From Pseudomonas sp. B21-040 (GTDB lineage: Bacteria > Pseudomonadota > Gammaproteobacteria > Pseudomonadales > Pseudomonadaceae), in contig NZ_CP087176.1 in NCBI RefSeq assembly GCF_024748695.1, positions 1,667,501 through 1,731,500 on the forward strand: 64,000 nt of DNA, read 5' to 3'. This document shows, one piece after another, positions 1 to 64,000 of the stretch. The notes beneath the pieces were generated by a model. It saw only the letters and a program-made list of their open reading frames with translations. It was not told the DNA's origin and did not search any database. The stretch's first letter is position 1. The number at the start of each line of letters is the position of its first letter. The position numbers and the translations under genes were made by a program.

Positions 1-1
1 C

Positions 2-760
2 AAGAGTCTGCGCGGCGGTACCCTGTTGCTGACGCCGCTCAAGGGTATCGACGGCAACGTCTATGCCATCGCCCAGGGCAACCTGGTGGTGGGCGGTTTT
101 GATGCCGAAGGCCGTGACGGTTCGAAGATCACCGTCAACGTTCCGTCGGCCGGTCGTATCCCTGGTGGTGCGTCGGTCGAGCGTTCAGTGCCGAGCGGTT
201 TCAACCAGGGCAACAGCCTGACGCTGAACCTCAACCGTTCGGACTTCACCACCGCCAAGCGCATCGTCGACAAGATCAACAACATGCTCGGCCCGGGCGT
301 TGCCCAGGCCATCGACGGCGGTTCGATCCGCGTCAGCGCACCGCTTGATCCAAGTCAGCGGGTCGACTACCTGTCGCTCCTGGAAAACCTTGAAGTCGAT
401 CCGGGGCAGGCGGTGGCGAAAGTCATCATCAACTCGCGTACCGGCACCATCGTGATCGGCCAGAACGTCAAGGTTTCACCGGCCGCCGTGACGCACGGCA
501 GCCTGACCGTGACCATTACCGAAGACCCGATTGTCAGCCAGCCCGGCCCTCTGTCCAATGGTCAGACGGCGGTTGTGCCGCGCTCGCGGGTTAACGCACA
601 GCAAGAAGCCAAGCCGATGTTCAAGTTCGGCCCGGGCACCACTCTCGACGAAATCGTGCGTGCGGTGAACCAGGTCGGCGCGGCACCGGGCGACTTGATG
701 GCGATCCTCGAAGCACTGAAACAGGCTGGCGCATTGCAAGCCGACCTGATCGTGATCTAA
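2..760 (+). CDS. flgI: Flagellar P-ring protein FlgI (partial, 5' end missing)
   Basis: The reading frame is open from base 2 and runs to a TAA stop, giving the last 252 residues of a protein that is usually about 370 residues. FlgI is a secreted protein that forms the P ring around the rod in the peptidoglycan layer. The segment shows typical FlgI text such as [21 protein letters not shown] and the C-terminal [18 protein letters not shown]. The start codon and signal peptide lie outside the window. flgJ follows after 12 bp, as in other Pseudomonas flg operons. The family assignment is firm; only the missing N-terminus limits the entry. Confidence 0.96.
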
Positions 761-772
761 GGGACCGTCGTC

Positions 773-2068
773 ATGGATATGCGCAAGAGCGGTCTGGTCA
801 GCAGTAGCGACTCCGGTTCCTATTCGGACTTGAATCGCTTGAACCAGCTCAAGGTGGGCGACAAGAACAGTGACGGCAACATGCGCAAGGTTGCGCAGGA
901 ATTCGAGTCGCTGTTCCTTGGTGAAATGCTCAAGTCCATGCGCTCGGCCACCGAAGCGTTGGGCAAGGACAACCCGCTCAACACGCCGGCGGCCAAGCAG
1001 TATCAGGAAATGTACGACCAGCAGTTGGCCATTTCCATGTCCCGTGAGGGCGGTGGTATTGGTCTGGCGGACGTGCTGATGCGTCAGATGTCGAAGAACA
1101 AACCACTGGCGCCGGGTGAGGCGGCAGCGGCATCCGCGGCCAAGCAGGAAGCGGCGAAAGCCGCCGTGCCGACGCCGATTGCAGCGGGCACCGTGGCCAC
1201 CGACGGTCCGCTGTCGCGGCTCAATGGTCAGCGTCCGTTGTGGGCTTCGCGCTCGGTGAAAGCGCCGGCAGGCGAGGGCACGCATCGCAATGACATGGAG
1301 CTGATCAATCAGCGTCGTCTGGCCTTGCCACCGAAACTGGCGGATCGCTTGCTCGCCGGTCTGGTGCCTTCGGCAACGACTGCTGCGACCGCCAACAAAC
1401 CGTTGTTGCCTGAGCGTGGCGTCGCGACGCCTGCGGCAGCGACCGGTGCCGGTCCGCTGTTCAATGGTGACTGGCTGGCCTCGCAAACGGACACGAAATC
1501 GAGCGGACGCCTGCAGATTTACGGCCGTGCCATGGCGCAGATTCCCCTGGCACCGCCGAAGAAAGCCTTCAGTTCCGCCGACGAATTCGTCAACACCATG
1601 CTGCCGATGGCCAAGGAAGCCGCCGAGCGCATTGGCGTCGATCCGCGTTACCTGGTGGCCCAGGCGGCGCTGGAAACCGGTTGGGGTAAATCGGTCATGC
1701 GCGCCCAGGATGGCAGCAGTAGCCACAACCTGTTCGGCATCAAGGCCGGCACCAGTTGGAAGGGCGATTCGGCGCGGGCCATCACCAGCGAATTCAGGAA
1801 TGGCGAGATGGTCAAGGAGACGGCCGAGTTCCGTTCCTACGACTCGTACAAAGACAGCTTCCATGACCTTGTGACTTTGCTGCAAACCAACAATCGCTAT
1901 CAAGATGTTGTGAAGTCGGCCGATAACCCAGAACAGTTTGTACGCGAGTTGCAGAAAGCCGGGTATGCAACCGACCCGGATTACGCAAGCAAGATCTCGC
2001 AGATAGCCAAGCAGATGACGAGTTACCAAAACTACGCTGCGGCGGGCGCTTCCACCACGCCTCTATAG
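773..2068 (+). CDS. flgJ: Flagellar rod-assembly protein / peptidoglycan hydrolase FlgJ
   Basis: FlgJ caps the growing rod and cuts peptidoglycan so the rod can cross the wall. The 431-aa product has the expected two parts. An N-terminal rod-binding domain lies at about residues 38-100 (AQEFESLFLGEMLKSMR). After an Ala/Pro-rich linker comes a C-terminal beta-N-acetylglucosaminidase domain at about 265-410. The likely catalytic glutamate is Glu301 in AQAALETGWGKS, followed by NLFGIKAG. It is longer than the enteric protein (about 313 aa) because of the linker, which is usual in Pseudomonas. The ATG at 773 follows flgI by 12 bp, and flgK starts 23 bp after the stop, so all three are probably co-transcribed. 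Confidence 0.97.
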   Translation: MDMRKSGLVSSSDSGSYSDLNRLNQLKVGDKNSDGNMRKVAQEFESLFLGEMLKSMRSATEALGKDNPLNTPAAKQYQEMYDQQLAISMSREGGGIGLADVLMRQMSKNKPLAPGEAAAASAAKQEAAKAAVPTPIAAGTVATDGPLSRLNGQRPLWASRSVKAPAGEGTHRNDMELINQRRLALPPKLADRLLAGLVPSATTAATANKPLLPERGVATPAAATGAGPLFNGDWLASQTDTKSSGRLQIYGRAMAQIPLAPPKKAFSSADEFVNTMLPMAKEAAERIGVDPRYLVAQAALETGWGKSVMRAQDGSSSHNLFGIKAGTSWKGDSARAITSEFRNGEMVKETAEFRSYDSYKDSFHDLVTLLQTNNRYQDVVKSADNPEQFVRELQKAGYATDPDYASKISQIAKQMTSYQNYAAAGASTTPL

Positions 2069-2091
2069 GCACAAGGCATAAGGTCTGAACC

Positions 2092-4158
2092 ATGAGTTTG
2101 CTCAATATCGGGATGTCGGGTCTGGCCGCTGGCCAATCCTCGTTGATGACTACCGGCAATAACATTGCCAACGCCGACACCGCCGGTTATTCGCGTCAGC
2201 AAACCGTGCAGAGCAGCAAAGCCTCGAATCAATTCGGCAACGTCTACATCGGCACCGGCACGACCCTGGCCGATGTGCGTCGGGTGTACAACAGCTACCT
2301 CGATGCACAACTGCAGACCACCACCTCGCTCAACAGCGATGCGGCCGCGTACGCCGGGCAGATCAGCCCGCTCGATGCCTTGCTGTCGGACAGCGGCACC
2401 GGCCTCAACGGCGCGCTGACCAAGTTCTTCGCCTCGGTGCAGAACGTCAACGCCAAGCCGGGTGACGATGCGTCTCGTCAATTGCTGCTCAGCGATGCTC
2501 AGGCCTTGAGCGCTCGTTTCAACTCCGTATCCAGCCAGTTGACCGCGCAGAACGCCAGCATCAACGGCAACCTGACGAACATGGCCGACCAGATCAACAA
2601 ACTGGCCGCCACCGTGGCCCAGATGAACCAGAAAATCTCCGAGGTTTCCAAGGCCGGCGGCATGCCGAACGAGTTGCTCGATGCGCGCAACGAAACCGTG
2701 CGTCAGCTCTCCACCTTCACCGGCGCGCAAGTCATCGAGCGCGACGGCAACCTTGATGTGTACCTGGGCAGCGGCCAGCCGCTGGTCATGGGCGGTACCG
2801 CCAGCACCCTGCAAGTGGTGCCGAGCCTGGCCGATCCTTCGCGCATGGGCATTCAGCTCAACCGTGGCGGCAGCACTGTCGACATCACCTCGGTGATCAC
2901 CGGTGGCGAGATTGGCGGTCTGCTGCGCTACCGCAGCACCGTGCTCGATCCGGCCATGAACGAGCTGGGACGCGTGGCGCTGGTCGTCGCCGATCAGATG
3001 AACGGCCTCCAGGCCCAGGGCATCGACAAGAACGGTGCGTTCGGTTCCAACCTGTTCAACAGCATCAACAGTGCCGCACAGATGGCCGATCGCAGTGTTG
3101 CCACCGTCGGCAACAGCGCCGGTTCAGGCGACTTCGATGTGAGCATCGAGGACAGCGGCAAGCTGACTATCAACGATTACAAAGTCACCTTCACCAGTGG
3201 CACCAACTACACCGTACAACGTCTGCCGGACGGCACGTCCATGGGCGCATTCAGCACCCTGACCACGCCGCCGCCAGTGATTGACGGTTTCTCGTTGACG
3301 CTCAGTGGCGGTACTGCCGCCGCCGGTGATACGTTCAAGATCACCCCGACCCGCAACGCGGCGGCGAACATCAAGACCGAGATGACCGACTCCAAGCGTC
3401 TGGCGATCGCGGCACCGTTGAGCGCGGCCATTGCGCCGGGCGGCAGCGGTACCCTGACCATTTCGTCCAGCGGTCAGCCAACCGTGACCACGAAGTTCGA
3501 CATCTACGACACGGCCACCACCGCACTCATCCAGAACGGCATGAAAACCTCCATGCCGGTCAAAGTGGTGTTCGGTGCCCCGGCGGCCGGTGGTGCCAGC
3601 CAGCCTTACCAGTTGCTCGATGCCAAAGGCGTGCAGATCAGCACCGGCACCATCATACCGAACCAGAACAACACCCTGAGCCTGACCGTGCCGCTGCAAG
3701 ATGGCACGGGTGCGCCGATCATGGATCCGGGCCCACCTGCCGTGCAGCGTACGGTCAGCTTCGACATGACCGTGGCCGGTTCGCCGGCCACTGGCACAGC
3801 GGTGGACATCAACATCGCGCAACCAGGCACGATGGATAACCGTAACGGCACCGCACTGGCCGGCTTGCAGACCAAGCAGGTGGTCGACACCGGCTCCGCG
3901 AGCAAAGGCATTTCCCTGACCGACGCCTACGGCAAACTGGTCGAGGGTGTGGGCGCCAAAGCTGCTCAGGGCAAGCTCGACAGCGCCGCGACCGGCGCCA
4001 TCCTGGACAACGCCAAGGGCGCTCGCGATTCGCTGTCCGGTGTCGACCTCGATGAGGAAACCGGCAACCTGGTCAAATACCAGCAGTACTACACCGCCTC
4101 TTCGCAGATCATTAAAGCTGCGCAAGAAATCTTCAGCACACTGATCAACAGTCTTTAA
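2092..4158 (+). CDS. flgK: Flagellar hook-associated protein 1 (FlgK)
   Basis: FlgK is the first junction protein between hook and filament. The 688-aa product starts with the family signature MSLLNIGMSGLAAGQSSL and NIANADTAGYSRQ, which form the D0/D1 coiled-coil region. It ends with a matching C-terminal helix (YQQYYTASSQIIKAAQEIFSTLINSL). The middle, about residues 330-600, is Thr/Gly-rich and variable, and makes the protein longer than enteric FlgK (about 547 aa). The ATG at 2092 gives the conserved N-terminus used for type III export. flgL begins 13 bp after the stop, so the pair is translated from one message. Confidence 0.97.
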   Translation: MSLLNIGMSGLAAGQSSLMTTGNNIANADTAGYSRQQTVQSSKASNQFGNVYIGTGTTLADVRRVYNSYLDAQLQTTTSLNSDAAAYAGQISPLDALLSDSGTGLNGALTKFFASVQNVNAKPGDDASRQLLLSDAQALSARFNSVSSQLTAQNASINGNLTNMADQINKLAATVAQMNQKISEVSKAGGMPNELLDARNETVRQLSTFTGAQVIERDGNLDVYLGSGQPLVMGGTASTLQVVPSLADPSRMGIQLNRGGSTVDITSVITGGEIGGLLRYRSTVLDPAMNELGRVALVVADQMNGLQAQGIDKNGAFGSNLFNSINSAAQMADRSVATVGNSAGSGDFDVSIEDSGKLTINDYKVTFTSGTNYTVQRLPDGTSMGAFSTLTTPPPVIDGFSLTLSGGTAAAGDTFKITPTRNAAANIKTEMTDSKRLAIAAPLSAAIAPGGSGTLTISSSGQPTVTTKFDIYDTATTALIQNGMKTSMPVKVVFGAPAAGGASQPYQLLDAKGVQISTGTIIPNQNNTLSLTVPLQDGTGAPIMDPGPPAVQRTVSFDMTVAGSPATGTAVDINIAQPGTMDNRNGTALAGLQTKQVVDTGSASKGISLTDAYGKLVEGVGAKAAQGKLDSAATGAILDNAKGARDSLSGVDLDEETGNLVKYQQYYTASSQIIKAAQEIFSTLINSL

Positions 4159-4171
4159 GGAGTCGTAGCCC

Positions 4172-5737
4172 ATGCGCATTTCTACCGCCCAGTTTTACGA
4201 GTCCTCTGCTGCCAACTATCAGAAGAACTTCTCCAACGTGGTCAAGAGCAGCGAAGAGGCCAGCAGCCTGGTTCGCATCAACACTGCTGCGGATGATCCG
4301 GTTGGCGCTTCGCGTTTGTTGCAGCTCGGCCAACAGGCTTCGATGCTCGACCAGTACAAAGCCAACACCAATACCCTGAAGTCGACCCTGGGTCAGACCG
4401 AGTCGGTCATGACCAGCATCACCAACGTACTTCAGCGCGCCCAGGAACTGGCGATCGGTGCCGGCAACGCCGGTTACACCGACGCCGACCGTCAGGCCAA
4501 CGCTTCGGAACTGGGTCAGATCGAAGAGCAGTTGCTGAGCCTGATGAACAGCCAGGACGAGAACGGCAAGTACATCTTCTCCGGCTCCAAGGGCGACACC
4601 GTGCCGTTCACCCGCAACGCCGATGGTACCTACAGCTACAACGGCGACCAGGTCACCCTCGATTTGAAAGTCGGCGACACCATGTCGATGGCCACCAATA
4701 GCACCGGTTGGGAAGTGTTCCAGCAGGCCGTCAACACCAGCCGCAGCCAGGTCACCATGACCGCGCCGGCCGTGGATGACGGTCGCGTGGTCCTGTCCAA
4801 TGGCCAGGTGTCGTCGAGCGTGACCTACAACAGCAAGTTCCGTTCGGGCGAGCCGTACACCGTCGATTTCGTCAGCGGCACCCAGTTGAAAATCACCGAC
4901 TCGGGCGGTAACGACGTGACCGCTGAAGCCAGTCAGGGTGGCGCGTTCAACCCGGCGACCACGGTTGGCCAGACCGTGTCGTTCCGTGGCGTCGACCTGA
5001 ACCTGAACATCAATCTGGCGGTCGGTGACAACGCAGCCACCGTGCTGCCAGGCCACAGCTTTACGCTTGCGGCCAAGCCTGACACCTTCACGGCAACCCG
5101 CAGCCCGGGCAACCCGACAGCCACTCAGGTCACTGGCAGCAGCATCACCAACCCAGTGGCTTATCACGCCAGTTTCCCTACGGGATCGGCAGTGATGAAG
5201 TTCACCAGCGCCACGGCGTTCGACCTGTACGCAGCACCTTTGACCGCCAACAGCCAGCCAGTGTCTTCCGGCACCGTAGCGGCTGGCATCGCCACCGCTT
5301 CGGGCGTGAGCTTCACCCTGGCCGGTACGCCGGGCGCGGGCGATCAGTTCAGCGTGGCCGTCAATACCCACGAAACCCAGAACATCCTGGATACCGTGAA
5401 CCAGTTGAAGACTGCGCTGAATACGCCAATCAGCGGCAATCCGATCCAGATTCAGAAGTTTCAGGCTGCGTTGGCCTCGGGCATCGGCAACCTGGCGAGC
5501 GGCAGCGATCAGTTGTCCAGCTCTCTGAGTTCGGTGGGCGGTCGTGGTGCAGCCCTGTCTACCCAGAGCGAAACCAATCAGAGTCTGGTCATGGCCAACA
5601 CCCAGACCCAGTCGGCGATCCGCGATTCTGATCCAGCCGAAGTCATGACCCGCCTGACCTTGCAGCAAACCATGTTGCAAGCGTCGCAACTGGCTTTCAG
5701 CAAGATTGCTCAACTGGGCTTGTTCAACAAAATCTGA
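4172..5737 (+). CDS. flgL: Flagellar hook-associated protein 3 (FlgL)
   Basis: FlgL is the second hook-filament junction protein, homologous to flagellin at both ends. The 521-aa product has the flagellin-like N-terminal helix (MRISTAQFYESSAANYQKNFS and RINTAADDPVGASRLLQL) and the C-terminal helix (SDPAEVMTRLTLQQTMLQASQLAFSKIAQLGLFNKI). A Thr-rich variable middle part, about residues 150-400, explains the length relative to enteric FlgL (about 317 aa). The start follows flgK by 13 bp with an AAGGAG ribosome-binding site at about 4158-4163. It is the last structural gene before the glycosylation island. Confidence 0.96.
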   Translation: MRISTAQFYESSAANYQKNFSNVVKSSEEASSLVRINTAADDPVGASRLLQLGQQASMLDQYKANTNTLKSTLGQTESVMTSITNVLQRAQELAIGAGNAGYTDADRQANASELGQIEEQLLSLMNSQDENGKYIFSGSKGDTVPFTRNADGTYSYNGDQVTLDLKVGDTMSMATNSTGWEVFQQAVNTSRSQVTMTAPAVDDGRVVLSNGQVSSSVTYNSKFRSGEPYTVDFVSGTQLKITDSGGNDVTAEASQGGAFNPATTVGQTVSFRGVDLNLNINLAVGDNAATVLPGHSFTLAAKPDTFTATRSPGNPTATQVTGSSITNPVAYHASFPTGSAVMKFTSATAFDLYAAPLTANSQPVSSGTVAAGIATASGVSFTLAGTPGAGDQFSVAVNTHETQNILDTVNQLKTALNTPISGNPIQIQKFQAALASGIGNLASGSDQLSSSLSSVGGRGAALSTQSETNQSLVMANTQTQSAIRDSDPAEVMTRLTLQQTMLQASQLAFSKIAQLGLFNKI

Positions 5738-5784
5738 GTCTGTGGCTGCCGAGCTACCAGCCGTCTTTTCCTAAGCGGTTCCGC

Positions 5785-5810
5785 AGCCTCTGCCTGAAAG
5801 GGCAGAGGCT
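5785..5810 (+). terminator. Hairpin after flgL
   Basis: A perfect 10-bp stem (AGCCTCTGCC / GGCAGAGGCT) with a 6-base loop TGAAAG lies in the 93-bp gap between flgL and the glycosyltransferase. There is no T tract after it, so it may be only a partial terminator or an mRNA-stabilising hairpin. No sigma-54 or sigma-28 promoter is evident in the gap, so read-through into the glycosyltransferase is plausible. Confidence 0.5.
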
Positions 5811-5830
5811 CGCCGCTCGAGAGTTCTGTC

Positions 5831-8800
5831 GTGAATCAACGCCCTCTAGTCAGTATCGTCATCCCTGCCTTCAACCCGCGCTTCTTCAGTCAGGCGCTGG
5901 AAAGCTCGCTTGCTCAAACTTACGAGAACGTTGAAATCGTCATTTGTGACGATTCGTCCTCCGCCGAGATTCAGCGCATCGTCGAGTCGTTTGCCGACCC
6001 TGCACACACCGTTCGTTACTTGCGCAACCCAAAGCGTCTGGGCCTGCAAAAGAACGTATTGCGCTGCGTCAAGGAAGCTCGAGGCGAGTTCATCAAAGTG
6101 CTGTGCGACGACGACCGTCTGTTTGCGCCGAGCATCGAGTTGCAGGCCCGGGTACTGATCGATCATCCCGAGGTCAACCTCGTTTGCGGTCTGCGCATGT
6201 TGAGCGATGCCGGTAACTTCATCCTGCCGCCGCGGCTCGATAACTGCCGTTTCACGTATGGTGATGCGTTGCTCAAGGGCGATGACATGTTGGCCATTTT
6301 CGAGAACACGACGAAGAATTTCATCGGCAACTTCAGCTCGACCCTGATGCGCCGTGCCGATGTGCTGGAAGTGTTGCCTGCGCTGGTCCAGGAAGGCACC
6401 GGTTTTGTCGCGATGCTCGATTTCGCTTTATTCGTGTGCCTGCTGCGACGCGGCAATATGGCGGCGCTCAACACGGTAATGAGCACCGAGCGTATGTACC
6501 CGGAACGTCTGAGCAAGACGTCGGAAATGGTCCGCGCCGGCGCTCAGGAACTGGAATGGTTGATTCAAATGCTCACCTCGCGAGGGGGGGAGTCGGCACC
6601 GGCCTCGGGTTGGGTGCGCATGGTTGATTTAAACAAGGCTGCTGATGAGCCTCGTCAGTGGGAAGAGTTGTGCGTGGTACGCGTGCTGGGCGGTCGCAAC
6701 ACCGTGGTCAACGGCCGAGTCGGCGGGCAGAGCGACAGCTATGCCGAGTTCTATCGCGAATGGCTGGCAAGCCGCCGATTTACCTCGGCGGAAACGCGGC
6801 ACATGCCGCAAACAATCAGCCGCTGGGCTGTGCGTCCGAACCTGGTGCCAATCATCATCGACACCGAGTCGGATGGCGTTGCGCTGAAAGCCACGCTGGA
6901 CAGCCTCGCCACTCAACTCTACGCACCGCAAGCCATCGTGGTGTTGTCCAACACGCCATTCGATGCCGCCGATAACGTGCTGCCATTGCCGCTTGAGGCA
7001 AATTGGTCGCGCCAGCTCAATGCTGTGATACCGCAGCTGGAAGGCGCGCACTGGTTCTACTTGCTGCGCGCCGGCGACACGTTGCGTGAGTCGTCACTGG
7101 TGGTGCTCGCGGAACGCATTGCCGGTACGCCGGGCATGCTCTGCGCCTACAGTGACGAAGGCGCGTTGGTGGAAGGGGAGTCCGTGGAGCCAGTGTTCAA
7201 GCCAGGCTTCAATCTCGACCTGATGCGTTCCTACCCATACGTCGGGCGCACCCTGGCGTTTGAGCGCCAGCGCTTTTTGGCGGTGGGCGGTTTCGATTCG
7301 GCTCATGGCGAATTGGCGCCGCATGATTTGCTCTGGCGGCTGGTGGAAGAGGCCGGGTTGCACACCATTGAGCACATCAGCGAGATTCAGGTGGAGTCGA
7401 CACAGACCTACGCCGATTGGCTGTCGTTGCCTGAAGTGATCGAAGGCAGTGAGGCGCTGGTCAGCGCGCACCTGACCCGCATCGGTCTCGAACACCGGAT
7501 TCGCGATCAAGAGTTGCCGCTGCTAAAACGCATCGATTACCTGCACACTCACCGACCTGTGGTCTCGATCATCATTGCGGCGGGCGCCTCGCTGTCCGCC
7601 TTGCAACGCTGCACGGAAAGCCTGATCGAGCAGACTACGTACGCCGAATACGAAATCCTGATTGTCGATGAAGGGCGCGGCGATTCGGCGATGGCCGATT
7701 GGCTGGGCGCGATGTCTCAGCTGGGCGCCGCGATGTTGCGAGTGCTGCCTTTTGACGGTCGTACCGGTGAAGCGTCCCTGGTCAACTTCGCAGCCAGCCA
7801 GGCGCGTGGCGAGTATCTGCTGACGCTCAACCCGCGCAGTGTGATTTGCGCCGGCGACTGGCTCGCCGAACTGCTCAACCACGCCCAGCGTCCGGAAGTC
7901 GGCGTGGTCGGCGCGCGCCTGATGAACCCCAGCGGTGCGATTGTCTCCGCCGGTTTGATTCTGGGGCTGGCCGGACCCGCCACCTCGCCGTTCCTTGGCG
8001 AACATGTCAGTGCGCGTGGCTACATGCAGCGTCTGCAAGTAGTGCAGAACTGGAGCGCGGTCAGCAGTGATTGCCTGATGGTGCGTAAAGAAGTGTTCGA
8101 CAGCCTGGGTCAGTTGGATGACGCCGAATTCAATCTGGAACTCGGCGCAACTGATCTGTGCCTCAAGGCGGATAAAAACGGCTACTTGATCGTCTGGACG
8201 CCTTTTGCGAGCGTCGTGATTGGGGAGGATGCCCCGCCAGCTGCGTCGCCGGGCGATGTGCAGGCGCTGGTACTTGAACAGGAAATTTTCTACCAAAAGT
8301 GGTTGCCGAAAATATCTCGCGATCCGGCCTACAATCCGGCGCTGACACTCGGTGTGTCGAGCTTCAGTCTGGAGCCTTCGCTGCGCAATAACTGGAATCC
8401 GTTCTGCCATCGCGACCTGCCGGTGATTCTCGGGTTGCCGGTCAACGAGTCGGCGATCGGGTATTACCGCGTGACAGCACCCCTGGCGGCACTTGAGTCG
8501 GCTGGGCGAGTCATTTCACGTGTGGCCTACGAGTCGCCATCGACCGTGGAAATCGAGCGCCTGTCGCCTGACACTATTGTTTTGCAGGGGCGCTACGGGG
8601 AAGGCTCGGCGGCAGACATTCTGCGCATGAAGAAATTCTCCAACGCCTTGCGAATTTTCGAGCTGGACGACTACATCGTCAGCACGCCGAAAAAGAACAC
8701 TCATGCGCGCAACAAGCCGGTCAACACCGAGCAGTTGCTGCGTGAGGGCATTGCCCAATGCGACCGCGTGGTGGTGACTACCCAGGCGCTGGCGGATGCC

Positions 8801-9403
8801 CTGTCGAGTATGCACAGTGAAATTCGCGTGGTGCCTAACATGCTGCCACCCGAGCCGTGGGCGACGCTGACCAGTCAACGCCGCACGTCGAAAAAACCAC
8901 GGGTTGGCTGGGGTGGCGGCACCAGCCACACCGGTGATCTGGAAATCATTGCCGAGGTGGTCCGCGAGCTGGCCGATGAAGTGGAGTGGGTGTTCTTCGG
9001 CATGTGCCCGGACGCCTTGCGCCCGTACGTTCATGAGTTTTATGGCACCATCGATCTACAAAACTACCCGTACAAACTGGCGAGCCTGAATCTCGATCTG
9101 GCACTGGCGCCGCTGGAGTTCCATATCTTCAACGATTGCAAAAGTAACCTGCGGTTGTTGGAATATGGCGCGTGCGGTTATCCGGTGATTTGCACGGATA
9201 CCCGTGCTTATGACGGTTTCTTGCCGTGCACCAAGATTTTGAGCAATAGCACCGATGAGTGGTTGCAGGCGATTCGCATGCATCTGGCTGATCCGGATGC
9301 CAGTTATCGCATGGGTGATCAATTGCGTGAGGCGGTGCATCGGGACTTCATGTTGCGGGGGGATAATCTTCAGCATTGGTTGTGGGGGTGGTTGCCAGAC
9401 TGA
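5831..9403 (+). CDS. Large multidomain glycosyltransferase (GT2-GT2-GT4 type), probable flagellin glycosyltransferase
   Basis: This 1190-aa protein probably builds or extends the sugar chain on flagellin in the cytoplasm. An N-terminal GT2 domain spans about residues 5-220 (PLVSIVIPAFN, acidic metal-binding motif DDD at 93-95). A degenerate middle segment follows. A second GT2-like domain begins near 575 (PVVSIIIAAGAS) and ends with the YLIVW motif. A C-terminal GT4-like domain spans about 862-1190 (RVGWGGGTSHTGDLE near 1024, EYGACGYPVI near 1111). The GTG start at 5831 has only a weak GAGAG upstream. Its position after flgL matches fgt1 of P. syringae and fgtA of P. aeruginosa, from memory of those loci. 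The substrate sugar cannot be read from the sequence. Confidence 0.85.
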   Translation: MNQRPLVSIVIPAFNPRFFSQALESSLAQTYENVEIVICDDSSSAEIQRIVESFADPAHTVRYLRNPKRLGLQKNVLRCVKEARGEFIKVLCDDDRLFAPSIELQARVLIDHPEVNLVCGLRMLSDAGNFILPPRLDNCRFTYGDALLKGDDMLAIFENTTKNFIGNFSSTLMRRADVLEVLPALVQEGTGFVAMLDFALFVCLLRRGNMAALNTVMSTERMYPERLSKTSEMVRAGAQELEWLIQMLTSRGGESAPASGWVRMVDLNKAADEPRQWEELCVVRVLGGRNTVVNGRVGGQSDSYAEFYREWLASRRFTSAETRHMPQTISRWAVRPNLVPIIIDTESDGVALKATLDSLATQLYAPQAIVVLSNTPFDAADNVLPLPLEANWSRQLNAVIPQLEGAHWFYLLRAGDTLRESSLVVLAERIAGTPGMLCAYSDEGALVEGESVEPVFKPGFNLDLMRSYPYVGRTLAFERQRFLAVGGFDSAHGELAPHDLLWRLVEEAGLHTIEHISEIQVESTQTYADWLSLPEVIEGSEALVSAHLTRIGLEHRIRDQELPLLKRIDYLHTHRPVVSIIIAAGASLSALQRCTESLIEQTTYAEYEILIVDEGRGDSAMADWLGAMSQLGAAMLRVLPFDGRTGEASLVNFAASQARGEYLLTLNPRSVICAGDWLAELLNHAQRPEVGVVGARLMNPSGAIVSAGLILGLAGPATSPFLGEHVSARGYMQRLQVVQNWSAVSSDCLMVRKEVFDSLGQLDDAEFNLELGATDLCLKADKNGYLIVWTPFASVVIGEDAPPAASPGDVQALVLEQEIFYQKWLPKISRDPAYNPALTLGVSSFSLEPSLRNNWNPFCHRDLPVILGLPVNESAIGYYRVTAPLAALESAGRVISRVAYESPSTVEIERLSPDTIVLQGRYGEGSAADILRMKKFSNALRIFELDDYIVSTPKKNTHARNKPVNTEQLLREGIAQCDRVVVTTQALADALSSMHSEIRVVPNMLPPEPWATLTSQRRTSKKPRVGWGGGTSHTGDLEIIAEVVRELADEVEWVFFGMCPDALRPYVHEFYGTIDLQNYPYKLASLNLDLALAPLEFHIFNDCKSNLRLLEYGACGYPVICTDTRAYDGFLPCTKILSNSTDEWLQAIRMHLADPDASYRMGDQLREAVHRDFMLRGDNLQHWLWGWLPD

Positions 9404-9473
9404 TTTTCTGCGTTCGGTCCGTGGGGGGCGGATCAAAATCAAAGGCTTCGTGTGTGCGCTTTGGTCTGAGTGA

Positions 9474-10181
<708 letters not shown>

Positions 10182-10251
10182 GTGCCCAATCCCAAGTTCA
10201 CCTCCAACTACAAACCTTCACCCCCTCCATCAGTCGCCCACCCCAAGCAAT

Positions 10252-10267
10252 TGGCTCACTTCCTGCA
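10252..10267 (+). promoter_or_regulatory. Candidate sigma-54 promoter for the rfbF glycan operon
   Basis: TGGCTCACTTCCTGCA matches the -24/-12 consensus (TGGCAC-N5-TTGCA) at the invariant GG and GC with the correct 10-bp interval; the -12 half reads CTGCA rather than TTGCA. It lies 137 bp upstream of the rfbF start, leaving a long leader similar in length to the one before the ketoacyl synthase gene. The match is moderate and unsupported by other data. Confidence 0.4.
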
Positions 10268-10404
10268 AGTCCCCCGTATATCGCCATAAATCCTTCACCT
10301 CAAAGGCGTGAAGGCCCCAGTGGCTGCGGGTTAATGATGTGCATCTGACGGTTCGCCAACCCTTGCGGGGGTGGCCAAGCCGCGTGAAGAGCAAGAGGAC
10401 AGCG

Positions 10405-11178
10405 ATGAAGGCAGTAATTCTGGCGGGTGGTCTCGGTACGCGGATCAGCGAAGAGTCGCACCTCAAGCCCAAGCCAATGATCGAAATCGGCGGCAAGCCA
10501 ATTCTTTGGCACATCATGAAACAGTACTCCGCCCACGGGATTCATGACTTCGTGATTTGCCTTGGCTACAAGGGCTACGCGATCAAGGACTTCTTCGCCA
10601 ACTACTTCCTGCACACCTCCGACGTCACCTTCGACATGTGCAACAACCGCATGGACGTTCACCAGAACTACAGCGAACCGTGGCGCGTGACCCTGATCGA
10701 CACCGGCGAAGACACCATGACCGGTGGCCGCCTGCGTCGTGCCGCCCGTTACCTGGAAGGCGAGCAAGCGTTCTGCTTCACCTACGGCGATGGTGTCTCG
10801 GACCTGAACATTGGCGCTTTGGTGGACTTCCACCTGACCCACGGCAAGCTCGCGACCGTGACCGCCGTGCAGCCACCGGGACGCTACGGCGCCCTGGAGC
10901 GTGACGGTGACAGCGTCAAGGGCTTCATTGAAAAACCGCGCGGTGACGGTGGCTGGATCAACGGCGGCTTCTTCGTGCTGTCGCCCAAAGTGCTGCCGTA
11001 CATCGCCGACGATCAAACCTCCTGGGAAGCCGAGCCCTTGGCCGCGCTGGCCAACGAACAACAGTTGCAAGCGTTCCAGCACGATGGCTTCTGGCATCCG
11101 ATGGACACCCTGCGCGACAAAAACCACCTCGAGCATCTGTGGCAGAGCGGGGAGGCCCCATGGAAGCAATGGGACTGA
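10405..11178 (+). CDS. rfbF: Glucose-1-phosphate cytidylyltransferase
   Basis: RfbF makes CDP-glucose from CTP and glucose-1-phosphate, the first step of CDP-deoxysugar synthesis. The 257-aa product equals the usual family length. It shows the nucleotidyltransferase signature MKAVILAGGLGTRISEESHLKPKPM and the metal-binding GDGVSD. The ATG at 10405 has AAGAGGA just upstream and gives the family N-terminus; an upstream in-frame ATG at 10339 would add 22 residues without counterpart. The downstream gene overlaps its 3' end, starting the first of a run of tightly overlapping glycan genes. Confidence 0.95.
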   Translation: MKAVILAGGLGTRISEESHLKPKPMIEIGGKPILWHIMKQYSAHGIHDFVICLGYKGYAIKDFFANYFLHTSDVTFDMCNNRMDVHQNYSEPWRVTLIDTGEDTMTGGRLRRAARYLEGEQAFCFTYGDGVSDLNIGALVDFHLTHGKLATVTAVQPPGRYGALERDGDSVKGFIEKPRGDGGWINGGFFVLSPKVLPYIADDQTSWEAEPLAALANEQQLQAFQHDGFWHPMDTLRDKNHLEHLWQSGEAPWKQWD

Positions 11179-12242
11179 GCCAGGACTTCTGGCGCGGCAA
11201 GCGGGTTCTGCTGACCGGCCATACCGGCTTCAAGGGCAGTTGGCTGACGTTGTGGCTGCAAAGCCTGGGTGCCGAGGTCAGCGGGTTTTCGCTGGACCCG
11301 TCCACCGAGCCCAGCCTGTTTGAACTGGCGCGCGTGCACGAAGGCATCAACGATCAGCGCGGCGACTTGCGCGACTTGGGCGCGTTGCTGGAGCTGATCG
11401 CCGAGACCCAACCGGAAATCGTCCTGCACCTGGCGGCCCAGCCGCTGGTGCGCGAAGGTTATCGTGATCCGCTGGGAACGTACTCCAGCAACGTCATGGG
11501 CACGCTCAATCTGCTCGAAGCGATCCGTCAGGTTGGCGGTGTGCGCGCCTGCGTGCTGGTGACCACCGACAAGGTCTACGCCAATCAGGAATGGGTGTGG
11601 CCGTACCGCGAAAACGAAGCGCTGGGCGGGCATGACCCTTACAGCAGTAGCAAAGCCTGCTGCGAGTTGCTGGCGCAGTCTTACGCGGCTTCGTTCTTCC
11701 CGGCTGAAAAATATGCCGAGCATGGTCTGGCCCTGGCCACGGCCCGTGCCGGCAACGTGTTGGGCGGTGGTGATTTTGCACCGGAGCGTTTGATTCCCGA
11801 TGTGCTCAAGGCCTGGTCCGCTGACGAACCGGTGACCCTGCGCTACCCGCAAGCCGTGCGCCCGTGGCAGCACGCGCTGGAGCCGCTGGCCGGTTACCTG
11901 CAACTGGCGGCCGGCCTCTACGAAAATGGCCCCAAGTTTGCCGGTGCGTGGAACTTCGGCCCGAGTGAAACGGACATGTGCAGCGTCGGCGAAGTCGTCG
12001 AATTGCTCGCCGACCGCTGGCCGCAAGCCCGTGGCTTGCGCATCGAACCGAGTGAATTGCATGAGGCGGGCCTGCTGCGCCTGGACAGCAGCCGCGCACG
12101 TCAACTGTTGGCCTGGCAACCGCGCTGGTCGTTGCAGCAGTGCCTGACCCACACGCTGGACTGGCACCTGGCCTGGCAAAACGGCGACGACATGCGCGCC
12201 ATCACCCTGGCTCAGTTAAACCTGTATCGGGGCGCGTTGTGA
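11160..12242 (+). CDS. rfbG: CDP-glucose 4,6-dehydratase
   Basis: RfbG converts CDP-glucose to CDP-4-keto-6-deoxyglucose. The 360-aa SDR-type enzyme has the NAD-binding motif GHTGFKGSWL near residue 20. The catalytic pair lies in DPYSSSKACCE (Tyr-x-x-x-Lys), preceded by VTTDKVY. The ATG at 11160 overlaps rfbF by 19 bp and follows GGAGG at 11151-11155; an ATG at 11169 is a possible alternative. It forms a pair with rfbF. RfbH, the dehydrase that would lead to 3,6-dideoxy sugars, is absent nearby, so the 4-keto intermediate probably feeds the following epimerase and C-methyltransferase. Confidence 0.94.
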   Translation: MEAMGLSQDFWRGKRVLLTGHTGFKGSWLTLWLQSLGAEVSGFSLDPSTEPSLFELARVHEGINDQRGDLRDLGALLELIAETQPEIVLHLAAQPLVREGYRDPLGTYSSNVMGTLNLLEAIRQVGGVRACVLVTTDKVYANQEWVWPYRENEALGGHDPYSSSKACCELLAQSYAASFFPAEKYAEHGLALATARAGNVLGGGDFAPERLIPDVLKAWSADEPVTLRYPQAVRPWQHALEPLAGYLQLAAGLYENGPKFAGAWNFGPSETDMCSVGEVVELLADRWPQARGLRIEPSELHEAGLLRLDSSRARQLLAWQPRWSLQQCLTHTLDWHLAWQNGDDMRAITLAQLNLYRGAL

Positions 12243-12799
12243 GCGAGTTTCTGTTAAAGCCATTGCCGCTGGCCGGTCTGTTCAGCGTGCAGCACAAACG
12301 CTTCGAGGATGAGCGCGGGCACTTCGCGCGCCTGTTCTGCGAAGGCAGCCTGAGCGCCTTCGGCCAGCCGTTTCATATCCGTCAGATCAACCATTCCTGC
12401 ACCCGCGAGCGGGGCAGTGTGCGAGGCCTGCATTTTCAAAATGCGAGTGCGCCGGAAGCCAAGCTGATCACCTGCCTGCGTGGCGAAGTCTGGGACGTGG
12501 CGGTGGATTTGCGCCCTGATTCCGCGACCTTCCTGCACTGGCATGCCGAGCACTTGCGTGCCGGCGACGGACGCAGCTTGCTGATCCCGGCCGGTTTCGC
12601 CCACGGCTTCCAGACCCTGACTGACGATGCCGAATTGCTCTACCTGCACAGCGCCGATTACACGCCTGCGCATGAGGGTGGTTTGAGTGTGAACGATCCA
12701 CGGCTGGCGATAACCTGGCCGTTGCCTGTCAATAATCTGTCGGCCCGGGATTCCAGCCATCTCTTGCTCGATGAACACTTCGCTGGAGTGCGTGTATGA
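12239..12799 (+). CDS. RmlC/RfbC-like nucleotide-sugar 3,5-epimerase
   Basis: This 186-aa cupin-fold protein belongs to the dTDP-4-dehydrorhamnose 3,5-epimerase family. It carries the catalytic-His segment RGSVRGLHFQN, the strand LIPAGFAHGFQTL and the C-terminal GLSVNDPRLAITWP. Placed after rfbG, it most likely epimerises C-3 and/or C-5 of CDP-4-keto-6-deoxyglucose, not the dTDP sugar; that is inference. The GTG start at 12239 overlaps the rfbG stop by 4 bp (GTGA), the style of junction seen across this operon. Upstream in-frame starts would add residues without similarity to the family. Confidence 0.88.
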   Translation: MSEFLLKPLPLAGLFSVQHKRFEDERGHFARLFCEGSLSAFGQPFHIRQINHSCTRERGSVRGLHFQNASAPEAKLITCLRGEVWDVAVDLRPDSATFLHWHAEHLRAGDGRSLLIPAGFAHGFQTLTDDAELLYLHSADYTPAHEGGLSVNDPRLAITWPLPVNNLSARDSSHLLLDEHFAGVRV

Positions 12800-14022
12800 A
12801 CTGCCGTGGTTGCGGGACTTCCCTGGCCTTGCCGCTGATCGACCTCGGCACCTCGCCGCCGTCAAACGCTTACGTGCGTGCCGATCAACTTGAGCAAGCC
12901 GAGCAATGGGTGCCGCTCAAGGTCGCGGTCTGTCAGCAATGCTGGCTGGTGCAGACCGAGGATTACACCAGCGCCGACAGCCTGTTCGATGCTGAGTACG
13001 CCTACTTCAGTTCGTTCTCCACAACCTGGCTGGCCCATGCCGAGCGTTACGTCGCCGAGATGACTGAGCGCTTCGGCCTGACGGCGGACAGCCGCGTGGT
13101 GGAGATCGCCGCCAACGACGGTTACCTGTTGCAGTACGTCGCCGGTCGCGGCATCCCGTGCCTGGGCGTTGAGCCGACCCGCAGTACCGCGCAAGCGGCG
13201 CGGGAAAAAGGCCTGGAAATTCGTGAACTGTTCTTCGGTCGCGACACCGCATCGCAGCTGGTCAGCGAAGGCTGGTCCGCCGACCTGATGGCCGCCAACA
13301 ACGTGTTGGCCCATGTCCCGGACATCAATGATTTTCTTGGCGGCTTTGCGACCCTGCTCAAGCCGACCGGTGTGGCGACGTTCGAGTTTCCGCAACTGCT
13401 GACGCTGATGGCCGGCCAGCAGTTCGACACGCTCTATCACGAACACTATTCCTACTTGTCACTGACGGCCGTGCAGACCTTGTGCGAGCGCAACGGTCTG
13501 CACGTGTTCGACGTCAGTCAGTTGTCGACCCATGGCGGGTCGCTGCGGGTTTTCGTCCAGCGTGCCGATGGCGTGCGTCGCGACGTGCAGCCAGCGGTTG
13601 CACAGCAACTGCAAGCCGAACTCACCGCCGGGGTGAAAACCGCCGAGTACTACGCGACCCTCGCGCCCGCCGCTGAACGCATCAAGCACGAACTGCTGCG
13701 CTTCCTGTTGCAGGCCAAGGCCGACGGCAAGCGTGTGGTCGGTTATGGCGCCGCCGCCAAGGGCAACACCTTGCTCAATTACGCCGGGGTCAAACCTGAC
13801 TTGCTGGCGTGGGTGGCCGATGCCAACCCGCACAAGCAGGGCAAGTACTTGCCGGGCAGCCGCATTCCGATTGTGTCGCCGGCGCAGATCGATCTTGAAA
13901 AGCCCGATTACGTCCTGGTGCTGCCGTGGAACCTGCTGCACGAAGTCAGTCAGCAACTGGCGCAGGTGCGCCAGTGGGATGGCCGTTTTGTCATCGCCGT
14001 GCCTGAGTTGACCGTCCTGTGA
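12796..14022 (+). CDS. Nucleotide-sugar C-methyltransferase (TylCIII/NovU type)
   Basis: The 408-aa protein has the three parts of sugar C-methyltransferases. An N-terminal zinc site is formed by Cys3, Cys6, Cys46 and Cys49. The SAM-binding core begins near residue 101 (RVVEIAANDGYLL). The C-terminal Rossmann-like domain carries GYGAAAKGNTLLNY near 316 and ADANPHKQGKYLPGS. Family members add a methyl group, usually at C-3, to 4-keto-6-deoxy nucleotide sugars. With RfbF and RfbG upstream, the expected product is a CDP-3-C-methyl-4-keto-6-deoxyhexose. ATGA overlap (4 bp) with the epimerase gene supports the start. Substrate and position of methylation are inferred from context. Confidence 0.9.
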   Translation: MNCRGCGTSLALPLIDLGTSPPSNAYVRADQLEQAEQWVPLKVAVCQQCWLVQTEDYTSADSLFDAEYAYFSSFSTTWLAHAERYVAEMTERFGLTADSRVVEIAANDGYLLQYVAGRGIPCLGVEPTRSTAQAAREKGLEIRELFFGRDTASQLVSEGWSADLMAANNVLAHVPDINDFLGGFATLLKPTGVATFEFPQLLTLMAGQQFDTLYHEHYSYLSLTAVQTLCERNGLHVFDVSQLSTHGGSLRVFVQRADGVRRDVQPAVAQQLQAELTAGVKTAEYYATLAPAAERIKHELLRFLLQAKADGKRVVGYGAAAKGNTLLNYAGVKPDLLAWVADANPHKQGKYLPGSRIPIVSPAQIDLEKPDYVLVLPWNLLHEVSQQLAQVRQWDGRFVIAVPELTVL

Positions 14023-14876
14023 AAGTGCTCGTGACCGGTGCCACCGGGTTTGTCGGCCGCCATGTGGTCCAGGCCTTGCTTGCTCGTGGCTGCGAAGTCC
14101 GCGCCGTGGCGCGCAACGCCGAGACCGCTGCGGATATGTCGTGGATCAATGCGGTGGAGTTCATTGCGGCGGATATTCACGCCCCGACACTGAACATCCA
14201 GGCACTGACCGATGGCGTCGATGCGCTGGTGCATCTGGCGTGGCCGGGCTTGCCGAACTATCAGGCGCTGTTTCACTTCGAGCACAACCTGATGGCCGAT
14301 TACCGGTTCATCAAGGGCGCGGTGGAGGCGGGGATCTCGCAAGTATTGGTCACCGGAACGTGTTTCGAATACGGCCTGCAAAGCGGCCCGCTCAGCGAGC
14401 AAACCGCACCGCAACCCAGCAACCCTTACGGGTTGGCAAAAAATACGCTGCGTGTGTTTTTGCAAAACCTGCAGCAGGCTCAACCGTTCACCCTGCAATG
14501 GGCTCGGTTGTTTTACCTGCATGGCGAGGGGCAAAACCCCAACAGTTTGCTGGCGGCACTGGACCGGGCAATCGATGCCGGTGACGAGCGTTTCAACATG
14601 TCGGCCGGCGAGCAGTTGCGTGATTACCTGGCGATTGAAACCGCTGCCGGTTACCTCGCCGCGATCCTGCAACAGCGCAAATTCGATGGCGTAATCAATT
14701 GCGCCAGCGGCCAGCCGATTTCGGTGCGGGCGCTGGTTGAGCAACGGCTACAGGCGCGTGGTTCATCGATCCGGTTGAACCTCGGTCATTACCCATACCC
14801 GACTCACGAACCGATGGCGTTCTGGGGCGTGACGGACCGTTTGCAACAGCTACTGGGAGCAGAGCATGAGGCATGA
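14019..14876 (+). CDS. NAD-dependent epimerase/dehydratase, likely CDP-4-ketosugar reductase
   Basis: This 285-aa extended SDR has the Rossmann motif GATGFVGRHV at the N-terminus and a Tyr-x-x-x-Lys catalytic pair in NPYGLAKNTL, preceded by TGTCFEYG. Its position right after the C-methyltransferase suggests that it reduces the 4-keto group and finishes the CDP-linked branched 6-deoxyhexose. The GTG at 14019 overlaps the previous stop by 4 bp. A role as a 4-epimerase is also possible; the sequence does not decide. Confidence 0.85.
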   Translation: MKVLVTGATGFVGRHVVQALLARGCEVRAVARNAETAADMSWINAVEFIAADIHAPTLNIQALTDGVDALVHLAWPGLPNYQALFHFEHNLMADYRFIKGAVEAGISQVLVTGTCFEYGLQSGPLSEQTAPQPSNPYGLAKNTLRVFLQNLQQAQPFTLQWARLFYLHGEGQNPNSLLAALDRAIDAGDERFNMSAGEQLRDYLAIETAAGYLAAILQQRKFDGVINCASGQPISVRALVEQRLQARGSSIRLNLGHYPYPTHEPMAFWGVTDRLQQLLGAEHEA

Positions 14877-15936
14877 GTTGTATCGGGTCGCCGACCTGCC
14901 GGTGTTGCAAAACCGCACCTTCGCCGACCCCGCGTCAGCCAGGGCTTCGGCCAGCGCCGACATGCTGCTGGTGCAGGACGAAAAGAGCGGGTTGATCTTC
15001 AATCAGGCCTTTAACGCCAACAAGCTCAGCTACGACGCCGACTATCAGAACGAGCAGGCGCATTCGGGCCAGTTCCAGAAGCACTTGAACGATGTCGAGG
15101 GCATCATTGCCCGCCACTTCAAAGGCCGGGAACTGATCGAAGTCGGTTGCGGCAAGGGCTACTTCCTTGAACTGCTCAAAGGCCTGGGCTACGCCATCAC
15201 CGGCATCGACCCGGCCTATGAAGGCAGCAACGCCGACGTGATCAAGGCTCCGTTCACCCGTGGCCTCGGTCTGGCGGCGGACGCCATCGTGCTGCGCCAT
15301 GTACTGGAACACATTCAGGACCCGGTGAGTTTCCTCGCCGAGATCGCCGACGCCAATCAGGGCGGGCAGATCTACATCGAAGTGCCGTGCTTCGACTGGA
15401 TCCTGGAGCACAAAGCCTGGTTCGACCTGTTCTACGAGCACGTCAATTATTTCCGCCTCGATGACCTGCGCCGGATGTTCGGCACCGTGCACGAGGCCGG
15501 CCATCTTTTCGGTGGCCAGTACCTGTACATCGTTGCAGACCTTGCAACCTTGCGCCTGACCCCGGAACAACCGGTGCCACGCCTGGACCTGCCTGACGGT
15601 TTCACCGCGAGCCTTGAGCGTGCGGTGCAGATTGTTCAAGGCGCGCCGCAGCAAGGTTCGGCGATCTGGGGCGCGTCATCCAAAGGCGTGATCTATTCGC
15701 TGTTCCTGCAACGGGCCGGCGTGGCGGTGGACCGCGTGGTGGATATCAACCCGGCCAAACAGGGCCGGTATCTGCCCCTCAGTGGCGCGCGGGTTTCCTC
15801 ACCGCAAGAGGCCATGGATGCACTGCCCGAAGGCGCCAACCTGTTTGTAATGAATTCCAACTACCTCGAAGAGATCAAGCGGATGACCGGTGGACGCTAC
15901 GTCTATCACGCCGTCGACAGCGCTTCGTTCCAGTGA
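14866..15936 (+). CDS. Class I SAM methyltransferase related to sugar C-methyltransferases
   Basis: The 356-aa protein has a SAM-binding motif (LIEVGCGKGYFLELL, about residues 91-105). Its C-terminal domain parallels the C-methyltransferase two genes upstream: IWGASSKGVIYS near 267 and DINPAKQGRYLPLSG against GYGAAAKGNT and DANPHKQGKYLPGS. Its N-terminal part lines up with the zinc region of that enzyme but carries no Cys-x-x-Cys pairs. It may methylate another position or a different sugar intermediate. The ATG at 14866 overlaps the SDR gene by 11 bp and follows GGGAGC. Confidence 0.82.
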   Translation: MRHELYRVADLPVLQNRTFADPASARASASADMLLVQDEKSGLIFNQAFNANKLSYDADYQNEQAHSGQFQKHLNDVEGIIARHFKGRELIEVGCGKGYFLELLKGLGYAITGIDPAYEGSNADVIKAPFTRGLGLAADAIVLRHVLEHIQDPVSFLAEIADANQGGQIYIEVPCFDWILEHKAWFDLFYEHVNYFRLDDLRRMFGTVHEAGHLFGGQYLYIVADLATLRLTPEQPVPRLDLPDGFTASLERAVQIVQGAPQQGSAIWGASSKGVIYSLFLQRAGVAVDRVVDINPAKQGRYLPLSGARVSSPQEAMDALPEGANLFVMNSNYLEEIKRMTGGRYVYHAVDSASFQ

Positions 15937-16691
15937 CTATTGAGATTAGAAAAATGACTGACAACACCATCAATAAAGCCTTCGAAGCCGAATGCGCAGA
16001 ACAAATCGCCGCTCAGGGCGACGACCAGAAACTCACCGGCCTGGCCCAGGATTTCTTCAATCAGTCGGCCAAGCACAAGTACAGCTACCACTTCTCGTGG
16101 ATGGGCCGTCCGATCATCCAGTTGCCGCAAGACATGATGGCCATGCAGGAAATCATCTGGCAGGTCAAACCAGACCTGGTGATTGAATGCGGCATCGCTC
16201 ACGGCGGTTCGATCATCTACTACGCCTCGTTGCTGGAACTGCAAGGTCACGGCGAAGTGCTGGGCATTGACCTCGACATTCGCCCGCACAACCGCGAAGC
16301 CATCGAAAGCCACCCGATGAGCAAGCGCATCAAGATGATTGAAGGTTCGAGCATCGACGCCGGCATCGCCGCGCAAGTCCGCGCTGCCGCCGAAGGCAAG
16401 AAAGTCATTCTGGTCCTCGATTCCAACCACACCCACGATCACGTGCTCGAAGAGCTGCGCCTGTACGCACCACTGGTGTCGGTGGACAGCTACTGCGTGG
16501 TCATGGACACCGTGGTTGAAGACATGCCGGCCGACTTCTTCCCGGACCGTCCATGGGGCCCGGGCGACAACCCGAAAACCGCGGTATGGAAATACCTGGA
16601 AGAAAACGCTGACTTCGAAATCGACCGTCAGTTGCAGAACAAACTGCTGATCACCGTGGCGCCGGACGGCTACCTGCGTCGCGTTCGTTAA
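15933..16691 (+). CDS. CmcI/cephalosporin-hydroxylase family protein, probable sugar O-methyltransferase
   Basis: This 252-aa protein matches the CmcI family, which despite its name consists largely of SAM-dependent O-methyltransferases (RhlB-like proteins acting on sugars). It has the nucleotide-binding segment LVIECGIAHGGSIIYYASLL, the acidic GIDLDIR and the metal-type motif VLDSNHTHDHV. It probably methylates a hydroxyl of the flagellin glycan or its precursor. The GTG at 15933 overlaps the previous stop by 4 bp; an ATG at 15954 would give 245 residues, and neither has a strong ribosome-binding site. Confidence 0.8.
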   Translation: MTIEIRKMTDNTINKAFEAECAEQIAAQGDDQKLTGLAQDFFNQSAKHKYSYHFSWMGRPIIQLPQDMMAMQEIIWQVKPDLVIECGIAHGGSIIYYASLLELQGHGEVLGIDLDIRPHNREAIESHPMSKRIKMIEGSSIDAGIAAQVRAAAEGKKVILVLDSNHTHDHVLEELRLYAPLVSVDSYCVVMDTVVEDMPADFFPDRPWGPGDNPKTAVWKYLEENADFEIDRQLQNKLLITVAPDGYLRRVR

Positions 16692-16742
16692 TCACTATTG
16701 AAAGTAGGTTCTCGGCGTCTGGCCGGTTGTGGGGATAGAAAT

Positions 16743-19676
16743 ATGCGCGTTCAAAACACTGCTCGAAATGATGTGGCACCGCTGAATGAACGATTGACGG
16801 TGGTGGTGATTTCCCACAACCGCAACGCCTACCTGCGGCGCACCTTGCAGTATTACAGCAGCTATCCCTGCCAGATCCTGGTGCTGGACTCTTCGCTGAA
16901 AATCGACGAGAACATCGCCCGTGATTACCCTATGGTTGATTACCGGCATCTGCCGCAATTCACCTATACCGGGTTGCAGGAAAAACTCGCCTTTGGCGTC
17001 AATCAGGTCACTACACCGTACATGGTGCTGTCGGCCGACGATGATTTCCTGATTCACGACGCGGTGACCGAGTCCCTGGAGTTTCTGGAAGACAACGCCG
17101 ACTACGGCATGTGCCACGGCTACGGGATCATGTACCTGGCGCGCGCCACGCAAGTGGATTATTTCCGCCGTGACCGCAAGGGGCCGGAAGATTACTGCTC
17201 GGATAACGCCGAAGAGCGCCTGATGCAATTCATGGGGCACTTCCTGCCGCCGTTCTACGCGGTCAGCCGTACCGAGTTGCTGCAGGACTGGCACAACACG
17301 TTACTGCCGGGCACCAGCTTCGAGTGGCAGGAAATCGGGCATGCCTATTACATGCTCGCGCGTGCCAAGGCGCGGATCCTGCCGATTCCGTTCGCTGTGC
17401 GGGAAATCACTTACGGTGCCACGGAGCACAACACCAACGTACTGACGGTGTTGACGTTCAAGGACGCCAAAACCGTTGCCGACCGCGAGCGCTTTGCCGA
17501 GTTTCTGGCGTCGCTACCGACCGGTATGAGCCACAAGACTCTGGCTGAGGGCAAGCAGGTTGCGCTGGACAGTTTCGCCACCATGGCTGACTGCCTGAGT
17601 AACACCCGCTCGCTCAAGGGAACGGCCATTTTCAATTCGGCCTGGCATAAAGCCGGCGAAGAGCCGGAGCGTCTGTTTGGTCAACTGCAATTTGTCGAGA
17701 TGCCGTTCTATAACCAGCCGGTTTTCGATCTGCTGACTGAGTTCGAATTCCTTCTGCACACCATGCCTGCCGCCAATTATCAGTTGCAGGAACTGGAAGG
17801 CATTTTGCTCAAACAGCATGAGTTGATGCGCGTTCATCCCAACGACAACGAGCGCACTTTGCGCAGTCGTTTGTGGGAGGCCTTGAGCCTCTATGCGTTC
17901 AACCGCACGGTGGTTTCGCGTCTGGTCGAGTCGCTCAAGGGCACAGAAGAAGCGGAAGAAGGCCTCAAGCTGCAAGCCTGGGCAGACCGTCTGGCGTCGG
18001 TGCCGGCACAGGACGAACAATCGTTGTTCGAAAACATGCCGTCCGGGCGTCTGCTGAACTGGCTGGAGGCTCGCAACCCGGATGCCAAACAGCTCAAAGT
18101 GATTGCGGCGCAGCTGCGCAAACGTAATGGTGGCCCGCAGTTCGGCATCATGCTGTTGGATCTCGATGCGGACATGGTCAAGTTGCAGGCCACCTTCGAC
18201 AGTCTGGCCGGAGGTCACTGCAAGGCGTTCAAAGTCGTGGTGTTCACCACCGGCGATTTGCCGGCGACCACCACGTCGCGTGACACTGTGCACTTCGTCA
18301 AAGTCACGGCCAACAACTACGTCGAACGCCTCAACCAGAGCGTTAACCAGTCCACCGCCGACTGGCTGGTACTGGCCGAGGCTGGTGATCAGTTCACCGC
18401 CAGTGGCCTGCTGCGCGCCAGCCTCGAACTGATGGGTGCCGAAGGCGTTCGTGCGGTGGCGATGGACGAAATCCAGCGCCAGGACAATGGTTCCCTGGCG
18501 GATGTGTTCCGTCCGGGCGTCAATCTTGATCTGCTGCAAACCGTGCCGTCGATGATGGCCCGGCACTGGTTGATCCAGCGTGACGTGTTGGTGGGCGCCG
18601 GTGGCTACTCGGCTGAATACATGTCGGCGCTGGAGTTCGACCTGCTGTTGCGCCTGATCGAAGACGGCGGGCTCGGTGGCCTGGCGCATCTGGCTGAGCC
18701 GCTGCTGATCTGCAATGCACCGTCCGCAGAGGAAAACCCTCACGAGCGTCAAACCCTGACCCGACACCTGACGGCCCGCGGCTACCGCGGTCAAGTCAGC
18801 TCCGAGCTGGCGCAGACCTGGCAGATCGATTACCAGCACAGCGAGCGGCCAAAGGTCTCGATCATCCTGCACAGCCAGGACAATTTGGAGACGCTGCAAC
18901 GCGCCGTGGTCAGCGTGCTGCAACGTACCCGTTACCAGCAGCACGAAATTCTGATCGCCGACAATCACAGTCAGTCCGAAGAACTGGCAGCCTGGCTGTC
19001 CAGCCTGGACGGCAAGAGTGATCGCTTGCGCATATTGCGCACCGGTGAACGTCTGAGCGCCTCGGCGCTGCACAACTTCGCGGTCGCTGAAGCCAAGGGC
19101 AAGTATGTGGTGTTGATGTCGGCCCAGGTTGAAGTGGTCAACTCCAACTGGCTCGACAGTTTGCTGAACCAGGCCCAGCGTCCGGAAGTCGGGATCGTAG
19201 GTGCCAAACTGATGGATTTCCGTGGCGTTACCACGCAAGGCGGTCTGGTGCTGGGCTTCAATGGTGTGGTCGGTTCGATGTTTATCGGTGAGCGCAAAGA
19301 TGCCAAGGGCTACATGAACGGTCACCTGGTCGAGCAGAACTACTCGGCCGTGTCCGGGGCTTGCATGATGATTCGCAAGGATCTGTATGAAGCCGTCGGT
19401 GGGCTGGACGAAGAACATTTCGATGAAGCGTTTGCCGACATCGACCTGTGCCTGAAAGCCGCAGACGCCGGTTACCTGATTGTCTGGTGCCCTCAAGCCC
19501 AGATGCTGCACCCGGGCCTGTTGCCGGATGCACCGCAAACGGCTGCCGCCCTGCAAGACAAGTGGCGCGCACGCTTCACCCAGGATGTGGCGTACAACCA
19601 GAACCTGGCCTTGACCGGCAAGGGCTTTACCCTCGGCGCAGCGTCCAGTGTGAACTGGGCGCAGTTGCTCGCTTAA
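16743..19676 (+). CDS. Large glycosyltransferase with two GT2-type domains
   Basis: This 977-aa protein is probably a flagellin glycosyltransferase (fgt2-like by position and size). An N-terminal domain begins at residue 17 (RLTVVVISHNRNAYL) with an acidic DDD triplet at 99-101. A long middle region follows. A second GT2 domain starts near 702 (RPKVSIILHSQDN) and contains the YLIVW motif. The second domain is clearly similar to the middle GT2 domain of the 1190-aa enzyme (shared QRPEVGxVGAxLM, SAVSxxCxMxRK, DLCLKA). The ATG at 16743 follows GGGGATAG; a TTG at 16698 would add 15 residues. It lies 30 bp before pseB. Confidence 0.85.
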   Translation: MRVQNTARNDVAPLNERLTVVVISHNRNAYLRRTLQYYSSYPCQILVLDSSLKIDENIARDYPMVDYRHLPQFTYTGLQEKLAFGVNQVTTPYMVLSADDDFLIHDAVTESLEFLEDNADYGMCHGYGIMYLARATQVDYFRRDRKGPEDYCSDNAEERLMQFMGHFLPPFYAVSRTELLQDWHNTLLPGTSFEWQEIGHAYYMLARAKARILPIPFAVREITYGATEHNTNVLTVLTFKDAKTVADRERFAEFLASLPTGMSHKTLAEGKQVALDSFATMADCLSNTRSLKGTAIFNSAWHKAGEEPERLFGQLQFVEMPFYNQPVFDLLTEFEFLLHTMPAANYQLQELEGILLKQHELMRVHPNDNERTLRSRLWEALSLYAFNRTVVSRLVESLKGTEEAEEGLKLQAWADRLASVPAQDEQSLFENMPSGRLLNWLEARNPDAKQLKVIAAQLRKRNGGPQFGIMLLDLDADMVKLQATFDSLAGGHCKAFKVVVFTTGDLPATTTSRDTVHFVKVTANNYVERLNQSVNQSTADWLVLAEAGDQFTASGLLRASLELMGAEGVRAVAMDEIQRQDNGSLADVFRPGVNLDLLQTVPSMMARHWLIQRDVLVGAGGYSAEYMSALEFDLLLRLIEDGGLGGLAHLAEPLLICNAPSAEENPHERQTLTRHLTARGYRGQVSSELAQTWQIDYQHSERPKVSIILHSQDNLETLQRAVVSVLQRTRYQQHEILIADNHSQSEELAAWLSSLDGKSDRLRILRTGERLSASALHNFAVAEAKGKYVVLMSAQVEVVNSNWLDSLLNQAQRPEVGIVGAKLMDFRGVTTQGGLVLGFNGVVGSMFIGERKDAKGYMNGHLVEQNYSAVSGACMMIRKDLYEAVGGLDEEHFDEAFADIDLCLKAADAGYLIVWCPQAQMLHPGLLPDAPQTAAALQDKWRARFTQDVAYNQNLALTGKGFTLGAASSVNWAQLLA

Positions 19677-19706
19677 GCCTGGCTGACAGGTACAAGGACT
19701 CAAGGC

Positions 19707-20708
19707 ATGTTTAACGGTAAATCGATTTTCATCTCCGGCGGCACCGGCTCGTTCGGACGCAATTTCATCCGTCGCCTGCTGGAGCAATACCAGCCCAAGC
19801 GCGTCGTCGTGTTCTCGCGCGACGAGCTCAAGCAGTACGAAATGCAGCAGACGTTCAATGCCCCGTGCATGCGCTACTTCCTGGGTGACGTGCGCGACGC
19901 CGACCGTTTGCGCCAGGCCATGCGCGGCATCGATTACGTGGTGCATGCCGCCGCCCTGAAACAAGTGCCGGCAGCCGAGTACAACCCGACCGAGTGCATC
20001 CGCACCAACGTCAACGGCGCAGAAAACATCATCGCCGCAGCGATCGATAACGGCGTGAAAAAAGTCGTGGCGTTGTCCACGGACAAGGCGGCCAGCCCGA
20101 TCAACCTGTACGGCGCGACCAAGTTGCTGTCGGACAAACTGTTCGTTGCGGCCAACAACATTGCCGGCGAACAGCAAACCCGGTTCGCCGTGGTTCGCTA
20201 CGGCAACGTTGCCGGTTCGCGGGGCTCGGTGGTGCCGTTTTTCAGCAAGCTGATCAACGAAGGCGCAACCGAACTGCCGATCACCGATGAGCGCATGACC
20301 CGCTTCTGGATCACCCTGGATCACGGCGTGCAGTTTGTACTCGACAGCTTCGCGCGCATGCACGGTGGTGAAGTGTTCGTGCCGAAGATCCCGTCGATCC
20401 GCATTGTCGATCTGGCGCTGGGCATGGCTGAACACTTGCCGCACAAGCACGTCGGGATTCGACCGGGTGAAAAACTCCACGAGCTGATGGTGCCGCTGGA
20501 CGACGCGCGGATGACCCTGGAATTCGCCGACCACTACACGATTCAGCCATCAGTGCGCTTCACCAGCGTCGATGTGGATTTTGCCGTGGACAAGCTGGGT
20601 GAGCAGGGCAAGCCCGTGAGCGAAGACTTCGAGTACCGCTCTGACACCAATCCACATTTCTTGTCCGTGGGCCAGATCGCTGACCTGCACGCAGAGCTGC
20701 CGGCATGA
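19707..20708 (+). CDS. pseB: UDP-N-acetylglucosamine 4,6-dehydratase (inverting), PseB
   Basis: PseB starts pseudaminic acid synthesis by 4,6-dehydration and C-5 inversion of UDP-GlcNAc. The 333-aa SDR enzyme has SGGTGSFGRNFIRRLL at the N-terminus, STDKAASPINLYGATKLLSDKL with the catalytic Lys and Tyr region, and VRYGNVAGSRGSVVPFF. All are hallmarks of the FlaA1/PseB family, and the length fits. The ATG at 19707 follows CAAGGA. pseC overlaps its stop by 4 bp. With pseC, pseF, pseG and pseI close by, PseB is much more likely than the non-flagellar capsule homologues. Confidence 0.95.
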   Translation: MFNGKSIFISGGTGSFGRNFIRRLLEQYQPKRVVVFSRDELKQYEMQQTFNAPCMRYFLGDVRDADRLRQAMRGIDYVVHAAALKQVPAAEYNPTECIRTNVNGAENIIAAAIDNGVKKVVALSTDKAASPINLYGATKLLSDKLFVAANNIAGEQQTRFAVVRYGNVAGSRGSVVPFFSKLINEGATELPITDERMTRFWITLDHGVQFVLDSFARMHGGEVFVPKIPSIRIVDLALGMAEHLPHKHVGIRPGEKLHELMVPLDDARMTLEFADHYTIQPSVRFTSVDVDFAVDKLGEQGKPVSEDFEYRSDTNPHFLSVGQIADLHAELPA

Positions 20709-21862
20709 TTCCCTACGGTCGGCAAAGCCTCGATCAGGCAGACATCGACGCGGTGGTTGCCGTGTTGCAGTCTGACTGGCTCACGCAAGGGCCGACCATC
20801 GAGCGTTTCGAGCAGGCCATGGCCGAACGTTGCCAGGCCGATTTTGCCGTCGCGGTGTGCAACGCCACAGCGGCGCTGCACATTGCCTGTCTGGCGGCAG
20901 GGCTTGGGCCGGGTGACCGTTTGTGGACCACGCCGAACACCTTTTTGGCCTCGGCCAACTGCGGCCGTTATTGCGGTGCGGAGGTGGATTTCGTCGACAT
21001 TGATCCGCTGACCTGGAACCTTGACACCCACGCCCTGAAAGCGAAGCTGGAAACCGCTGAAGAGAACAATACGCTGCCTAAAGTGCTGGTGGCGGTAGCG
21101 TTCTCGGGTCAAAGCTGTGACATGCGTATGATCGCCGAACTGGCTGAGCGCTACGGTTTTACGGTCATCGAAGACGCTTCCCACGCGGTCGGCGCTTCCT
21201 ACGCCGGGCGCCCGGTGGGCTGTGGTGAGTTTGCCGCCATGACGGTGTTCAGCTTCCATCCGGTCAAGATCATCACCAGTGCCGAAGGTGGCATGGTGCT
21301 GACCAATCGGCCGGAACTGGCCGAACGCTTGCAGCGTCTGCGCAGCCACGGCATGACCCGCGACCCGCAGCATATGACCGAGCCCAGCCACGGCCCCTGG
21401 TATTACCAACAAGTGGAACTGGGCTTCAATTACCGAATCACGGACCTGCAAGCAGCGCTGGGTTTGTCTCAGTTGAGCAAGCTCGACGGGTTTATCGAGC
21501 GTCGTCGTGAACTGGTGGCGCGTTATGAGCGTTTGCTGGCGCACCTGCCGCTGACCTTGCCCGGTATTCAGCCTGAGGCCGAGTCCGCATGGCATCTGTA
21601 CGTCGTTCGCTTGCAGACAGATCGGATCAGTCTCAGCCATCGCCAAGTGTTCGAAGGGTTGCGAGCGGCCGGGGTTGGTGTGAACCTGCACTACATACCC
21701 GTGCATTTGCAGCCGTACTATCGTGACCTTGGATTTGCCGAGGGTGACTTCCCGCAAGCGGAGCGTTATTACGCCGAGGCCATCAGCCTGCCGCTGTTCC
21801 CCTTGCTAAGCGATGAGCAGCAAGATTATGTGGTCGAGCAATTGCGACGATTGACTGAGTAA
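20705..21862 (+). CDS. pseC: UDP-4-amino-4,6-dideoxy-N-acetyl-beta-L-altrosamine transaminase, PseC
   Basis: PseC is the PLP enzyme that aminates the PseB product at C-4. The 385-aa DegT/DnrJ/EryC1-fold protein starts MIPYGRQSLDQADIDAVV, typical of PseC. It has VIEDASHAVGA (cofactor-binding Asp) and the Schiff-base lysine in FSFHPVKIITSAEGGMV. The C-terminal LHYIPVHLQPYY is also typical. ATGA overlap with pseB supports the start at 20705. Confidence 0.95.
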   Translation: MIPYGRQSLDQADIDAVVAVLQSDWLTQGPTIERFEQAMAERCQADFAVAVCNATAALHIACLAAGLGPGDRLWTTPNTFLASANCGRYCGAEVDFVDIDPLTWNLDTHALKAKLETAEENNTLPKVLVAVAFSGQSCDMRMIAELAERYGFTVIEDASHAVGASYAGRPVGCGEFAAMTVFSFHPVKIITSAEGGMVLTNRPELAERLQRLRSHGMTRDPQHMTEPSHGPWYYQQVELGFNYRITDLQAALGLSQLSKLDGFIERRRELVARYERLLAHLPLTLPGIQPEAESAWHLYVVRLQTDRISLSHRQVFEGLRAAGVGVNLHYIPVHLQPYYRDLGFAEGDFPQAERYYAEAISLPLFPLLSDEQQDYVVEQLRRLTE

Positions 21863-21893
21863 ACACTGCGAAAGCGGCTGATGAGAATGTGTG

Positions 21894-22514
21894 ATGCGTG
21901 GACTGACCGAGCAGGAAAAATTCTGGCAGGGCGATTTTGGTAACCAGTACGTTGACCGCAACGTCGGGCAGCCGCTGGTGGCGGCTAACCTGGCGCTGTT
22001 TGCCAAGGCACTGACCCGGGCCGGGCGGATCGACAGCCTGGTGGAGTTGGGCACCAATGCCGGCAACAATTTGCAGGCGCTGCGTCAACTGTTGCCCCGG
22101 TGCGAGCTGTTTGGTGTGGAGATCAATGCCAGCGCCTGCACCCAGGCCCAGGCGTTGGACATTGCGCAGATCTGGCATGGATCGCTGTTCGACTTCCCCC
22201 GGACACGCCGCTATGACCTGACCTTGAGCAAGGGCGTGCTGATTCACTTGGCGCCCGAGCTGCTGTCCGCCGCCTATGCACAGTTGTATGAACTGAGCGA
22301 GCGTTACATCCTGATCGCGGAGTACTACAACCCGGCACCGGTGGAGGTGTCTTATCGCGGCAACAGCGGCAAGCTGTTCAAGCGCGATTTCGCCGGTGAA
22401 ATGCTTGATCGCTACAGCGACCTGCAATTGCTCGACTACGGTTTTGGCTATCATCGCGACCCGCAATTCCCGGTGGATGACATCACTTGGTTTCTTCTGG
22501 AAAAACGTCCTTGA
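21894..22514 (+). CDS. Pseudaminic acid biosynthesis-associated methylase
   Basis: This 206-aa SAM-dependent methyltransferase fits the family named for its repeated occurrence in pseudaminic acid clusters (TIGR03587). Supporting segments are GLTEQEKFWQGDFGNQYVDRN at the start, SAM motif LVELGTNAGNNLQAL, and SKGVLIHLAPELL. Its substrate is not known from the sequence; it may methylate the Pse precursor, an acyl substituent or the finished sugar. The ATG at 21894 is chosen over a GTG one codon earlier. It lies between pseC and pseF and overlaps pseF by 4 bp. Confidence 0.85.
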   Translation: MRGLTEQEKFWQGDFGNQYVDRNVGQPLVAANLALFAKALTRAGRIDSLVELGTNAGNNLQALRQLLPRCELFGVEINASACTQAQALDIAQIWHGSLFDFPRTRRYDLTLSKGVLIHLAPELLSAAYAQLYELSERYILIAEYYNPAPVEVSYRGNSGKLFKRDFAGEMLDRYSDLQLLDYGFGYHRDPQFPVDDITWFLLEKRP

Positions 22515-23212
22515 ACAGCGTCGCGATCATCCCGGCCCGAGGCGGCAGCAAGCGTATCCCGCGCAAGAACCTCAAGCCGTTCGATGGCGTTCCGATGATT
22601 GCCCGCTCGATTCAAACCGCGCTCGATTCCGGTTTGTTCACTCAAGTCGTGGTCAGCACTGACGACGAGGAGATTGCCGAGCTGGCCCTGGCGTGCGGCG
22701 CTCAGGTGCCATTCATGCGGCCCGCAGAACTGGCTGATGACTACACCGGCACGGCGGCGGTGATTGCTCATGCCTTGCAAGCGTTACAGGGCCTGGATTT
22801 TGATTTTGCCTGTTGCATCTACGCCACTGCGCCACTGCTGCAAGCCCGGTTTTTGCAACAAGGGCTGGCGCTTCTGCAGCAGCACCCGGCCAAGTCTTTC
22901 GCGTTTTCGGTGTGCGATTTCGGTTTCCCGGTACAGCGTGCTTTAACCGTCGACGACCAAGGGGCCTTGACCGCGTTGTACCCAGAGTTTCGCAACGCCC
23001 GTTCCCAGGACTTGCCGCCGGCCTATCAGGACGCCGGCCAGTTCTACTGGGGCCGCCGCGAGGCATGGTTGCGGGGCGACACCTTGTACTCGCCACAAAG
23101 CCTGCCGGTGATTCTGCCACGCTATCTGGTGCAGGACATCGACACCCCTGAAGACTGGAAACGCGCCGAATATTTGTACGCCGCGTTGAAAGCCGGCGGT
23201 GAATTGCAATGA
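22511..23212 (+). CDS. pseF: Pseudaminic acid cytidylyltransferase, PseF
   Basis: PseF activates pseudaminic acid with CTP to give CMP-Pse, the donor for transfer to flagellin. The 233-aa product has the CMP-sialate synthetase signature AIIPARGGSKRIPRKNLK right after the start, and DDEEIAELA. The start is taken as TTG at 22511 because it gives the conserved N-terminus and a 4-bp TTGA overlap with the methylase stop. An earlier TTG at 22487 would add eight residues. pseG overlaps the 3' end by 4 bp. Confidence 0.92.
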   Translation: MNSVAIIPARGGSKRIPRKNLKPFDGVPMIARSIQTALDSGLFTQVVVSTDDEEIAELALACGAQVPFMRPAELADDYTGTAAVIAHALQALQGLDFDFACCIYATAPLLQARFLQQGLALLQQHPAKSFAFSVCDFGFPVQRALTVDDQGALTALYPEFRNARSQDLPPAYQDAGQFYWGRREAWLRGDTLYSPQSLPVILPRYLVQDIDTPEDWKRAEYLYAALKAGGELQ

Positions 23213-24714
23213 GAGTGCTGATTCGTTCCGACGCCTCGCCGACTATTGGCAGCGGGCATATCGCCCGTTTGTTGCCACTGGCCAGAACCTTGCGCAAGCA
23301 AGGGGTGTACGTGGCGTTTGCGTGCCGGCGGCTGCCGGGACATCGGTTGGACATGCTGGCTGGCGAAGGCTTCGAAACCTTTGCGCTGCCCGATCGTTAT
23401 CCCGATGAAGACCCGCAGCAAGCCATCGAGTCCATGCTGCCGTGGCAGGCCGACATCGACGCGTTGGCGCAGGCACTGGAAAACCAGGCGGTATTCGACT
23501 GGATCGTCGTCGATCACTATGGCCTCGACCATCACTGGCAGCGCGCAGCACGGCGCTGGGCGCCCCGGATTGCGGCCGTGGATGACCTCGCGACGCGCAC
23601 CTACGATGTCGATCTGCTGCTCAATCAAAACCTGTCCGGTACACCTGAGGCTTACGCCTCGCTGCTATCGCCCGGTTGCCAGGCCTTGCTCGGCCCACGG
23701 TTTGCGATGCTGCGCGAAGAATTCAGCTGCCCGGCCATCGAGATCAAACCGCAGGCCAAACGCGTGCTGGTGAACTTCGGTGGTTTCGATGCCGCCATGC
23801 AGACTCACCATGCGATGTTGGCGCTGACGGATTTCCATGACTTGGAAGTCGATTTTGTTGCCGGTGCCGATAACCCGGCCTGGGAGCCAATGCAGGCGCT
23901 GGCGGCCAAGCGTCCGAACTGGCGATTGCACAGTTTCGTCCGCGACTTCTATCGGTTGATGACCGAAGCGGACCTGTTTATCGGAGCCGGTGGCGGCACC
24001 AGTTGGGAGCGGGCGGCCCTGGGGCTCCCGACGATTTGCATTGCCGTGTCGAATAATCAGCAGGCCAACGGCGAGGTGATGGCGACGGCGGGCGCCCATG
24101 TCTATCTGGGGCCTCGCGAGCAGGTCAGCGTTGAACAGTTGCGTCAGGCCATTGGCTTTGTCGCTGGCAATCAGGGGCTGCGCCAGAGTCTCGCGCAACA
24201 TTCCCGGCAACTGGTCGATGGCCGGGGCGCGCAACGCGTGGCTGCCGCATTGGCCGGTGCTGTTTTGCAGATGCGCCCGGCGACACCGGCCGATGCCCGG
24301 TTGCTGTTCGAGGGGCGCAATGCCGAGGCCGTGCGACGCTGGTCGCTGGAGACCGGGGTCATCGACTGGCAATCGCATCAAAACTGGCTGACCGCCAGCT
24401 TGAGCAACGCCCAGCGCTTGTTGTTGATCGCCGAGGCGGATGACGGCCCGGTGGGTGTGCTGCGATATGACCGGCGCGGCGTTGAAGCCGAAGTTTCGAT
24501 TTATCTGTTTGAAGGCCGTTTCGGGCTGGGCTGGGGCAGGGCGCTGCTGGCGCGGGGCGAAACGTTTGTGAAGGCCCACTGGCCGCAATTGCAGGTGATT
24601 ACCGCCCAGGTAGTGCCGACCAATCAGCCGTCGCTGAAAGTCTTTCGCGAAGCCGGTTTTACCCAGAGTGCCTGCGCGTTTACGCGCGTATTGAAGGATC
24701 ACTGCAATGACTAG
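23209..24714 (+). CDS. pseG: PseG hydrolase fused to a C-terminal GNAT acetyltransferase (PseG-PseH-like)
   Basis: Residues 1 to about 350 are the PseG UDP-sugar hydrolase, which removes UDP from UDP-2,4-diacetamido-trideoxy-altropyranose. It begins MRVLIRSDASPTIGSGHIAR with the likely catalytic His17, and has GAGGGTSWERAALGLPTI. From residue 355 (MRPATPADARLLFEGRN) to 495 runs a GNAT acyltransferase domain (GLGWGRALLARGE, VVPTNQPSLKVFREAGF). This is the position and fold of PseH, which acylates the C-4 amine one step before PseG. No separate pseH is seen, so the fusion probably supplies both activities. ATGA overlaps pseF. Confidence 0.92.
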   Translation: MRVLIRSDASPTIGSGHIARLLPLARTLRKQGVYVAFACRRLPGHRLDMLAGEGFETFALPDRYPDEDPQQAIESMLPWQADIDALAQALENQAVFDWIVVDHYGLDHHWQRAARRWAPRIAAVDDLATRTYDVDLLLNQNLSGTPEAYASLLSPGCQALLGPRFAMLREEFSCPAIEIKPQAKRVLVNFGGFDAAMQTHHAMLALTDFHDLEVDFVAGADNPAWEPMQALAAKRPNWRLHSFVRDFYRLMTEADLFIGAGGGTSWERAALGLPTICIAVSNNQQANGEVMATAGAHVYLGPREQVSVEQLRQAIGFVAGNQGLRQSLAQHSRQLVDGRGAQRVAAALAGAVLQMRPATPADARLLFEGRNAEAVRRWSLETGVIDWQSHQNWLTASLSNAQRLLLIAEADDGPVGVLRYDRRGVEAEVSIYLFEGRFGLGWGRALLARGETFVKAHWPQLQVITAQVVPTNQPSLKVFREAGFTQSACAFTRVLKDHCND

Positions 24715-25759
24715 TTTCAAGATCGGCAACCGCTTGATCGGTGCGGATGCGCCACCCTTCATCATCGCTGAGATGAGTGGTAACCATAACCAGTCGCTGG
24801 ACATGGCCTTACGCATCGTCGAAGCGGCGGCCAAGGCCGGCGCCCATGCCTTGAAACTGCAAACCTACACCGCTGAAACCATGACCCTGGATTTATCGGA
24901 AGGCGAGTTCTTCATCAAGGATCCAAACAGCCTGTGGGCTGGTTCTTCGTTGTATGCGTTGTACGAGAAGGCGCATACGCCGTGGGAATGGCATGCGCCG
25001 ATTTTCGCCCGGGCCAAAGAGCTGGGGATGCTGGCCTTCTCCACGCCGTTTGATGACACCGCCGTCGACTTCCTTGAAAGCCTCGATGTGCCAGCGTACA
25101 AAATCGCCAGTTTTGAAAACACTGACCTGCCGCTGATTCGCCGGGTGGCCGCCACTGGCAAGCCATTGATCATCTCCACCGGCATGGCCAGCATCGCCGA
25201 GCTCGATGAAACCGTGCGTGCCGCCCGCGAGGCCGGTTGCAAGGACCTGATTCTGCTCAAGTGCACCAGCACGTATCCGGCGACACCGGCCAACAGCAAC
25301 GTGCGCACGATTCCTCATCTGCGCGAATTGTTCGGTTGCCAGATCGGTTTGTCCGATCACTCCATGGGTGTCGGGGTGTCCGTGGCGGCGGTGGCGCTGG
25401 GGGCGACAGTGGTGGAGAAACATTTCACCCTCGACCGCGCGGCCGGTGGCGTAGACGCGAGTTTCTCGCTGGAACCGGCCGAACTCGAAAGCCTGGTGAT
25501 CGAAACGGAACGCGCCTGGCAGGCGATGGGGCAGGTGCATTACGGCGTGACTGACGCCGAGCGCAAATCGCTGGTGTACCGCCGATCGCTGTATGTCACC
25601 CAGGACATGGCCGCCGGCGAGCCATTCACCACAGCCAACCTGCGAGCCATCCGTCCTGGCCTGGGGCTGGCCCCCAAACACGCTGAAACCCTTCTGGGCC
25701 GCCGCGCCCGCCACGCCATCACGCGTGGAACCCCGCTGGATTGGTCGCTGGTCGAATAA
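24707..25759 (+). CDS. pseI: Pseudaminic acid synthase, PseI
   Basis: PseI condenses the PseG product with phosphoenolpyruvate to form pseudaminic acid. The 350-aa product has the NeuB/PseI barrel (PPFIIAEMSGNHNQSLDMAL, LKLQTYTAETMT, STGMASIAELDE, GLSDHSMGVGVSVAAVALGA) and the C-terminal antifreeze-like SAF domain at about 285-350 (RSLYVTQDMAAGEPFTTANLRAIRPG). The EMSGNH form is typical of PseI; NeuB and LegI usually have EIGxNH. The ATG at 24707 overlaps pseG by 8 bp. It is the last gene of the run that begins at rfbF. Confidence 0.95.
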   Translation: MTSFKIGNRLIGADAPPFIIAEMSGNHNQSLDMALRIVEAAAKAGAHALKLQTYTAETMTLDLSEGEFFIKDPNSLWAGSSLYALYEKAHTPWEWHAPIFARAKELGMLAFSTPFDDTAVDFLESLDVPAYKIASFENTDLPLIRRVAATGKPLIISTGMASIAELDETVRAAREAGCKDLILLKCTSTYPATPANSNVRTIPHLRELFGCQIGLSDHSMGVGVSVAAVALGATVVEKHFTLDRAAGGVDASFSLEPAELESLVIETERAWQAMGQVHYGVTDAERKSLVYRRSLYVTQDMAAGEPFTTANLRAIRPGLGLAPKHAETLLGRRARHAITRGTPLDWSLVE

Positions 25760-25842
25760 CAGCTTATCGGGTTGATTCGGCAAATTAGCGTGACCTGCGA
25801 GTCATAACGCGCATCTTCACTGTATTGTATTAATCGGGAAGG

Positions 25843-25858
25843 TGGCGCCTGGCCTGCT
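25843..25858 (+). promoter_or_regulatory. Candidate sigma-54 promoter before the ketoacyl-ACP synthase gene
   Basis: TGGCGCCTGGCCTGCT has the invariant GG and GC with correct spacing and a -12 half CCTGCT (consensus TTGCT). It lies in the 229-bp gap after pseI and 130 bp upstream of the next start codon. The leader contains a hairpin (CGTCGCC TTTTCG GGGCGACG, about 25890-25911). No other convincing promoter was seen in the gap. Confidence 0.4.
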
Positions 25859-25988
25859 TTTTGGCCCAGTGACAGCCTTTTATTCTTCCCGCCGTCGCCT
25901 TTTCGGGGCGACGTATTTCTCTGCTTGTCGGCGCCCCTCGAATCATTACGAGCGGTGGTATTGGGCTGTTTATTATTGGGAAGCCGTA

Positions 25989-26915
25989 ATGATTGGCATA
26001 AAGAGCATTGCGAGCTACGTTCCTGTAGCCGGCATAGACAATTACGCACAAGGTGCAAAATTCGAGAAGGATGAAGAGTTCATCCTCGGCAAAATCGGTT
26101 CGGCTTTCTTGCCGCGCAAAGGCGACGGGCAAGAGACTTCGGACCTGTGCGTCGAAGCTGCCAACGCGCTGTTCGCCAATAACCCTGATTTGAAACGTGA
26201 AGCGATCGACGCGCTGATCGTGGTCACCCAGAACGGTGACGAAGAAGGCCTGCCACACACGGCGGCCATCGTTCAGGACAAATTGGGCCTGCCAACGACT
26301 GTGGCAGCGTTCGATATTTCCCTGGGCTGCTCCGGCTACGTCTATGGCATCTACGCGATCAAGGGCTTCATGGAAGCTGCGGGCCTGAAGAATGGCTTGC
26401 TGATCACCGCCGATCCGTACTCCAAGATCGTCGACCCGGAAGACCGTAACACCACCATGCTGTTCGGCGATGCCGCCACCGCGACCTGGATGGGCGAAAA
26501 CGCCCCCTGGCAGTTGGGCAAGGCCAAGTTCGGCACCGACGGTTCTGGTGCTCCGCACCTGAAAGTGACCGATGGCGTGTTCTTCATGAACGGTCGTCAG
26601 GTGTTCAACTTTGCGTTGCTCAAAGTTCCGGCGCATTTGCATGAGCTGCTGACCGATTCGCAACTGACCGCCGACGACATCGATGCCTTCTGCATTCACC
26701 AGGGCAGTGCGGCGATTGTCGACGCCGTGGCACGCCGCTTCGAAGGCGAGCCGGAGAAGTTCATCAAGGACATGGTCGAGACCGGCAATACCGTGTCGTC
26801 GAGCATTCCGTTGCTGCTGGAAAAACATGTACTGGATTCCAGTTGGAAGCGTGTCGCGCTGAGTGGTTTCGGTGTTGGATTGTCATGGGGTTCGGCGATT
26901 CTTTATCGCCCGTGA
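25989..26915 (+). CDS. 3-oxoacyl-ACP synthase III family protein (FabH-like), flagellar locus type
   Basis: The 308-aa thiolase-fold protein keeps the full FabH triad: Cys114 (SLGCSG), His237 (CIHQGS) and Asn267 (ETGNTVSSSIP). It is therefore probably an active condensing or acyl-transfer enzyme. A FabH-like gene beside fliC is known in P. putida and in the P. syringae glycosylation island, from memory. There it may supply an acyl group for the glycan, for example a 3-hydroxyacyl amide; that role is inference here. The ATG at 25989 gives the standard N-terminus MIGIKSIASYVPVAG. It has its own candidate promoter and a strong terminator. Confidence 0.88.
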   Translation: MIGIKSIASYVPVAGIDNYAQGAKFEKDEEFILGKIGSAFLPRKGDGQETSDLCVEAANALFANNPDLKREAIDALIVVTQNGDEEGLPHTAAIVQDKLGLPTTVAAFDISLGCSGYVYGIYAIKGFMEAAGLKNGLLITADPYSKIVDPEDRNTTMLFGDAATATWMGENAPWQLGKAKFGTDGSGAPHLKVTDGVFFMNGRQVFNFALLKVPAHLHELLTDSQLTADDIDAFCIHQGSAAIVDAVARRFEGEPEKFIKDMVETGNTVSSSIPLLLEKHVLDSSWKRVALSGFGVGLSWGSAILYRP

Positions 26916-26947
26916 CGGCGGCGCTTCAGTCATAGAAAGCCAGACAC

Positions 26948-26988
26948 AAAAATAGCGCTCAAGGTGTAATCTTGAGCGCTATTTTTTT
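26948..26988 (+). terminator. Rho-independent terminator after the ketoacyl-ACP synthase gene
   Basis: A 13-bp perfect stem (AATAGCGCTCAAG / CTTGAGCGCTATT) with a 7-base loop is followed by a T run and preceded by As. It ends the ketoacyl synthase transcript, 24 bp before the start of the Maf-like gene. Confidence 0.9.
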
Positions 26989-27011
26989 GCCCGAACGAAA
27001 AGCGAGGCTGC

Positions 27012-28304
27012 ATGAGCGAGTTCTTTGAGCGCAACGTCGACGTCATCCAGCAGCGTTGGCCGGCACTGGCTGTGCGTTTGCTGGTTGAAGACACGAGCCT
27101 GTTGCAGGCTGATCTGGTGGAAGGCCTGGGTTCGACGTTGAGCATCAACGGCATTCAATTGACCAGCCGCCACGATCGCACTCGCGAGGCCAGGGTCCAG
27201 GCCGATAGCTTGCCCGTCGACAGTGCGGTGCTGCATGTCTACGGCACCGGGCTTGGCGATCTGCAGGTCGAGTTGCTTGAGCGCGCCAGTCTGCAGCGAT
27301 TGTACGTGCACATTCTCAATGGTGCGGTGTTTGCGCTGGTGTTGCAGTTGCTCGAACAACATCAATGGCTCAGCGACCCTCGCGTCGAGCTGTTGTATGC
27401 CGGCGACCTGGCGGAAATCCAACTGCCGTTTTTTGCCTTGCCGTCCGAGCTGGTGCTGGCGGATGACTTCAATGCCAAGATCCGCGACCGGTTGATCAGC
27501 GAAACTCATCTGACGTTCAATAATCGTGAGTTCAATCCGCAGTCGCCTGAGATCATCGAACGCTTGCAGGCCTGTTTGCCGCTCGCGACCGCCGATGCCG
27601 ACGTGGCTGAACTGTTTGGCTCGCAAGCGGGGCGGGAGGTCTTTGTGATTGCCACCGGCCCAAGCCTGGAGCAGCACTTCGATACGTTGCGCGCGATTCG
27701 CGGGCAGGAAGGACGGCCGTTGTTCATTTGCGTCGATACAGCTTACCGACCCTTGCTTAAACACGGGATTCACCCGGATATAGTGGTCAGCATCGATCAA
27801 CGCATCTCGGCTCGCCATCTGCCCTCTGAAGATTCGGCCGGCATTCGCCTGGTGTACATGCCCATGCTGGCCCCGTTGGTACTTCAAGCCTGGCAGGGGG
27901 CGCGGTATGCCGCTTACTCCACCAGCCCCATCTACCAATCGTTGCGCGAACAATTGACCAAGGGCGAGTTGTATGTCGGTGGCAGCGTGATTCATCCGGC
28001 GGCAGACCTGGCGGTGAAAATGGGAGCGGCGCAGATCACGCTGTTTGGCGCCGATTTCGCCTTCCCCGGCGACAAGACCCACGCCGGCTGGAACGATGGC
28101 GATCTGGGGCCGCAACTGGGCGCGGCCAAGCACTGGGTGCTGGATGGTCACGGTCAGCGGATCAAGACGCAGCTCAACTTCCGCAGCTACTTGTGTGAGC
28201 TGGAGCGGTTTATTGCCGGCCATCCGCAGGTGCGCTTCTATAACAGCAGCCGGGCAGGGGCGATTATCGTCGGGACCACGTTTCATCCGGAGTTTGCGTC
28301 ATGA
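27012..28304 (+). CDS. Maf/DUF115-type motility accessory protein, putative pseudaminyl transferase
   Basis: The 430-aa protein has the MAF_flag10/DUF115 (MptE-like) core at about residues 205-380: FVIATGPSLEQHFDTL, FICVDTAYRPLLKHGIHPDIVVSIDQR and TLFGADFAFPGDKTHAGWN. Maf proteins transfer pseudaminic or legionaminic acid to flagellin Ser/Thr before export. The complete Pse pathway just upstream fits this. It is shorter than the typical Maf protein (about 600 aa or more). The ATG at 27012 follows GCGAGG. The next small gene overlaps its stop by 4 bp. Confidence 0.82.
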   Translation: MSEFFERNVDVIQQRWPALAVRLLVEDTSLLQADLVEGLGSTLSINGIQLTSRHDRTREARVQADSLPVDSAVLHVYGTGLGDLQVELLERASLQRLYVHILNGAVFALVLQLLEQHQWLSDPRVELLYAGDLAEIQLPFFALPSELVLADDFNAKIRDRLISETHLTFNNREFNPQSPEIIERLQACLPLATADADVAELFGSQAGREVFVIATGPSLEQHFDTLRAIRGQEGRPLFICVDTAYRPLLKHGIHPDIVVSIDQRISARHLPSEDSAGIRLVYMPMLAPLVLQAWQGARYAAYSTSPIYQSLREQLTKGELYVGGSVIHPAADLAVKMGAAQITLFGADFAFPGDKTHAGWNDGDLGPQLGAAKHWVLDGHGQRIKTQLNFRSYLCELERFIAGHPQVRFYNSSRAGAIIVGTTFHPEFAS

Positions 28305-28570
28305 GCGTTCGTGAGTCTTTCATTGCCAAGGCGCAACACTGCGCCACCTTGTTCCGTCTGGGGAGTGACGTCGAAGCCGGAATAGAGATGACCGACCTGG
28401 TCGGTGAGGTCCACCCGGCATTCGATTCGGCGTCGCAGCAAGCGCAGCAGCAGTGGGTATCTCTGCTCGGCCAGCTGTCTGCGTGTCAGGAAGCGCAGAA
28501 CTGGCTCGCGCTGGCCGATTATCTGGAATACGAACTGGTCGAGTTGTTGACCGAAAGCCTGTCCATTTAA
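28301..28570 (+). CDS. Small conserved-looking protein of unknown function
   Basis: This 89-aa acidic protein starts at an ATG that overlaps the stop of the Maf-like gene (ATGA), so translation is probably coupled. It is Gln/Leu-rich and predicted to be mostly helical (SQQAQQQWVSLLGQLSACQEAQNWLALADYLEYELVELL). No signal peptide or membrane segment is visible. Its position suggests a helper of the Maf-like enzyme or a flagellin-handling protein, but I do not recognise the family and assign no function. Confidence 0.7.
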   Translation: MSVRESFIAKAQHCATLFRLGSDVEAGIEMTDLVGEVHPAFDSASQQAQQQWVSLLGQLSACQEAQNWLALADYLEYELVELLTESLSI

Positions 28571-28654
28571 GCAATTTTCTCTTCTTTCGGTGCCGGCGAA
28601 CGCTCGCCAATCTGTCGCCGACGTTTCCCTGGCGTCATTTTTTCGCAATCAAAT

Positions 28655-28690
28655 CGTTGCCAACCCCTTGATTTGTGGGGGGTGGCAACG
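28655..28690. promoter_or_regulatory. Inverted repeat upstream of the fliC promoter
   Basis: CGTTGCCAACCCC at 28655-28667 is mirrored by GGGGTGGCAACG at 28679-28690, with one extra base in the left arm. The dyad ends 27 bp before the -35 element of the fliC promoter. It could be an operator or a hairpin ending the upstream operon; no T tract follows directly. Confidence 0.55.
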
Positions 28691-28717
28691 TGATGGCAAA
28701 TATTTTTGAAAATCCCC

Positions 28718-28744
28718 TAAAGCAAGTTGCATTGGCGACGATAA
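28718..28744 (+). promoter_or_regulatory. Sigma-28 (FliA) promoter of fliC
   Basis: TAAA at 28718-28721, a 15-bp spacer and GACGATAA at 28737-28744 match the FliA consensus TAAA-N15-GCCGATAA with one mismatch. It lies 80 bp before the fliC start. This agrees with the known FliA dependence of Pseudomonas fliC. Confidence 0.88.
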
Positions 28745-28824
28745 CTATTACGAAGGTTCTCTAGGCCATACCCGGCGGTTGCCAGGGCCGGAAGCCGCAG
28801 TACCCAACCAACGAGGAATTCGTC

Positions 28825-29676
28825 ATGGCTTTAACTGTAAACACCAACACCACGTCGTTGAACGTTCAGAAAAACCTGAACCGCGCTTCCGATGCCCTGT
28901 CGACTTCGATGTCCCGCCTGTCTTCCGGCCTGAAAATCAACAGCGCTAAAGACGACGCCGCCGGCCTGCAGATCGCTACCCGTATGACCTCGCAAATCCG
29001 CGGTCAGAACATGGCGATCAAAAACGCCAACGACGGTATCTCGATCGCTCAGACCGCTGAAGGCGCGATGCAGGAATCGACCAACATTCTGCAGCGTATG
29101 CGTGAACTGGCTGTTCAGGCACGAAACGACTCGAACGGTACTGCTGACCGCACCGCTCTGAACAAAGAGTTCATGGCTCTGTCGGACGAAGTGACTCGTA
29201 TCGCCCAGTCGACCAACCTGAACGGCAAAAACCTGATCGACGGCACCGCCGGCACCATGACCTTCCAGGTTGGTTCCAACAGCGGTACTGCTAACCAGAT
29301 CACTCTGACTCTGGCCAGCGGCTTCGACGCAACAACTCTGTCCGTTAACTCGGCTGCCCTGCAGATCACTGGTAACAGCTCGGCTACTGCTCAGGCTTCG
29401 TTCACCGCTGCTGTGACCAAGATCGACGCTGCTCTGGCAACAATCAACGCCAGCCGTGCTGACCTGGGTGCTGCACAAAACCGTCTGACCAGCACCATCT
29501 CCAACCTGCAGAACATCAACGAAAACGCCGAAGCTGCTCGTGGTCGCGTACAAGACACCGACTTCGCTTCTGAAACTGCACAGCTGACCAAGCAACAAAC
29601 TCTGCAACAAGCTTCCACCGCAGTTCTGGCTCAGGCCAACCAACTGCCATCCGCTGTACTGAAACTGCTTCAGTAA
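28825..29676 (+). CDS. fliC: Flagellin FliC
   Basis: FliC polymerises into the filament. The 283-aa protein has conserved D0/D1 helices at both ends (MALTVNTNTTSLNVQKNLNR; C-terminal LAQANQLPSAVLKLLQ) and only a short central region, so the outer domains are small. The flg22-type region is at residues 30-51 (KINSAKDDAAGLQIA present). The Ser/Thr-rich centre, about 130-205, is where flagellin glycosylation would be expected. The ATG at 28825 follows GAGGAA. Codon use is strongly biased (GCT, CTG, AAC), as for a highly expressed gene. Confidence 0.98.
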   Translation: MALTVNTNTTSLNVQKNLNRASDALSTSMSRLSSGLKINSAKDDAAGLQIATRMTSQIRGQNMAIKNANDGISIAQTAEGAMQESTNILQRMRELAVQARNDSNGTADRTALNKEFMALSDEVTRIAQSTNLNGKNLIDGTAGTMTFQVGSNSGTANQITLTLASGFDATTLSVNSAALQITGNSSATAQASFTAAVTKIDAALATINASRADLGAAQNRLTSTISNLQNINENAEAARGRVQDTDFASETAQLTKQQTLQQASTAVLAQANQLPSAVLKLLQ

Positions 29677-29693
29677 TAGCTGATTGAGTTTTG

Positions 29694-29731
29694 GCGAGGG
29701 GTGCGCGCTGTTGGCGCCCTCTCGCTTTTTC
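29694..29731 (+). terminator. Terminator after fliC
   Basis: GCGAGGGGTGCGC pairs imperfectly with GCGCCCTCTCGC around a short loop, followed by TTTTTC. It lies 18 bp after the fliC stop and probably limits read-through into flaG, so fliC is mostly transcribed alone. Confidence 0.75.
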
Positions 29732-29750
29732 ACTTTTAGAGGTGATGGAC

Positions 29751-30116
29751 ATGGATATGAGCGTGAAGCTGAACTTGTCTTATCCGGCGGCCAAGCAGGC
29801 GACGACCGTTGCCGATAAGCCTGCGGAAAAGCCTCGAGCGGAGCCCGCGAAAGTGGTCGACGTCAAGGGCGCGCGCCAGACTGCCCAGACTGAACAGGAC
29901 AAGCTGAAGATGGCTGTCCAGGAAATTGAAAAGTTCGTTCAGTCGGTCAAGCGTAACCTGGAATTCTCGATTGATGAGCCTTCCGGGCAAGTGGTTGTGA
30001 AAGTCATTGCCAGTGAGTCGGGTGAGGTGGTTCGCCAGATCCCCAACGAAGAAGTCCTGAAGCTGGCCAATAGTTTGAATGATGCAAGCAGCTTGTTGTT
30101 CAGCGCTAAAGCCTGA
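29751..30116 (+). CDS. flaG: FlaG family protein
   Basis: This 121-aa protein has a charged, disordered N-terminal part and the conserved FlaG C-terminal block (QVVVKVIASESGEVVRQIPNEEVLKLA). FlaG proteins affect filament length in Pseudomonas and relatives; the mechanism is not established. Several ATGs lie in frame at the start (29745, 29751, 29757). The one at 29751 has the best distance from AGAGG at 29738-29742. It sits between the fliC terminator and the fliD promoter. Confidence 0.9.
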   Translation: MDMSVKLNLSYPAAKQATTVADKPAEKPRAEPAKVVDVKGARQTAQTEQDKLKMAVQEIEKFVQSVKRNLEFSIDEPSGQVVVKVIASESGEVVRQIPNEEVLKLANSLNDASSLLFSAKA

Positions 30117-30120
30117 CAGC

Positions 30121-30136
30121 TGGCACGAATTTTGTT
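30121..30136 (+). promoter_or_regulatory. Candidate sigma-54 promoter of fliD
   Basis: TGGCACGAATTTTGTT has a perfect -24 half (TGGCACG) and a -12 half TTGT instead of TTGC. It ends 62 bp before the fliD ATG. RpoN/FleQ control of fliD is established in P. aeruginosa, which supports the call. Confidence 0.65.
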
Positions 30137-30198
30137 GCTATGTTCTTTTGGGCGTTGTAGTGGTCAAAAGACCGGCGACACACTGAAGGGAGTTCCAC

Positions 30199-31605
30199 AT
30201 GGCAAGTCCAATTTTACCGGGCACGGGTTTAGGTTCAGGTATTGATACCGGTGCTATCGTCAAGGCCTTGGTGAACGCTGACAAAGCGGCCAAGCAAGGT
30301 CAGATCGACCGTGGGACCACTACCAATACCGCGAGCATCTCTGGGATCGGTACCCTGAAGTCGCTTCTGGCCACGTTCCAGAAAGCGCTCGCCGATCTGG
30401 GCAGCACGACAACCCCTCAGTTCACGGGGTATGCGGCCACGTCGTCCGACGCCAAGGTGCTGACCGCCACGTCCAGTAACACGGCTGTTGCCGGCAACTA
30501 CGTCGTCAACGTCACCAGTCTTGCCACTGCGTCCAAAGTAGCCTCTGCGGCATTTGCCGGCGGTGCGACCAGTGCGATCACTCCGGGCACGCTGACCATT
30601 ACTCAGAACGGCACCAGCTACCCTGTTACCGTCGGTGCGGGCGCCACGCTGCAATCGGTGCGTGACTCGATCAACAGCCAGTACCAGGCCAGTGGTCTGA
30701 GCGCCAACATCGTGACCGACAGTTTCGGTTCCCGCCTGGTGTTGGGCTCTACCACGACCGGTGCAGGTTCTGATATCTCTGCCAGCGGCATTGCGGAACT
30801 GGCAATCAACGGGTCGCTCCCAATGGGCGCCACCCCGACGGCGACGTCTTCGGGTGCCATTAGTGCCCTTGCCAAGGATGCGGTGTTCTCGGTCGACGGT
30901 CTGGCAATGACCAGCAAGTCCAATACCATCGACAAGACGATCTCTGGTCTGAGTCTGAACCTGGTCGCCGTAGGTACATCGACTGTAACCGTCGCTTCCA
31001 ACAACGATGGTCTGAAAGCGTCGATCCAGAAGTTTGTCGACGCCTACAACGCAGTCGCCAACGCTGTGACCTCGCTGACCAAGCCGTCCCTGGACGACGA
31101 TGGCAAGCCAACCGTACCGGCTGCGCTGACCGGTGACCCGATGCCTCGTGCCCTGTTGGCGGCCATTCGTGGCCCATTGTCCCAGACCGGTGCCGGCGAC
31201 AAGCTGACTGTTCTGTCGCAGCTGGGGATCAACACCGACCAGAAAACCGGTGCGTTGACCTTTGATGGCACCAAGTTCACCGCTGCCATGAACGACAAGA
31301 AGCTTGGTGGCGAGGTTCAGACCCTGTTTACCGGTACTAACGGTCTGCTTGAGCGCATGAACAATGTGATCAAGCCCTACACCGATACCGGTGGCATTAT
31401 CGACACACGCACCGCCAACCTGAATAAAACCAAAACCAAGCTGACCGCCGATCAGGCTGATTTGGATCGTCGAGTCGAAACGCTGACCGCTCTATTGACT
31501 AAAAAGTACAACGACATGGATTCCCTCGTTGGTAAATTGAAGGCGACAGCCAGCAATATCACCAGCATGTTCGATGCCATGGCTGCTCAGCAGAAGAACT
31601 CGTAA
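30199..31605 (+). CDS. fliD: Flagellar filament cap protein FliD (HAP2)
   Basis: FliD forms the pentameric or hexameric cap that guides flagellin folding at the filament tip. The 468-aa protein starts MASPILPGTGLGSGIDTGAIVKALVNADKAA, the FliD_N signature. It has the Ala/Ser/Thr-rich D2-D3 part and ends with the FliD_C coiled coil (RVETLTALLTKKYNDMDSLVGKLKATASNITSMFDAM). The ATG at 30199 follows AAGGGAG. A clear terminator follows 13 bp after the stop. Confidence 0.97.
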   Translation: MASPILPGTGLGSGIDTGAIVKALVNADKAAKQGQIDRGTTTNTASISGIGTLKSLLATFQKALADLGSTTTPQFTGYAATSSDAKVLTATSSNTAVAGNYVVNVTSLATASKVASAAFAGGATSAITPGTLTITQNGTSYPVTVGAGATLQSVRDSINSQYQASGLSANIVTDSFGSRLVLGSTTTGAGSDISASGIAELAINGSLPMGATPTATSSGAISALAKDAVFSVDGLAMTSKSNTIDKTISGLSLNLVAVGTSTVTVASNNDGLKASIQKFVDAYNAVANAVTSLTKPSLDDDGKPTVPAALTGDPMPRALLAAIRGPLSQTGAGDKLTVLSQLGINTDQKTGALTFDGTKFTAAMNDKKLGGEVQTLFTGTNGLLERMNNVIKPYTDTGGIIDTRTANLNKTKTKLTADQADLDRRVETLTALLTKKYNDMDSLVGKLKATASNITSMFDAMAAQQKNS

Positions 31606-31618
31606 CACCCAAAACGCC

Positions 31619-31656
31619 AAAAGCCCGGCAGCGTTTTCAAGCGCTCCGGGCTTTTT
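31619..31656 (+). terminator. Rho-independent terminator after fliD
   Basis: AAAAGCCCGG at 31619-31628 pairs perfectly with CCGGGCTTTT at 31646-31655, leaving a 17-base loop that can form a further short stem, and one more T follows. It separates fliD from fliS. Confidence 0.88.
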
Positions 31657-31667
31657 GCATTTGAATC

Positions 31668-31694
31668 TAAAGTTTTTTGACGCGTCGTCGATAC
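31668..31694 (+). promoter_or_regulatory. Candidate sigma-28 promoter of fliS
   Basis: TAAA at 31668-31671, a 15-bp spacer and GTCGATAC at 31687-31694 match the FliA consensus at the -35, the spacing and six of eight -10 bases. It lies directly after the fliD terminator and 38 bp before the fliS ATG, so fliST may have their own late promoter. Confidence 0.65.
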
Positions 31695-31732
31695 ACTGGT
31701 TAGACGAACACAGAATTTTGATGAGGTACAAC

Positions 31733-32128
31733 ATGAATCCAATGTTAGCCCTTCGCCAGTACCAGAAGATTGGCGCTCAAGCGCAAACTTCCGAAGCCAG
31801 TCCTCATCGACTGGTGCAGATGCTGATGGAAGGTGGCCTGGATCGTATTGCCCAGGCCAAAGGCGCGATGGAGCGTAAAGACATTCCGAACAAAGGCATT
31901 CTGATCGGCAAGGCCATCGGCATCATCGGTGGTTTGCGTGAAGGCCTGGACCTCGAAAACTCCATCGAAACGGTCGGTGAACTGGATAATCTATACACCT
32001 ACATGATGAAGCGTCTGGCAGAAGCCAATATTAAGACTGATCCGAAGATTCTCGACGAAGTCTCTGATTTGCTTCGTACTGTCAAAGACGGTTGGGATGG
32101 TATCGCCGCACCTGTTCCGCAGTTTTAA
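31733..32128 (+). CDS. fliS: Flagellar export chaperone FliS
   Basis: FliS binds the C-terminus of flagellin in the cytoplasm and keeps it from polymerising before export. The 131-aa helical protein has the family text MLALRQYQKIGAQAQTSEASPHRLVQMLMEGG and the central LIGKAIGIIGGLREGLDLE. The ATG at 31733 is preceded by ATGAGG. The FliT-like gene follows 10 bp later. Confidence 0.96.
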   Translation: MNPMLALRQYQKIGAQAQTSEASPHRLVQMLMEGGLDRIAQAKGAMERKDIPNKGILIGKAIGIIGGLREGLDLENSIETVGELDNLYTYMMKRLAEANIKTDPKILDEVSDLLRTVKDGWDGIAAPVPQF

Positions 32129-32138
32129 GGGGGTCACC

Positions 32139-32435
32139 ATGAGTCTTGTATTGCAGCGAATCGAACACACCCGCGAAGCCCTGGTCGGTGCATTGGCCGA
32201 GCGTAATTGGGAGGCCATCGGTGAGTTGGACCTGGCGTGCCGGTCCTGCATGGAAGACGTCTTGAGTGAAGCTTCGGTGGACGAGGCCGCGTTGCGCGAC
32301 AATCTTGAGGAGTTGCTTGGGGTGTACAAGCAGCTTCTTGAGGCGGCGACGGGGGAGAGGCAAGCGATAGTCGACGAGATGTCGCAGATCCATCAAGCAC
32401 AGAACGCGGCAAAGGTTTACCATCTGTTCGGTTAA
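32139..32435 (+). CDS. fliT: FliT-like flagellar chaperone
   Basis: This 98-aa, mainly helical protein lies in the fliT position after fliS. It has the size and the short helical, acidic character of the FliD chaperone FliT (LVGALAERNWEAIGELDLACRSC; LEELLGVYKQLLEAATGERQAI). Sequence conservation in this family is weak, so the call rests largely on size and gene order. The ATG at 32139 follows a strong AAGGGGG. Confidence 0.78.
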   Translation: MSLVLQRIEHTREALVGALAERNWEAIGELDLACRSCMEDVLSEASVDEAALRDNLEELLGVYKQLLEAATGERQAIVDEMSQIHQAQNAAKVYHLFG

Positions 32436-32522
32436 TTAATCCTCAGTTAATCCAATGATAGTGCGCCATAAATTTGACTGTGCACGGTTTTTTGACTTAA
32501 CTAGTGGCTGGTTCCAGATTTC

Positions 32523-32557
32523 AGACGTTTACAGGCAGAATGTGTCTGCAAGCGTCT
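32523..32557 (+). promoter_or_regulatory. Dyad/hairpin in the fleQ upstream region
   Basis: AGACGTTTACAGGCA (32523-32537) mirrors TGTCTGCAAGCGTCT (32543-32557) with 12 of 15 positions matching. Two of the three differences would still pair as G-U in RNA. A second short dyad (TGCCC/GGGCA, 32562-32581) follows. The 174-bp gap before fleQ shows no sigma-54 or sigma-28 element, which fits the known sigma-70 control of fleQ. Confidence 0.5.
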
Positions 32558-32609
32558 AGCTTGCCCCATCATTTTTGGGCATTGAGTTGACTAGGGAAGT
32601 TGCTATTGC

Positions 32610-34085
32610 ATGTGGCGTGAAACCAAAATTCTGCTGATTGATGACGATAGCGTCCGTCGCCGCGACCTGGCGGTGATTTTAAATTTTCTTGGCGAAGAAA
32701 ATTTACCCTGTGGTAGCCATGACTGGCAGCAGGCTGTCGGCTCTTTGTCATCAAGTCGTGAAGTGATCTGTGTCCTCATCGGGACGGTCAATGCTCCTGG
32801 CGCACTTACGGGCTTGTTAAAGACACTCGCAACCTGGGATGAGTTCCTTCCGGTTTTGTTAATGGGCGATAATTCTTCCGTTGACCTGCCAGAAGACCAG
32901 CGTCGCCGGGTACTTTCGACCCTCGAAATGCCACCCAGCTACAGCAAATTGCTCGATTCGCTGCACCGTGCCCAGGTCTATCGCGAGATGTACGACCAGG
33001 CTCGCGAGCGCGGTCGTCACCGTGAACCCAATCTGTTCCGCAGCCTTGTCGGCACCAGCCGGGCGATTCAACACGTCCGTCAGATGATGCAGCAAGTGGC
33101 CGACACCGACGCCAGCGTGCTGATCCTCGGTGAGTCCGGCACTGGCAAGGAAGTGGTTGCGCGCAACTTGCATTACCACTCCAAGCGCCGTGATGCGCCA
33201 TTCGTTCCAGTCAACTGTGGGGCGATCCCGGCCGAGTTGCTGGAAAGCGAATTGTTCGGTCATGAGAAAGGTGCCTTCACCGGGGCGATCACCAGCCGTG
33301 CCGGGCGTTTCGAACTGGCCAATGGCGGTACGCTGTTCCTCGATGAAATCGGCGACATGCCGCTGCCGATGCAGGTCAAGCTGTTGCGCGTGCTGCAGGA
33401 ACGCACTTTCGAGCGCGTGGGCAGCAACAAGACCCAGAGCGTCGACGTGCGCATCATTGCCGCGACCCACAAGAATCTCGAAAGCATGATCGAGATCGGC
33501 ACGTTCCGCGAAGACTTGTACTACCGCCTGAATGTGTTCCCGATCGAAATGGCGCCGCTGCGCGAACGCGTCGAAGACATTCCGTTGCTGATGAACGAGT
33601 TGATCTCGCGCATGGAGCACGAGAAGCGCGGTTCGATCCGTTTCAACTCCGCCGCGATCATGTCGCTGTGCCGTCACGGTTGGCCGGGCAACGTCCGCGA
33701 GCTCGCCAACCTGGTGGAGCGTATGGCGATCATGCACCCGTACGGGGTAATCGGCGTCGTCGAGTTGCCGAAGAAATTCCGCTACGTCGATGACGAAGAC
33801 GAGCAGCTGGTCGACAGCTTGCGCAGCGAGCTTGAAGAGCGGGTGGCCATCAATGGTCATACCCCGGACTTCACCGCCAATGCCATGCTGCCGCCGGAAG
33901 GCCTGGACCTGAAGGACTACCTCGGTGGTCTGGAGCAGGGCCTGATTCAGCAGGCGCTGGATGATGCCAATGGCATCGTTGCACGCGCGGCTGAACGCCT
34001 GCGTATTCGTCGCACCACGCTGGTGGAAAAGATGCGCAAGTACGGCATGAGTCGTCGTGACGGTGATGAACAGGCGGATGATTGA
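32610..34085 (+). CDS. fleQ: Flagellar master regulator FleQ
   Basis: FleQ is the sigma-54 activator at the top of the Pseudomonas flagellar cascade and also a c-di-GMP-responsive regulator of exopolysaccharide genes. The 491-aa product begins [29 protein letters not shown], a receiver-like domain that lacks a standard phospho-acceptor context. The AAA+ domain has Walker A GESGTGKE at 174-181 and the sigma-54 contact loop GAFTGA at 221-226. The C-terminal Fis-type helix-turn-helix is [25 protein letters not shown]. The ATG at 32610 gives the conserved N-terminus. Confidence 0.98.
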
Positions 34086-34126
34086 CGCCTGTTTTTCAAG
34101 TCCTTCATATTTGGGCGGTTTTTTTT

Positions 34127-34142
34127 AGGCACGGGTATTGCT
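34127..34142 (+). promoter_or_regulatory. Sigma-54 promoter of fleSR
   Basis: AGGCACGGGTATTGCT matches GGCAC-N5-TTGCT at all key positions. It lies 53 bp before the fleS start. fleSR is a known FleQ/RpoN target in P. aeruginosa. Confidence 0.85.
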
Positions 34143-34195
34143 AAGTCCCTCGCAACGTTCCGTTTAACTGACGGTCAGCCAAGCGAGAGAGCACG

Positions 34196-35419
34196 ATGCC
34201 CCAAGCCGCCCAGATGTCTCCTGTCCCTGACACCTCGGGGCAACTGTCGTCCGTAGAGCAGGCAAACCGGCCAGGCCTTGAGCAGGCCTTTGCACTGTTC
34301 AGTCAGATGTCGAGCCAATTGACCGATTCCTACAGCATGCTTGAAGCTCGGGTCACTGAGCTCAAGGGCGAGCTGGCCGTGGTCAGTGCCCAGCGCATGC
34401 AAGAGCTGGCGGAAAAAGAACGCCTGGCTAATCGTCTGCAAAACCTCCTCGATCTATTGCCCGGCGGCGTCATCGTTATCGATGCCCAAGGCATCGTGCG
34501 CGAAGCCAACCCGGCGGCTTGCGAATTGCTTGGGTTGCCTCTGGAAGGAGAGCTGTGGCGCCATGTCATCGCCCGTTGCTTCGCGCCTCGCGAAGACGAC
34601 GGTCACGAAGTTTCGCTAAAGGACGGTCGCCGTCTGTCGATCGCCACTCGCTCGCTTGATGCTGAGCCGGGGCAGTTGGTGTTGCTCAACGACCTGACTG
34701 AAACCCGCCACCTGCAAGATCAACTGGCCCGTCATGAGCGATTGTCTTCCCTGGGTCGAATGGTTGCCTCGCTGGCTCATCAAATTCGTACGCCGTTGTC
34801 GGCCGCTCTGCTTTACGCCAGTCACTTGACTGAGCAGGAACTCCCCGTCGCAACGCAGCAACGTTTTGCCGGTCGCCTGAAAGAGCGCTTGCATGAGTTG
34901 GAGCATCAGGTTCGCGACATGCTGGTGTTCGCGCGTGGGGAGTTACCGTTGACCGATCGCCTCACGCCCGGGCAGCTGATGCGGTCGCTGCAAGCGGCGG
35001 CATTGACCCAGGTTCAGGATTTGCCGGTGCGTTGGCAGTGCGACAGTCACGCCGGAGAGTTGCTGTGCAATCGCGACACGCTGATTGGGGCGATCCTCAA
35101 TCTGATCGAGAATGCGATTCAGGCGAGTGCCGGCGATGTCCGTTTGAAGGTTCACTTTTATACCCGTGAAAACAACCTGCGCGTGTGCGTCAGCGACAGT
35201 GGCAGTGGCATCGACAGCAAAGTGCTGGCGCGTCTGGGGGAGCCGTTCTTTACCACCAAGACCACCGGAACCGGCCTGGGCCTGACCGTGGTCAAGGCGG
35301 TAGCGCGTGCGCATCAGGGAGAATTGCAGCTGCACTCGCGGCCCGGGCGCGGTACGTGTGCGCAAGTGATCCTGCCGCTGTTTTCGGGTGAAAAGCGCAA
35401 TGCTCAGGGAGCGAAGTGA
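34196..35419 (+). CDS. fleS: Sensor histidine kinase FleS
   Basis: FleS is the cytoplasmic kinase that phosphorylates FleR to switch on basal-body and hook genes. The 407-aa protein lacks membrane segments. It has a PAS domain at about residues 85-160 (LLPGGVIVIDAQGIVREANPAACELLGLP), an H-box (SLGRMVASLAHQIRTPLSAAL) and an HATPase domain (N-box LIENAIQAS; G-boxes DSGSGID and GTGLGLTVVKAVA). The ATG at 34196 is 53 bp past the sigma-54 element. The fleR reading frame starts at or just after its stop. Confidence 0.97.
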   Translation: MPQAAQMSPVPDTSGQLSSVEQANRPGLEQAFALFSQMSSQLTDSYSMLEARVTELKGELAVVSAQRMQELAEKERLANRLQNLLDLLPGGVIVIDAQGIVREANPAACELLGLPLEGELWRHVIARCFAPREDDGHEVSLKDGRRLSIATRSLDAEPGQLVLLNDLTETRHLQDQLARHERLSSLGRMVASLAHQIRTPLSAALLYASHLTEQELPVATQQRFAGRLKERLHELEHQVRDMLVFARGELPLTDRLTPGQLMRSLQAAALTQVQDLPVRWQCDSHAGELLCNRDTLIGAILNLIENAIQASAGDVRLKVHFYTRENNLRVCVSDSGSGIDSKVLARLGEPFFTTKTTGTGLGLTVVKAVARAHQGELQLHSRPGRGTCAQVILPLFSGEKRNAQGAK

Positions 35420-35424
35420 AGGGC

Positions 35425-36819
35425 ATGACAATCAAGGTTCTGCTGGTCGAAGATGACCGCGCGCTGCGCGAAGCGTTGGCCGATACGCTGATGTTGGCGG
35501 GTCACGACTACAAGGCAGTCGGCTCGGCCGAGGATGCGTTGGCGGCTGTGGCTGTCGAGGCGTTCAATCTGGTCATCAGTGACGTCAACATGCCGGGCAT
35601 GGACGGGCATCAACTGCTTGGCTTGCTTCGGGCGCGTCAGCCGCAATTGCCGGTGTTGCTGATGACGGCTCATGGCGCCGTCGAGCGGGCGGTCGATGCA
35701 ATGCGCCAGGGCGCGGCGGATTATTTGGTCAAGCCGTTCGAACCCAAGGCATTGCTTGATTTGGTGGCGCGGCATGCGCTGGGCAATCTCGGTACGGCCG
35801 AGGGCGAAGGCCCGGTGGCGTTCGAGCCGGCCAGTGCGCAATTGCTGGAATTAGCCGCCAGAGTGGCGCGCAGTGATTCCACGGTGTTGATCTCTGGCGA
35901 ATCGGGCACGGGTAAAGAAGTGTTGGCGCGCTACATTCACCAGTATTCCCATCGCGCCAGTCAGCCGTTCATTGCGATCAACTGTGCGGCGATTCCCGAC
36001 AACATGCTCGAAGCCACGTTGTTCGGTCACGAAAAAGGTTCGTTCACTGGCGCCATCGCGGCGCAGGCTGGCAAGTTCGAACAGGCTGACGGCGGCACGA
36101 TTCTGCTCGACGAAATTTCCGAAATGCCCCTTGGACTTCAAGCCAAGTTGCTGCGTGTTTTGCAGGAGCGCGAAGTCGAGCGGGTGGGCGCACGCAAAAC
36201 GATCACGCTCGACATCCGAGTGGTGGCCACCACCAACCGGGATCTGGCCGGTGAGGTGGCGGCGGGGCGTTTTCGTGAAGACCTTTACTATCGGCTGTCG
36301 GTGTTTCCGCTGGCCTGGCGTCCGCTGCGCGAACGCACCGCCGACATCCTGCCGCTGGCCGAGCGCCTTCTGGCCAAGCACGTCAATAAAATGAAGCATG
36401 CCGCGGCGAAGCTGTCGCCCGAGGCGCAGGCCTGCCTGATGGGATATCCGTGGCCGGGCAACGTGCGGGAGCTGGATAATGCGATCCAGCGTGCCTTGAT
36501 TTTGCAGCAGGGTGGTTTGATTCAGCCGCAGGATTTCTGCCTGTCCGGGCCGGTCGCCTGCGCGCCGTTGCCTGCAATGGCGCCGGTGCCGGTGCGTGCG
36601 GTGGAGGTTGATGCTGAATCGGCTGGCGCTTTGGGTGATGACCTGCGTCGCCGCGAGTACCAGATGATCGTCGACACCTTGCGTTCCGAGCGCGGCCGTC
36701 GCAAAGAGGCCGCCGAACGACTGGGCATCAGCCCGCGCACCTTGCGCTACAAGCTGGCGCAGATGCGCGACGCCGGCATGGACGTCGAAGCTTACTTGTT
36801 CGCCACCGGATCCCTGTAG
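35425..36819 (+). CDS. fleR: Two-component sigma-54 response regulator FleR
   Basis: FleR activates class III flagellar promoters with RpoN. The 464-aa product has a receiver domain (IKVLLVEDD, acceptor Asp53 in ISDVNMPGMDG), an AAA+ domain with GESGTGKE and the contact loop GSFTGA, and a Fis-type HTH (RKEAAERLGISPRTLRYKLAQM). The start is set at ATG 35425, giving MTIKVLLVEDD. A GTG at 35416 overlapping the fleS stop is an alternative, adding three residues. The TAG stop at 36817-36819 lies inside the left arm of the following palindromic repeat. Confidence 0.96.
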   Translation: MTIKVLLVEDDRALREALADTLMLAGHDYKAVGSAEDALAAVAVEAFNLVISDVNMPGMDGHQLLGLLRARQPQLPVLLMTAHGAVERAVDAMRQGAADYLVKPFEPKALLDLVARHALGNLGTAEGEGPVAFEPASAQLLELAARVARSDSTVLISGESGTGKEVLARYIHQYSHRASQPFIAINCAAIPDNMLEATLFGHEKGSFTGAIAAQAGKFEQADGGTILLDEISEMPLGLQAKLLRVLQEREVERVGARKTITLDIRVVATTNRDLAGEVAAGRFREDLYYRLSVFPLAWRPLRERTADILPLAERLLAKHVNKMKHAAAKLSPEAQACLMGYPWPGNVRELDNAIQRALILQQGGLIQPQDFCLSGPVACAPLPAMAPVPVRAVEVDAESAGALGDDLRRREYQMIVDTLRSERGRRKEAAERLGISPRTLRYKLAQMRDAGMDVEAYLFATGSL

Positions 36820-36947
36820 CAGCTGGCGAAGCCTGCGTCCGGCTGCGTAGCAGTCGTAAAGCCTGAGTACTCGATTTTCCTGAAACACCGCATTGACTGA
36901 TTTTACGACTGCTGCGCAGCCGGACGCAGGCTGCGCCAGCTGCTACA
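36815..36947. repeat. Long palindromic intergenic repeat between fleR and fliE
   Basis: The arms 36815-36860 and 36902-36947 are inverted copies with two mismatches over about 46 bp (core TGTAGCAGCTGGCG, CTGCGTCCGGCTGCG, CAGTCGTAAA), separated by about 41 bp. The repeat overlaps the end of fleR and ends 52 bp before the fliE sigma-54 element. It shares its arm ends (TGTAGCAGCTG, GCGTCCGGCT, CAGTCGTAA) with the repeat before flhA. It could act as a transcription stop or mRNA stabiliser. Confidence 0.85.
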
Positions 36948-36999
36948 GATAGCGTTACAGGTTGTGAGGATGCGGTTTTGTTTGGAGTGGCCACGGAGC

Positions 37000-37015
37000 T
37001 GGCACCCTTGTTGCT
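37000..37015 (+). promoter_or_regulatory. Sigma-54 promoter of the fliE operon
   Basis: TGGCACCCTTGTTGCT matches the -24/-12 consensus almost perfectly and ends 61 bp before the fliE ATG. FleQ/FleR-RpoN control of fliEFGHIJ is established in P. aeruginosa. Confidence 0.88.
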
Positions 37016-37076
37016 AACACCTCACTACCCGCCGAGTGAGTGTCAAAAAATTGCGGGTCGCCAATGAGAGTAGACC

Positions 37077-37406
37077 ATGAGCCAAGGTATTGAATTTAAT
37101 CGGTTGATGCTGGATATGCGTTCCATGCAAATGGATGCCATGTCTGCGCCGAAATCGACTGCCGCAGTCCCTGAATTGGGTGGCAGCAGCTTTTCCGACA
37201 TGCTCGGTCAGGCCGTCAATAAAGTGAACGACACCCAGCAGGCGTCCAATCAGTTGGCCAGTGCCTTCGAGATCGGCAAGAGCGGCGTCGACCTGACGGA
37301 CGTAATGATCTCCTCGCAGAAGGCCAGCGTGTCTTTCCAGGCGTTGACGCAAGTGCGCAACAAGCTGGTTCAGGCTTACCAAGACATCATGCAGATGCCG
37401 GTTTAA
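37077..37406 (+). CDS. fliE: Flagellar hook-basal body protein FliE
   Basis: FliE joins the MS ring to the rod and is needed early in export. The 109-aa product has the normal size and the FliE C-terminal signature ([46 protein letters not shown]). The ATG at 37077 follows GAGAG. It is the first gene after the sigma-54 element at 37000; fliF starts 14 bp after its stop. Confidence 0.97.
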
Positions 37407-37420
37407 GGACGAATTGAGTC

Positions 37421-39208
37421 ATGGCAGAAGCAGTCGCCGATAACGTTCCGGCCAAGGTCACTCCAATAGACGGCAAACCGCCGCTGTTCGGGTTGTCCTT
37501 CCTGGAAAACCTCTCCGAGATGACCATGTTGCGTCAGGTAGGCCTGTTGGTCGGCCTGGCTGCGAGCGTGGCGATTGGTTTTGCCGTCGTGCTGTGGTCC
37601 CAGCAGCCGGACTACCGGCCTCTGTACGGCAGCCTTGCCGGTATGGACGCCAAGCAGGTCATGGACACCCTGGCCTCCGCCGATATTCCCTATACCGTTG
37701 AACCCAATTCCGGTGCCTTGCTGGTCAAGGCCGATGACCTGTCCCGTGCGCGTCTCAAGCTCGCGGCCGCTGGTGTCACTCCCAGCGATGGCAACATCGG
37801 CTTTGAAATCCTCGACAAGGACCAGGGGCTCGGGACCAGCCAGTTCATGGAAGCGACCCGTTATCGTCGCGGCCTCGAAGGCGAACTGGCACGGACCATT
37901 TCCAGCCTGAACAACGTCAAGGGTGCCCGCGTGCACCTGGCGATTCCGAAAAGCTCGGTGTTCGTGCGTGATGAACGCAAGCCAAGCGCTTCGGTACTGG
38001 TTGAGCTGTATTCCGGTCGTTCGCTGGAACCGGGTCAGGTGATCGCGATCATCAACCTGGTCGCGACCAGTGTTCCTGAACTGAGCAAATCGCAGATCAC
38101 CGTCGTCGACCAGAAAGGCAACCTGCTGTCGGATCAGGCGGAGAACTCCGAACTGACGATGGCCGGCAAGCAATTCGATTACAGCCGTCGCATGGAAACC
38201 ATGCTGACCCAGCGCGTGCACAACATCCTGCAACCGGTGTTGGGCAATGACCGCTATAAAGCCGAAGTCTCGGCTGACGTCGATTTCAGTGCCGTCGAGT
38301 CGACCTCCGAGCAGTTCAACCCGGATCAACCGGCGTTGCGCAGCGAGCAATCGGTCAACGAACAACGCACCGCCAGCAATGGCCCGCAAGGTGTGCCGGG
38401 TGCCTTGAGCAACCAGCCGCCGTCGCCAGCCTCGGCACCGCAAACCACTGGTGGCACGACCGCCTCAGCCGGCATGGTGCAGCCAGGCCAGCCGTTGATC
38501 GATGCCAACGGCCAGCAAATCATGGATCCTGCCACCGGTCAGCCAATGCTGGCGCCGTACCCGGCAGACAAGCGTCAACAATCCACCAAGAACTTCGAGC
38601 TCGACCGCTCCATCAGTCACACCAAGCAACAGCAGGGTCGATTGAATCGCCTGTCGGTGTCGGTGGTGGTGGACGATCAGGTCAAGGTCAATGCAGCCAA
38701 CGGCGAAACCACCCGTGCGCCGTGGAGTGCCGACGAATTGGCACGCTTCACTCGCCTGGTGCAGGACGCCGTCGGTTTCGACGCCAGCCGTGGCGACAGC
38801 GTCAGCGTGATCAACATGCCGTTCTCCGCAGAACGCGGTGAAGTGATTGCCGATATTCCGTTCTACTCGCAGCCGTGGTTCTGGGACATCGTCAAGCAAG
38901 TGATGGGTGTCTTGTTCATCCTCGTGCTGGTGTTCGGCGTGCTGCGTCCGGTGCTCAACAACATCACCGGTGGCGGCAAAGACAAGCAACTGGCTGGCTT
39001 GGGCAGCGACGGAGAACTCGGTGGCATGGTCGGCCTGGACGGCGAACTGGCCAACGATCGCGTCAGCCTCGGCGGCCCGCAAAGCATCCTGCTGCCGAGC
39101 CCGAGCGAAGGCTATGACGCACAGTTGAATGCAATCAAGAGTCTGGTGGCAGAAGACCCGGGTCGCGTGGCCCAGGTCGTGAAAGAGTGGATTAACGCAG
39201 ATGAGTGA
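37421..39208 (+). CDS. fliF: Flagellar MS-ring protein FliF
   Basis: FliF forms the membrane MS ring on which the motor and export gate assemble. The 595-aa protein has two membrane segments, near residues 45-62 (VGLLVGLAASVAIGFAVVLW) and 485-505 (VMGVLFILVLVFGVLRPVL). Between them lie the YscJ/FliF periplasmic domains (DYRPLYGSLAGMDAKQV; ALEGELARTISSLNNVKGARVHLAIP type text). The C-terminal cytoplasmic tail binds FliG (VVKEWINADE). fliG starts inside its last codons with an 8-bp overlap. Confidence 0.98.
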   Translation: MAEAVADNVPAKVTPIDGKPPLFGLSFLENLSEMTMLRQVGLLVGLAASVAIGFAVVLWSQQPDYRPLYGSLAGMDAKQVMDTLASADIPYTVEPNSGALLVKADDLSRARLKLAAAGVTPSDGNIGFEILDKDQGLGTSQFMEATRYRRGLEGELARTISSLNNVKGARVHLAIPKSSVFVRDERKPSASVLVELYSGRSLEPGQVIAIINLVATSVPELSKSQITVVDQKGNLLSDQAENSELTMAGKQFDYSRRMETMLTQRVHNILQPVLGNDRYKAEVSADVDFSAVESTSEQFNPDQPALRSEQSVNEQRTASNGPQGVPGALSNQPPSPASAPQTTGGTTASAGMVQPGQPLIDANGQQIMDPATGQPMLAPYPADKRQQSTKNFELDRSISHTKQQQGRLNRLSVSVVVDDQVKVNAANGETTRAPWSADELARFTRLVQDAVGFDASRGDSVSVINMPFSAERGEVIADIPFYSQPWFWDIVKQVMGVLFILVLVFGVLRPVLNNITGGGKDKQLAGLGSDGELGGMVGLDGELANDRVSLGGPQSILLPSPSEGYDAQLNAIKSLVAEDPGRVAQVVKEWINADE

Positions 39209-40220
39209 TAACCGAGCCGTTGCCGCCAAACTGACCAAGGTCGACAAAGCCGCGATCCTGCTGCTGTCCCTCGGTTCGACCGATGCTGCCCAGGTGTTGC
39301 GCCACATGGGGCCTAAAGAGGTCCAGCGTGTAGGTGTGGCGATGGCCCAGATGGGCAACGTGCACCGCGAGCAAGTCGAACAGGTCATGAGCGAGTTCGT
39401 CGACATCGTCGGCGACCAGACCAGCCTGGGCGTCGGCTCCGACGACTACGTGCGCAAAATGCTCACCCAGGCACTGGGCGAAGACAAGGCCAACGGCCTG
39501 ATCGACCGCATCCTACTGGGTGGCAACACCAGCGGCCTCGACAGCCTGAAGTGGATGGAGCCGCGCGCCGTCGCCGACGTGATCCGTTACGAGCACCCGC
39601 AGATCCAGGCGATCGTGGTGGCGTATCTCGACCCGGATCAGGCTGGCGAAGTGCTGGGTAACTTCGACCACAAGGTACGACTGGACATCATTCTGCGAGT
39701 CTCCTCGCTGAACACTGTGCAGCCGGCGGCCCTGAAGGAACTCAACCAGATTCTCGAGAAGCAGTTCTCCGGCAACTCGAATGCCTCGCGCACCACCCTG
39801 GGTGGTATCAAGCGCGCGGCCGACATCATGAACTTCCTCGACAGCTCGATCGAAGGTCAGCTGATGGACTCGATCCGCGAAGTCGACGAAGACCTGTCCG
39901 GTCAGATCGAAGACCTCATGTTCGTGTTCAACAACCTGTCCGATGTCGACGACCGCGGAATTCAGGCGTTGCTGCGCGAAGTGTCCTCCGACGTGCTGGT
40001 GCTGGCCCTCAAGGGTTCGGACGAAGGCGTCAAGGAAAAGATCTTCAAGAACATGTCCAAACGGGCGGCCGAACTGTTGCGCGACGACCTCGAGGCCAAA
40101 GGCCCGGTGCGCGTCAGCGACGTGGAAACCGCGCAGAAAGAAATCCTCACCATTGCCCGCCGTATGGCCGAAGCCGGAGAAATCGTTCTCGGCGGGAAGG
40201 GCGGCGAAGAGATGATCTAA
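39201..40220 (+). CDS. fliG: Flagellar motor switch protein FliG
   Basis: FliG is the C-ring component that meets the stator and generates torque. The 339-aa product has the N-terminal FliF-binding domain (LTKVDKAAILLLSLGSTDAAQVLRHMGPKEV) and the middle domain with an EHPQ motif (YEHPQIQAIVVAYLDPDQA). The C-terminal charged torque helix is DDRGIQALLREVSSDVLVLALKGSDE. Length and motifs are standard. It overlaps fliF by 8 bp and is 7 bp from fliH. Confidence 0.98.
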   Translation: MSDNRAVAAKLTKVDKAAILLLSLGSTDAAQVLRHMGPKEVQRVGVAMAQMGNVHREQVEQVMSEFVDIVGDQTSLGVGSDDYVRKMLTQALGEDKANGLIDRILLGGNTSGLDSLKWMEPRAVADVIRYEHPQIQAIVVAYLDPDQAGEVLGNFDHKVRLDIILRVSSLNTVQPAALKELNQILEKQFSGNSNASRTTLGGIKRAADIMNFLDSSIEGQLMDSIREVDEDLSGQIEDLMFVFNNLSDVDDRGIQALLREVSSDVLVLALKGSDEGVKEKIFKNMSKRAAELLRDDLEAKGPVRVSDVETAQKEILTIARRMAEAGEIVLGGKGGEEMI

Positions 40221-40227
40221 GGTCACT

Positions 40228-41028
40228 ATGTCGTCCAAACATGATGAGTCCCAGACCGACCTGATTCGCGGTAAGCACGTTGCCGGTTTCGACGTCTGGG
40301 CGCTGCCCAGTTTCGACCCTTTCGTCCCGGAGCCCGAGCCAGAACCTGAGCCCGAGCCACCGGAGATGGAAGAAGTGCCGCTGGAAGAAGTCCAGCCACT
40401 GACCCTCGAAGAGCTCGAAGCCATTCGCCAGGAGGCCTACAACGAAGGCTTCGCCGTTGGCGAGAAAGAAGGTTTCCACAGCACCACGCTCAAGGTCCGT
40501 CAGGAAGCCGAAGCGGCCCTGGCGCCGAAAATCGCCGGGCTGGAGCAACTGATGGTCAACCTGTTCGAGCCCATCGCCGAGCAGGACACCCAGATTGAAA
40601 AATCGCTGGTCGACCTCGTGCAGCACATCACCAAACAGGTGATCCAGCGCGAATTGGCCATCGATTCGACACAGATCGAACACGTCATGCGTGAAGCGCT
40701 CAAGCTCCTGCCATTGGGCGTGGGTAACGTGCGCTTGTACATCAACCCGCAAGACTTCGAACAAGTCAAAGCCCTGCGCGAACGCCATGAAGAAACCTGG
40801 CGCATCGTCGAAGACGAGTCGCTGTTGCCTGGCGGTTGCCGCGTCGAGACGGAACACAGCCGCATCGATGCCACCGTCGAAACCCGCGTTGCCCAAGTCA
40901 TGGCCAAGTTGCTCGATCAACTGCACGATCAGGCGTTGCACCCGTCTGCGCCGGATCTGAGCCTGGACGTTCCGGTCGACGAAAAACCTGTTGCCGAGCC
41001 GACACTGGACGACCCCGATGCGCCTTGA
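40228..41028 (+). CDS. fliH: Flagellar assembly protein FliH
   Basis: FliH is the peripheral stalk that holds the export ATPase FliI at the C ring. The 266-aa protein has an N-terminal aromatic segment ([12 protein letters not shown]). A striking Pro-Glu repeat follows ([16 protein letters not shown], about residues 34-49). Then come the helical GxxxG-type region ([16 protein letters not shown]) and the C-terminal HrpE/FliH domain. The start at 40228 follows AAGGTC; fliI overlaps its end by 11 bp. Confidence 0.95.
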
Positions 41029-42376
41029 TCGCACCAGCTTCGCCAAGCGCCTGGGCGGTTACGCCGAGGCCACGGAGCTTGCCGGCGCGCCGATCCTGGA
41101 AGGCCGTTTGTTGCGCATGGTCGGCCTGACTCTCGAAGCCGAAGGCTTGCGGGCGGCCATGGGCAGCCGCTGCATGGTCATCAACGACGACACGTATCAC
41201 CCGGTGCAGGTCGAAGCCGAGGTCATGGGCTTCTCCGGCAGCAAAGTTTTCCTGATGCCGGTCGGCAGCGTTGCCGGTATTGCGCCCGGTGCCCGCGTGG
41301 TTCCCCTGGCCGATACCGGTCGCTTGCCGATGGGCATGAGCATGCTCGGGCGGGTGCTTGATGGCGCCGGCCGCGCGCTCGACGGCAAGGGCGGGATGAA
41401 AGCCGAAGACTGGGTGCCGATGGACGGCCCCACGATCAACCCGCTCAAGCGCGAGCCGATCAGCGAACCGCTGGACGTTGGCATTCGTACCATCAACGGT
41501 TTGTTGACAGTCGGTCGCGGTCAGCGGCTCGGGCTGTTCGCCGGTACCGGCGTCGGTAAGTCGGTGCTGTTGGGCATGATGACGCGCTTCACCGAGGCCG
41601 ACATCATCGTCGTCGGGCTGATCGGTGAGCGGGGTCGCGAAGTTAAAGAATTCATCGAGCACATCCTCGGTGAAGAAGGGCTCAAGCGTTCCGTGGTAGT
41701 GGCGTCGCCTGCGGACGATGCGCCGCTGATGCGTCTGCGCGCAGCGATGTACTGCACGCGCATCGCCGAATATTTCCGCGATAAGGGCAAGAACGTCCTG
41801 TTGCTCATGGACTCCCTGACCCGTTTTGCCCAGGCTCAGCGGGAAATCGCCCTGGCCATCGGCGAACCACCTGCCACCAAGGGTTATCCGCCGTCGGTGT
41901 TCGCCAAGTTGCCAAAACTGGTGGAGCGGGCCGGTAACGCCGAGAAGGGCGGAGGTTCGATCACCGCCTTCTACACGGTGTTGTCCGAAGGCGATGATCA
42001 GCAGGACCCGATTGCCGATGCCGCGCGAGGCGTGCTCGACGGGCACATCGTGTTGTCCCGGCGCCTGGCCGAGGAAGGGCATTACCCGGCCATCGATATC
42101 GAAGCGTCCATCAGCCGGGTCATGCCGTCGGTGGTCAGCCCGGAACACATGACCCGTGCGCAAATGTTCAAGCAATACTGGTCACGCTATCAGCAGAGTC
42201 GCGATCTGATCAGCGTCGGTGCCTATGTGCCGGGCGGCGATCGTGAAACCGACACCGCGATCTCCCTCCAGCCGGCCATGGTTACTTACCTGCGTCAGGG
42301 TTTGAACGACAACATTGGCATGGGCGCCAGCGTCAACCATCTCGCCTCCGTCTTTGCCCCGGCAGCGGGCGGCTAA
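41018..42376 (+). CDS. fliI: Flagellum-specific export ATPase FliI
   Basis: FliI powers and loads type III export at the base of the flagellum. The 452-aa product is related to the F1 beta subunit. It has Walker A GTGVGKS at about residues 176-182, the [13 protein letters not shown] motif and Walker [13 protein letters not shown], and ends in a family-typical C-terminal lobe. The ATG at 41018 overlaps fliH by 11 bp and gives the usual N-terminus; an upstream start at 40991 would only add nine unrelated residues. fliJ follows 6 bp after the stop. Confidence 0.98.
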
Positions 42377-42382
42377 CCGACC

Positions 42383-42832
42383 ATGGCCCTGAGTCGAGCC
42401 GCGCGCCTGGCGCCGGTGGTGGAAATGGCCGAAAAGGCCGAGAAAACCGCCGTCATGCGCCTCGGGCACTTTCAGGGTCAGGTTCGCGTGGCGGAAAGCA
42501 AACTCGCCGACCTCGAAGCCTTTCGCCTCGAATACCAGGAACAATGGATCGTGCGCGGCAGCAGTGGCGTTTCTGGTCAGTGGTTGCTCGGCTATCAGGG
42601 CTTTCTGACGCAACTCGGTACGGCCATCGATCAGCAGCGACAGAGCCTGAACTGGCATCAAAACAACCTGAGCAAAGCGCGCGATTCCTGGCAGCAGGCG
42701 TTCGCGCGGGTTGAAGGCTTGCGCAAACTTGTACAACGTTACATGGACGAAGCGCGGCAGTTGGAGGACAAGCGCGAGCAGAGATTGCTGGATGAGCTGT
42801 CCCAGCGCTTGCCGCGTCAGAATCCGTATTGA
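42383..42832 (+). CDS. fliJ: Flagellar export chaperone FliJ
   Basis: FliJ is the coiled-coil stalk that sits in the FliI hexamer and contacts FlhA. The 149-aa protein is almost entirely helical (ARLAPVVEMAEKAEKTAVMRLGHFQGQVRVAESKLADLEAF at the N-terminus; many Gln, Arg and Glu), with the normal size. It follows fliI by 6 bp and ends the fliE-fliJ operon; an 81-bp gap precedes hsbA. Confidence 0.93.
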   Translation: MALSRAARLAPVVEMAEKAEKTAVMRLGHFQGQVRVAESKLADLEAFRLEYQEQWIVRGSSGVSGQWLLGYQGFLTQLGTAIDQQRQSLNWHQNNLSKARDSWQQAFARVEGLRKLVQRYMDEARQLEDKREQRLLDELSQRLPRQNPY

Positions 42833-42913
42833 ACAATCGCTGCGCCTTGCTCCCCTCTCTACCAAGTGCTAAACCTTGTACAGCACGCTACCCCATGACA
42901 AGGAAGCCGTTAA

Positions 42914-43213
42914 ATGTCAGTCATCTCAGAAGTGTCCAAAGATGGGCAAAAACTGACGATTTCGATCAAGGGACGATTCGATTTCGCCAAGCATCAGGAG
43001 TTTCGTGAGTCTTACGAGGACAAGGCGCTTTCGGCGGTCGTGGTCGACTTGAAAGATGCGACCTACCTCGACAGCTCCGCGCTGGGCATGTTGCTGCTGC
43101 TACGGGATCACGCCGGTGGCGACGATTCCGATATTCGCGTGGTCAACAGCAGTTCGGACGTCAGGAAGATCCTCGCCATCTCCAACTTCGACAAGCTGTT
43201 CGACATCAGTTGA
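42914..43213 (+). CDS. hsbA: STAS-domain anti-anti-sigma factor HsbA
   Basis: HsbA is the partner-switch protein of the HptB pathway. In P. aeruginosa, depending on its phosphorylation it binds the anti-sigma factor FlgM or the diguanylate cyclase HsbD. The 99-aa product is a single STAS domain with the phosphorylatable serine region YLDSSALGMLLLL (Ser54/Ser55). The start at 42914 follows CAAGGAAG. It is directly followed by hsbR, its kinase/phosphatase. The P. aeruginosa genes lie near flgM, whereas here they sit between fliJ and fliK. Confidence 0.9.
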   Translation: MSVISEVSKDGQKLTISIKGRFDFAKHQEFRESYEDKALSAVVVDLKDATYLDSSALGMLLLLRDHAGGDDSDIRVVNSSSDVRKILAISNFDKLFDIS

Positions 43214-43218
43214 CTGCC

Positions 43219-44922
43219 ATGCAGTCGCTCGCCCCCCTGACGATACTCATCGCCGAAGACAGCGCGGCCGATCGCATGCTGCTGTCGACTATCGTCCGTC
43301 GCCAGGGCCATGAGGTGCTGACGGCCGCCAATGGCGCCGAAGCGGTCGATGCATTTCGTGAACAGCGACCGCAACTGGTCTTGATGGACGCCATGATGCC
43401 GGTGATGGACGGTTTCGAGGCGGCGCGCCAGATCAAACTGTTGGCCGGGGAAACCCTGGTGCCGATCATCTTTCTGACGTCGCTCACCGAAAGTGAAGCC
43501 TTGGCCCGTTGCCTGGAGGCCGGCGGTGACGACTTTTTGGCAAAGCCCTACAACCCGGTCATTCTCGCCGCCAAGATCAACGCGATGGATCGCTTGCGCC
43601 GCTTGCAGGCGACGGTGCTGCAACAGCGCGACCTGATCGCCAAACATCACGATTATTTGCTCAATGAGCAGCGGGTGGCGAAGGCGGTGTTCGACAAAGT
43701 GGCGCATTCGGGCTGTCTGAATGCGCCGAACATCCGCTACCTGCAATCACCCTATGCGCTGTTCAACGGTGATCTGCTGTTAGCGGCCTTCACCCCGGCC
43801 GGCGACATGCACGTGCTGCTGGGGGATTTCACCGGCCATGGCTTGCCGGCGGCCGTGGGCGCCATGCCGCTGGCGGAAGTGTTCTACGGCATGACCGCCA
43901 AGGGCTACGGGCTGGCCGAAACCCTGCGTGAAATGAACGCCAAGCTCAAACGCATCCTGCCGGTGGACATGTTCTGTTGCGCAACGCTGTTGAGTTTGAG
44001 TTTTCAACGACGTTCGGTGGAAGTCTGGAATGGCGGAATGCCGGATGGCTACCTGCACGTCATTGCTACGGGGGAGCGCAAACGATTGAAAGCGCGCCAC
44101 CTGCCGCTGGGGGTGCTGAGTCCGCAAACCTTCGATGACCGCACCGAAGTGTTTCCGATGGCGGTCGGGGATCGCGTGTTCCTGCTGTCCGACGGGGTCA
44201 TCGACACCTGCGATAGCCACGAACAATTGTTTGGCGTGGACCGGTTGCAGCAGGTGTTTGCAGCCAATCGTCAGCCTGACCTGCTGTTTGAGGAAATCGA
44301 ACAGGCCTTGCGCGATTTCGGTGGCCAGGCCCGTGATGACGTGAGTATGGTCGAGGTCAGTCTGCTGGAGGCGGCGCAACTGAGCCCGCCGGCACTGGTG
44401 TATTCCGACAGTGGTCAGTCCTGCCCGCTGGACTGGTCGGTGAGTTTCGAGTTTCGTGCGGCCACCCTCAAGCGTTTCAACCCGCTGCCATACCTCTTGC
44501 AGTTGTTGCTTGAGGTTCATGGGCTGCGGGCTCAAAGTGGCGCGCTTCACAGCGTGCTCGCCGAGCTGTATTCCAATGCCCTGGAGCACGGCGTGCTGGG
44601 GCTGGATTCAAGCCTCAAGCGTGATTCGTCGGGGTTCGCGCGTTATTATCTTCAGCGAAATGAGCGGCTGGAGGCGCTGCAGGACGGCTATGTGCGGGTG
44701 CATTTGCAAGTGGTGCCCGAAGGCGAGGGCGGTCGGCTGATTGTTCGGGTTGAGGACAGCGGTATCGGTTTTGATGTGGATCGGGTGCTGGAGCGACCGC
44801 TTGATGGTATCCGTCTGTCGGGTCGTGGCATCAGTCTTATCCGCCAGTTGAGCCGTAACGCGAGCTGGTCTGACGATGGTCGAAGTGCGCGCGTGGAGTT
44901 TCTCTGGGAGGCTCTGGCATAA
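43219..44922 (+). CDS. hsbR: HsbR: response regulator with PP2C phosphatase and HATPase (kinase) domains
   Basis: HsbR controls the phosphorylation of HsbA. The 567-aa product has a receiver domain (LTILIAEDS, acceptor Asp57 in LVLMDAMMPVMDG) and a SpoIIE/PP2C-type phosphatase domain (LLGDFTGHGLPAAVGAMPLAEVFYGM, LSDGVIDTCD). A C-terminal GHKL ATPase domain follows (LAELYSNALEHG, VEDSGIGFDVDR). The ATG at 43219 is chosen; a TTG at 43210 overlapping the hsbA stop is possible. hptB follows 30 bp downstream, completing the three-gene module. Confidence 0.92.
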   Translation: MQSLAPLTILIAEDSAADRMLLSTIVRRQGHEVLTAANGAEAVDAFREQRPQLVLMDAMMPVMDGFEAARQIKLLAGETLVPIIFLTSLTESEALARCLEAGGDDFLAKPYNPVILAAKINAMDRLRRLQATVLQQRDLIAKHHDYLLNEQRVAKAVFDKVAHSGCLNAPNIRYLQSPYALFNGDLLLAAFTPAGDMHVLLGDFTGHGLPAAVGAMPLAEVFYGMTAKGYGLAETLREMNAKLKRILPVDMFCCATLLSLSFQRRSVEVWNGGMPDGYLHVIATGERKRLKARHLPLGVLSPQTFDDRTEVFPMAVGDRVFLLSDGVIDTCDSHEQLFGVDRLQQVFAANRQPDLLFEEIEQALRDFGGQARDDVSMVEVSLLEAAQLSPPALVYSDSGQSCPLDWSVSFEFRAATLKRFNPLPYLLQLLLEVHGLRAQSGALHSVLAELYSNALEHGVLGLDSSLKRDSSGFARYYLQRNERLEALQDGYVRVHLQVVPEGEGGRLIVRVEDSGIGFDVDRVLERPLDGIRLSGRGISLIRQLSRNASWSDDGRSARVEFLWEALA

Positions 44923-44952
44923 TTCACCCATTCTTGATCAAGGAGTGAGCAA

Positions 44953-45321
44953 GTGGCTGACGAACATCTGGACCGAAACGTGCTGAGCGCGTTGCAAGAG
45001 GTCATGGAACAAGACTATCCCGAATTGCTGGATACGTTCCTTCGCGATTCAGAAGAGCGTTTGCTTCTGCTGAAAAAGGCTGGCGATGCCGCGCAGCTCG
45101 TGGAAACCGCCCATAGCTTCAAGGGAAGCAGCAGTAACATGGGCGCCGTTCGCCTGGCTGAGTTGTGCGGTGACCTTGAACGGCGTGCCAAGCAAGAAAG
45201 CCCCGAAGTCATTGGGAATCTGGTGGAGAAAATTGAGGCTGAATTCGCCATCGTCCGAGTGCTTTACGGGGCGGAAAAGCAACGCTCTCTGGCTGGGCTA
45301 TCCAGCCACTCGACGTTTTAA
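44953..45321 (+). CDS. hptB: Histidine phosphotransfer protein HptB
   Basis: HptB relays phosphate from hybrid sensor kinases (in P. aeruginosa PA1611, ErcS' and SagS) to HsbR, linking motility, biofilm and Gac/Rsm output. The 122-aa product is an Hpt four-helix bundle with the acceptor His54 in ETAHSFKGSSSNMGAVRL. The GTG at 44953 follows AAGGAG at 44940-44945. It is the last gene of the hsb module; the fliK promoter follows in the next gap. Confidence 0.9.
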   Translation: MADEHLDRNVLSALQEVMEQDYPELLDTFLRDSEERLLLLKKAGDAAQLVETAHSFKGSSSNMGAVRLAELCGDLERRAKQESPEVIGNLVEKIEAEFAIVRVLYGAEKQRSLAGLSSHSTF

Positions 45322-45339
45322 ACATTATTCTGGCAATTC

Positions 45340-45355
45340 TGGCCCGACACTTGCA
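45340..45355 (+). promoter_or_regulatory. Sigma-54 promoter of fliK
   Basis: TGGCCCGACACTTGCA matches the -24/-12 consensus at the conserved GG and TTGCA positions and ends 50 bp before the fliK ATG. Confidence 0.85.
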
Positions 45356-45405
45356 CGTATACCGATCAACTGTACCTACGATCCCAGTGCAGCGGAGACC
45401 GTTTT

Positions 45406-46785
45406 ATGCCCGTTACCCCCAATTCACTTCTTCAGGCCAGCCCGGCGGCCAAGACTCCCGCCGCTTCCGCCAATACCCCGGCGGTGGCTGCCGAGCCAGG
45501 GGACAAGGCGTCCAGCTTTGCTGAGGTTTACGCCAAACAGGGTCAGGACACGCCTGTTGTGGTCGCTGATAAATCGGCCAAGCCGACGACTGACAATGCG
45601 CCGCAAGACGCCGCCAAGCCTGGCGCCAGCACCGATACGGCTGCCGTCGTGGAACCTGCGGTTGCCGATAGCGGCAATTCCTTGCCCGCCGATAAACCGG
45701 CGCCGACAGATGACACGACGGCCAGCGATGACCCACTGCTGACAATTGATACGCCGGTAGCCGATGTTCCACCGGCAGATCCGACCCTCGATCCGGCCCT
45801 CGATCCTGTCTTGATGCAAGCCGTGCAGCCGTTGGTGACTGTGCCGGTAACGCCGGCACCTGCACCGGTTGTGGCGAGCGTTGCGCCGAAAGTTGAAGCG
45901 CCGGTGGCTGCAGCCGTCGTTGCCGCTCCCGCGCAAGTGGCCGCTCCTCTCGCTGACAGCGGGTTCGATCCTGAAGCCGATCCACTTGATGCGCTACCAG
46001 CCGTGCGTCTGGCCATGGAGCAAAGTGGTCACGTGTCCGCTTCCAGCCAGGCCCAGCCAAAAGCTTCCCAGGCCCAAGTCCAGGCCAACAGCGAGCCGAC
46101 GTCGGCGCAGAATTTTGCCGCCGGCATGGCGAGCATGCTCGACCTGCAAGTCGATAAAGACAGCACCAGCCAAGGCGGCGAGAAAGCCTTCAGCGGTCTC
46201 ATCGACGATGGCCTGAAAGACCTGACCTCCGCCAGCAGCGATACCCGTGTCGACGACTTCGCCAACCGTCTGGCGGCATTGACTCAGGCAGCCACACCCA
46301 AGACCGCCAACGCGTTGCCGGTGAATCAGCCGATCGCCATGCATCAAAGTGGCTGGACCGAAGAAGTGGTCAACCGGGTCATGTACCTCTCCAGCGCCAA
46401 TCTCAAGGCGGCGGACATTCAGTTGCAACCGGCCGAACTGGGTCGCCTGGATATTCGGGTGAACATGGTTCCGGACCAGCAGACCCAAGTCACCTTCATG
46501 AGCGCCCATCCAAGCGTTCGCGAAGCGCTGGACAGCCAAATGCATCGCCTGCGTGACATGTTCTCGCAACAGGGCATGGGGCAGGTCGACGTCAACGTGT
46601 CCGATCAGTCCCGTGGCTGGCAGGGGCAGGGTCAAGAGCAGGCTCAGCAGGGGCAGGGTGGACGCACCAGCGCCAGTGGCGGTCGCGTTGATTCGATGGA
46701 TGAGGAGCTTTCGGCTTCCATCACTGAAGCCACCGCCGAAACCAGCAGCGTGATCGGCTCAAGCGCGGTCGACTACTACGCCTGA
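45406..46785 (+). CDS. fliK: Flagellar hook-length control protein FliK
   Basis: FliK measures hook length and switches export specificity through FlhB. The 459-aa protein has a long Ala/Pro/Val-rich, unstructured N-terminal part (about residues 1-300). The conserved C-terminal domain is at about 305-410 (ADIQLQPAELGRLDIRVNMV, ALDSQMHRLRDMFSQQGM), followed by a Gln/Gly-rich tail. The ATG at 45406 follows CGGAGA. A REP-like palindrome lies between its stop and fliL. Confidence 0.94.
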   Translation: MPVTPNSLLQASPAAKTPAASANTPAVAAEPGDKASSFAEVYAKQGQDTPVVVADKSAKPTTDNAPQDAAKPGASTDTAAVVEPAVADSGNSLPADKPAPTDDTTASDDPLLTIDTPVADVPPADPTLDPALDPVLMQAVQPLVTVPVTPAPAPVVASVAPKVEAPVAAAVVAAPAQVAAPLADSGFDPEADPLDALPAVRLAMEQSGHVSASSQAQPKASQAQVQANSEPTSAQNFAAGMASMLDLQVDKDSTSQGGEKAFSGLIDDGLKDLTSASSDTRVDDFANRLAALTQAATPKTANALPVNQPIAMHQSGWTEEVVNRVMYLSSANLKAADIQLQPAELGRLDIRVNMVPDQQTQVTFMSAHPSVREALDSQMHRLRDMFSQQGMGQVDVNVSDQSRGWQGQGQEQAQQGQGGRTSASGGRVDSMDEELSASITEATAETSSVIGSSAVDYYA

Positions 46786-46803
46786 TCAAACGCAACAAAA
46801 ACC

Positions 46804-46893
46804 TGTGGGAGCGGGCTTGCCCGCGATGAGGGTCTGACAGTCAAAATCTTCATTGACTGTCACACCGCTATCGCGCGCAAGCCCGCTCCCACA
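46804..46893. repeat. REP-like palindrome between fliK and fliL
   Basis: TGTGGGAGCGGGCTTG at 46804-46819 is mirrored by CAAGCCCGCTCCCACA at 46878-46893, with further pairing inward (CCCGCGATGAG versus CTATCGCG). A nested dyad lies in the centre (TGACAGTCAA / TTGACTGTCA, about 46835-46862). The outer sequence is the widely dispersed REP type of fluorescent Pseudomonas. It begins 18 bp after the fliK stop and ends 49 bp before the fliL sigma-54 element. Confidence 0.88.
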
Positions 46894-46942
46894 GTCGTTT
46901 AGGGTGGCTGAAGCTCCCGGCCCCAACTGCCTCCGACACTTC

Positions 46943-46958
46943 TGGCATAACACTTGCT
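46943..46958 (+). promoter_or_regulatory. Sigma-54 promoter of the fliL operon
   Basis: TGGCATAACACTTGCT matches -24 (TGGCA) and -12 (TTGCT) with correct spacing and ends 50 bp before the fliL ATG. It would drive fliLMNOPQR-flhB. Confidence 0.86.
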
Positions 46959-47008
46959 CTTGCCTTGCCGTGCGACTGTGAAAACCCGAATAGTGACGGA
47001 TTATTGGC

Positions 47009-47506
47009 ATGGCGAAGAGCGAAGCAGCAGTAAAAGACCCCGCAACCAAAGGCAAGATCAAGCTGATCATTTTGATCGTGGTGGCCTTGCTGCTGGCGAT
47101 CGGCATGTCCGTGGGGGCGACCTGGTTCTTCATGAATAGCGCCCAGAGCAAGCCTGTTGCCGCGGAACCCGCAGTGGTTGGCAAGCAGCCCGCGATCTTC
47201 GAACCCATGGCGCCGGCCTTCGTGGCCAACTACAACCAGAATGGCCGTCAGCGCTACATGCAGGTGAGCATCACCATGCAGGGGCGCAATCAGGCCGACC
47301 TGGAAGCGCTCAAGGTGCACATGCCGGTGATCCGCAACAATCTGGTCATGCTGTTCTCCGGTCAGGATTTCGCCACGCTGGCAACGCCGGTTGGTCAGGA
47401 AATGTTGCGCCAGAAGGCTACGGCCAGCGTGCAGGAAGTGGCGCAGAAAGAGCTCGGCAAAGTGGTTATCGAACAGTTGCTTTTCACTAATTTCGTACTG
47501 CAGTAG
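47009..47506 (+). CDS. fliL: Flagellar basal body-associated protein FliL
   Basis: FliL is a single-span inner-membrane protein that surrounds and supports the stators. The 165-aa product has a short charged N-terminus, one membrane segment at about residues 20-42 (LIILIVVALLLAIGMSVGATWFF) and a periplasmic stomatin-like domain (FVANYNQNGRQRYMQVSITMQG; C-terminal VIEQLLFTNFVLQ). fliM follows 9 bp after the stop. Confidence 0.96.
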   Translation: MAKSEAAVKDPATKGKIKLIILIVVALLLAIGMSVGATWFFMNSAQSKPVAAEPAVVGKQPAIFEPMAPAFVANYNQNGRQRYMQVSITMQGRNQADLEALKVHMPVIRNNLVMLFSGQDFATLATPVGQEMLRQKATASVQEVAQKELGKVVIEQLLFTNFVLQ

Positions 47507-47515
47507 GAACACGAC

Positions 47516-48484
47516 ATGGCCGTGCAGGACCTGCTGTCCCAGGATGAGATCGATGCGCTGTTGCATGGCGTCGACGATGGTCTGGTACAGACCGATAACG
47601 TTGCTGAACCCGGCAGCGTCAAAAGCTACGACCTGACCAGCCAGGATCGCATCGTCCGCGGACGCATGCCGACCCTGGAAATGATCAACGAGCGTTTTGC
47701 CCGTTACACCCGCATCAGCATGTTCAACATGCTGCGCCGCTCGGCGGACGTTGCCGTCGGCGGTGTGCAGGTCATGAAGTTTGGCGAATACGTGCACTCG
47801 CTGTACGTACCGACCAGCCTCAACCTGGTCAAGATCAAGCCGTTGCGCGGTACCGCGCTGTTCATCCTCGACGCCAAGCTGGTGTTCAAGCTGGTGGACA
47901 ACTTCTTCGGTGGCGACGGCCGTCACGCCAAGATCGAGGGGCGTGAATTCACCCCGACCGAACTGCGTGTGGTGCGCATGGTGCTGGAGCAGGCCTTCGT
48001 CGATTTGAAGGAAGCCTGGCAGGCGATCATGGAAGTGAACTTCGAGTACATCAACTCGGAAGTGAACCCGGCCATGGCCAACATCGTCGGCCCGAGCGAA
48101 GCGGTAGTGGTGTCCACGTTCCACATCGAACTCGATGGCGGTGGCGGCGACCTGCACGTCACCATGCCGTACTCGATGATCGAGCCGGTGCGTGAAATGC
48201 TCGACGCCGGTTTCCAGTCCGACCTCGACGATCAGGACGAGCGCTGGGTCAATGCCTTGCGTCAGGACGTGCTGGATGTCGACGTGCCGATCAGCGCCAC
48301 GGTTGCCCGTCGCCAGTTGCGCTTGCGCGACATCCTGCACATGCAGCCGGGGGACGTTATCCCGGTCGAGATGCCGGAAGACATGATCATGCGCGCCAAT
48401 GGCGTGCCGGCCTTCAAGGTCAAGATGGGCTCGCACAAAGGCAACCTCGCGTTGCAAGTGATCGAGCCGATCGAGCGCCGCTGA
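47516..48484 (+). CDS. fliM: Flagellar motor switch protein FliM
   Basis: FliM is the C-ring component that receives phosphorylated CheY. The 322-aa product has the N-terminal CheY-binding peptide at about residues 5-18 (DLLSQDEIDALLHG). The middle CheC-like domain includes FNMLRRSADVAVGG and the GGDGRHAKIEGREFTPTE segment. The C-terminal SpoA domain binds FliN (DVPISATVARRQLRLRDIL). Length and motifs are typical. A 65-bp gap without a promoter separates it from fliN. Confidence 0.98.
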   Translation: MAVQDLLSQDEIDALLHGVDDGLVQTDNVAEPGSVKSYDLTSQDRIVRGRMPTLEMINERFARYTRISMFNMLRRSADVAVGGVQVMKFGEYVHSLYVPTSLNLVKIKPLRGTALFILDAKLVFKLVDNFFGGDGRHAKIEGREFTPTELRVVRMVLEQAFVDLKEAWQAIMEVNFEYINSEVNPAMANIVGPSEAVVVSTFHIELDGGGGDLHVTMPYSMIEPVREMLDAGFQSDLDDQDERWVNALRQDVLDVDVPISATVARRQLRLRDILHMQPGDVIPVEMPEDMIMRANGVPAFKVKMGSHKGNLALQVIEPIERR

Positions 48485-48549
48485 CCGGCGCTCCACTTCC
48501 CTATTAATTGACTGCTCTTGATTGAATAGTTGCCCGCCGAGGACAAATG

Positions 48550-49008
48550 ATGAACGACGATATGAACGCCCAGGACGACCAGGCGCTGGCTGATGAGTGG
48601 GCTGCGGCCCTGGAAGAAACCGGTGACGCCGGTCAGGACGATATCGACGCCTTGCTGGCTGCCGATACCGCTGGCTCGTCGTCCAACCGTGTGCCGATGG
48701 AAGAGTTCGGCGGCGTGGCGAAAAGCAACGATCCGGTAAGCCTGGAAGGTCCGAACCTGGACGTGATCCTGGATATCCCGGTATCGATTTCCATGGAAGT
48801 GGGCAGCACCGACATCAACATTCGCAACCTGCTGCAACTCAACCAGGGTTCGGTGATCGAGCTGGATCGTCTGGCCGGCGAGCCGCTGGACGTGCTGGTC
48901 AACGGCACATTGATCGCTCATGGCGAAGTGGTTGTGGTCAACGAGAAGTTCGGCATTCGCCTGACCGATGTGATCAGCCCAAGCGAACGCATCAAGAAGC
49001 TGCGCTAA
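48550..49008 (+). CDS. fliN: Flagellar motor switch protein FliN
   Basis: FliN forms the base of the C ring and docks the export ATPase complex. The 152-aa product has a C-terminal SpoA domain (LDVILDIPVSISMEVGSTDINIRNLLQL, EPLDVLVNGTLIAHGEVVVVNEKFGIRL). Its N-terminal tail is longer than in E. coli and contains QDDIDALLA at residues 29-37, which resembles the CheY-binding peptide of FliM. ATG codons at 48547 and 48550 are both possible; 48550 has the better distance from GAGGA. fliO starts right after the stop. Confidence 0.96.
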   Translation: MNDDMNAQDDQALADEWAAALEETGDAGQDDIDALLAADTAGSSSNRVPMEEFGGVAKSNDPVSLEGPNLDVILDIPVSISMEVGSTDINIRNLLQLNQGSVIELDRLAGEPLDVLVNGTLIAHGEVVVVNEKFGIRLTDVISPSERIKKLR

Positions 49009-49467
49009 GTGAAAAAGGTCCTGGGTTCTTTGCTGGCATTCGCGCTGGCGTTGCCGTTCAGCGTGCTGGCTGCCGAACCGGTAACGACCGCGACGGTGGC
49101 CGCAGCGCCCGCCGTCAGCAGCGGTGTGGCCGGGCAATTGACACAGTTGGTGTTCGGCTTGCTGTTGGTGCTGGGGTTGATCTTCTTCCTCGCCTGGCTG
49201 CTGCGCCGGGTCCAGCAGGCCGGGCCGGCCGGTAAAGGGCAGGTGATCGAGTTGATCGGTTCCCGTGCGCTGGGCCCGCGCGACCGTTTGATGCTGGTGC
49301 AAGTCGGTAACGAACAGATTCTGCTCGGCCTCAGCCCTGGCACCATCACTGCGCTGCATGTGCTCAAGGAGCCGGTGCAAGTGCCGGGCGGGACTGAGAA
49401 AGCGACCCCCGAGTTTGCCCAGCATCTGTTGAAGATGCTCGGCAAGGATCAGAAGGATAAGAAGTAA
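49009..49467 (+). CDS. fliO: Flagellar export protein FliO
   Basis: FliO helps assemble the FliP pore of the export gate. The 152-aa product has a signal-peptide-like N-terminus ([21 protein letters not shown]), one membrane segment at about residues 45-65 ([22 protein letters not shown]) and the FliO cytoplasmic domain ([32 protein letters not shown]). The GTG start at 49009 directly abuts the fliN stop. Its stop shares one base with the fliP start. Confidence 0.94.
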
Positions 49468-50225
49468 TGGGTGCGTTACGCATCGTCTTGACGCTGGCCC
49501 TGATGCTGGCTGCACCGCTGGCGTTCGCCGCCGATCCGTTGTCGATCCCGGCGATCACCCTGGGCACCAACGCCAATGGCGCTCAGGAATATTCGGTCAG
49601 CCTGCAAATCCTGCTGATCATGACGGCGCTGAGTTTCATCCCGGCGTTCGTCATGCTGATGACCAGTTTCACCCGGATCATCATCGTCTTCTCGATTCTG
49701 CGTCAGGCCCTGGGCCTGCAACAGACACCGTCGAACCAGATTCTCACGGGCATGGCGTTGTTTCTGACGATGTTCATCATGGCGCCCGTCTTTGATCGGG
49801 TGAACCAGGACGCCTTGCAACCGTATCTGGCGGAAAAACTCACCGCTCAGGACGCCGTCGCCAAGGCCCAGGTGCCGATCAAGGATTTCATGCTGGCCCA
49901 GACGCGCAGCAGTGATCTTGAACTGTTCATGCGCCTGTCCAAGCGTACCGATATCGCCTCGCCGGATCAGGCGCCGCTGACCATTCTGGTGCCGGCGTTT
50001 GTCACGTCCGAGCTGAAAACCGCGTTCCAGATCGGCTTCATGATCTTCATTCCGTTCCTGATCATCGACCTGGTCGTGGCCAGTGTGTTGATGGCGATGG
50101 GGATGATGATGCTCTCGCCGCTGATTATTTCCCTGCCGTTCAAAATCATGTTGTTCGTGCTGGTGGATGGCTGGGCGTTGATCATCGGTACGTTGGCGAG
50201 CAGCTTCGGCGGTGTATCGCCATGA
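49467..50225 (+). CDS. fliP: Flagellar export gate protein FliP
   Basis: FliP makes the core pore of the flagellar type III gate. The 252-aa product has a cleavable signal peptide ([18 protein letters not shown]) and family motifs [36 protein letters not shown] and [28 protein letters not shown]. It starts in the TAATG shared with fliO, and fliQ overlaps its end by 4 bp. Confidence 0.98.
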
Positions 50226-50491
50226 CGCCGGAAGTGGCGGTAGACATCTTTCGCGAAGCGCTGTGGCTGACCACTATGATGGTCGCCGTGCTGGTGATTC
50301 CCAGCCTGCTGGTCGGCCTGTTGGTGGCGATGTTCCAGGCCGCGACGCAGATCAACGAACAGACCCTGAGCTTCCTGCCGCGCCTGTTGGTCATGCTGGT
50401 GACGCTGATCGTTGCCGGTCCGTGGCTGGTGCAGACGTTCATGGAATACATCCTGCAGCTGTACGGCAGTATTCCTCAGGTCATTGGCTGA
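50222..50491 (+). CDS. fliQ: Flagellar export gate protein FliQ
   Basis: FliQ is the small two-helix gate subunit of the FliPQR complex. The 89-aa product has the expected start [20 protein letters not shown] and two membrane helices ([44 protein letters not shown]). ATGA overlaps the fliP stop; fliR follows after 3 bp. Confidence 0.98.
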
Positions 50492-50494
50492 ACC

Positions 50495-51280
50495 ATGCCC
50501 TCGTTGTTGCAGCTGACCGACATCCAGATCAGTACCTGGGTGGCGACTTTCATGTTGCCGCTGTTTCGCATCGGGTCGTTGCTGATGGTCATGCCGGTGT
50601 TCGGTACGACGCTGGTGCCCAAGCGAGTGCGTTTGTACTTCGCGCTGGCAATCACCGTGGTGATTGCGCCGGGCCTGCCACCGATGCCGCCGGTCAATGC
50701 GCTGGACCTGAGCGGGTTGCTGCTGATTGCCGAGCAGATCCTGATTGGCGCGGTGCTGGGCTTTTCCTTGCAGTTGTTTTTCCAGGCCTTCGTGATCGCC
50801 GGGCAGATCGTCTCGATTCAAATGGGCATGGGTTTCGCGTCGATGGTCGACCCCACCAACGGCGTTTCGGTGGCGGTGATCGGGCAGTTCTTCACCATGC
50901 TGGTCACGCTGCTGTTCCTGTCGATGAACGGGCATCTGGTGGTCTTCGAAATTCTCTCGGAAAGCTTCACCACGCTGCCGGTCGGTAGCGGGTTGATGGT
51001 CAATCATTTCTGGGAGCTGGCCGGCAAGCTTGGCTGGGTCCTGGGTGCCGCGTTGTTGCTGGTGCTGCCGGCGATTACGGCGCTGCTGGTGGTCAACATC
51101 GCGTTTGGCGTGATGACCCGGGCTGCGCCGCAGCTCAACATTTTCTCTATCGGTTTCCCGCTGACGCTGGTGCTCGGGCTGTTCATTGTCTGGGTCGGGC
51201 TGGCGGACATCATCAATCAGTATCAACCGCTGGCCAGCGAGGCCTTGCAGTTTTTACGCGAACTGGCACGGGCGCGCTGA
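50495..51280 (+). CDS. fliR: Flagellar export gate protein FliR
   Basis: FliR completes the FliPQR export pore. The 261-aa product is strongly hydrophobic with several membrane segments. It has family motifs MLPLFRIGSLLMVMPVFG, SIQMGMGFASMVDPTNGVSVAVIGQF and NIFSIGFPLTLVLGLFIVW. It starts 3 bp after fliQ and ends 3 bp before flhB, in line with one polycistronic gate operon. Confidence 0.98.
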   Translation: MPSLLQLTDIQISTWVATFMLPLFRIGSLLMVMPVFGTTLVPKRVRLYFALAITVVIAPGLPPMPPVNALDLSGLLLIAEQILIGAVLGFSLQLFFQAFVIAGQIVSIQMGMGFASMVDPTNGVSVAVIGQFFTMLVTLLFLSMNGHLVVFEILSESFTTLPVGSGLMVNHFWELAGKLGWVLGAALLLVLPAITALLVVNIAFGVMTRAAPQLNIFSIGFPLTLVLGLFIVWVGLADIINQYQPLASEALQFLRELARAR

Positions 51281-51283
51281 GTC

Positions 51284-52423
51284 ATGGCTGAGAGCGAAAG
51301 CGGTCAGGACAAAACAGAAGACCCCACGGAGAAACGCAAAAAGGACTCCCGGGACAAGGGTGAAATTGCGCGCTCCAAGGAGCTCAATACCCTGGCGATC
51401 ATGCTCGCCGGCGCGGGCGGATTGCTGATTTTCGGCGGTGCCCTGGCGCAGGAGATGATGGAATTGATGCGGATGAACTTCACGCTGTCGCGGGAAGTCA
51501 TTCTGGATCAGCGCAACATGGGGGCCTTCCTGCTGCATTCAGGGCAGATTGCCCTGGTCGCGATTCAACCCGTGATGATCACCTTGTTGCTGGCTGCTTT
51601 GATTGGCCCGATTTCCCTGGGTGGCTGGTTGTTTGCGGCAGGCTCGATGGCACCGAAATTCAGTCGAATGAACCCCGGTGCGGGCCTCAAGCGAATGTTT
51701 TCGGCCAAGGCTATCGTCGAGCTGCTCAAGGCGCTGGCGAAGTTTTTGATCGTGCTGTTCGTGGCGCTGGCGGTGTTGTCTTCCGACATCGACGACCTGA
51801 TGCGTATCGCGCACGAACCGCTGGAGATGGCGATCATTCACAGTCTGCAAGTCGTCGGCTGGAGCACGTTGTGGATGGCCTGTGGGCTGATCATCATCGC
51901 CGCTGTCGACGTGCCGGTGCAGTTGTGGGAAAGCCACAATAAACTGCTGATGACCAAGCAGGAGGTGCGCGACGAACACAAGGATCAGGAAGGGCGGCCG
52001 GAGGTCAAGCAGCGCATTCGCCAGTTGCAGCGCGAGATGTCGCAGCGCCGGATGATGGCAGCCATTCCCGAGGCCGATGTGGTTATCACCAACCCGACCC
52101 ACTACGCCGTCGCGCTCAAGTACGACCCGGACAAAGGCAGCGCGCCGGTGCTACTGGCCAAGGGTACTGATTTCCTGGCCTTGAAGATCCGTGAAATCGC
52201 CGTGGCCAACGAGGTGCTGCTGCTCGAATCGCCAGCCCTGGCGCGTTCGATCTATCACTCCACCGAGCTTGAGCAGGAAATTCCCGGCGGGCTGTACCTG
52301 GCGGTCGCTCAGGTCCTGGCCTACGTCTACCAGATCCGCCAGCACCGTGCGGGCAAGGGCAAGCCGCCGGAGCCGCTCAAGGATGATCTGCCGATTCCAC
52401 CGGATCTGCGCCGCGATTCCTGA
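51284..52423 (+). CDS. flhB: Flagellar export switch protein FlhB
   Basis: FlhB is the autocleaving substrate-specificity switch of flagellar export. The 379-aa product has the charged N-terminus ESGQDKTEDPTEKRKKDSRDKG and four membrane segments. The cytoplasmic domain carries the NPTH cleavage site at residues 270-273 (VVITNPTHYAVALKYD). It is the last gene of the fliL operon; a long palindrome follows the stop. Confidence 0.98.
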   Translation: MAESESGQDKTEDPTEKRKKDSRDKGEIARSKELNTLAIMLAGAGGLLIFGGALAQEMMELMRMNFTLSREVILDQRNMGAFLLHSGQIALVAIQPVMITLLLAALIGPISLGGWLFAAGSMAPKFSRMNPGAGLKRMFSAKAIVELLKALAKFLIVLFVALAVLSSDIDDLMRIAHEPLEMAIIHSLQVVGWSTLWMACGLIIIAAVDVPVQLWESHNKLLMTKQEVRDEHKDQEGRPEVKQRIRQLQREMSQRRMMAAIPEADVVITNPTHYAVALKYDPDKGSAPVLLAKGTDFLALKIREIAVANEVLLLESPALARSIYHSTELEQEIPGGLYLAVAQVLAYVYQIRQHRAGKGKPPEPLKDDLPIPPDLRRDS

Positions 52424-52433
52424 TCCCTACGCC

Positions 52434-52555
52434 TGTAGCAGCTGCCGAGCTTGCGAGGCTGCGTCCGGCTCGGTCCGCGCTCGGGCGAAGCAGTCGTAAG
52501 GCTTTGCGAGGACTCCGTCCTCGGACGCAGCCTCGCAGGCTCGGCAGCTGCTACA
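52434..52555. repeat. Long palindromic intergenic repeat between flhB and flhA
   Basis: The arms 52434-52467 and 52522-52555 are inverted copies with one mismatch over 34 bp (TGTAGCAGCTGCCGAGC, TGCGAGGCTGCGTCCG). The centre also has GC-rich dyads (GAGGAC/GTCCTC). It resembles the fleR-fliE repeat and ends 40 bp before the flhA sigma-54 element. It begins 10 bp after the flhB stop, a position suited to ending the fliL-flhB transcript. Confidence 0.88.
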
Positions 52556-52595
52556 AACCCTAATAAACCCCTCTATTTACGACCTTTGCAAAAGT

Positions 52596-52611
52596 TGGAA
52601 GGCTTCTTGCA
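52596..52611 (+). promoter_or_regulatory. Sigma-54 promoter of flhA
   Basis: TGGAAGGCTTCTTGCA keeps the GG and TTGCA blocks with correct spacing; the -24 half is weaker (TGGAAG). It ends 61 bp before the flhA start. flhAF is a known FleQ/RpoN target in P. aeruginosa. Confidence 0.78.
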
Positions 52612-52672
52612 ATAGCCGCCCTGCGCCTGCTTCAGGCGTCAAAAGTTTGCTTTAAAGGAACGGGGAAAACCG

Positions 52673-54802
52673 GTGGATCGCTCTCAGTTACTCAACAGTG
52701 CCCGCACAAACGTTGCCGACTTAAGTCGGGGCAATCTGGGCGTGCCGTTGCTGCTGCTGGTCATGCTGGCCATGATGATGCTGCCGGTGCCGCCGTTCCT
52801 GCTGGACGTGTTCTTCACGTTCAACATTGCGCTGTCCATCGTCGTGTTGCTGGTCTGCGTCTACGCCTTGCGGCCGCTGGATTTTGCGGTGTTCCCGACC
52901 ATTCTGCTGGTGGCGACGCTGTTGCGGCTGGCGCTGAACGTGGCCTCGACGCGAGTGGTGATGCTCCACGGTCAGGACGGTCATGCTGCCGCCGGTAAGG
53001 TGATCCAGGCCTTCGGTGAGGTGGTGATCGGCGGTAACTACGTGGTCGGTATCGTAGTGTTCGCGATTTTGATGATTATCAACTTCGTCGTGGTGACCAA
53101 GGGCGCCGGGCGGATTTCCGAGGTGAGCGCGCGATTCACCCTCGATGCGATGCCCGGCAAACAAATGGCGATCGACGCCGACCTCAATGCCGGCCTGATC
53201 GATCAGAACCAGGCCAAGCTGCGCCGGATGGAAGTCGCTCAGGAAGCCGAGTTCTACGGTTCCATGGACGGTGCCAGTAAGTTCGTGCGCGGTGACGCCA
53301 TCGCCGGCCTGCTGATTCTGTTCATCAACCTGATCGGCGGCATGGCGGTTGGTATCTTCCAGCACAACATGTCATTTGCCGACGCAGGCAAGGTTTACGC
53401 GCTGCTGACCATTGGTGACGGTTTGGTGGCGCAATTGCCATCACTGCTGTTGTCCACCGCTGCAGCGATCATGGTGACCCGTGCTTCCGGTTCGGAAGAC
53501 ATGGGCAAGCAAATCAACCGCCAGATGTTCGCCTCGCCCAAAGCGTTGGCGGTGGCCGCTGGCTTGATGGCAGTGATGGGCCTGGTGCCCGGCATGCCGC
53601 ACTTCTCGTTCTTGAGCATGGCCGCCGTCGCCGCCGGTGGTGCCTACCTGTTCTGGAAAAAACAGAACGTGGTCAAGGTTCAGGCGCTGCAAGAGGTCAA
53701 GCGTCAGCAGGAACTGCTGCCTTCGCCGGCCCGTGCCATGGAAACCAAAGAGCTTGGCTGGGATGACGTCACCCCAATCGACATGATTGGCCTTGAAGTC
53801 GGCTACCGCTTGATTCCGTTGGTTGACCGCAATCAGGGTGGTCAGTTGCTGGCGCGGATCAAGGGCGTACGCAAGAAGCTGTCCCAGGACCTGGGCTTCC
53901 TGATGCCGACCGTGCATATCCGTGACAACCTCGATCTGGCGCCGAGTGCCTATCGCCTGACGTTGATGGGGGTGATCCTGGCCGAGGCGGAGATTTATCC
54001 GGATCGCGAACTGGCGATCAACCCGGGGCAGGTTTACGGCACGCTTAATGGCATAACTGCCAAGGATCCGGCATTTGGCCTGGAGGCGGTCTGGATCGAA
54101 ATCAGCCAGCGGGCCCAGGCGCAATCGCTCGGGTACACCGTGGTCGATGCCAGTACGGTCGTGGCAACCCACTTGAACCAGATTCTGTACAAGCACTCCA
54201 GCGAACTGATCGGTCACGAAGAAGTCCAGCAACTGATGCAGTTGCTGGCCAAAAGCTCGCCTAAACTGGCCGAGGAATTGGTGCCGGGCGTGGTTTCGCT
54301 GTCGCAACTGCTCAAGGTGTTGCAGGCGCTGCTGGCCGAACAGGTGCCCGTGCGCGATATTCGCAGCATCGCCGAAGCGATCGCCAACAATGCGGCCAAG
54401 AGTCAAGATACTGCCGCATTGGTGGCCGCAGTGCGCGTCGGCGTATCGCGCGCAATCGTGCAAAGCATTGTAGGCACTGACTCCGAGCTACCAGTGATCA
54501 CTCTGGAGCCAAGGTTGGAACAGATATTGCTCAATAGTCTTCAGAAGGCAGGACAAGGCTCGGAAGAGGGTGTTCTGCTGGAGCCAAGCATGGCGGAGAA
54601 GCTGCAGCGCTCGTTGATCGATGCGGCGCAGCGTCAGGAAATGCAAGGTCAACCGGTGATTCTGCTGGTGGCCGGTCCGGTTCGCGCAATGTTGTCGCGA
54701 TTTGGCCGACTGGCAGTCCCGGGTTTGCATGTGTTGGCTTATCAGGAAATCCCTGACAACAAGCAAGTGACCATCGTTGCGACAGTAGGGCCCAACGGCT
54801 GA
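52673..54802 (+). CDS. flhA: Flagellar export gate protein FlhA
   Basis: FlhA forms the nonameric export ring and docks chaperone-substrate complexes. The 709-aa product has about eight membrane segments in its first 330 residues, including the FHIPEP-type loop region (RISEVSARFTLDAMPGKQMAIDADLNAGLIDQNQA). The large cytoplasmic domain follows (DLGFLMPTVHIRDNLDL; C-terminal EIPDNKQVTIVATVG). The GTG start at 52673 follows AAAGGAACGGGG. flhF starts 11 bp after its stop. Confidence 0.98.
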   Translation: MDRSQLLNSARTNVADLSRGNLGVPLLLLVMLAMMMLPVPPFLLDVFFTFNIALSIVVLLVCVYALRPLDFAVFPTILLVATLLRLALNVASTRVVMLHGQDGHAAAGKVIQAFGEVVIGGNYVVGIVVFAILMIINFVVVTKGAGRISEVSARFTLDAMPGKQMAIDADLNAGLIDQNQAKLRRMEVAQEAEFYGSMDGASKFVRGDAIAGLLILFINLIGGMAVGIFQHNMSFADAGKVYALLTIGDGLVAQLPSLLLSTAAAIMVTRASGSEDMGKQINRQMFASPKALAVAAGLMAVMGLVPGMPHFSFLSMAAVAAGGAYLFWKKQNVVKVQALQEVKRQQELLPSPARAMETKELGWDDVTPIDMIGLEVGYRLIPLVDRNQGGQLLARIKGVRKKLSQDLGFLMPTVHIRDNLDLAPSAYRLTLMGVILAEAEIYPDRELAINPGQVYGTLNGITAKDPAFGLEAVWIEISQRAQAQSLGYTVVDASTVVATHLNQILYKHSSELIGHEEVQQLMQLLAKSSPKLAEELVPGVVSLSQLLKVLQALLAEQVPVRDIRSIAEAIANNAAKSQDTAALVAAVRVGVSRAIVQSIVGTDSELPVITLEPRLEQILLNSLQKAGQGSEEGVLLEPSMAEKLQRSLIDAAQRQEMQGQPVILLVAGPVRAMLSRFGRLAVPGLHVLAYQEIPDNKQVTIVATVGPNG

Positions 54803-54813
54803 GGTAGTGGTTT

Positions 54814-56148
54814 ATGCAAGTTAAGCGTTTTTTCGCCGCCGATATGCGTCAGGCCATGAAACTGGTTCGTGATGAGCTGGGCGCCGATGCAGCCATTATT
54901 GGCAATCGCCGGATCGCCGGTGGTGTCGAGCTGACGGCTGCCCTGGATTACAAGTTGTCGGCGCTGGCCCCGCGTGTTCCGAACATGGAACTCGAGGATG
55001 AGCTGCGCAAGACCCAGTCGCGGATCGTCACCGCCCAGGCCGAACTGAGCCTGCGTGGCGATGGCGAAACTGACGGCGACAAGACCACCAATCGCCAGCT
55101 GTTCGCCGGTCTGCCGCTGACCGCCGCCGAGCCGCTGATCGAGCCGACCTACGCCGAGCCGCGTCGCGCTGCGCCAGCACCGGCACCTGCCGCGGGCGGC
55201 GTGGATCCGCGTGCGTTCGACTCGATGCGTTTCGAACTCAACAGCCTGCGCGAACTGATGGAAGTGCAGCTCGGCTCGCTGGCCTGGAATCAACTGCAAG
55301 GCAGCCGTCCGGCCCAGGCCAATCTGTGGCGTCGCCTGCAACGCATCGGCTTGTCCGGCCCGTTGTCCCGCGATTTGCTGGCGATGGTTCCCGACATCGA
55401 TGAGCCCCGTCAGGCCTGGCGCATGTTGCTGGCGCACCTGGCGCGGATGATTGCCACGCCGGAAGTCGAACCACTGGAAGAGGGCGGTGTGATTGCCATG
55501 GTCGGTCCTGCCGGCATGGGCAAGACCACCACGCTGGCCAAACTCGCGGCCCGTTACGTGCTTAAGTACGGCGCGCAGAACATCGCGCTGGTGAGCATGG
55601 ACAGCTTCCGCATCGGTGCCCAGGAACAACTCAAGACGTTGGGGCGTATCCTCAATGTGTCGGTAACCCACGTCGATCCGGGCCAGTCCCTGGTTCAGGC
55701 ACTGGAGCCGCTGCTGCGCAAACGCGTCGTGCTGATCGATACCGCGGGCCTTCAGGCCAGCGATCCGGCACTGCGCATGCAGCTTGAAAGCCTGGCCGGA
55801 CGTGGCATCAAATCAAAAAATTATCTGGTATTGGCAACCACCAGCCAGAAACAGGTTCTAACAGCCGCTTATCACAGTTACAAGCGCTGCGGGCTCGCTG
55901 GCTGCATCCTGACTAAACTGGATGAAACGGCAAGTCTGGGCGAGGTGTTAAGCCTGGCGATCAGTCATGAGTTACCGGTGGCCTACCTGACTGACGGTCC
56001 GCGGATTCCGGATGATTTGCATCTGCCGCGTCGTCATCAATTGGTCAGCCGTGCCGTCAGCGTACAAATGCAGGAAGAACCCAGCGAAGAAGCCATGGCT
56101 GACATGTTCGCTGATATTTACCACAGCCCGACCAAGCAGGTTGGCTAA
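54814..56148 (+). CDS. flhF: Flagellar biosynthesis GTPase FlhF
   Basis: FlhF is the SRP-type GTPase that places the polar flagellum. The 444-aa product has the N-terminal basic domain (MQVKRFFAADMRQAMKLVRDELGADAAI), a variable middle, then the NG domain. The P-loop GPAGMGKTT lies at about residues 231-239, with MDSFRIGAQEQL, LIDTAG and TKLDETASLG downstream. The ATG at 54814 follows GAGGTAG. It lies between flhA and fleN, its usual antagonistic partner in flagellar number control. Confidence 0.98.
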   Translation: MQVKRFFAADMRQAMKLVRDELGADAAIIGNRRIAGGVELTAALDYKLSALAPRVPNMELEDELRKTQSRIVTAQAELSLRGDGETDGDKTTNRQLFAGLPLTAAEPLIEPTYAEPRRAAPAPAPAAGGVDPRAFDSMRFELNSLRELMEVQLGSLAWNQLQGSRPAQANLWRRLQRIGLSGPLSRDLLAMVPDIDEPRQAWRMLLAHLARMIATPEVEPLEEGGVIAMVGPAGMGKTTTLAKLAARYVLKYGAQNIALVSMDSFRIGAQEQLKTLGRILNVSVTHVDPGQSLVQALEPLLRKRVVLIDTAGLQASDPALRMQLESLAGRGIKSKNYLVLATTSQKQVLTAAYHSYKRCGLAGCILTKLDETASLGEVLSLAISHELPVAYLTDGPRIPDDLHLPRRHQLVSRAVSVQMQEEPSEEAMADMFADIYHSPTKQVG

Positions 56149-56155
56149 GGTAGTA

Positions 56156-56263
56156 ATGAACAGTTTTTGTACCTACATCGATGGTCTGCCATGCATTGTT
56201 CCAATTGCGAACGCGCAGCCAGTAATGTGGCCTCCGTCTATGCAAGACAAGGTAAAGAAATAA
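56156..56263 (+). CDS. Possible 35-aa small ORF between flhF and fleN
   Basis: An ATG at 56156 has TAAGG at 56146-56150 with a 5-nt gap, and its 35-codon frame ends at TAA 56261-56263, one base before the fleN ATG. The peptide begins MNSFCTYIDGLPCIVPI and ends VMWPPSMQDKVKK, with two Cys and two Trp/Tyr-type aromatics. The frame fills the 116-bp gap almost exactly and would allow translational coupling to fleN. It could instead be a chance frame; no family is recognised. Confidence 0.4.
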   Translation: MNSFCTYIDGLPCIVPIANAQPVMWPPSMQDKVKK

Positions 56264-56264
56264 C

Positions 56265-57095
56265 ATGGGCAGCATGCATCCCGTACAGGTGATCGCGGTG
56301 ACCGGCGGCAAGGGTGGCGTCGGCAAGACTAACGTGTCAGTGAATTTGTCGCTGGCCCTGGCTGAGCTCGGCCGTCGCGTCATGCTGTTGGACGCTGACC
56401 TGGGCCTGGCGAACGTTGACGTCCTGCTGGGACTGACACCCAAACGTACCCTGGCCGACGTGATCGAAGGCCGCTGCGAGCTGCGCGACGTTCTGTTGCA
56501 AGGGCCGGGCGGTATTCGAATCGTTCCGGCGGCGTCCGGTACACAGAGCATGGTTCACTTGAGCCCGGCGCAACACGCCGGCCTGATCCAGGCGTTCAGT
56601 GATATTGGCGACAACCTCGACGTACTGGTCATCGACACCGCTGCAGGTATTGGTGACTCGGTAGTCAGTTTTGTTCGCGCGGCCCAGGAAGTATTGCTGG
56701 TGGTCTGCGATGAGCCCACCTCGATCACTGACGCCTACGCGCTGATCAAATTGCTCAACCGCGATTACGGCATGAACCGCTTCCGTGTCCTGGCCAACAT
56801 GGCCCAGAGCCCGCAAGAAGGTCGCAACCTGTTCGCCAAGTTGACCAAAGTCACCGATCGCTTCCTCGACGTCGCCCTGCAATACGTCGGCGCGGTGCCT
56901 TACGACGAAAGCGTGCGCAAGGCCGTGCAGAAACAGCGCGCCGTGTACGAAGCCTTCCCGCGTTCCAAGTGTGCCCTGGCGTTCAAGGCCATCGCTCAGA
57001 AGGTCGATACGTGGCCGTTGCCTGCCAACCCGCGTGGGCACCTGGAGTTTTTCGTCGAGCGCCTCGTGCAACAGACCGCAGGACCCGTCCTATGA
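56265..57095 (+). CDS. fleN: Flagellar number regulator FleN (FlhG), MinD-like ATPase
   Basis: FleN limits the number of polar flagella by restraining FleQ and acting against FlhF. The 276-aa MinD/ParA-type ATPase has the deviant Walker A KGGVGKT at residues 16-22, VMLLDADLGLANVDVLLG and VLVIDTAAGIGDSV. The ATG at 56265 is preceded by a purine-rich GGTAAAGAAA. fliA overlaps its stop by 4 bp. Confidence 0.98.
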   Translation: MGSMHPVQVIAVTGGKGGVGKTNVSVNLSLALAELGRRVMLLDADLGLANVDVLLGLTPKRTLADVIEGRCELRDVLLQGPGGIRIVPAASGTQSMVHLSPAQHAGLIQAFSDIGDNLDVLVIDTAAGIGDSVVSFVRAAQEVLLVVCDEPTSITDAYALIKLLNRDYGMNRFRVLANMAQSPQEGRNLFAKLTKVTDRFLDVALQYVGAVPYDESVRKAVQKQRAVYEAFPRSKCALAFKAIAQKVDTWPLPANPRGHLEFFVERLVQQTAGPVL

Positions 57096-57832
57096 CAGCC
57101 AGTGGCTACAACCTCTACAAGAAGTCGGCGCGTGACGCGCAGTACGAGCTGATCGAGCGTTACGCGCCACTGGTCAAACGCATTGCTTACCATTTGCTGG
57201 CGCGTCTGCCAGCCAGTGTGCAGGTTGAAGATTTGATTCAGGCCGGGATGATCGGCCTGCTGGAAGTATCGACCAAATACGACGCCAGCAAAGGCGCGAG
57301 TTTCGAGACGTACGCGGGCATACGAATCCGCGGCGCAATGCTCGATGAAGTGCGCAAGGGGGACTGGGCGCCACGCTCGGTCCACCGAAATACCCGCATG
57401 GTCAGTGACGCAATTCGCTCTATTGAAGCTAAAACCGGCCGTGACGCTAAAGATCACGAGGTTGCGGCCGAACTCCAATTGAGTCTCGACGATTATTACG
57501 GGATTTTGAACGACACCCTGGGCAGCCGCCTATTCAGTTTCGACGATCTGTTGCAAGACGGCGAACACGAAGGGCTGCACGAGGATGGCGCGAGTGCTCA
57601 TCTCGAACCGTCACGCGATCTGGAAGATGAACGCTTCCAGGCGGCGCTGGCGGACGCGATTGCCAATTTGCCGGAGCGCGAGCGACTGGTGTTGGCGCTG
57701 TACTACGACGAAGAGTTGAATCTCAAGGAAATCGGTGAGGTCCTGGGGGTCAGCGAATCGCGGGTCAGCCAGTTACACAGCCAGTGCGCGGCCCGCTTGC
57801 GGGGGCGTTTGGGGGAGTGGCGAGCGCGCTGA
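57092..57832 (+). CDS. fliA: RNA polymerase sigma factor FliA (sigma-28)
   Basis: FliA transcribes the late flagellar genes such as fliC. The 246-aa product has region 2 (LVKRIAYHLLARLPASVQVEDLIQAGMIGLLE, FETYAGIRIRGAMLDEVRKGDWAPRSV) and region 4 with its HTH (LPERERLVLALYYDEELNLKEIGEVLGVSESRVSQLHSQ). ATGA overlaps the fleN stop, coupling the two. Two FliA-type promoters lie in this window at 28718 and 31668. Confidence 0.98.
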   Translation: MTASGYNLYKKSARDAQYELIERYAPLVKRIAYHLLARLPASVQVEDLIQAGMIGLLEVSTKYDASKGASFETYAGIRIRGAMLDEVRKGDWAPRSVHRNTRMVSDAIRSIEAKTGRDAKDHEVAAELQLSLDDYYGILNDTLGSRLFSFDDLLQDGEHEGLHEDGASAHLEPSRDLEDERFQAALADAIANLPERERLVLALYYDEELNLKEIGEVLGVSESRVSQLHSQCAARLRGRLGEWRAR

Positions 57833-57834
57833 AG

Positions 57835-57852
57835 GCAGTGTGGGGACACTGC
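57835..57852 (+). terminator. Short hairpin after fliA
   Basis: GCAGTGT and ACACTGC form a perfect 7-bp stem around GGGG, two bases past the fliA stop. No T run follows, so it is a weak terminator candidate. The rest of the 155-bp gap before cheY shows no clear sigma-28 or sigma-54 element. Confidence 0.4.
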
Positions 57853-57987
57853 GAACGTGGCTGGTGCGGTTTTGAACGGCACCGGTTGCGATCTGTTGTG
57901 CTCCAGACAGTCATCGAATGCATTGCCGGATTGATTGAAATGGCGCGTCCAGGTGCTGGGCGCGTTTAAGACTGCTTGGAGGTCGAA

Positions 57988-58371
57988 TTGGACAAGAACA
58001 TGAAAATCCTCATCGTTGATGACTTCTCAACGATGCGGCGGATCATAAAAAACCTGTTGCGTGACCTTGGGTTCACCAACACGGTCGAGGCCGACGATGG
58101 CACTACTGCCATTCCGGTTCTCAACAGCGGGAGCATCGACTTTCTGGTAACGGACTGGAACATGCCTGGCATGACCGGTATCGACTTGCTGCGTCACGTG
58201 CGCGCCGATGAAAAGCTCAAGCACCTGCCGGTGCTGATGGTGACCGCTGAAGCCAAGCGCGAGCAGATCATTGAAGCAGCCCAGGCCGGTGTAAACGGCT
58301 ACGTGGTCAAACCCTTCACGGCCCAGGCGTTGAAAGAAAAAATCGAGAAGATTTTCGAACGCATCGGTTGA
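57988..58371 (+). CDS. cheY: Chemotaxis response regulator CheY
   Basis: CheY-P binds the FliM N-terminus and changes motor direction. The protein is a single receiver domain with DD at the N-terminus ([17 protein letters not shown]), the acceptor Asp in [12 protein letters not shown], and the conserved Thr/Lys ([16 protein letters not shown]). The TTG at 57988 is preferred because GGAGG lies 5 nt upstream, giving 127 aa with Asp56 as acceptor. The ATG at 58000 would give 123 aa with the acceptor at Asp52, but is 17 nt from that site. Confidence 0.95.
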
Positions 58372-58393
58372 TCCACTGCGCCACGGGGGAGCT

Positions 58394-59182
58394 ATGGAGC
58401 ATAAAGAATCTTCACTGGGCGATTTTGAATCGACCCTGAAAAAACACGCCGTCGAACTGGTCGCCAGCCTTGAAAAAGGCAGGTTCGGCGAGGCTGTGCA
58501 ACTGATCCATGAGCTCAATCAGACCCGTGACCGCGGCCTGTATCAGGAAGTGGGCAAGCTCACTCGCGAGCTGCACAGCGCGATCGTCAACTTCCAGATT
58601 GACCCGAACATGCCGCAAGCCGAGGAAGTGTCACAGATCACGGACGCCACCGAGCGCCTGGGGTATGTGGTCAAGCTCACCGAGGCCGCGGCCAACCGCA
58701 CCATGGACCTGGTGGAAAGCGCCACGCCGCTGGTCAACAACCTGAGCGATGAAGCCCAGGCGTTGAGCACCGACTGGAGCCGGTTCATGCGTCGTGAAGT
58801 CGGGGCTGAAGAGTTTCGTGAACTGGCCCGTCGGGTCGACGGTTTTCTGACTCGCAGTATCGAAGACAACCGCATGGTGTCGAGCAACCTCAACGACATC
58901 CTGCTGGCTCAGGATTACCAGGACCTCACCGGTCAGGTCATCAAGCGTGTGACCCAATTGGTCACCGAAGTTGAAAGCAATTTGCTCAAGCTCGTACTCA
59001 TGGCCAGCCAGGTAGACCGCTTTGCGGGTATCGAACATGACCGTGAATCGATGCTGGCTGAAAAAGATCCGCAAAAACATCTCTCTCAGGGTGAAGGTCC
59101 GCAGATTCATGCCGATAAAAGAGAAGACGTTGTGTCCGGTCAGGACGATGTGGACGATTTGCTATCCAGCCTGGGATTTTAG
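58394..59182 (+). CDS. cheZ: CheY-P phosphatase CheZ
   Basis: CheZ dephosphorylates CheY-P. The 262-aa helical protein has the conserved active-site stretch QDYQDLTGQVIKRVTQL beginning near residue 173. The C-terminal CheY-docking peptide is QDDVDDLLSSLGF, nearly identical to that of enteric CheZ. The ATG at 58394 follows GGGGGAG. It lies 22 bp after cheY and 55 bp before cheA. Confidence 0.97.
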   Translation: MEHKESSLGDFESTLKKHAVELVASLEKGRFGEAVQLIHELNQTRDRGLYQEVGKLTRELHSAIVNFQIDPNMPQAEEVSQITDATERLGYVVKLTEAAANRTMDLVESATPLVNNLSDEAQALSTDWSRFMRREVGAEEFRELARRVDGFLTRSIEDNRMVSSNLNDILLAQDYQDLTGQVIKRVTQLVTEVESNLLKLVLMASQVDRFAGIEHDRESMLAEKDPQKHLSQGEGPQIHADKREDVVSGQDDVDDLLSSLGF

Positions 59183-59237
59183 AGTTTTAGCATTCTAGGT
59201 TTTTTAGGTTTTTAAACCTGTTAGGAGCACCCCATAC

Positions 59238-61490
59238 ATGAGCTTCGGCGCCGATGAAGAGATCCTTCAGGATTTCCTGGTTGAGGCCGGCGAGATTCTA
59301 GAGCAACTGTCCGAACAGCTGGTCGAGCTTGAGAGCCGACCGGATGATGCGGACTTGCTCAATGCAATTTTTCGCGGTTTTCACACTGTAAAAGGGGGCG
59401 CCGGCTTCCTCCAGCTCAACGAGCTGGTGGAGTGCTGCCATATCGCCGAGAACGTGTTCGACATCCTGCGCAAGGGTGAGCGTCGCGTTGATTCAGAACT
59501 GATGGACGTGGTGCTCGAAGCGCTGGACGCGGTGAACAGCATGTTCAGCGAAGTCCGCGAGCGCAGCCCGATCACGGCTGCCACACCTGAATTGCTGGCA
59601 GCTCTGGCCCGACTGGCCGAGCCGCAAACGGCTGATGAAGCTGCACCGGTCGCTGAAGTGTTTGAAGCGCCTGCCGCTGAAGCCGAATCGGGCGACATCA
59701 CCGATAACGAATTCGAACAACTGCTGGACTCGCTCAATGCCGTCAAGGCTCAAGCTGAGGCTCCGGCGGCTGCACCTGCACCAACGCCTTCCAGCGATGC
59801 CGCTGCGAGCGACGAAATCACCGATGCCGAGTTCGAGTCCTTGCTCGATCAACTGCACGGTAAAGGCCAGTTCGCTGTCGATGCCGTGGCCGCCGCGCCA
59901 GCTGCACCAGCCGCCCCGAAAGCGGCAGGCGATAGCTCCGACATTACCGACGACGAATTTGAAGCACTGCTCGACCAGTTGCACGGCAAAGGCAACTTTG
60001 CGGTGGATGCGCTGGAGTCGGCCATTGCTTCTGTGCCAGTTCCTGCTGCGCCAACTGCAGCGGCGGCGGGTGGTGATCTGATCTCCGATCACGAGTTCGA
60101 ATCGCTGCTCGACGAATTGCACGGTAAAGGCAAGTTCAGCGAAGTCGGCACAGGTTCTGCTGTATCGAATGTCGCGGCACCCGTCGCCAAGGCTGCCGCA
60201 CCGGCCCCGATCGCCAAGGCGCCTGAACCGAAAGCTGAAACACCGAAACCAGCCGCCACTGCTGCACCGGCCCCGGTCCGTGCTCCAGCCGCGCCGCCAC
60301 CGGAAAAACCGGCCAGCGAAGCCGAGACCACCGTGCGGGTCGATACCGCTCGCCTCGACGAAATCATGAACATGGTGGGCGAATTGGTGCTGGTGCGTAA
60401 CCGCCTGGTTCGCCTGGGTGCCAACAGTGCCGACGAGGCAATGTCCAAGGCTGTGTCGAACCTCGACGTGGTCACGGCTGACTTGCAAACCGCGGTCATG
60501 AAGACCCGGATGCAACCGATCAAGAAAGTCTTCGGGCGCTTCCCGCGCCTGGTTCGCGACCTGGCTCGCCAGCTCAAGAAAGAGATCAACCTGGAACTGG
60601 TCGGTGAAGAAACCGACCTCGACAAGAACCTCGTCGAGGCCCTGGCCGACCCGCTGGTCCACTTGGTACGCAACGCGGTCGACCACGGCATCGAGTCGCC
60701 GGAAGAACGCGAAGCTTCGGGCAAGTCCCGTGGCGGCCGGGTGGTCCTTGCTGCCGAACAGGAAGGCGACCACATCCTGCTGTCGATTTCCGATGACGGC
60801 AAAGGCATGGACCCGAACGTCCTGCGTTCCATCGCGGTTAAACGCGGTGTGATGGACAAGGATGCGGCCGATCGCTTGAGCGATACCGAGTGCTACAACC
60901 TGATTTTTGCGCCAGGGTTCTCGACCAAAACCGAGATCTCCGACGTGTCGGGTCGTGGCGTGGGCATGGACGTGGTGAAAACCAAGATTTCCCAGCTCAA
61001 CGGTTCGATCAACATTTACTCGACCAAGGGCCAGGGTTCGAAAATCGTCATCAAGGTGCCGTTGACCCTGGCGATCATGCCGACGCTGATGGTCATGCTC
61101 GGCAACCAGGCGTTTGCGTTCCCGCTGGTGAACGTCAACGAGATCTTCCACCTCGACCTGTCGACCACCAACGTGGTGGACGGCCAGGAAGTGGTGATCG
61201 TGCGAGACAAGGCGCTGCCACTGTTCTACCTCAAGCGCTGGCTGGTCAGCTCCGCCGCTCACGAAGAGCAGCGCGAAGGCCATGTGGTGATCCTTTCGGT
61301 GGGCACGCAGCGGATCGGCTTTGTCGTCGATCAACTGGTGGGCCAGGAAGAAGTGGTCATCAAGCCATTGGGCAAAATGCTCCAGGGAACCCCGGGCATG
61401 TCGGGCGCCACCATCACCGGTGACGGCCGTATTGCGCTGATTCTCGATGTTCCGAGCATGCTCAAGCGTTACGCCACACGGCGTATTTGA
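59238..61490 (+). CDS. cheA: Chemotaxis histidine kinase CheA
   Basis: CheA phosphorylates CheY and CheB in response to chemoreceptors. The 750-aa product has the P1 Hpt domain with acceptor His49 (FRGFHTVKGGAGFLQL). A long linker at about residues 130-370 follows, containing four DITDxEFExLLDxL-type repeats instead of a recognisable P2 domain. Then come the P3 dimerisation helices (VDTARLDEIMNMVGELVLVRNRLVRL), the P4 kinase (LVRNAVDHGIE, DDGKGMD, GRGVGMDVVKTKI) and the P5 CheW-like domain. The ATG at 59238 follows TAGGAG. cheB starts 50 bp downstream. Confidence 0.98.
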   Translation: MSFGADEEILQDFLVEAGEILEQLSEQLVELESRPDDADLLNAIFRGFHTVKGGAGFLQLNELVECCHIAENVFDILRKGERRVDSELMDVVLEALDAVNSMFSEVRERSPITAATPELLAALARLAEPQTADEAAPVAEVFEAPAAEAESGDITDNEFEQLLDSLNAVKAQAEAPAAAPAPTPSSDAAASDEITDAEFESLLDQLHGKGQFAVDAVAAAPAAPAAPKAAGDSSDITDDEFEALLDQLHGKGNFAVDALESAIASVPVPAAPTAAAAGGDLISDHEFESLLDELHGKGKFSEVGTGSAVSNVAAPVAKAAAPAPIAKAPEPKAETPKPAATAAPAPVRAPAAPPPEKPASEAETTVRVDTARLDEIMNMVGELVLVRNRLVRLGANSADEAMSKAVSNLDVVTADLQTAVMKTRMQPIKKVFGRFPRLVRDLARQLKKEINLELVGEETDLDKNLVEALADPLVHLVRNAVDHGIESPEEREASGKSRGGRVVLAAEQEGDHILLSISDDGKGMDPNVLRSIAVKRGVMDKDAADRLSDTECYNLIFAPGFSTKTEISDVSGRGVGMDVVKTKISQLNGSINIYSTKGQGSKIVIKVPLTLAIMPTLMVMLGNQAFAFPLVNVNEIFHLDLSTTNVVDGQEVVIVRDKALPLFYLKRWLVSSAAHEEQREGHVVILSVGTQRIGFVVDQLVGQEEVVIKPLGKMLQGTPGMSGATITGDGRIALILDVPSMLKRYATRRI
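59694..60150 (+). repeat. Four imperfect coding repeats in the CheA linker
   Basis: Four copies of a motif of about 18 residues begin at 59694, 59811, 59940 and 60075 (CheA residues 153, 192, 235 and 280), spaced by 39 to 45 codons. The consensus is (I/L)(T/S)D-x-EFE-x-LLD-x-L, extended by HGKG-x-F in the last three. The spacers are Ala/Pro-rich. The motif resembles the CheY-docking peptides of FliM and CheZ. Confidence 0.85.
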
Positions 61491-61499
61491 TTCTGGTGG

Positions 61500-61522
61500 A
61501 GCGGGGCGACTGAGGCCCCGCT
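61500..61522 (+). terminator. Hairpin between cheA and cheB
   Basis: AGCGGGGC and GCCCCGCT form a perfect 8-bp stem around a 7-base loop, 10 bp after the cheA stop. There is no T tract, so partial attenuation or mRNA protection is more likely than full termination. Confidence 0.5.
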
Positions 61523-61540
61523 GCGTCTAACGGAGTGTTT

Positions 61541-62683
61541 ATGGCAGTTAAAGTCCTGGTGGTGGACGATTCGGGGTTTTTCCGCCGCCGCGTCTCGGAA
61601 ATTCTTTCAGCGGATTCGAATATCCAGGTCGTCGGTACGGCGACCAACGGAAAAGAGGCGATCGATCAGGCCCTGGCCCTCAAGCCGGACGTGATCACCA
61701 TGGACTACGAGATGCCCATGATGGACGGCATCACCGCCGTGCGGCACATCATGCAGCGCTGCCCGACGCCGGTGTTGATGTTCTCGTCGCTGACGCACGA
61801 AGGCGCCCGGGTCACCCTCGATGCGCTGGACGCCGGCGCCGTCGATTTCCTGCCCAAGAATTTTGAAGACATCTCCCGTAACCCGGAGAAGGTCAAGCAA
61901 CTGCTGTGCGAGAAGATTCTCAGCATTTCACGCAGTAACCGTCGCGCCAGCGCCTACAGCGCGCCGGCACCGGTTGCCGCGCCAACCCCGACGCCCGCGC
62001 CTTCGAGCGTCAGCAGTTACGGCAGCAGCACACCTTCGCGCCCTGCACCGGCACCGATCCCGACACGTACGCATCATGCCCCTGCGTCCCCCGGCCCATC
62101 GTCGCCTGCACCCAAGCGCAAAGCCTACAAACTGGTTGCCATCGGCACGTCCACGGGCGGTCCGGTTGCGCTGCAACGAGTCTTGACTCAGTTGCCGGCC
62201 AACTTCCCGGCACCGATCGTGTTGGTCCAGCACATGCCGGCAGCCTTCACCAAGGCCTTCGCCGAGCGTCTGGACAAGCTCTGCCGCATCAGCGTCAAGG
62301 AAGCCGAGGATGGCGACATCCTGCGTCCGGGCCTGGCGTTGCTGGCACCGGGTGGCAAGCAAATGATGATCGACGGCCGTGGCGCGGTGAAAATCCTGCC
62401 GGGCGACGAGCGTCTCAATTACAAACCGTGCGTGGACATCACCTTCGGTTCGGCAGCCAAGTCCTACGGCGACAAAGTTCTGGCGGTCGTACTCACCGGC
62501 ATGGGCGCCGACGGTCGTGAAGGTGCTCGCCTGCTCAAACAGAGCGGTAGCGCGATCTGGGCTCAGGATGAAGCCAGTTGCGTGATCTACGGCATGCCGA
62601 TGGCCATCGTCAAAGCCGATCTCGCGGATGCGATCTATGGGCTGGAAGATATTGGCAAGCACTTGGTCGAGGCGTGTATCTGA
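61541..62683 (+). CDS. cheB: Chemotaxis methylesterase CheB
   Basis: CheB removes methyl groups from (and deamidates) chemoreceptors when phosphorylated by CheA. The 380-aa product has a receiver domain ([14 protein letters not shown], acceptor Asp55 in [12 protein letters not shown]) and a Pro/Ser/Ala-rich linker at about residues 143-190. The catalytic domain has Ser in [13 protein letters not shown], His in [11 protein letters not shown] and Asp in [11 protein letters not shown]. The ATG at 61541 follows CGGAG; a GTG two codons earlier is less likely. motC starts on the last base of its stop. Confidence 0.97.
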
Positions 62684-63423
62684 TGGATGTTTTAAGCCTT
62701 ATCGGCATCATCATGGCGTTCGTCGCCATTATTGGCGGCAACTACCTTGAAGGTGGCCACCTTGGCGCGCTGGCCAACGGCCCGGCGGCGCTGATCGTTC
62801 TCGGTGGGACCATTGGCGCAGCCTTGTTGCAGTCGCCGATGAGCGCCTTCAAGCGCGCCATGCAAATTGTTGGCTGGATTCTGTTTCCACCTCGCGTTGA
62901 TCTGGCCGGTGGCATTGATCGAGTCGTGAACTGGAGCCTGACCGCGCGCAAGGAAGGATTGCTGGGCCTGGAAGGGGTGGCCGATGCCGAACCCGACAGC
63001 TACTCGCGCAAAGGCCTTCAGTTGCTGGTCGACGGTGCGGAACCGGAAGCGATTCGCAGCATTCTGGAAGTGGATTTCTACACCCAGGAAAGCCGCGATA
63101 TCGAGGCCGCCAAAGTCTTCGAAAGCATGGGCGGCTACGCGCCGACCATCGGGATTATCGGTGCGGTGATGGGCCTGATCCATGTCATGGGCAATCTCGC
63201 TGACCCGACGCAACTGGGCAGCGGCATTGCCGTGGCCTTCGTCGCCACCATCTACGGCGTGGCCAGTGCCAACCTGGTGTTGCTGCCGATTGCGTCCAAG
63301 CTCAAATCGGTTGCATTGCGCCAATCGCGTTACCGCGAAATGTTGCTGGAAGGGATCCTGTCGATCGCCGAAGGTGAGAACCCTCGCTCTATTGAGTTGA
63401 AGCTTCAGGGCTTCATGGATTGA
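62683..63423 (+). CDS. motC: Flagellar stator protein MotC (MotA family)
   Basis: MotC is the MotA-like proton-channel subunit of the second stator pair of Pseudomonas. The 246-aa product has four membrane segments (first SLIGIIMAFVAIIGGNYLEGG; last pair around APTIGIIGAVMGLIHVMGNL and IAVAFVATIYGVASANLVLLPI) and the cytoplasmic loop with ESRDIEAAKVFESMG. The start overlaps the cheB stop by one base. motD follows 15 bp after the stop, so the pair is co-expressed with the che genes. Confidence 0.96.
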   Translation: MDVLSLIGIIMAFVAIIGGNYLEGGHLGALANGPAALIVLGGTIGAALLQSPMSAFKRAMQIVGWILFPPRVDLAGGIDRVVNWSLTARKEGLLGLEGVADAEPDSYSRKGLQLLVDGAEPEAIRSILEVDFYTQESRDIEAAKVFESMGGYAPTIGIIGAVMGLIHVMGNLADPTQLGSGIAVAFVATIYGVASANLVLLPIASKLKSVALRQSRYREMLLEGILSIAEGENPRSIELKLQGFMD

Positions 63424-63438
63424 TGGGGGTAATGGATT

Positions 63439-64000
63439 ATGGCTCGTCGTCGCCAACCTGAAGAACATGTAAACCATGAACGTTGGCTCGTTTCCTATGC
63501 CGACTTCATTACCTTGCTCTTCGCATTCTTCGTGGTGATGTACTCGATCTCGTCGATCAACGAAGGCAAGTACAAAATCATTTCGCAAGCGCTGATCGGG
63601 GTCTTCACCGATGCCGATCGCTCTCTCAAACCGATCCCGGTGGGTGAAGAGCGACCGATGACAGTGACGCCGGCCAAGCCGTTGGTGAAAGACAGCGAGC
63701 AGGTCGATGCCGGTGTTGCCGGTTCCAACGACCCGCTCAAAAGCATTGCAGACGACATCAGCGCGGCGTTCGGCGACCTGATCAGCTCCAATCAGATGAC
63801 CGTGCGTGGCAATGAGTTGTGGGTCGAGATCGAACTCAATTCCAGCCTGTTGTTCGGCAGCGGCGATGCCATGCCCAGCGACAACGCGTTCAATATCATC
63901 GACAAGGTGGCCGGGATTCTGAAGCCGTTCGACAACCCGATTCACGTCGAAGGCTTTACCGACGATCAACCGATCCGCACCGCGCAGTACCCCACTAACT
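63439..64000 (+). CDS. motD: Flagellar stator protein MotD (MotB family), partial
   Basis: MotD is the MotB-like stator subunit that anchors MotC to peptidoglycan. The first 187 residues are present. They include a cytoplasmic basic start, one membrane helix with the proton-binding Asp22 (WLVSYADFITLLFAFFVVMYSIS), and the beginning of the OmpA-like domain (LNSSLLFGSGDAMPSDNAFNIIDKV, HVEGFTDDQPI). The frame is open at the window end. The ATG at 63439 gives the conserved N-terminus and has GGGGG upstream. Confidence 0.96.
   Translation, partial: MARRRQPEEHVNHERWLVSYADFITLLFAFFVVMYSISSINEGKYKIISQALIGVFTDADRSLKPIPVGEERPMTVTPAKPLVKDSEQVDAGVAGSNDPLKSIADDISAAFGDLISSNQMTVRGNELWVEIELNSSLLFGSGDAMPSDNAFNIIDKVAGILKPFDNPIHVEGFTDDQPIRTAQYPTN

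Follow-up and report, generated by a model that had tools for sequence, protein, structure and literature searches.

The interval between flgL and fliC of Pseudomonas sp. B21-040, a soil-type strain, is probably a flagellin O-glycosylation island of the P. syringae type, into which two cassettes for donor sugars have been inserted. On our best reading of the genes, FliC is predicted to carry rhamnose, a 3-C-methylated 6-deoxyhexose and pseudaminic acid (Pse). A wider proposal, which we regard as evenly balanced, is that Pseudomonas flagellins bear, beside pseudaminic acid, a kind of sugar hitherto undescribed on them, namely a 6-deoxyhexose with a C-methyl branch that derives from a CDP precursor (some species having a 4-amino N-acylated version), and that PseB has repeatedly been lost since the O-antigen enzyme FnlA makes the same intermediate, giving flagellum and O-antigen a shared branch point in those species.

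Layout of the flgL-fliC island

The P. syringae order flgL-fgt1-fgt2-KASIII-fliC is present with homologous genes in the window (the whole stretch of 64,000 nucleotides that was analysed), and three insertions are added to it: a CDP-sugar cassette, a Pse cassette and a Maf-like gene. Its borders are as follows.

4172..5737, + strand: FlgL, left border of the island; the genome's second Flagellin_N match, with the flgK/flgL order kept in related loci
28825..29676, + strand: FliC, right border of the island; PF00669 and PF00700, the genome's one Flagellin_N match besides flgL

Gene identities, gene order, recurrence and module exchange are established here. The preliminary description had placed a tightly packed gene set for two sugar routes in this interval, and both points were borne out: all the genes it named are open frames in the order given, and within each cassette neighbouring genes show either overlaps of 4 to 28 bases or gaps of no more than 28 bases (with the ORF starts used here). 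It had made no mention of the second methyltransferase (MT2), the CmcI-type O-methyltransferase, the 992-aa glycosyltransferase and the Pse-associated methylase, nor of the 1190-aa glycosyltransferase, the KASIII and the Maf-like genes, which lie outside the part it covered. This gene order is beyond chance, because many Pseudomonas loci repeat it. Of 54 loci from Pseudomonas or Pseudomonadales, 47 have FlgL upstream of the cassette; for the remaining 7, the FlgL position lies beyond the end of the contig or of the 10-kb flank.

The two donor-sugar cassettes

The first cassette comprises seven genes.

10405..11178, + strand: RfbF, glucose-1-phosphate cytidylyltransferase; TIGR02623, 460 bits (cut-off 300)
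11160..12242, + strand: RfbG, CDP-glucose 4,6-dehydratase; TIGR02622, 478 bits (cut-off 278), with a YSSSK (YxxxK) motif
12239..12799, + strand: putative RmlC-like CDP-4-keto-6-deoxyhexose 3- or 3,5-epimerase; PF00908, 189 bits, aligning with RmlC 1dzr and NovW 2c0z
12796..14022, + strand: sugar 3-C-methyltransferase of the TylC3/TcaB9 family; PF08421, PF13489 and PF08484
14019..14876, + strand: extended SDR, proposed 4-ketoreductase; PF01370, YGLAK motif, its position held by an aminotransferase in other loci
14866..15936, + strand: MT2; PF13489 and partial PF08484
15933..16691, + strand: CmcI/rhamnosyl O-methyltransferase family protein; PF04989, 314 bits

RfbF and RfbG would produce CDP-4-keto-6-deoxyglucose, which the third protein would epimerise next to the ketone. 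This protein falls just below the cut-off of the RmlC (dTDP-rhamnose) equivalog model (149.8 against 155.75 bits), and as judged by this score it is RmlC-like, not RmlC. The TylC3-type enzyme would then add a methyl group to C3, a position suggested by family membership, and reduction at C4 by the SDR would give CDP-3-C-methyl-6-deoxyhexose. MT2 and the CmcI-type protein may methylate this sugar further, possibly as O-methyl groups. A virenose- or evalose-like product is one possibility only, because the sequence leaves room for another methylated carbon, for epimerisation at C3, at C5 or at both, and for reduction from either face. The RfbH dehydrase, which would mark a 3,6-dideoxyhexose branch, was not found: in the NCBIfam matches listed for the run of 14 proteins that starts with RfbF and ends with PseI, its model comes up for PseC alone, at 143 bits (cut-off 423).

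Within the fetched stretch, the C-methyltransferase has an RmlC-like gene beside it in all 80 loci, RfbG in 79 of them and RfbF in 78. The C4 step is modular: across the 54 Pseudomonas or Pseudomonadales loci it is represented by an SDR in 36, an aminotransferase in 15 and a divergent SDR in 3, and MT2 is confined to cassettes of the SDR type (30 of 36). In L014 an aminotransferase and an acyltransferase are present.

Could the CDP sugar be a deoxyhexose that is simply O-methylated or has no branch, in which case the TylC3-type enzyme would methylate another position or intermediate? We consider this unlikely. The family assignment is suggested by homology (about 235 bits), which leaves some room for it. 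The protein aligns over its full length with the D-mycarose 3-C-methyltransferase 4rv9 (E 7e-69) and with TcaB9 3ndi (E 8e-68), its zinc-binding, SAM and C-terminal domains being all present. Against a non-branched sugar, it aligns with 3-C-methyltransferases of solved structure at Y-x-E-H and H-[VI]-P, which we take to be the catalytic segments. In favour of an unbranched product, the flagellin of P. syringae pv. syringae B728a has a 160-Da "methylated deoxyhexose", while the genomes nearest to it by flagellin mass have a bare fgt1-fgt2-KASIII island and do not figure among the C-methyltransferase carriers, so that 160 Da alone is no proof of C-methylation. The published B728a set (29,178; 7,385; 1,319; 1,123; 945; 1,426) has no full match among the predicted masses of the fetched flagellins, a comparison from which a few loci giving no flagellin frame for the start string used (e.g., L098, L103, L105) are absent. 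The nearest are G240, with two of the six values, and G142, with one; in both, fgt1-fgt2-KASIII is all that separates flgL from fliC, and neither is among the C-methyltransferase carriers. An origin of the 160-Da residue in a CDP cassette finds no support here.

The second cassette encodes the Pse route.

19707..20708, + strand: PseB; TIGR03589, 569 bits (cut-off 408)
20705..21862, + strand: PseC; TIGR03588, 568 bits (cut-off 424)
21891..22514, + strand: pseudaminic acid-associated methylase; TIGR03587, 331 bits (cut-off 112)
22487..23212, + strand: PseF, CMP-Pse synthetase; TIGR03584, 333 bits (cut-off 206)
23209..24714, + strand: PseG fused to a PseH-like GNAT acetyltransferase; TIGR03590, 304 bits (cut-off 154), and PF13302
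24707..25759, + strand: PseI; TIGR03586, 497 bits (cut-off 340)

Acting in the order PseB-C-H-G-I-F, these proteins would lead to CMP-pseudaminic acid. The set had been called complete, which holds for PseB, PseC, PseF, PseG and PseI, all above their cut-offs; the PseH half reaches only 41 bits with TIGR03585 (cut-off 93), and it owes its name to the fusion with PseG and to the GNAT Pfam domain.

That low score, the TIGR03587 methylase within the Pse run and the KASIII gene, a relative of which (vioS) belongs to the mVio island of P. syringae (PMC3927599), leave an appreciable, if lesser, chance that the nonulosonate is a methylated or otherwise acylated derivative of pseudaminic acid. Many islands that hold PseC are however without a match to the methylase, which therefore looks like a decoration, and KASIII also occurs in islands without Pse genes.

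Transferases and the predicted decoration of FliC

Pseudaminic acid and the branched sugar would be brought to FliC by products of some of the genes that surround the cassettes.

5831..9403, + strand: Fgt1-like glycosyltransferase, 1190 aa, with several GT domains; PF00535 and PF13524
16698..19676, + strand: Fgt2-like glycosyltransferase of 992 aa, in which a TIGR04440 domain is combined with GT2; TIGR04440, 121 bits (cut-off 70), and PF00535
25989..26915, + strand: KASIII-like protein of the kind seen in P. syringae islands (ORF from 25842, start likely near 25989); PF08541/PF08545
27012..28304, + strand: Maf/PseD-like (MptE-like) protein, proposed flagellin nonulosonate transferase; PF01973, 116 bits

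The enzymatic steps are inferred throughout, as are the donors that the transferases use and the attachment to FliC. The Fgt1-like protein is 57% identical over its full length to the protein at the Fgt1 position in a genome whose flagellin agrees to within 1 Da with the masses published for Pta 6605. Like its P. syringae relative, it probably sets rhamnose on serine, and the genome's one rmlA above cut-off, at 4.84 Mb, is a sign of dTDP-rhamnose supply. The branched sugar would be added by the Fgt2-like enzyme, or by a domain of either Fgt-like enzyme, and pseudaminic acid would be transferred by the Maf-like protein to Ser or Thr of FliC. The two sugars may share one glycan or occupy different sites. 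The calculated residue masses are 160.07 Da for the C-methyl-deoxyhexose (174.09 or 188.10 Da if it bears one or two O-methyl groups), 316.13 Da for Pse5Ac7Ac (330.14 Da for a methylated form) and 146.06 Da for rhamnose. The Maf-like protein stays far below the cut-off of the PseD model (36 against 670 bits); in a set of 48 genomes it accompanies PseI in 42 of 43 cases and is found in none of the 5 genomes lacking PseI.

Beyond the Fgt-like pair, of which either member may take the CDP sugar, the CDP cassette has no transferases of its own. In phylogenetic trees, the C4 module tracks the Fgt2-like protein more closely in its N-terminal part (4 changes) than in its C-terminal part (8 changes), and more closely than it tracks the Fgt1-like protein (7 changes, no better than the 7-10 of shuffles). 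Linkage between neighbouring genes can explain this co-segregation, which thus does not name the Fgt2-like protein as the CDP-sugar transferase.

The two sugars may also have different acceptors, pseudaminic acid going to FliC through Maf and the CDP sugar to the O-antigen or another surface polymer, its flagellar location being incidental. Outside Pseudomonas, the RfbF-RfbG-RmlC-CMT core does lie mostly away from flagellin, with a FliC match in the fetched stretch of just 2 of 26 loci (L076 and L080), and CDP cassettes without Pse and Maf occur (L044, L048, L049). In Pseudomonas, however, the cassette sits between fgt1- and fgt2-like genes in a flagellar cluster, and L044, L048, L049, L050, L051 and L058 have fliC a few kb downstream with no Pse genes between, so that separate acceptors seem improbable. 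FliC has 22 Ser/Thr between residues 131 and 215. Among the six glycosylated Pta serines, S176 is kept as Ser, 194 is Thr and the remaining positions hold Gly, Ala, Asn and Ala; with one of six conserved as Ser, the glycosylation sites must differ.

Spread, absence of PseB and relation to known systems

The two routes had been assigned to one flagellin, in a combination thought unusual for the genus. The first part is upheld in that both belong to the same flagellar island and, from gene content and place, probably serve FliC. Rarity is ruled out by genus-wide counts, the C-methyltransferase and PseI lying 7,979-12,000 bases apart in 90 of 398 sampled Pseudomonas genomes. Flagellin is a protein recognised by plants and phages, and, if the prediction is true, more than one fifth of the sampled Pseudomonas species would have this flagellin decoration. 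No report of a flagellar combination of CDP C-methyl-deoxyhexose with Pse was found in the open full-text papers searched. In a review's table of known structures, the predicted decoration is not given for P. aeruginosa or P. syringae (PMC3958885).

PseB is missing from 28 of 141 PseI-positive genomes, for example from that of P. mandelii 6A1 (L005), an environmental strain. A gene in the FnlA score band, a class with four members checked in a 48-genome set that overlaps this one, is present in 28/28 of these and in 2/113 of those carrying PseB. In L145-L148 (four of five fetched loci were scanned, L149 being left out), a second PseB-like gene is not a PseB paralogue: the FnlA model fits best, at 565-676 bits and under its cut-off of 730, against 322-334 bits for the PseB model. 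In L148 a WbcJ-type reductase adjoins the FnlA-like gene. Because FnlA-type enzymes reportedly make the product of PseB, the O-antigen route probably feeds the flagellar Pse route in the genomes without PseB. This mutual exclusion raises a general question: do surface-glycan routes share intermediates enough to drop their own first step?

Among known systems, the P. syringae island resembles this one in place and order, with identities of 57% for Fgt1, 51-52% for Fgt2 (proteins at that position in three islands) and about 90% for KASIII (an alignment of 307-312 residues that begins at residue 45 of the long ORF, against the counterpart in three islands with P. syringae-type flagellins). Unlike the island here, the three P. 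syringae-type islands compared contain nothing that matches the CDP cassette, the Pse cassette or Maf; one of the three genomes is the one whose flagellin masses agree with those of Pta 6605. In Pta 6605, rhamnose transfer to serine is reported as the activity of Fgt1, and the viosamine genes lie apart in an island of their own (PMC3927599).

Flagellins of Helicobacter, Campylobacter and Aeromonas are glycosylated with pseudaminic acid by means of Pse genes and Maf. The island shares with these systems the PseB-C-F-G/H-I set, together with a Maf-like gene next to fliC; it differs in the fusion of PseG to a PseH-like domain and in the addition of the CDP route and Fgt-type transferases. C-methylation of antibiotic sugars by TylC3/TcaB9 is similar in domain set and aligned segments, whereas the donor here would be CDP-linked, as gene context suggests. 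Mycarose-type routes include a 2-deoxygenation, which the route here would lack. Finally, the pathways proposed for virenose likewise combine a 4-keto-6-deoxyhexose, a 3-C-methyltransferase and a 4-ketoreductase; as outlined in that source, they use GDP or TDP and their product is found in lipopolysaccharide, in contrast to the CDP-linked sugar predicted here (PMC3539893).

Gene order and occurrence across the genus

The window (G000:C1:1667501-1731500) belongs to a 6.75-Mb genome made of a single contig. Its island is a run of genes, all on the + strand, with these ends:

4172-5737, + strand: flgL, left end of the gene run
28825-29676, + strand: fliC, right end of the gene run

From flgL the order is an Fgt1-like glycosyltransferase gene, a 1.0-kb gap, the CDP cassette (rfbF, rfbG, RmlC-like, C-methyltransferase, SDR and two further methyltransferases), an Fgt2-like glycosyltransferase gene, the Pse cassette (pseB, pseC, a Pse-associated methylase, pseF, a pseG/pseH-like fusion and pseI), KASIII, a Maf-like gene and fliC. 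RfbF, RfbG, PseB, PseC, PseF, PseG and PseI exceed the cut-offs of curated models, which bears out these genes of the preliminary description; RmlC-like, PseH-like and Maf-like proteins score below specific models and are assigned by Pfam domains and context. In the Pse set, described as complete, PseB, C, F, G and I are thus named by curated models, and the PseH part is a putative one. The 1 kb between the Fgt1-like gene and rfbF (9404-10404) has no clear gene; the arms of an imperfect inverted repeat (9454-9530 and 10125-10201, 77% complementary) flank runs of TTGCCG/TTGCTT hexamers there, and the structure may be REP-like or a small mobile element. Two RTX-repeat genes occupy this position in another locus (L010).

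Across the genus, 398 Pseudomonas genomes were sampled, the window's own included. The C-methyltransferase was found at E <= 1e-100 in 122 (114 at >=74% identity, 8 at 53-55%), and PseI was found in 141; both occur in 102 (odds ratio 31, kinship ignored), PseI being absent from 20 of the 122 carriers. In 90 of the 398 the distance between them is 7,979-12,000 bases (median 11.3 kb; 11,956 bases in the window), and the combination, thought at first to be unusual for the genus, is thus not so. The C-methyltransferase has at least 584 relatives, of which the top 80 were kept, so that the loci from outside Pseudomonas are a small part of those existing; among the 80, the nearest named matches are strains of Pseudomonas arsenicoxydans, mucoides, mandelii and brassicacearum (97%). 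Of these 80 loci, 54 are from Pseudomonas or Pseudomonadales; FlgL lies upstream in 47 of them (the contig or 10-kb flank stops earlier in the other 7) and PseC is within reach in 45.

Forty-eight of these 54 loci led to genomes that were searched with the Maf-like protein of the window (E 1e-20): PseI and a Maf homologue are both present in 42 and both absent from 5, and one (G044) has PseI but no Maf match. In G018 and G028 (to which L021 and L034 belong), both among the 42, the Maf match is split into two pieces, so that the gene may be broken. Divergent nonulosonate genes lie within one island (L016:18066-19864; PseI 54% and PseF about 50% identical to the window's), perhaps for another nonulosonic acid.

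An exchangeable, probably C4-directed step in the CDP cassette

What follows the C-methyltransferase varies among the 54 loci: an SDR in 36, a DegT-type aminotransferase in 15, and a divergent SDR (30-32% identity) in L050, L051 and L058, with SDR and aminotransferase never together. MT2, a second methyltransferase after the SDR, is confined to SDR-type loci (30 loci); the aminotransferase replaces the SDR (and MT2) in L014:11224-13007 and 14 other loci, and is accompanied by a hexapeptide acyltransferase in 14 of the 15. The RfbG-derived C4 ketone would be the target of either enzyme, the SDR giving an alcohol and the aminotransferase an amine, which the hexapeptide protein could acylate; gene content thus predicts a 4-amino branched sugar for aminotransferase-type cassettes. 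In a divergent cassette, a PhyH-family dioxygenase follows the aminotransferase (L055:12348-13205).

SDR/aminotransferase switches number at least 11 on the RfbG tree and at least 9 on the FlgL tree; trees made by a faster method, leaving out L047 and L055, give 4 for RfbF, 9 for RmlC-like, 3 for the C-methyltransferase and 1 for the CmcI-type O-methyltransferase. Relative to the flagellar gene the swaps are more than a few, their exact number being uncertain because the trees differ (1 to at least 11 changes). Rightward of the module the signal weakens with each step away, from CmcI (1 change) through the N-terminal (4; shuffles 9-13), middle (6) and C-terminal (8) parts of the Fgt2-like protein to PseC (10; shuffles 9-13), as linkage would give; leftward it is uneven (C-methyltransferase 3, RmlC-like 9, RfbF 4). 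The module thus tracks the N-terminal part of the Fgt2-like protein more closely than its middle or C-terminal part, and tracks neither PseC nor the Fgt1-like protein (7; shuffles 7-10).

PseB absence and FnlA-band genes

In the 48 genomes, where every PseB-like candidate was scored, PseI is present in 43, and PseB over the cut-off is missing from 11 of these. A second PseB-like gene lies elsewhere in the genome in 11 of 11 PseB-less against 3 of 32 PseB-bearing genomes; in all four that were scanned (L145-L148) of five fetched, FnlA, an O-antigen route enzyme, is the best match (565-676 bits, below the 730 cut-off). The gene of L148 is followed by a WbcJ-type reductase, over its cut-off, of a family named for UDP-2-acetamido-2,6-beta-L-arabino-hexul-4-ose. 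PseB is likewise missing from 28 of 141 PseI-positive genomes (a fifth) in the 398-genome set, which overlaps the first (identical coordinates recur) and is therefore not independent of it. With only the five best candidates scored per genome and the class read from the FnlA score band rather than gene by gene, a gene in that band occurs in 28/28 PseI-positive genomes without PseB, 2/113 with PseB and 83/257 without PseI. In the genome of the window PseB is present and the FnlA band is empty (next match 171 bits).

Does this exclusion outlast kinship? With L051 left out, its PseI being outside the island, PseB presence changes 9 times on the FlgL tree, and of 8 independent pairs about 7 have FnlA opposite to PseB and none has it the same way (sign test, median p 0.016); the RfbG tree has 8 changes and 5 pairs, about 4.4 opposite and 0 same, too few for 0.05. 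At L005:16860-17120 some 35 codons from the beginning of pseB run in frame into pseC, a remnant that points to pseB loss; L006:16870-17010 and L008:16870-17010 hold only a short stretch in which 4 of 8 residues agree with the beginning of pseB, a weak match. A third factor, rather than FnlA feeding PseC, could drive the exclusion. FnlA-type enzymes reportedly form the product of PseB. According to PMC5774825, WbjB, FnlA and CapE are one enzyme from different species, and sharing between O-antigen and flagellin would have a precedent in PAK, whose flagellin, by a title cited in PMC3958885, needs the O-antigen enzyme WbpO for its glycosylation. Given the exclusion, the shared product and this precedent, FnlA probably feeds PseC in trans in PseB-less genomes. 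Against such feeding, FnlA-type enzymes continue to C3 epimerisation, and the common intermediate may be only partly free.

Comparison with P. syringae-type islands

The island is real, conserved and modular, and its parts are of known kinds. In the open full-text literature searched, most subscription papers lying outside its scope, no report was found of a Pseudomonas flagellar island that joins a CDP route to a Pse route, or of FnlA standing in for PseB; within that literature both the combination and the exclusion appear undescribed, such silence being a weak sign of novelty.

CDP cassette, Pse cassette and Maf are gained or lost separately among the loci: the CDP cassette occurs in L044, L048 and L049, whose genomes hold neither PseI nor Maf, and L042 carries it together with Maf, with PseB and PseI about 200 kb distant. 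L050, L051 and L058 gave no match to Fgt1- or Fgt2-like genes; a TPR-GT41 (OGT-like) protein is encoded between flgL and the CDP cassette at L050:4746-7613.

Three islands were compared from genomes whose flagellins are of P. syringae type; in one of these genomes the computed flagellin masses lie within 1 Da of the values published for strain Pta 6605 (PMC3927599). Only one of the six glycosylated serines of Pta, S176, is kept as Ser in the window's FliC. With the window's gene set the three share only flgK-flgL-fgt1-fgt2-KASIII-fliC-flaG (identity 57% at the Fgt1 position, 51-52% at Fgt2 and about 90% at KASIII). Since they match only these backbone genes, the window's island is, judged by gene content, a P. 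syringae-type backbone with three inserted parts: the CDP cassette separates fgt1 from fgt2, the Pse cassette separates fgt2 from KASIII, and Maf separates KASIII from fliC. The three P. syringae-type islands are without a match to any of these, whereas the window has them all.
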